Positions 1 to 19,346 of a DNA stretch of 19,346 bases are shown piece after piece; position 1 is the first letter of the stretch; each line of letters opens with the position of its first letter. This DNA is from an uncultured Bacteroidales bacterium (GTDB lineage: Bacteria > Bacteroidota > Bacteroidia > Bacteroidales > UBA932). The stretch covers positions 1-19,346 of the forward strand of contig CABTXO010000003.1 in NCBI GenBank assembly GCA_902488725.1, written 5' to 3'. Both the position numbers and the translations under genes were made by a program. The notes beneath the pieces are model-generated. The model ran no database searches and had not been told where the DNA came from. It was given only the letters and a program-made list of their open reading frames with translations.

Positions 1-83
1 ATATATAAAAGCTAGCTGAGTGTCATGGCGGGGGCCTGCAATCCCAGCTACTCTGGGGGCTGGGGCAGGAGAAATACCTTGAA
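1..83 (+). mobile_element. Alu-like SINE fragment (host DNA, chimeric contig end)
   Basis: Bases 35-72 follow the Alu right-arm consensus closely, including AATCCCAGCTACTC at 40-53 and GGCAGGAGAA at 64-73. The flanks AAAAGCTAGCTGAG and CTTGAA match the same element with more divergence. The orientation is Alu sense. Alu is a primate element and has no place in a bacterial genome, so this is most likely host DNA joined to the bacterial contig during library preparation or assembly. The match is from memory of the consensus. 7SL RNA carries a related stretch, but the sequence agrees better with Alu. Confidence 0.85.
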
Positions 84-624
84 AAGGAAAGGGCCGGGTG
101 TCGGGGCCCGAGGTAAAGCCCCCGCCTCCCCCCCCGTGGGGGGTCCCCCCCGCCGATTTCAGCGCCGTCAACACTTCGGTCGTGTGCTCCGAGACCGCCC
201 TCTGCAGCCGGGCCAGGTCAAAGGCCCGCCAGGCTGCGGGCGGAATTTGTCGCTGAGGATCCGCAAACAGGTCGGAATAGTGGAAGTCGATCATGACCGC
301 CATGCCGGCGGCATCCGCACGCTTGGCGAGCGCGACCACGTCCTCCTTCCCGCTCCATCGGCCCCCGACCGGATTCACCCAGACGCGCAGGCGGATGGCG
401 TTCACTCCGCTTTCGTTCAGGACCTTGAATATGTTCGCTTCGCTTCCGTCGGCCATCCGAAACTTCACACCGCCGGCCTCCATCTCGGAGACCCAGCTGA
501 TGTCTGCGCCGCAGGCAAAAGCGCGGGGTCCGGGAACCGGAGGCTCCTCCTTCACTCTGCCCTTGTCCCCGCAGGCAGAGAGGGACAGCAACAGAGACAC
601 CGTCAAAAAAACCTTATTCAACAT
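84..624 (-). CDS. Truncated GH53 arabinogalactan endo-beta-1,4-galactanase, lipoprotein
   Basis: The reading frame starts at the ATG at 624 and stays open to the left edge. Residues 1-18 form a lipoprotein signal peptide ending in the lipobox LSAC, so the enzyme should sit on the cell envelope. The body is typical of glycoside hydrolase family 53, which cuts beta-1,4-galactan side chains of pectin: CGADISWVSEME (38-49), GVNAIRLRVWVNP (73-85) and MIDFHYSDLFADP (111-123). After KSAG (residue 159, near base 148) family likeness is lost in a run of glycines. The VGNE segment carrying the general acid Glu, and the nucleophile, are absent. Bases 84-147 look like degraded or miscalled sequence before the Alu junction. 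The gene lies 59 nt behind SusG and could be cotranscribed with it, although its substrate differs from starch. Confidence 0.85.
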
Positions 625-649
625 ATTCACAATCAACACTCTGGCGGAA

Positions 650-677
650 CAAGGGTGGCACTTTGGTACCACCCTTG
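650..677 (-). repeat. Intercistronic palindrome, copy 1
   Basis: Arms CAAGGGTGGCAC (650-661) and GTACCACCCTTG (666-677) surround a 4-nt loop. The one unequal position becomes a G-U pair in minus-strand RNA, the direction of the flanking genes, so a 12-bp stem can form. It lies 6 nt after the susG stop and 25 nt before the GH53 start. A second copy lies at 19172-19199. No T-run follows, so it is not a standard intrinsic terminator. Confidence 0.85.
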
Positions 678-683
678 TCAGCA

Positions 684-2735
684 TTATAGGGAGAAAACGG
701 CAGAGGAGTTGGCTCCCAGCAGCAGCTGGAAGGAAGACTCCTTCTTCTCGACGACCACCGTCCCGAGCCGGGCGACCGGCTTGGAGAGGTCGTCATCGAA
801 ATTCAACGTCAGCACGGTCGTGCCGAAGTTGTGGGCGACCAGCATCTTGGAACCGTCGGGACCGGTCATGTACCAGCATGCCAGCGAGGTGAACCGGTTG
901 TTCGCCGCATTGTAGACCGGATGCTCGGACAGGGTTCCTTCCGCCAGCGCACGGTAGGCGTTGCGTAGGGTCGTGAAACGGCGGTAGGAGGTCAGGAGGG
1001 ATTCCTTGTCGGCGGACTGTGCTTCGACGGAAATGGCGGTGGTCAGCATGCCGCCGTCCACCTTGCCGCTCAGCTTTCCGTCTGCGATTTTTCCCGTTTT
1101 GGTCCACTTGATCGGCGTACGGACATATTCATCCCCGTTGGCTTTCGTGCCCCAGTAGCCGAGTTCCTCGCCCTGGTAGATGTACGGCTCGCCCGGAGCA
1201 GTCATCAGGACGGCGGCGGCCTGCTTCATCCGGGGAAGGCTCCTGCCCAGGTCGGAGGCCGCGCGGTCTTCGTCGTGGTTCGTCAGCTTGGTGGCTTCGA
1301 TGGCATTCGCGCGATAGGGCTTGTAGAGGGCTTCATAACTGAGGAGATTCTTTGCGAAAGAACTGCCCTTGCCATTGTTGAGGGCATCTTTCAGCCGCCA
1401 CCAGAAGGAGAATTCGAAGAAGGCGGGCAGCCCTTTGTAGTAGGGCGCCACATCGCGGGCTTCGGAAAATTGCTCCCCGACCATGTAGATGTCGCTGCGG
1501 GAAACGGAAACTGGGTGACTGACTGACTGATAGGTCTGGTTGCAGCGGTCATACCATTTCTTCAGGAAGGTCGGATTTTCGTCCGAGGACGCATTGTGGT
1601 AGATGTGCTTGACGGCATCCAGGCGGAATCCGTCCACGCCCATCTTCAGCCACTTGTCCGCTGAGGAGGCAAGGGCCTTGAAGGCATGGGAGGTTTCGGA
1701 AGTGGAGGCTGCCCCGTAGTTCCAGTCCACGAACCAGTCCGTCCAGAAATGGGAATGGAACATCTCCGGCTTGCCGAAGGTGATGTCCTTGGCTTCGGAA
1801 CTGTTCAGGGGCTTGGCGGTCCCCAGGGTGATCAGCTGGTTGCCCGTCGAAGCGCCCCACTTGGTCCCGGCATCCCAGCTTGTCGCAGAGGTGCGGATCA
1901 GGAAGCCCCAGTCCGTGTCCAAGTCGACCGTGATGTCGAAATAGTTGGCATTGGCCGGGTCCTGGTAGAAGCGGAAGAGTTTGTCCGCTCCGAAATACAG
2001 GTATTTCTGAACGGCGGTGGAAGGGTTGGTCACCTGTGCGGAGCCCTTCCCGACCGTCACCGTGATGCGCGGAGCGTTGGGATTGGTCCAGTCCAGATGG
2101 AATTTGTACAGTCCCTTCGCGCCGAGTCCCGGACCGCCCGGCACCGTGAACCACTGTCCTGCGTCGTAACCCGTCTTCTCGATCATCGGGAATTTCCCGG
2201 CGGCGATGTCTGCGGCCGGATCCGTACTGAACAGGAAGCAGTCCCGGTAGGGGCTGGCGGTGTTCTTCGCCGCATCCTGGAACCAGGGATGCTCACGGCC
2301 GGCATGGTTGAGCACATAGTCCAGATAGATCCGGATTCCCTTCGCATGGGCGGCGGAAATGAGGGCCGAGAGGTCCGCATCCGTCCCGTACTGCGGATTC
2401 ACGGCCGTGTAGTCCGTGACATCGTAACCGTGATAGGACATGGCAGGGTGGATGGGAGAGAGCCAGAACCCGGTCACCCCGAGCGCATCCAGGTAATCCA
2501 GATGGTCCTGAATACCCTTGAAGTCGCCGATCCCGTCGCCGTTGCTGTCTGCGAAGGAATAGACCAGCAGCTGGTAGGTGATGTCGGCACGCTTGGTTCC
2601 GTCCCATTCGACTTCTGAAGGTACGGTGATGTTTGTGTTCTCCTCTCCCCCGTTGACAGGATTGTCCTTGCGGCAGGAATAGGTCAGGACCAGCATCGGG
2701 AGGACGACCAGCAGGATGTATCTGAGGCTTCGCAT
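684..2735 (-). CDS. susG: SusG-like outer-membrane alpha-amylase (GH13 with CBM58-like insertion)
   Basis: This is a 683-residue surface alpha-amylase that hydrolyses internal alpha-1,4 bonds of starch. A lipoprotein signal ends at C21 (LTYSC). The GH13 barrel starts with YQLLVYSFADSNGDGIGD (54-71). Conserved region I is DYVLNH (139-144). The nucleophile is Asp373 in GFRLDAVKH, the acid Glu421 in MVGEQF, and the third carboxylate Asp488 in LTNHDED, so all catalytic residues are present. Residues about 205-325 interrupt domain B and correspond in position to the CBM58 starch-binding insertion of Bacteroides SusG, which has similar length (about 690 residues). It is the last clear starch gene of the operon, 70 nt after the SusE/F-like gene. 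A 12-bp hairpin and a -7-like box in that spacer suggest it may also be expressed separately. Confidence 0.93.
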   Translation of the reverse strand: MRSLRYILLVVLPMLVLTYSCRKDNPVNGGEENTNITVPSEVEWDGTKRADITYQLLVYSFADSNGDGIGDFKGIQDHLDYLDALGVTGFWLSPIHPAMSYHGYDVTDYTAVNPQYGTDADLSALISAAHAKGIRIYLDYVLNHAGREHPWFQDAAKNTASPYRDCFLFSTDPAADIAAGKFPMIEKTGYDAGQWFTVPGGPGLGAKGLYKFHLDWTNPNAPRITVTVGKGSAQVTNPSTAVQKYLYFGADKLFRFYQDPANANYFDITVDLDTDWGFLIRTSATSWDAGTKWGASTGNQLITLGTAKPLNSSEAKDITFGKPEMFHSHFWTDWFVDWNYGAASTSETSHAFKALASSADKWLKMGVDGFRLDAVKHIYHNASSDENPTFLKKWYDRCNQTYQSVSHPVSVSRSDIYMVGEQFSEARDVAPYYKGLPAFFEFSFWWRLKDALNNGKGSSFAKNLLSYEALYKPYRANAIEATKLTNHDEDRAASDLGRSLPRMKQAAAVLMTAPGEPYIYQGEELGYWGTKANGDEYVRTPIKWTKTGKIADGKLSGKVDGGMLTTAISVEAQSADKESLLTSYRRFTTLRNAYRALAEGTLSEHPVYNAANNRFTSLACWYMTGPDGSKMLVAHNFGTTVLTLNFDDDLSKPVARLGTVVVEKKESSFQLLLGANSSAVFSL

Positions 2736-2756
2736 ACGTGTTCGGTTTACATTTGC

Positions 2757-2786
2757 GGACTGAAGGCCGGTCAGGGCCTTCAGTCC
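2757..2786 (-). repeat. Perfect 12-bp stem-loop upstream of susG
   Basis: Arms GGACTGAAGGCC (2757-2768) and GGCCTTCAGTCC (2775-2786) are exact reverse complements around a 6-nt loop. The structure lies between the SusE/F-like stop (2806) and the susG start (2735), 21 nt before the ATG. It lacks a following T-run, so an mRNA stability or 5'-leader element is more likely than an intrinsic terminator. Confidence 0.85.
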
Positions 2787-2793
2787 AAAGATA
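2786..2793 (-). promoter_or_regulatory. Possible internal -7 box for susG
   Basis: Minus-strand TATCTTTG matches the Bacteroidota -7 consensus TAnnTTTG exactly and lies 50 nt before the susG start. No convincing -33 element is visible. If it is used, transcription would start within or just before the adjacent stem-loop, placing the hairpin at the mRNA 5' end. Confidence 0.35.
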
Positions 2794-2805
2794 GAAAAGT
2801 TTTTG

Positions 2806-4917
2806 CTATTGGATGCTGCCGGTTCCCGCGTTCGGATCCAGGGTCACGACCTGTCCGGCCGTGCACTTGACGCGCTGCTGGTCACCGCCGTTGCCGCGGT
2901 AGGCGATCTTGCCGTCCAGGACGATGAACTCACGGGTCCACCATTCGGAAGTGGCGATCCTGGATGCTACGAACATCCGGAGTTCTCCGTCGGCGGCAAT
3001 GGTGGCCTTGAGGGCCTTGCCTTCCGTTTTGAACAGGGCGGATTCTTTCTCGGCATCCCAGCCGCCAAAGCAGTCGCCCATGCCATAGACGCGGGCAGGC
3101 TCGACATGGAGGATGCTGTTCTTCAGGTCGATGTGGACCAGGTAGAAACCATCTTCCGCGACGGTGCAGTTGTTGTTGACCACCGTGAAGCCGTCGTTGG
3201 TGGTGAGGCTGTTGAAGTCGCCGTTCCAGGCCTTCACTGCGCAGAACTTGAAGCCCTTGCCCGCCGTGAAGTAGCGGACGGTCCAGAACTGGCCGGGGGC
3301 ATTGGCACCCCAATCCGGATTGTGGAGGACGGGCGTCATTTCAACCACACCGGGATCATTCCAATTCCAAGCGGAGAATTCATCACCGATCATGTAGAGT
3401 TGTGCCGGGAACTCCCTGTGCTCTTCAATCAGGATGGTCTTCGCGGCATAGTCGAAGGTCACATCGTAGTTGCCGGCCACGCCGACGGCGATGTTCTTGT
3501 CCTTCGCCTCGAAAGCGGTTCCGAGGGTCGGCTTGAAGACACCGTACGGATTGCCGGGATCGATCGTGCTCTGCGCATTCTCTTCCGGTCCGCCGTAGGC
3601 TTCGTCCCACTTGTGGTCCGCACGGATCTTGAACTCGTCACTGGCCGTCAGTGCGACGTTGCGCACCACCCAGATGTCTTCGCCCGCATTGGTCAGGTCG
3701 GTGTCGGTGTCCCAATTGGTGCCGCCGATGGTGCCGATGAGGGACCAGGCGGCCGGTTTCGGGTCGGGTTGTGCAGGAACGCCGGGATCCGTACCGTAAT
3801 CCTTTGCGTTCAGCGAGAAAGTGATGTTGTCAGGATCATTCATGTTCAGATAGATCCGGAAATTCCCCGCCGGGACCTTGATATCCTTCGAACTGCCATC
3901 GATGACAACCTTACCGGATGTGACAGGGGCCGTGGCGTCCGCTGCAAGTCCGATGGCAGGCGTAGCCCAGTTGCCGTCGAAACGGAACTTCATTTGACCT
4001 TCGACAAGGGTGACATCCGCAAAGAATTTCTGGGTAAGCGGATGATAGTTCATGACCACATCATTGTCCCAGGAGCCGATCGCACTGCCGACGATGCCGA
4101 TCTGGTCGAATGATTTGACAACCGTCAAGAACGATTTGGAGGTATTGAAGGTAAACAGGTAGAAATTCCTGGCATAGATCTTCATGTCTGAAGAAGAGCC
4201 GGCACAGACAAGCTGAGCGGTTGCAGCCTCGGGTTCCGGCACAACGTCACCGAATCCCCAGTTGGATTTGTCGTCCCACCCGTTTTCGGTTCCTCTGATC
4301 TTGAATCCATCGGCAGCCTTTCCATCAAACCCGATCAAGCCGCTGTAAGTCTCGCCGTCAGCATTGAAGTCGAAAAGTTCGGAAAGGTTCTCTCTGCCAT
4401 CTTTCCAGCCGTTGAAGTTTCCGATGACATAGATCATCGGATATTCACGCTCCGCTTCGACGGGAGTCACCTTCACAGTCGATCCGTTGGAATATTTCAC
4501 AGGAAAACCGTTGCCAATCATAGAGCCGACCAAGAAGGTTACCGGGGTCGTCTGACCGGCGGTAAGTCCGAGTCCGCCGGCATCGGCAGGTGTGATGAAC
4601 CGCTGGTTGAGCGCTTCCAATGTCTGCGTAGAAGACAGGGCGTTGATGCCCGTGTACAGCGGGATGGTGTCGTTTCCGACCACCGCTACAATCGAGTAGT
4701 TGACTTGGGTCTTGACACCGTAGTCGGCGGCAGACCAGTTGAACGTAACCTTGTCACCCATGTTCTCCGGTGTCACGGTAATCTCATCAGGGAGATTCTT
4801 GAGCACAGGTGCTACAATCTCGCCGGAAGGCAGGATCCTAGTGATGTCTTCTTTCACGCAGGCGGAAAACAGACCTAATGCCGCGGCAACTGCAATGATA
4901 TATTTCGTGATTTTCAT
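2806..4917 (-). CDS. SusE/SusF-like starch-binding outer-membrane lipoprotein with five modules
   Basis: 703 residues from the ATG at 4917, chosen over an upstream ATG at 4947 because it begins directly with a lipoprotein signal (MKITKYIIAV...FSAC, Cys20). Residues 30-150 resemble the SusE N-terminal Ig-like domain. Then come five repeated carbohydrate-binding-like units, four opening with an aromatic or hydrophobic strand, a glycine turn and a W: 158-268 (YVIGNFNGW), 271-370 (IVGSAIGSW), 390-498 (LIGTIGGTNW), 505-606 (YMIGDEFSAW) and 608-703 (YGMGDCFGGW). A proline-rich linker lies at 380-390. Known SusE carries two such modules and SusF three, so this protein holds the total in one chain. 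It would tether starch at the surface beside SusD and SusG. It starts 19 nt after susD, in the same operon. Confidence 0.85.
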   Translation of the reverse strand: MKITKYIIAVAAALGLFSACVKEDITRILPSGEIVAPVLKNLPDEITVTPENMGDKVTFNWSAADYGVKTQVNYSIVAVVGNDTIPLYTGINALSSTQTLEALNQRFITPADAGGLGLTAGQTTPVTFLVGSMIGNGFPVKYSNGSTVKVTPVEAEREYPMIYVIGNFNGWKDGRENLSELFDFNADGETYSGLIGFDGKAADGFKIRGTENGWDDKSNWGFGDVVPEPEAATAQLVCAGSSSDMKIYARNFYLFTFNTSKSFLTVVKSFDQIGIVGSAIGSWDNDVVMNYHPLTQKFFADVTLVEGQMKFRFDGNWATPAIGLAADATAPVTSGKVVIDGSSKDIKVPAGNFRIYLNMNDPDNITFSLNAKDYGTDPGVPAQPDPKPAAWSLIGTIGGTNWDTDTDLTNAGEDIWVVRNVALTASDEFKIRADHKWDEAYGGPEENAQSTIDPGNPYGVFKPTLGTAFEAKDKNIAVGVAGNYDVTFDYAAKTILIEEHREFPAQLYMIGDEFSAWNWNDPGVVEMTPVLHNPDWGANAPGQFWTVRYFTAGKGFKFCAVKAWNGDFNSLTTNDGFTVVNNNCTVAEDGFYLVHIDLKNSILHVEPARVYGMGDCFGGWDAEKESALFKTEGKALKATIAADGELRMFVASRIATSEWWTREFIVLDGKIAYRGNGGDQQRVKCTAGQVVTLDPNAGTGSIQ

Positions 4918-4936
4918 ATTGTGAATCTCTAAAATG

Positions 4937-6577
4937 TTAGGCGCCATAACCCGGATTTTGTACGAGCTCGGTATTGGAGGCCAATTCGGAAGCCGGAATG
5001 GCGAAGATGTTCAAATGCGCATCAAATCCTTGTCCGGCATAGGGACCGCCCTTGAAAGGCCAGAGGAAACTACCGGAATTGAACAACCCCCAACGGATCA
5101 GGTCCGTACGGCGATGCCCTTCCCAGAAGAGTTCGCGTGCGCGTTCCGCCACCAGGAAGTCCTTGGTGACAGTCGCAGGAGCTTCGATTCCGGCGCGATC
5201 GGCCAATATTTTCAAATACGGCAGGGCATCCGCCACATGATTGGTGTTCAGACATGCTTCCGCATATATCAGATAGATTTCGCCCAGACGGATCATCGGA
5301 AAATCGATGTCGCTGAAACCTTTGGTACCCGACATTTCAGCATATTCCTCTGCGGTCTTGTCGTGGGGAATGTTGTTGAACTTGAGTACGGACCAACCGT
5401 TCAGGAACACATCCATGGCATCCTTCATGGACTCCGTTCTGCCGCTGATGCGGAACAACTGCCCACGCTTATCCTTGCAGTCATAGGTGCCGGTCGAATA
5501 GTCCGGGTTGGCTACATCAAAAAACATTTGCGCAAACTCATAGGTGGTCCGGATGCCGCCCCAGCCGTTATTGACGCCGTTGATGTGCAACGGGGCATCT
5601 ACGTCAGCATTGATTGCGGCAAAATTCATGTAGGTGGAGCCGCCCCAAGACTGCGTGTCCTCGGCATCATACGGAAGCGCCCAAAGGAATTCTCCCCGCG
5701 CCGATGCGTTCTCACCGTTGTCGCCGCGGAATAGATCGGAATACACGGGGGAGGCTGCATATCCCAAGCCGAAGATCCGCTCGCAGGTCTGCTTGGCTTC
5801 ATTCCACATCGCAGTACCGGAATACACTTCTGCATTCAAATACAGACGGGCCAGCAGACCGAGCACGGACCCTTTATCCGCACGCGGATAGTTGGACTTC
5901 GCAGCAGGCATTGCGCTGCCGTCCCCAGCCAGTTCCTCCAGTTCCGAGACGCAGAACTTGAACACGTCTGCCCGTGCGGCCTGTTTGGGATTGATGCCGC
6001 CTCCGAAAGGAGAATCTTCCGTGGTGAAAGGCACATCTCCAAAGGTGTCCATGGCCATCCAGTAGAGATAGGCGCGCAGGAAGCGAACCTCGGCGCGGAA
6101 GCCGTCTATTTTGGAGGAAAGTTCAGCGTTAACGCCTCTGGCAGAAAGCTTGTCGGCCGAGGTCTGCCGGAGATATTCATTGGCGAACGCAATCCCTTGC
6201 ATGGTGCGGACATAGATCGCATACGTGGCATCGTTGTCGGCATCAGACCAGGTGTTGGTGTTCACAGCGTACACCCATGGGTCGTTGGACCAGGCGCATT
6301 TCCCTTCGTCCGTGGACATTTCATTGACGGACCAGTATGCCCGTACGAGTTCGGAAGCACCTCCGTCCGAGAGTTGAAGATCCGTCAAATCGCAGGAAAC
6401 AAACTGGAAGTAGATTCTGGACAGTCCAGACACATATCCAGCTTCATCCGTGCCGTAGACGGTCTCCGAAACGGCATCATAGGGATTGAGCGGAACTGTG
6501 TTGAGATCTTTGACACAAGCCGTAGCAACAGAGACCCCGGCAAAAAGTATCGCAATTGTTCTGATAAGGTTTTTCAT
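4937..6577 (-). CDS. susD: SusD/RagB-family nutrient-binding outer-membrane lipoprotein
   Basis: 546 residues from the ATG at 6577. An upstream in-frame ATG at 6637 is rejected because the internal start begins a clean lipoprotein signal (MKNLIRTIAILFAGVSVATAC, Cys21) and has a strong ribosome-binding site. SusD landmarks are present: RAEVRFLRAYLYWMAMDTFGDVP in the TPR region, YPRADKGSVLGLLARLYL, DFPMIRLGEIYLIYAEACLN, and ERARELFWEGHRRTDLIRW near the C-terminus. SusD proteins form the lid over the SusC barrel and bind the oligosaccharide. The gene follows SusC by 11 nt, the usual pairing. The neighbouring amylase and SusE/F-like gene point to a starch or maltooligosaccharide ligand. Confidence 0.93.
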   Translation of the reverse strand: MKNLIRTIAILFAGVSVATACVKDLNTVPLNPYDAVSETVYGTDEAGYVSGLSRIYFQFVSCDLTDLQLSDGGASELVRAYWSVNEMSTDEGKCAWSNDPWVYAVNTNTWSDADNDATYAIYVRTMQGIAFANEYLRQTSADKLSARGVNAELSSKIDGFRAEVRFLRAYLYWMAMDTFGDVPFTTEDSPFGGGINPKQAARADVFKFCVSELEELAGDGSAMPAAKSNYPRADKGSVLGLLARLYLNAEVYSGTAMWNEAKQTCERIFGLGYAASPVYSDLFRGDNGENASARGEFLWALPYDAEDTQSWGGSTYMNFAAINADVDAPLHINGVNNGWGGIRTTYEFAQMFFDVANPDYSTGTYDCKDKRGQLFRISGRTESMKDAMDVFLNGWSVLKFNNIPHDKTAEEYAEMSGTKGFSDIDFPMIRLGEIYLIYAEACLNTNHVADALPYLKILADRAGIEAPATVTKDFLVAERARELFWEGHRRTDLIRWGLFNSGSFLWPFKGGPYAGQGFDAHLNIFAIPASELASNTELVQNPGYGA

Positions 6578-6584
6578 GATCGTT

Positions 6585-6590
6585 CCTCCT
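6585..6590 (-). promoter_or_regulatory. Strong Shine-Dalgarno of susD
   Basis: Minus-strand AGGAGG lies 7 nt before the susD ATG and overlaps the SusC TAG stop. Bacteroidota genes usually lack strong Shine-Dalgarno sites, so this one supports the chosen start and suggests coupled or boosted SusD translation. Confidence 0.7.
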
Positions 6591-9500
6591 AAAAGTTGAA
6601 GTTGACGCGGAAAGAATATGTCCGGGGACGCGGCCAAATCGAACCATCGATACCGTTCACTCCCGGAAGTTCGGGATCGATTCCACTATATTGCGTCAGC
6701 ACGAACAAATTCTGCGCAGTGAATCCGAGACGCAGGTTGGCGTTCTTCCAGTTGCCGATGCTGCGGAAGGTGTAGCCCAAGTTGACATCATCCAGTCGAA
6801 AGAAAGAGGCATTCTCAAGGAACACGTCTGAATAGTACTGTTCGGTGCTGTTGGCCAGTTCAAAGCCGAATTTCTTGACAGACTCCAGACAATTGGGCAG
6901 AGAACCCACGTTCAGGTCGACAAAAGTCGAGGAATTCGCCCCCTGGAGATCGTTGAATACGTAGTTTCCCACAGAGCCATGGCCGTTCAGCCCGAAATCC
7001 CAATTCTTGTAGGAGAGTTTCAGATGCAAGCCGAAGAAGAAATCAGGATTCGGACTCTTGCCTGTCATGTACCGGTCGGCCTGGGAAATGACCCCGTCTT
7101 CATTGAGATCGACGAACGCATTCTGGATCGGTGCTCCGTCCGCATCGTAGACTTGCTTGAAAAGGCAGAATGTGTAAGGAGCCCATCCCACCATCTGACG
7201 CGCAATGTTGTTGCCGGTTCCCCGGGAAATGCCGGAATTGGCCGCCTGAACATAATAGTTCGGGTCATCGGTGTTGTTCAGTTTCGTAAACTCCGTCTGC
7301 TGGAAAGTCCCGTTCATCCCGAGCGCAAGCGACATGTCCTGTGTCTCGACCAGGATGGTGTTGAGAGAAAATTCCACACCTTGATTGCGCATGGAACCGA
7401 TGTTGGTGAGGACTGTATTGCCAAAGTTTGCTCCCATCGGGGTAATGACGCTGTTCAGGAGATCATCCGTATCCCTGCGATAGAGATCAATTGTCCCCGT
7501 CAACCGGTCACCGAAAAGACCCCAGATAGACCGGTATTGTAGGTCGTGGTCGTTTCCCAACGAATGTCGGGATCATAAGCACCCGGAGACAAGTAGTACA
7601 CAAGTCCGGCCGACCCCATGTTGAAACGATGGTAAGGGTCCGTCGAAGTCGTGTAGCGCGCCAGATACGGATAACTGGCTCCGATTTCCTGCTGACCGGT
7701 TTTACCCCAGCTCAATCGGAGTTTCAAAGCGGAAAGGCCACTGACAGATTTCAGGAAGCCTTCTTCTTCGATGTTCCAAGCGAAAGCAGCGGAAGGGAAC
7801 AATCCCCACCGGGTCTTGGGAGAGAAGCGGGAAGAGGCATCGTCACGAAGCGTAAAAGTAAAGAGATACTTGCTCGCAATCGAATAGTTCAGACGGCCGT
7901 AGAAAGAAACAAGATAGGTCTCCCATTTGTTGAACGGATACCGTGAATCCGCGGTTTCTCCCGGGTTCAACTTGATGTCATCTGTGCCATTGAAATAGGA
8001 GATGGAGCGGTCCTGCCCGTAAAAATGCTGCCAGGAATATCCCGCCATGGCATCTACACGGTGAATTCCGAATTCCTTGTTGAAATTGGCGTACAGTTCC
8101 AGCACTTGGTTGCTGCGCAGGTTGGACCATTTCGAATATTGTCCGATTCTCGGGTTTTCCGTGTCTTGAAAAGCCTGGAAGGAACCGGGGTTAACACCTT
8201 TATTGCCATCAGAATAAGATATGTCCGTCCCAAGGTTCAGGTTGATGCGGAGGGCCTCGAACCCATGAATCTTGTAGTCGAACTGTGCGTTGCCGATGAA
8301 ACGCTTGGTATCTCCGTAATTTACTGCATCAAAGAGTTGGGAAAGCGGGCCGACACCTGCCAGATTGTTGGGAATGAATTCATCCCCACGACCGGTACCA
8401 TAGTTCCAGAACCCGTTGGTCGTCTTGCTGTCAACCGAACCGTCTGCATTTCTCCAGTACGGATCCACCGTCGGATTGTAGAATGCGGCATTTCCCACGG
8501 CCCCGCCGTCCGCCCAAACGGAATGGGTATAGACGCCTTTCGCGTTCAGATTGAGCGTCAAATGTTCATCCAGGAACTTGGGGTTGACACTCAAGTCAAT
8601 CGTTCCCCTGTCATAGCGGGAGGTCTTGAGGGTTCCCTGCTGACCGGTGTAGCCGAAGGAAGCACGATACGGCATTTTGTTCTTGACATTGCCGTACACA
8701 CTGATGTTGTGGTCGTGGGAAATGGCGGTGCGGAAGATCAACTTCTGCCAGTCCGTTTCTGCGTTTCCCATCAGGGCGCGCATGGCATCGCCCCGAGCTG
8801 TACCGACCGGGTAGATTTCGTCAACGTAAGCCCTGTATGCGGACGGCTGCATCGAAGGAATTCTTTTGGTGTTCTGCTGGACACTCACACTTCCATTGTA
8901 AGAGACCTGCGGGCGATTGCCGGTTCCCTTCTTGGTTGTAATGATGATGACGCCATTGGATGCACGCGACCCGTAGATCGCAGCAGAGGAGGCATCCTTC
9001 AGCACAGTGAAGCTCTCGATGTCGTTCGGATTGAGTGACTCCAGCGGATTGGACATGCCGGCTCCACCGTCTGAGGCGATCGGAACACCGTCGATGACGA
9101 CGAGCGGATCATTGGAAGCATTCAAGGAGGCGGAACCACGGAGGCGCAGCGTAGAACCGGAACCCGGACCGCCATCGCCGGGAATCACCTGAAGACCTGC
9201 GACTTTTCCTTTCAGCATGTCTTGCGTGGATACGACGGCACCCCGGTTCAATTCCTCAGCCTTGATCGCAGTAATGGAACCGGTCATGTCTTCCTTCTTC
9301 ACGGTGCCGTAGCCGATGACCACGACGTCGGCAAGCATCTGGGTGTCTTCCGCCAACGTGATGCTGGCCGGGACGGCGGATGCCCGGAAGGTTTGCGAAA
9401 CGTACCCGATGCAGCTGACTTCCACCATCGCGTCGGGGCTGGAAACGGTGAGGATGTAGTCTCCGTCAATTCCGGTGGAGGTACCGTTCGTGGTTCCCTG

Positions 9501-9638
9501 TTCCATGACAGTGGCCCCGATGACCGGACCGGCGGCATCGACTACAACGCCCTTGATCTGATACCCGCTCCGGGCGGATACGGTCGTGGCGGCGAGCCCG
9601 AAAAGCAGCGTCGCCACAGCGGTTATAATCCTTTTCAT
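6589..9638 (-). pseudogene. susC: SusC-family TonB-dependent transporter, single-base frameshift
   Basis: From the ATG at 9638 (signal peptide MKRIITAVATLLFGLAATTVSA) the frame carries a carboxypeptidase-regulatory-like domain (about 25-100, GVVVDAAGPVIGATV), the SusC linker VVVIGYGTVKKEDMTGSI, the TonB plug (DPLVVIDGVPI, YGSRASNGVIIITTKKG) and most of the barrel. It then runs into a stop at 7500 (TGLSGVFSVTG). The next frame picks up exactly there: IWGLFGDRLTGTIDLYRRDTDDLL and on to the barrel end RTYSFRVNFNF at 6589. One base is missing at about 7527-7530. Restoring it gives TGLxWGLFGDRLTG, the usual SusC text, and a protein of about 1016 residues. Both halves are otherwise intact, so a sequencing or assembly error or a very recent mutation is likelier than decay. 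An alternative upstream ATG is at 9665. SusC is the outer-membrane channel for the oligosaccharides captured by SusD. Confidence 0.9.
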
Positions 9639-9674
9639 TTGAAAATTGTTTGTTGGAATATTCATATATGCAGA

Positions 9675-11021
9675 TTAGATTGGATGCGAATCTTCACGGG
9701 ACTTTTCCTTCACGAAATAGACGCTGAAGGCGCCGCACACTAGCGCGATGCCTGCCAGGACGAGCATCATCGCCTGCGATCCGCCCACCAGCTTGAGCAG
9801 CAGCCCGCCGAGCAGGGCGGCGATGATCTGCGGCAGGCAGATGGTCCCGTTGAACAGGCCCAGGTACGTTCCCAGATGCTCACCCTTCAGCGAGTTCGTG
9901 ATGAGGGTGAAAGGCAGGGCCAGCATGGCGGCCCAGGCCGCTCCGATGAGGAAGTAGGAGCCGAAGAGGACGTAGCGGTCGTGCACGAAATAGACCGAGA
10001 TGAAACCGGCCGCACCGATCAGGAGGCTCACGACATAGGCGGTCTTGAGGGACTTGAAGCGCGGAATGACAATCGCCCAGAGGATGGAACCCACTGCCTG
10101 CACGGCAAAGAGGACGCCGACCCAGTTGCCGGCGGCCTGGTAGCCTGCGGAGACCACGTCGGTGGTGTGCCAGCAGTTGGCGGCCACGGCTCCGTTGGTG
10201 TAGGTCCACATGAACAGGAAGGCCGACCAGCAGAAGAACTGCACGAGCCCGACCGTCCAGAAAGTCCGCGGGGCACGGGCCAGCAGCTGGAGGAATCCGG
10301 ATTTCCCGCCCTCCTCGTCCGCGCGGAGATCCACCCCGTGGAAGTCGGCATATTCCTGCGGATTGAATTCCTTGACCTTCAAGAAGGTGTAGAGCACGCA
10401 GAGGATCAGGACGGCGGCCCCGCAGTAGAAGCTCCAGATGACGGAATCGGGGACCACGCCCTCGGGTGCCGTGTTCGCGATGCCGACCCAGGTGAAAAAA
10501 ATTGGAAAGAGGTAGCCCGCCAGGCTGCCCGCGTTGCACAGCAGCGACTGGATGGAATAGGCCTTCGCCTTCTGCCGTTCGCTTACCATGTCCCCCACCA
10601 TCATCTTGAACGGCTGCATCGCCACGTTGATGGAGGTGTCCAGGAATATGAGGGAGAACAGCCCGAACCACATCGCCGCATTCAATCCCAGGAAGAGACA
10701 GGCGGTGGTCAGTTTCAGGCTGCCGGCGTTCGGCAGGAGAATCATGACGAGCACGGCCACGAGGGCGCCGGCCAGCAGATAGGGCTTGCGACGCCCCAGG
10801 CGGCACCAGGTCCTGTCGGACCACTTGCCGATCAAGGGCTGGACGACCATGCCCATGAGCGGGGGCAGGACCCAGAAGAAACTCAGCTGATGCGGATCGG
10901 CTCCGAGCGTGGCAAAAATCCGGGAGATGCTGGCGCTTTGCAGCGCATAGGCGATCTGAACCCCGAAAAAGCCGAAGCTCAGGTTCCACAACTGCCGGAA
11001 GGAGAGGTCTTTTTTCTGCAT
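9675..11021 (-). CDS. MFS sugar transporter (SLC45/GPH-like, maltooligosaccharide type)
   Basis: 448 residues with about 12 hydrophobic segments. It begins FRQLWNLSFGFFGVQIAYALQSASISRIF and contains the MFS loop 2-3 signature GKWSDRTWCRLGRRKPYLL (about 65-83). It belongs to the group annotated as maltose/sucrose-type MFS symporters, which sit in many Bacteroidota sus-like loci. It would move maltose or malto-oligosaccharides across the inner membrane. It is the first gene of the minus-strand operon, 36 nt before SusC, and starts directly downstream of the LytTR-type repeats and a -7 box. The substrate is inferred from the neighbours only. No SusA/SusB glucosidase accompanies it, so the imported sugar must be cut by enzymes encoded elsewhere. 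Confidence 0.88.
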   Translation of the reverse strand: MQKKDLSFRQLWNLSFGFFGVQIAYALQSASISRIFATLGADPHQLSFFWVLPPLMGMVVQPLIGKWSDRTWCRLGRRKPYLLAGALVAVLVMILLPNAGSLKLTTACLFLGLNAAMWFGLFSLIFLDTSINVAMQPFKMMVGDMVSERQKAKAYSIQSLLCNAGSLAGYLFPIFFTWVGIANTAPEGVVPDSVIWSFYCGAAVLILCVLYTFLKVKEFNPQEYADFHGVDLRADEEGGKSGFLQLLARAPRTFWTVGLVQFFCWSAFLFMWTYTNGAVAANCWHTTDVVSAGYQAAGNWVGVLFAVQAVGSILWAIVIPRFKSLKTAYVVSLLIGAAGFISVYFVHDRYVLFGSYFLIGAAWAAMLALPFTLITNSLKGEHLGTYLGLFNGTICLPQIIAALLGGLLLKLVGGSQAMMLVLAGIALVCGAFSVYFVKEKSREDSHPI

Positions 11022-11063
11022 TTTTGTGTCGAAATGTTACTGTTTCAGTGCATTCAATCGTTT

Positions 11064-11071
11064 CAAAATTA
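11064..11071 (-). promoter_or_regulatory. -7 box of the MFS-sus operon
   Basis: Minus-strand TAATTTTG matches TAnnTTTG exactly and lies 42 nt before the MFS start. The -33 region is A/T-rich without a clear TTTG, which fits an activator-dependent promoter. The nearest LytTR half-site ends 33 bp upstream. Confidence 0.6.
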
Positions 11072-11104
11072 CGTGAATCGGTATAATAATTAAAATAATG
11101 AAGG

Positions 11105-11155
11105 ACGAACGGGCAGAAAAGCGGGACGAACTGTAGGAAAATCGGGACGGAATTT
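11105..11155 (-). promoter_or_regulatory. Tandem LytTR-type operator half-sites, 21-bp period
   Basis: On the minus strand ACAGTTCGT (11126-11134) fits the LytTR half-site pattern [TA][AC][CA]GTTN[AG][TG] at all nine positions, and CCCGTTCGT (11105-11113) fits eight. They are separated by 12 bp, two helical turns start to start, as in known LytTR operators. A weaker third unit AAATTCCGT (11147-11155) keeps the 21-bp step, and the CGTCC that follows each core is also repeated. The array lies between the divergent MFS and histidine kinase genes and just upstream of the MFS -7 box. The response regulator encoded next door is the obvious binder. Confidence 0.7.
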
Positions 11156-11169
11156 TTAATTTAGTCCCC

Positions 11170-12543
11170 ATGAAGAGGTTCTCCGACGCGCTGATCGTCC
11201 ATGGTTTCGCCCTTCTGCACGGAACGCTTGCCGTCCTGTGCAGGGTTTGGGGTGTCAGCGACGAACTCATCCTCACCCTGCTGACCATGGCGCTTTCCCT
11301 GGTACTCTGCCTGAAATACCGGAAAGGCGTGGAATTCACGGCCATTTCCATCATCCTCGTGAACGTGCTCGGCTACCTGCTGGGCAACGGGATTCTGCCG
11401 CTGGTGAACATGCTGGTCAGTCATCCCCTCTTCTCTCCGGCCATTTCGACCTTCCTGACGACCGAACTGATGGGTTGGGGGCTGGTGTATTTCATTCGGG
11501 TCTACACCGACCGCAACGGAGAACCCGTGAAATCGGCCGGCGAGACCCGCTGGCTGGTGGTCGCGATTGCGGCGGTGCTTTTCGCCCGCATCCTGATTTT
11601 CGTCATCTTCGGCTCGGATGCCTTTTCAGGGGGTTCCATCGGGGAGTCGATTTCGGCTTTCGGCCGGAACACCGTCCTGATGTTCTCGATGATCGGGCTG
11701 TCGATCCTCTTCCTCGCCTACTACCGGAAGAACAGCCACACCTTGACCACGACGGACAAATTCCTGTTCACGATTCTGTTCATCGTGGTGGTGTCGATGC
11801 TCGCGGCCTTCGTCGTGGCCATCGGCATTCCCTTCCACCTGCCCCTGCGGCTCACGCCGGACCGTCTGGTCGAACTCTTCCTGGTCGCCCTGATCTTCGA
11901 GATGATGATTTATTCCGTCACCTACATGATCGACTATGCCGTGTCCGCACGCCGCAACGCCGAAGTGGAACGGGACCGGGCGAACCTCGCCAAGTTCCAG
12001 TACCTCAACCTCAAGCAGCAGGTCAATCCACACTTCCTCTTCAATTCGCTGAATATTCTGGATGCCCTCGTGCTGGACGGGAAGGACGGAGAGGCCAGCA
12101 CCTATATTCATAAACTCGCCGGCATCTACCGGTACATGCTCAAAACCGAAAAGGAACCGGTGGTGACCCTCCGGGACGAACTGACCTATGTGGGGATGTA
12201 CACCGACCTGCTGAAGGTCCGTTTCCAGTCGGGATTCCAGGTCACGGTGGATGTCCCCGAAACGGACTTGTCCCGCCATGTGGTCCCCTGCTCGGTCCAG
12301 CTGCTGATTGAAAACGCGACGAAGCACAATGCGGTGACGCTGGAGAAGCCCCTGTCCATCCGCATCCAGTCCGACGGGGAATCCCTGACGGTCACCAACA
12401 ACCTCATTCCAAGGGTCACAAAGCCTGCTTCCAGCGGGCTCGGCCTGAAATACATCCGCCAGCAGTATCTGGATCGGGGCGGCCGGACGATCGATGTCCG
12501 GGAAACCGATTCGGAGTACCTGGTTCAACTGCCCCTGCTCTGA
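11170..12543 (+). CDS. LytS/YehU-type sensor histidine kinase
   Basis: 457 residues. The N-terminal half holds about six hydrophobic segments (roughly residues 8-250) without a recognised ligand domain. After a short coiled linker (SARRNAEVERDRANLAKFQYLNL) comes the His_kinase domain of the LytS family: QQVNPHFLFNSLN with phospho-acceptor His288, the N-box LLIENATKHNAV (Asn382), and the G-box SSGLGLKYI (about 421-429). It should autophosphorylate and pass phosphate to the LytTR regulator that starts 1 nt after its stop. The signal is unknown. Its place opposite a sus operon suggests that it reports carbohydrate or envelope state. The start is the ATG at 11170, right after an A/T-rich stretch containing TAATTTAG, a near -7 match that would give a very short leader. 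Confidence 0.92.
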   Translation: MKRFSDALIVHGFALLHGTLAVLCRVWGVSDELILTLLTMALSLVLCLKYRKGVEFTAISIILVNVLGYLLGNGILPLVNMLVSHPLFSPAISTFLTTELMGWGLVYFIRVYTDRNGEPVKSAGETRWLVVAIAAVLFARILIFVIFGSDAFSGGSIGESISAFGRNTVLMFSMIGLSILFLAYYRKNSHTLTTTDKFLFTILFIVVVSMLAAFVVAIGIPFHLPLRLTPDRLVELFLVALIFEMMIYSVTYMIDYAVSARRNAEVERDRANLAKFQYLNLKQQVNPHFLFNSLNILDALVLDGKDGEASTYIHKLAGIYRYMLKTEKEPVVTLRDELTYVGMYTDLLKVRFQSGFQVTVDVPETDLSRHVVPCSVQLLIENATKHNAVTLEKPLSIRIQSDGESLTVTNNLIPRVTKPASSGLGLKYIRQQYLDRGGRTIDVRETDSEYLVQLPLL

Positions 12544-12544
12544 T

Positions 12545-13318
12545 ATGAAAGTGTTGATCATCGAAGACGAACTGATGGCCCGCGACAGCCTGAAAAAGAT
12601 GCTGGCGACCCATTTCCCGGACCTCGAAGTGGTCGGGGAATGCGGCTCCGTGAAAGAGTCCGTCGCCTGGCTCTCAGACCCCGCCCACCAGGCAGACGCG
12701 ATATTCATGGACGTGGAGTTGTCCGACGGGGAATGCTTCGAAATCTTCCGGCGGGTACCGGTCCATGCGCATGTGGTGATGACAACGGCCTACGACGGTT
12801 ATGCGATCAAGGCCTTCGAAGCAGGTTCGGTCGATTATCTGCTGAAACCCATCGACCCGATGGACCTGAACCGGGCGGTGGAACGCTGCCGGAAGAGCAG
12901 CCGGGAACTGGATGTGGATGCCCTGCTGGGGGCCTTGTCGCACAATCCGTCCGGGCCGGTGTTCAAAGAACGCTTCCTGGTGCATTTCAACGACCGGATC
13001 GTGCCGGTGAAGACGGCGGACGCGGCACTCTTCTTCTCCGAAGACAAGGCGAACCACGTGGTCACCCGGGACGGCACCGCCTACATCGTGGACGCCTCCC
13101 TGGACACCATCCTCGCGGAGCTGGACCCCGAGCGCTTCTTCAAGATTTCCCGGAGCTGCATCGTCGCCAAGGATGCGGTGGACAGCATCACCAAACTGCT
13201 GGGAGGCAGGCTGCGCATCTCCCCTGCCCTCAAGCTGTCCCGAAACATTCAGCCCTCCCCCGACCTGACGGTCAGCCGTTCCCGTGCGGACGAGTTCCTG
13301 GAATGGCTGGTGCGGTAG
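12545..13318 (+). CDS. LytTR-family response regulator
   Basis: 257 residues. The start is the ATG at 12545, where the receiver begins with MKVLIIEDE; in-frame sequence upstream is kinase coding DNA. Receiver domain 1-115: acidic pocket Glu7/Asp8, phospho-acceptor Asp56 in FMDVELSDG, Thr80/81, and Lys101 in YLLKP. Residues about 140-255 form the LytTR DNA-binding domain ([47 protein letters not shown]). LytTR proteins bind pairs of 9-bp direct half-sites about 21 bp apart, and such sites lie in the region upstream of its kinase partner, pointing at the MFS-sus operon. Its last 47 bases overlap the 3' end of the convergent RNA methyltransferase gene. Confidence 0.94.
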   Translation: MKVLIIEDELMARDSLKKMLATHFPDLEVVGECGSVKESVAWLSDPAHQADAIFMDVELSDGECFEIFRRVPVHAHVVMTTAYDGYAIKAFEAGSVDYLLKPIDPMDLNRAVERCRKSSRELDVDALLGALSHNPSGPVFKERFLVHFNDRIVPVKTADAALFFSEDKANHVVTRDGTAYIVDASLDTILAELDPERFFKISRSCIVAKDAVDSITKLLGGRLRISPALKLSRNIQPSPDLTVSRSRADEFLEWLVR

Positions 13319-13859
13319 ACCGGAACTGCCAGAGCACGACGCCGACGCTCACGGAGACGTTCAGAGAATGTTTGGTCCCGAACTGAGGTATCTCCAGCGA
13401 GAAATCCGAAGCGTCCACCACTTCCTGGGCCACTCCGTCCACTTCGTTGCCGAAGATCAAGGCATATTTTCTCCCCGTCCCGTCCGCAGGGTTCCACGGC
13501 TCCGGCCGGAATTTTTCCAGCGACACGGCCCGGACGGTCTGTTCCACGCTCACGATGGTGAACCCCTGGGCGCGCAGGGCTTGGACGGCCTCCAAGGTGC
13601 TTTCAGCATATTCCCAGGCGACACTTTCCTCGGCGCCGAGGGCGGTCTTGCGGATTTCGGCGGACGGAGGCACGGCGCAGATGCCGCAGAGGAAGACCCG
13701 GTCCACCTGGAAGGCATCGCAGGTCCGGAAGGCGGAGCCGACGTTGTAGGCGCTGCGCACGTTGTCGAGTACGACGGCGATGCCGGATTCGGGAAGCACG
13801 CGGTATTCCTCTGCGGTTACCCGGCCCAGTTCGAGGTTCAATAATTTGCGGTCTTTCAT
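13272..13859 (-). CDS. TrmH/SpoU-family RNA 2'-O-methyltransferase
   Basis: 195 residues from the ATG at 13859 ([19 protein letters not shown]). An upstream ATG at 13871 is less likely because it lies only 8 nt downstream of the -7 box. The three SPOUT motifs are visible: [18 protein letters not shown] (motif 1), [12 protein letters not shown] (motif 2) and [21 protein letters not shown] (motif 3, the knot that holds S-adenosylmethionine). It should methylate a ribose in tRNA or rRNA; the target cannot be read from the sequence. There is no separate N-terminal substrate-binding domain, as in short TrmH-like proteins. The C-terminal tail of about 16 residues is encoded antisense to the end of the LytTR gene. 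Confidence 0.9.
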
Positions 13860-13879
13860 CGCTTTTCGCATTTCTGCGT

Positions 13880-13887
13880 CAAATTTA
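13880..13887 (-). promoter_or_regulatory. -7 box for the RNA methyltransferase gene
   Basis: Minus-strand TAAATTTG is an exact TAnnTTTG match, 20 nt before the ATG at 13859. The resulting leader would be very short. It is back to back with the glyA promoter. Confidence 0.55.
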
Positions 13888-13908
13888 GCAAAAATGGTTT
13901 TTTAATCT

Positions 13909-13916
13909 TATATTTG
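13909..13916 (+). promoter_or_regulatory. -7 box for glyA
   Basis: TATATTTG is an exact TAnnTTTG match 45 nt before the glyA ATG. An imperfect -33-like TTTAGC lies at 13884-13889, about 19 bp upstream, the usual spacing in this phylum. Confidence 0.6.
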
Positions 13917-13961
13917 AGGACCGAATCGGCCGATTACCGGAAACCCATAAATATTAACGAT

Positions 13962-15290
13962 ATGAAACAAGATCTTCAGATTTTTGATCTGATTAAGAAA
14001 GAAAAAGAACGCCAGTCTTCCGGACTGGAATTGATTGCCTCGGAAAACTATGTCTCCGACCAGGTGCTGGAAGCCATGGGTTCCATCTGCACCAACAAGT
14101 ATGCGGAAGGATACCCGGGCAAGCGGTACTACGGCGGCTGCGAAGTGGTGGACCAGATCGAGCAGCTGGCCATCGACCGTCTCTGCAAATTGTACGATGC
14201 CGAATATGCCAACGTGCAGCCGCACTCCGGCGCCCAGGCCAACCTGGCCGTCGAGATGGCCTGCCTGAAGCCCGGCGACACCTTCATGGGACTCGACCTT
14301 TCCCAGGGCGGTCACCTGACCCACGGCTCCCCCGTGAATGCGTCCGGCATCCTCTACAACGCCGTCGCCTACGGACTGAACCCCGAAACCGGCACCATCG
14401 ACTACGACAAGATGGAGCAGACCGCGCTGGAATGCAAGCCGAAGCTGATCATCGGAGGCGCTTCCGCCTATTCCCGCGAATGGGACTACGAGCGCATGCG
14501 CGCCATCGCGGACAAGGTCGGCGCCATCCTCTTGATCGACATGGCCCACACGGCGGGTCTCATCGCCGCCCGGCTGCTGAAGAACCCGGTGAAATATGCC
14601 CACATCGTCACGTCCACGACCCACAAGACCCTGCGCGGACCGCGCGGCGGCATCATCCTGATGGGCAAGGATTTCGACAACCCCTGGGGTCTCAAGACGC
14701 CGAAGGGCGAAATCAAGAAGATGAGCGCGATCCTCAACTCCAGCGTGTTCCCCGGCGTGCAGGGCGGCCCCCTCGAGCATGTGATCGCATCCAAGGCCGT
14801 GGCCTTCTACGAGGCCTCCCAGCCTGAATTCGTCGCCTACCAGAAGCAGGTGATGGCCAACGCACGGGCCATGGCGAAGGAATTCGTCGCAAGGGGCTAC
14901 AAGGTCGTTTCCGGCGGTACCGACAATCACCTGATGCTGATCGACCTCCGCACCAAATTCCCCGAAGTGACCGGCAGAATGGCGGAGAAGGAACTAGAGA
15001 ATGCGGCCATCACGGTCAACAAGAACATGGTTCCGTTCGACAGCCGTTCCCCGTTCAAAACCTCCGGTCTGCGGGTCGGCACGCCGGCCGTCACCTCCCG
15101 CGGCTTCGTGGAGAAGGACATGGTGGACATGGTCGAACTGATCGACACGGTGCTTTCTGCCGTCGCCACCCACGCCGACTACGTGAACGGGGTGTCCGAA
15201 GAGGGCAAGGAAGCCTACCAGGCCGTCCTGGAGGACGTCCGCAAGAAGGTCCACAACATGACCGCCGGCCGTCCCCTCAACAAGTACTAG
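13962..15290 (+). CDS. glyA: Serine hydroxymethyltransferase
   Basis: 442 residues starting at [18 protein letters not shown], downstream of the -7 box. It is a PLP enzyme that converts serine and tetrahydrofolate to glycine and 5,10-methylene-tetrahydrofolate in the cytoplasm. Family text is complete: [14 protein letters not shown] (19-32), [16 protein letters not shown] (45-59), [21 protein letters not shown] (193-203), and [14 protein letters not shown] with the PLP lysine Lys222. The C-terminal [15 protein letters not shown] is also present. It is a single gene with its own promoter; the next gene, tpiA, faces it across a 379-base structured gap. Confidence 0.98.
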
Positions 15291-15669
15291 CTGATTTCCG
15301 ACTGCACAATGACAAGAAGGTGAATTCTAAGTTGAAACCGAAATTGACTGACGAATCTTTCACCTGAAGACGTACCTGCGCAGCAGTATGGCGCGATGCA
15401 TCTGCTGCCCTCGACGAAGAATATGCTTCCTGTGCCAGAACTGGCACAGGAAGCATATTCCGATCCGGCAGATGCTTCATACACCAAGCCCCGGACCAGT
15501 CGGGGCAGACAACTACTTTTGCAACTGATCCTTCAAGACCGCCGGACTTGTCCGGCCCCTCACGATTTGTGCAAGGCCCGCAGCCGCAGGCTTCGGGAAG
15601 ATGCCCCCGGGGGCAACGGGGGATATGAAAGCGACGGAGCCGCTGAAGTCGTTCCAAGCGGCGAAGCGC
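15291..15669. other. glyA-tpiA intergenic region rich in stem-loops
   Basis: No convincing gene lies in these 379 bases between convergent genes. It holds at least five inverted repeats besides the tpiA end hairpin: outer arms 15398-15405/15468-15475; a perfect 20-bp pair 15419-15438/15441-15460; GCCCCG/CGGGGC at 15488-15493/15501-15506; GCCGGA/TCCGGC at 15541-15546/15551-15556; 15577-15585/15589-15597 with one mismatch; and the self-complementary GCCCCCGGGGGC at 15603-15614. A lone TACTTTTG (-7-like, plus strand) is at 15514-15521. This could be 3'-end structure, an RNA gene or a dispersed repeat element. Confidence 0.6.
15398..15475. repeat. Nested inverted repeat with a perfect 20-bp stem
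   Basis: The inner arms 15419-15438 (GAATATGCTTCCTGTGCCAG) and 15441-15460 are exact reverse complements separated by only AA. The outer arms GCATCTGC (15398-15405) and GCAGATGC (15468-15475) also pair, leaving an internal loop of 13 and 7 nt. No T-run flanks either side, so it does not look like an ordinary intrinsic terminator. Confidence 0.9.
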
Positions 15670-15677
15670 TTAGAACG
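15650..15677 (-). terminator. Stem-loop over the tpiA stop codon
   Basis: Arms CGTTCCAAGCG (15650-15660) and CGCTTAGAACG (15667-15677) form an 11-bp stem. The single unequal position is a G-U pair only in minus-strand RNA, so the structure belongs to the tpiA transcript. It includes the TAA stop (15670-15672) and the last codons. No T-tract follows, so it may protect the 3' end rather than terminate transcription by itself. Confidence 0.5.
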
Positions 15678-16425
15678 ACAGCGCGATTGCGATGAAGTCC
15701 TCCGCCTTGAGAGAGGCGCCGCCAATGAGGCCGCCGTCGATGTCGGGCTGGGCGAACAGTTCCTTCGCATTGGAAGGCTTGCAGCTGCCGCCGTAGAGGA
15801 TGGTCGTGTCTTCGGCAACCCGGGCGCCGAACTTGTCGGCAAGCACCTTCCGGATGCACGCATGGATCTCCTCGGCCTGCTCCGACGTGGCCGTCTTGCC
15901 GGTACCGATGGCCCAGACCGGCTCGTAGGCGACCACGATCTTGGCCATGTCCGCCGCCGTGAACTGGTAGAGCACATGCTGGATCTGCTCCGTCACCACT
16001 TCGAAATGCTTCCCGGCCTCCCGCTGCTCCAGGTTCTCCCCGACGCAGAGGATGACCCCGAGGCCTTCCGCCAAAGCGAGTTTGACCTTCTCGACCAGTT
16101 TCGCATCGGTCTCACCGTAGTACTGCCGACGCTCGGAATGACCGAGAATCGTCCACTTGCAGCCCACGGACGCCAGCATGTTCGCTGCAACTTCACCCGT
16201 GAACGCACCTTTCACGTGGTCGGCGCAGTTCTGGGCGGACAGTTCCACCTTGGAGCCCTTCAGGACCTCGGCGACAGTCGCGAGGTGGGTGAAAGGGGTC
16301 GCCACGATCAGCCCTACGTCATCAGATGTCCTTGCAGATTGAGCCTCGACGGCCTTCGCCAGTTCAACGCCTTCCTGGAGGGTCGTGTTCATCTTCCAGT
16401 TTCCGGCAACGATTTTCTTTCTCAT
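15670..16425 (-). CDS. tpiA: Triosephosphate isomerase
   Basis: 251 residues, normal length. It interconverts dihydroxyacetone phosphate and glyceraldehyde 3-phosphate in glycolysis and gluconeogenesis. Active-site residues are all present: Lys11 in GNWKMN, His96 in ILGHSERR and the catalytic base Glu168 in [11 protein letters not shown]. The phosphate-gripping loop follows, and [10 protein letters not shown] and [11 protein letters not shown] near the C-terminus complete the phosphate site. It is transcribed alone on the minus strand, divergent from tyrS, with a -7 box about 40 nt upstream. A stem-loop overlaps its stop codon. Confidence 0.98.
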
Positions 16426-16465
16426 GTTTTCCGTTTGTTATGACTATAAATTCGTTTACAAACTG

Positions 16466-16473
16466 CAAATTTA
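16466..16473 (-). promoter_or_regulatory. -7 box for tpiA
   Basis: Minus-strand TAAATTTG, an exact TAnnTTTG match, 40 nt before the tpiA ATG in an A/T-rich divergent region. No clear -33 element is seen. Confidence 0.5.
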
Positions 16474-16485
16474 AGTAAAATTAAG

Positions 16486-16503
16486 TAAATTTGGTTAAAT
16501 TTG
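16486..16503 (+). promoter_or_regulatory. Two tandem -7 boxes for tyrS
   Basis: TAAATTTG occurs twice, at 16486-16493 and 16496-16503, 10 bp apart. Both match TAnnTTTG and lie 24-34 nt before the tyrS ATG at 16528. They may give two transcription starts. The placement argues against the in-frame ATG-like start at 16501. Confidence 0.5.
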
Positions 16504-16527
16504 CACGTGTACAACAAGAAAGATGCG

Positions 16528-17820
16528 ATGAAGAATTTCGTTGAAGAATTGAAGTGGAGAGGCATGATCCAGGACATCATGCCCGGAACGGAAGAGAAAC
16601 TCAAGGAAGGCCCGCAGGCAGCCTACGTGGGCATCGACCCCACGGCGGACTCCCTGCACATCGGACATCTGGTCAGCATCATGATCCTCAAGCACTTCCA
16701 GGAGTGCGGCAACAAGCCCTTCGCCCTCGTGGGAGGTGCGACCGGCATGATCGGCGACCCTTCCATGAAATCTGCCGAGCGGAACCTGCTGGATGCGGAG
16801 ACCCTGCAGCACAACATCGCCTGCATCAAGGCCCAGCTGGCCAAGATCCTGGACTTCGATTCCGACGCGCCCAACAAGGCGGAACTGGTGAACAACTACG
16901 ACTGGATGAAGGGATATTCCTTCCTGAATTTCATCCGCGACGTGGGCAAGCACATCACGGTCAACTACATGATGGCCAAGGACTCCGTCAAGAAGCGGCT
17001 CTCCTCCGAATCCCGCGAAGGCATGTCCTTCACGGAATTCAGCTACCAGCTCCTGCAGGGTTACGACTACCTCTGGCTCTACGAGCACAAGAACGTGCGC
17101 CTGCAGCTGGGCGGCAGCGACCAGTGGGGCAACATCACCACGGGCGTGGAACTGATCCGGCGGATGCTCGGCAAGACCGACGCATTCGCGATGACCACTC
17201 CCCTGATCAAGAAGGCGGACGGCACCAAATTCGGCAAGACCGAGAAGGGCAACATCTGGCTCGACCCCGAAAAGACGACCCCTTACGAATTCTACCAGTT
17301 CTGGCTGAATGTCAGCGACGAAGACGCCGAGCGGTACATCAAGATTTTCACCCTCCTCGACCAGCCGGCCATCGAGGCCGCCGTCGCGGAGCACCGGCAG
17401 GACCCGGGCCGCAGGGCCCTCCAGCAGTTGCTCGCCAAGGAAATCACCTGCCTCATCCACGGGGTGGAGGAATATGACAACGCGGTCGCGGCGTCTCGGA
17501 TGCTGTTCGGAAACTCGACTTCCGAAGCCCTCCGCAAACTGGACGAAAAGACCTTCCTGGCCGTTTTCGGGGGCGTCCCGACCTTCGATGTCCCGGCCGC
17601 AAAACTGCCCTGCGGCATCCAGGATTTCCTGGCTGTCGAGACGCAGGTCTTCCCTTCCAAGGGCGAATGCCGGAAGATGATTCTTGGAGGCGGCGTGAGC
17701 CTCGACAAAGACAAGGTGACCGACCCCGACTACCAGGTCTCCGAAAAGGACATCCTGGACGGGAAATACATCCTTGCCCAGCGCGGCAAGAAGAACTACT
17801 ACATCATCAACATCGTATAG
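16528..17820 (+). CDS. tyrS: Tyrosyl-tRNA synthetase
   Basis: 430 residues from the ATG at 16528 ([12 protein letters not shown]), the usual TyrS start; an in-frame start at 16501 falls inside the promoter boxes. It is a class I synthetase that charges tRNA-Tyr. The HIGH motif is LHIGH in [14 protein letters not shown]. The tyrosine site includes YQLLQGYD and GGSDQWGNI. The KMSKS-type loop is [14 protein letters not shown], with KFGKT in its place as in many bacterial TyrS. The C-terminal about 65 residues form an S4 RNA-binding domain ([19 protein letters not shown]). rbfA follows 26 nt later on the same strand. Confidence 0.98.
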
Positions 17821-17846
17821 CACCACAAAACCAATATTCGGAAATC

Positions 17847-18194
17847 ATGGAAAAACAAGCGAGTACGCGGCAGCTGAAAGTTGCACGGGAAATTCAGAAA
17901 GACATGGCGGAGATCCTCCGGCAGAAAGGCATGGCGGCATTCGACGGCGCGCTGGTCACCGTGAGCGAAGTCCGGGTCAGTCCGGACCTGTCGCTGGCGA
18001 AGACCTACGTCAGCATCTTCCCGTCCGCCAAGGCCGAGGCCGTCATGCAGATCCTCAACGACAACCTCAAGACCTACCGCGGTGAACTGGGACGTCTCGT
18101 AGCCAAGCAGCTGCGCATCGTTCCCGACATCGTCTTCTACCTCGACACCAGCCTCGATCACGCCGAGCACATCGACGAACTCCTGAAAAAATAA
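17847..18194 (+). CDS. rbfA: Ribosome-binding factor A
   Basis: 115 residues from the ATG at 17847 (MEKQASTRQLKVAREIQKDMAEIL). An open frame upstream overlaps tyrS and is not part of the protein. RbfA is a small KH-fold protein that binds the 30S subunit and helps mature the 5' end of 16S rRNA. Family text: TVSEVRVSPDLSLAKTYVSIFPS in the centre and LRIVPDIVFYLDTSLDHAEHIDELL at the end. The gene sits 26 nt after tyrS and 12 nt before the FecCD-type permease, so the three are probably transcribed together. Confidence 0.95.
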   Translation: MEKQASTRQLKVAREIQKDMAEILRQKGMAAFDGALVTVSEVRVSPDLSLAKTYVSIFPSAKAEAVMQILNDNLKTYRGELGRLVAKQLRIVPDIVFYLDTSLDHAEHIDELLKK

Positions 18195-18206
18195 GCGGCG
18201 ACCGAC

Positions 18207-19163
18207 ATGCCGAAAGCCACCCTCCGGCGGATTCTGCTGCTCTTCCTGGCCGTGCTGCTGCTGGCGGGGGCGGACCTGCTGGCGGGGGATGCGGGATTCA
18301 GCCGGCCGGAGGCCGTCATATTCCTGAAACTGCGGCTGCCGCGCATGCTGACGGCACTGACGGGAGGGGCTTCCCTGGCGCTGGCAGGCCTCCAGATGCA
18401 GAGCGTGTTCCGGAATCCCCTCGCCGATCCCCACATCCTGGGCGTCAGCGCCGGGGCCGGGACCGGGGCCGCGGTGGCGACCCTGCTGCTCGGCAGCCTG
18501 GCGGGTCTGTCCGGCCTTTTCGCCGGGCTGACTCTCGTTTCCGCCGCCTTCCTCGGCGCCCTGCTCTCCACCCTCCTGATCCTCGCCGTCTCCGCCCGCA
18601 TCCGGAACGCGACCACCCTGCTCATCTTCGGCGTCATGCTCGGCTTCGTGTTCAGCGCCTTCACCTCCGTGCTGGAGTACTCCGCCGGCAAGGATGCCCT
18701 GAAGCTGTTCTACAGCTGGTCGGCCGGCAGCTTCACCGGCAACCGACCGGGTGAAGTCGCCCTTCTCGCCGGTCTGCTGCTGCTCGGCAGCCTGCTGGCC
18801 GTCAGCCAGCACCGCCGGCTCGACCTGCTGCTGTTCGGAGATGAATATGCCGCCCTGTCGGGAGCCCGCCCTGCGCGGATCCGGAGCCGGGTGCTCCTCG
18901 GGGCCTGCCTGCTGACCGGCGGCGTGACGGCCTTCTGCGGTCCGCTGGGCTTCGTCGGCATCGTCTCCCCGCACATCGCCCGCGTCTGGCTGGGCACCGC
19001 GGTCCACCGGACTGCGATTCCCGCCTCCCTGCTCGTCGGCGCCTCGCTGGGATTGCTTGCGGACCTGCTTTCGCAAGCCTTTCCCGCCCCCCTGCCGGTC
19101 GGGAGCACGCTCGCCCTCATCGGCATCCCGATCATCCTGCTGATCCTGGTCCGCCGTACCTGA
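18207..19163 (+). CDS. FecCD/BtuC-family ABC transporter permease
   Basis: 318 residues with about 8-9 hydrophobic segments, normal for the family. The FecCD signature is clear: LRLPRMLTALTGGASLALAGLQMQSVFRNPLADPHILGVSAGAGTGAA (about 43-90), and near the C-terminus GPLGFVGIVSPHIARVWLG, the region that contacts the ATPase. It forms the inner-membrane channel for an iron-siderophore, heme or cobalamin complex; the ligand cannot be chosen from this gene. It is followed 60 nt later by the matching ATPase. No substrate-binding protein is within the window. GC content is visibly higher than in the sus genes. Confidence 0.93.
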   Translation: MPKATLRRILLLFLAVLLLAGADLLAGDAGFSRPEAVIFLKLRLPRMLTALTGGASLALAGLQMQSVFRNPLADPHILGVSAGAGTGAAVATLLLGSLAGLSGLFAGLTLVSAAFLGALLSTLLILAVSARIRNATTLLIFGVMLGFVFSAFTSVLEYSAGKDALKLFYSWSAGSFTGNRPGEVALLAGLLLLGSLLAVSQHRRLDLLLFGDEYAALSGARPARIRSRVLLGACLLTGGVTAFCGPLGFVGIVSPHIARVWLGTAVHRTAIPASLLVGASLGLLADLLSQAFPAPLPVGSTLALIGIPIILLILVRRT

Positions 19164-19171
19164 CCCAACCG

Positions 19172-19199
19172 CAAGGGTGGCACCCAAGTACCACCCTTA
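19172..19199 (+). repeat. Intercistronic palindrome, copy 2
   Basis: Arms CAAGGGTGGCAC (19172-19183) and GTACCACCCTTA (19188-19199) around the loop CCAA: 11 bases pair apart from one C-A position, and the outermost base is also unpaired. The left arm is identical to that of copy 1 (650-677) and the right arm differs at one base. It lies 8 nt after the permease stop and 24 nt before the ATPase start. Confidence 0.85.
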
Positions 19200-19223
19200 T
19201 CCAAGAATATAGTTGAACATCAA

Positions 19224-19346
19224 ATGATTAGAGTTGAGAATATCTGCGTGGGCTACCGGGAACCGGTCGCGGGGCCGTTCAGTTTCGAGGCCGCGGACGG
19301 GGCCTGCGTCCTGCTCAGCGGACCGAACGGCAGCGGCAAGACCACC
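19224..19346 (+). CDS. ABC transporter ATPase, N-terminal fragment (cut by window end)
   Basis: The frame begins MIRVENICVGYREPVAGPFSFEA and reaches the Walker A motif SGPNGSGKTT at the last bases of the window. Only 41 codons are seen. This is the normal start of the ATP-binding subunit (FecE/BtuD type) that would power the upstream FecCD permease. Co-directional position and a 60-nt spacer support one transport operon continuing to the right. Confidence 0.9.
   Translation, partial: MIRVENICVGYREPVAGPFSFEAADGACVLLSGPNGSGKTT

Follow-up and report, generated by a model that had tools for sequence, protein, structure and literature searches.

The locus raises the question of why the same palindrome stands at the same place in two unrelated spacers of an uncultured Bacteroidales bacterium. 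In the stretch of DNA analysed here (the window, 19,346 nt), a search with AAGGGTGGYACN4GTRCCACCCTT allowing up to three mismatches returned two matches, at 651-676 and 19173-19198, and both were exact. The two palindromes are far from chance since the pattern had no match in 200 dinucleotide shuffles of the window, and the shared arms and different loops described in an earlier note were confirmed. The copies and the genes around them are as follows.

650..677 (core 651-676), no strand assigned: palindrome copy 1, in the SusG/GH53 spacer; plus-strand loop TTTG
19172..19199 (core 19173-19198), no strand assigned: palindrome copy 2, in the spacer between the FecC-type permease and ABC ATPase genes; plus-strand loop CCAA
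684..2735, minus strand: SusG-like alpha-amylase gene, stop codon TAA at 684-686; upstream of copy 1
1..624, minus strand: GH53 gene, incomplete, start codon ATG at 622-624; downstream of copy 1
18207..19163, plus strand: FecCD-family permease gene, stop codon TGA at 19161-19163; upstream of copy 2
19224..19346, plus strand: ABC ATPase gene, incomplete, Walker A motif GPNGSGKTT read from the sequence; downstream of copy 2

Both copies are intergenic, each between two co-directional genes, in spacers of 59 and 60 nt. The distances given earlier for a 28-nt form (6 and 8 nt from the stop codon, 25 and 24 nt to the next ATG) agree with those of the 26-nt core, which in copies 1 and 2 lies 7 and 9 nt from the stop codon and 26 and 25 nt from the ATG. 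The plus-strand arms of both are AAGGGTGGCAC/GTACCACCCTT. With a core of 26 nt and a stem of up to 13 bp or more, the palindrome falls within the 20-40 nt of extragenic palindromes (REPs in the wide sense). The outermost C..G pair of the 28-nt form is found in copy 1 only (650/677), whereas 19172/19199 of copy 2 are an unpaired C/A, and both palindromes are imperfect because pair 9 is mismatched, with C/A on the plus strand and T/G on the opposite strand. The probable GH53 start at 622-624 was chosen by a lipoprotein-like signal sequence, and the GH53 frame could also be read from an ATG that overlaps the SusG stop codon. Near window positions 120-150, the GH53 match ends by runs of C and G.

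As a kinship marker, the serine hydroxymethyltransferase (SHMT) of the window was compared with 249 genomes of the family of G013; 29 genomes passed an E-value of 1e-230, and genome G477 ranked top with 90% identity. FecC failed as a marker, with a best listed identity of 45% in 295 genomes. Contig C29 of G477 has counterparts of the window genes from SusG to FecC, spread over two regions and with about 80% DNA identity in two of the blocks, and therefore G477 is a close relative of the window. On one G477 contig, the counterparts of window positions 8926-15291 and 15672-19153 are separated by about 90 kb; a perfect 20-bp inverted repeat with a 2-nt loop lies at 15419-15460, within the stretch where synteny with G477 breaks, and the break near it may be either a rearrangement or a chimeric assembly join. 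The SusC frame at 7500-9665 (721 aa) is followed by an overlapping 323-aa frame at 6589-7560, as if the gene were split at 7500-7560, which could be a sequence error or a real break.

The palindrome was searched for in relatives with pair 9 and the 4-nt centre free and the other positions fixed, allowing up to three mismatches. The earlier note had proposed such a search, and it yielded a genome-wide family in G477, with 12 copies of GGTGGNACN4GTNCCACC. When three extra arm bases were fixed on each side and 3 mismatches were allowed, the count was still 12, all exact, with 0 in the control. Matches in 180 genomes of the genus were limited to G477 (12) and G600 (1, mismatched); with the window arms and up to two mismatches, only G477 (11), G600 (1) and G576 (1) had any among the 249 genomes of the family, and 393 genomes of the order gave one off-pattern match in each of 2 genomes. 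A scan of IMG/VR for the palindrome gave 0 matches. A contig-wide scan with loops of 3-8 nt matched at least 117 stretches, for the most part 25-mers from Streptomyces and terminator-like stems at scattered places, and no close relative of the window was noticed among the matches listed. At least 78 copies of AAGGGTGGCAC-N3-GTGCCACCCTT were also seen, mostly in Streptomyces, and 75 of the 78 listed have GCTCANNTGAGC within 80 nt; this palindrome, with its different loop length, is presumably unrelated to that of the window.

A sample of 768 kb of the about 2.6 Mb of G477 was picked to contain all 12 copies. There, the palindrome was the sole hairpin sequence in more than two copies (11 of 111 hairpins, a fraction that gives no density because the sample was chosen to include all 12 copies), and AAAGGTGG[CT]AC arms and their complements occurred within palindromes only, which is not the pattern of a DNA-uptake-type repeat. 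The palindrome is thus dispersed and multi-copy in G477, with 2 copies in the 19 kb of the window. All 12 G477 copies lie between called genes; four form two doublets with a 43-bp spacing, one lies 44 bp from a half copy, and seven are single. Inversion of the doublets cannot be read because the palindromes are too symmetrical. In the window and G477 together, eight of 14 copies have perfect arms and the other six deviate solely at pair 9. At pair 3, the two window copies have G-C and the 12 G477 copies all have A-T, and because the arms differ there, the link between the window and G477 rests on the shared core and kinship.

Sites were counted with only the first copy of each doublet, which reduced 12 copies to 10 sites, and the 768-kb sample served as the intergenic background. 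Eight of the 10 sites begin within 40 nt behind a stop codon (18% expected, p = 4e-5), three lie between convergent genes and none lies in a divergent spacer. Tabulating the stop distances, as had been proposed, thus linked the copies to gene ends in G477; in the matching geometry claimed for the two window copies, the stop side is common to most sites, and the start side was not supported. These positions bear on two alternatives. An operator, in which a dimeric regulator would bind the DNA palindrome across a centre fixed at 4 nt, would suit arms that are invariant per genome except at pair 9 around a centre of free sequence (14 copies, the search patterns having fixed the centre at 4 nt), as well as the 43-bp spacing common to two doublets. 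However, the sites stand behind stop codons or between convergent genes and never in divergent promoter regions, no regulon was seen by eye among the flanking genes, and the palindrome is absent at the one orthologous junction compared in full (below); we consider an operator very improbable. An intrinsic (bidirectional) transcription terminator of locally favoured sequence is hardly credible. The three sites between convergent genes would fit it, and some unrelated bacteria among the matches listed have a similar stem between A- and T-runs, but the window copies have no T-tract (GTTCC and ATCCA follow the stems on the transcript strand) and a terminator scan of the window reported neither of them. 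Moreover, where the genes run in the same direction and the next start is about 25 nt away, termination would leave the partner gene untranscribed, and independent terminators are unlikely to have common 11-nt arms at 12 places.

The predicted folding of the window transcripts (-25.1 kcal/mol, z -5.8, and -13.9 kcal/mol, z -3.2) and the position of both window copies and most G477 sites just behind stop codons are consistent with an intra-operon RNA hairpin under selection for its effect on the expression of the neighbouring genes, through processing, stabilisation or attenuation. We regard this as improbable: among five informative copies, pair 9 on the transcript strand is C.A in three and U.G in two, which shows no bias to keep RNA pairing, the palindrome is missing at the orthologous FecC-ATPase junction, and a REP-type transposase gene stands between two copies. 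A covariance scan of the window with Rfam gave nothing at the gathering score, T-box included; AAGGGTGGTAC, which we take to resemble T-boxes, was dropped as a T-box candidate on this result.

At the FecC-ATPase junction, G477 has the stop codon, 25 nt and the start codon, with no palindrome, whereas the window has the stop codon, 35 nt with the palindrome, 25 nt and the start codon.

19164..19198, plus strand: 35-nt surplus of the window spacer over the 25-nt orthologous G477 spacer, aligned by eye

A deletion in G477 could alternatively account for the difference; in G511 and G600 the two genes overlap and there is no spacer. GTTGA, which had been described as a shared feature 7-8 nt before both ATGs, is probably incidental. 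In the G477 sample, 5 of 507 well-scored called starts have [AG]TTGA at a distance of 7 or 8 nt upstream, and because the palindrome-free G477 junction has ATTGA at the matching place, GTTGA is at most part of the leader of the downstream gene. The purD-folD spacer holds the palindrome in G477 and a different repeat, GCTTCGCTCAGAATGAC, in G511 (aligned by eye). This short repeat (G511 C2 near 28700, L256) was found 8 times in 638 kb of G511, 3 times in 102 kb of G600 and 0 times in 768 kb of G477. No G511 copy of the palindrome lies behind nagB or fabG, and the sequence following those genes differs in G511.

The earlier note had also advised looking for a RAYT/IS200-type transposase gene, and a REP-transposase-type gene was found between two of the G477 copies, as expected for a cognate RAYT-type gene.

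G477 C29 28444-29367: REP-transposase-type gene, with palindromes at 28278-28303 and 29393-29418 on its flanks

None of the three alternatives above explains this arrangement. A single AAAGGTGGAAC half copy adjoins the gene, which falls below the PF01797 threshold and was located as the gene between two copies; gene calls came from a simple hexamer script instead of a standard program, and two of the adjacent genes were called with low scores (16 and 19). The enzymes have about 306 aa, mostly with DH.H and Y..NN, and a long helical C-terminal part. For a homolog 98% identical to the G477 enzyme, the HUH and Y motifs are present and the predicted fold is that of a solved RAYT, with an HUH/Y1 core and an alignment to 4er8 over model residues 33-279. 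Two scores speak against a REP-like reading, namely 12.9 against a cut-off of 23 bits for Y1_Tnp and 27.2 against an equivalog cut-off of 80 bits for NCBIfam NF047646 REP_Tyr_transpos, and because of the latter the enzyme is claimed as a divergent RAYT relative, not an equivalog. Seven PF01797 matches in G477 have no palindrome copy beside them. A public protein, P0122, is 77% identical to the G477 enzyme and could be a candidate for the window species' own enzyme; no relative of P0122 was found in IMG/VR.

Taken together, these results make it most likely that the two window hairpins belong to a very small mobile DNA repeat whose copies insert directly after genes. With a probability of roughly 80%, the repeat is an untagged REP-like element, a hairpin substrate spread in trans by a RAYT-type (TnpA-REP) HUH/tyrosine transposase acting on single-stranded DNA and surviving mainly behind stop codons. 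For the sister genome G477, the analysis established the palindrome family, a gene for the enzyme between two of its copies and the fold predicted for the 98%-identical homolog; it also established that one orthologous junction lacks the palindrome. Of the three options the earlier note had offered, the REP-like mobile repeat is the one supported, and the regulatory hairpin and the protein-binding palindrome are less probable. Twelve copies are few for a REP family, and the lack of copies with 1-3 mismatches (the half copy aside) is unusual; both count against the REP-like reading.

In the proposed mechanism, the RAYT-type enzyme would recognise the single-stranded hairpin, cut beside it and rejoin it at another place. 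By inference, the G477 enzyme would cut and paste the palindrome hairpin, an enzyme of this kind fitted to the CAAGGGTGG arms would exist in the window's species, and copies would be common after stop codons because insertions are tolerated there and not because they serve a function. Transcribed copies would form hairpins and may affect the mRNA as a side effect. By analogy, we suggest that recognition may involve pair 9, which is the third pair from the loop: according to PMC8266576, mismatched or bulged stem bases matter for E. coli REP and are contacted in ISDra2, and in vitro cleavage and recombination of cognate REPs by the E. coli enzyme are reported.

The TnpA-REP/RAYT subclass 2.6, as described in PMC6006769, is alike in belonging to Bacteroidetes and in having a TnpA-Y1 gene, flanking hairpins without GT[AG]G and copies elsewhere in the genome. 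Its proteins, however, are shorter (179, read as aa) and have NH[LIV]H and YIH[QN]NP instead of the DH.H (mostly), Y..NN, about 306 aa and long helical C-terminal part seen here, and its structures are called weaker, whereas ours are strong, nearly perfect palindromes. In a comparison with the signatures given there, Y..NN resembles subclasses 2.4 (YIxNNP) and 2.6, but the HUH motif and the length do not. GTAG REPs and REPINs (PMC3733652, PMC3116915 and PMC8266576) are also 20-40 nt dispersed extragenic palindromes that are located mostly after genes; copies also stand on both sides of HUH transposase genes, and doublets occur. The 43-bp doublets and the half copy at 44 bp are reminiscent of REP doublets (PMC3116915), and PMC8266576 mentions a group of REPs whose palindromes are perfect. 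In contrast to GTAG REPs, the family here has 12 copies only, seven of them single and none with 1-3 mismatches, and it lacks the GT[AG]G foot: GT[AG]G within 10 nt of either foot was found in 0 of 14 copies, compared to 7.5% of positions drawn at random from the G477 sample. GTGG does occur inside the arms. Because of the missing foot, the palindrome is not filed as a GTAG REP, and since it is symmetrical, strand choice must come from elsewhere, unlike in GTAG REPs. IS200/IS605 elements share the HUH/Y1 core fold and hairpin ends, but the enzyme here is about twice as long and 10 of the 12 hairpins lie away from the gene whose ends they resemble. Hence, the system appears to work like a REP/RAYT system and to be a divergent variant of it. 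The open-licence literature searched held no description of REPs or RAYTs in this group beyond the Bacteroidetes subclasses of PMC6006769; according to PMC8266576, REP elements and their enzymes have been characterised biochemically in Proteobacteria.

We examined 30 homolog loci out of a larger set of matches found in 44 of 248 genomes. The same palindrome was found on both flanks (within 350 nt) at 12 of the 30 loci listed, compared to 43 of 870 cross-pairings, several of the 20 cross-pairings listed joining look-alike palindromes; the other 18 loci listed have no matching pair, which speaks against the REP-like reading. The palindromes vary between many paralogs. In G568, a pair TCCCTTGCG...CGCAAGGGA at C57:21065 and 22287 surrounds a gene at 21268-22164, and the matches listed for the TCCCTTGCG palindrome include 14 exact copies and one with one mismatch, the flanking pair counted. 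With up to three mismatches, G568 and G608 have 18 each, compared to 1 each in a reversed control, and in the 19 genomes searched the counts outside these two were 0-8, chance-like or of the related TCGCTTGCG type. From the G477 and G568 cases, this family therefore has at least two instances of an enzyme-flanking, genome-dispersed palindrome. Separate palindrome pairs accompany two other G477 paralogs (L173 and L176), and despite these, no second repeated hairpin family was found in 768 kb of G477; both points count against the REP-like reading.

As a tentative extension, it is possible that the REP transposases of this Bacteroidales family form a branch of their own, marked by a long helical C-terminal domain, in which each paralog would read its own untagged palindrome through the arms and a tolerated "hinge" pair near the loop, with no GT[AG]G guide; the copies would be young or actively kept identical, and arm pairs would change in concert between sister species. 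If this is true, enzyme and repeat could be traced while they change specificity together (pair 3, G-C versus A-T). A recognition code can be tested on this set, which comprises one enzyme, twelve hairpins with the same arms, an orthologous junction that lacks a hairpin, and sister enzymes associated with different palindromes. The case is also a warning that matching operon-spacer hairpins in uncultured Bacteroidales need not be regulators.

Two further features were observed beside the G477 copies. GCTAACGCGAACAAA occurs twice near C26 72845-72885, once over the fabG stop codon and once running into the palindrome, and this doubling is possibly a trace of how the copy arose. CCCT[CG]AC precedes the arms at six of the 28 hairpin feet, including all four beside the transposase gene.

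G477 C1:77670-77679, C4:124819-124828 and both feet of C29:28278-28303 and 29393-29418: CCCT[CG]AC feet

The mobile unit may thus be longer than the 26-nt core.
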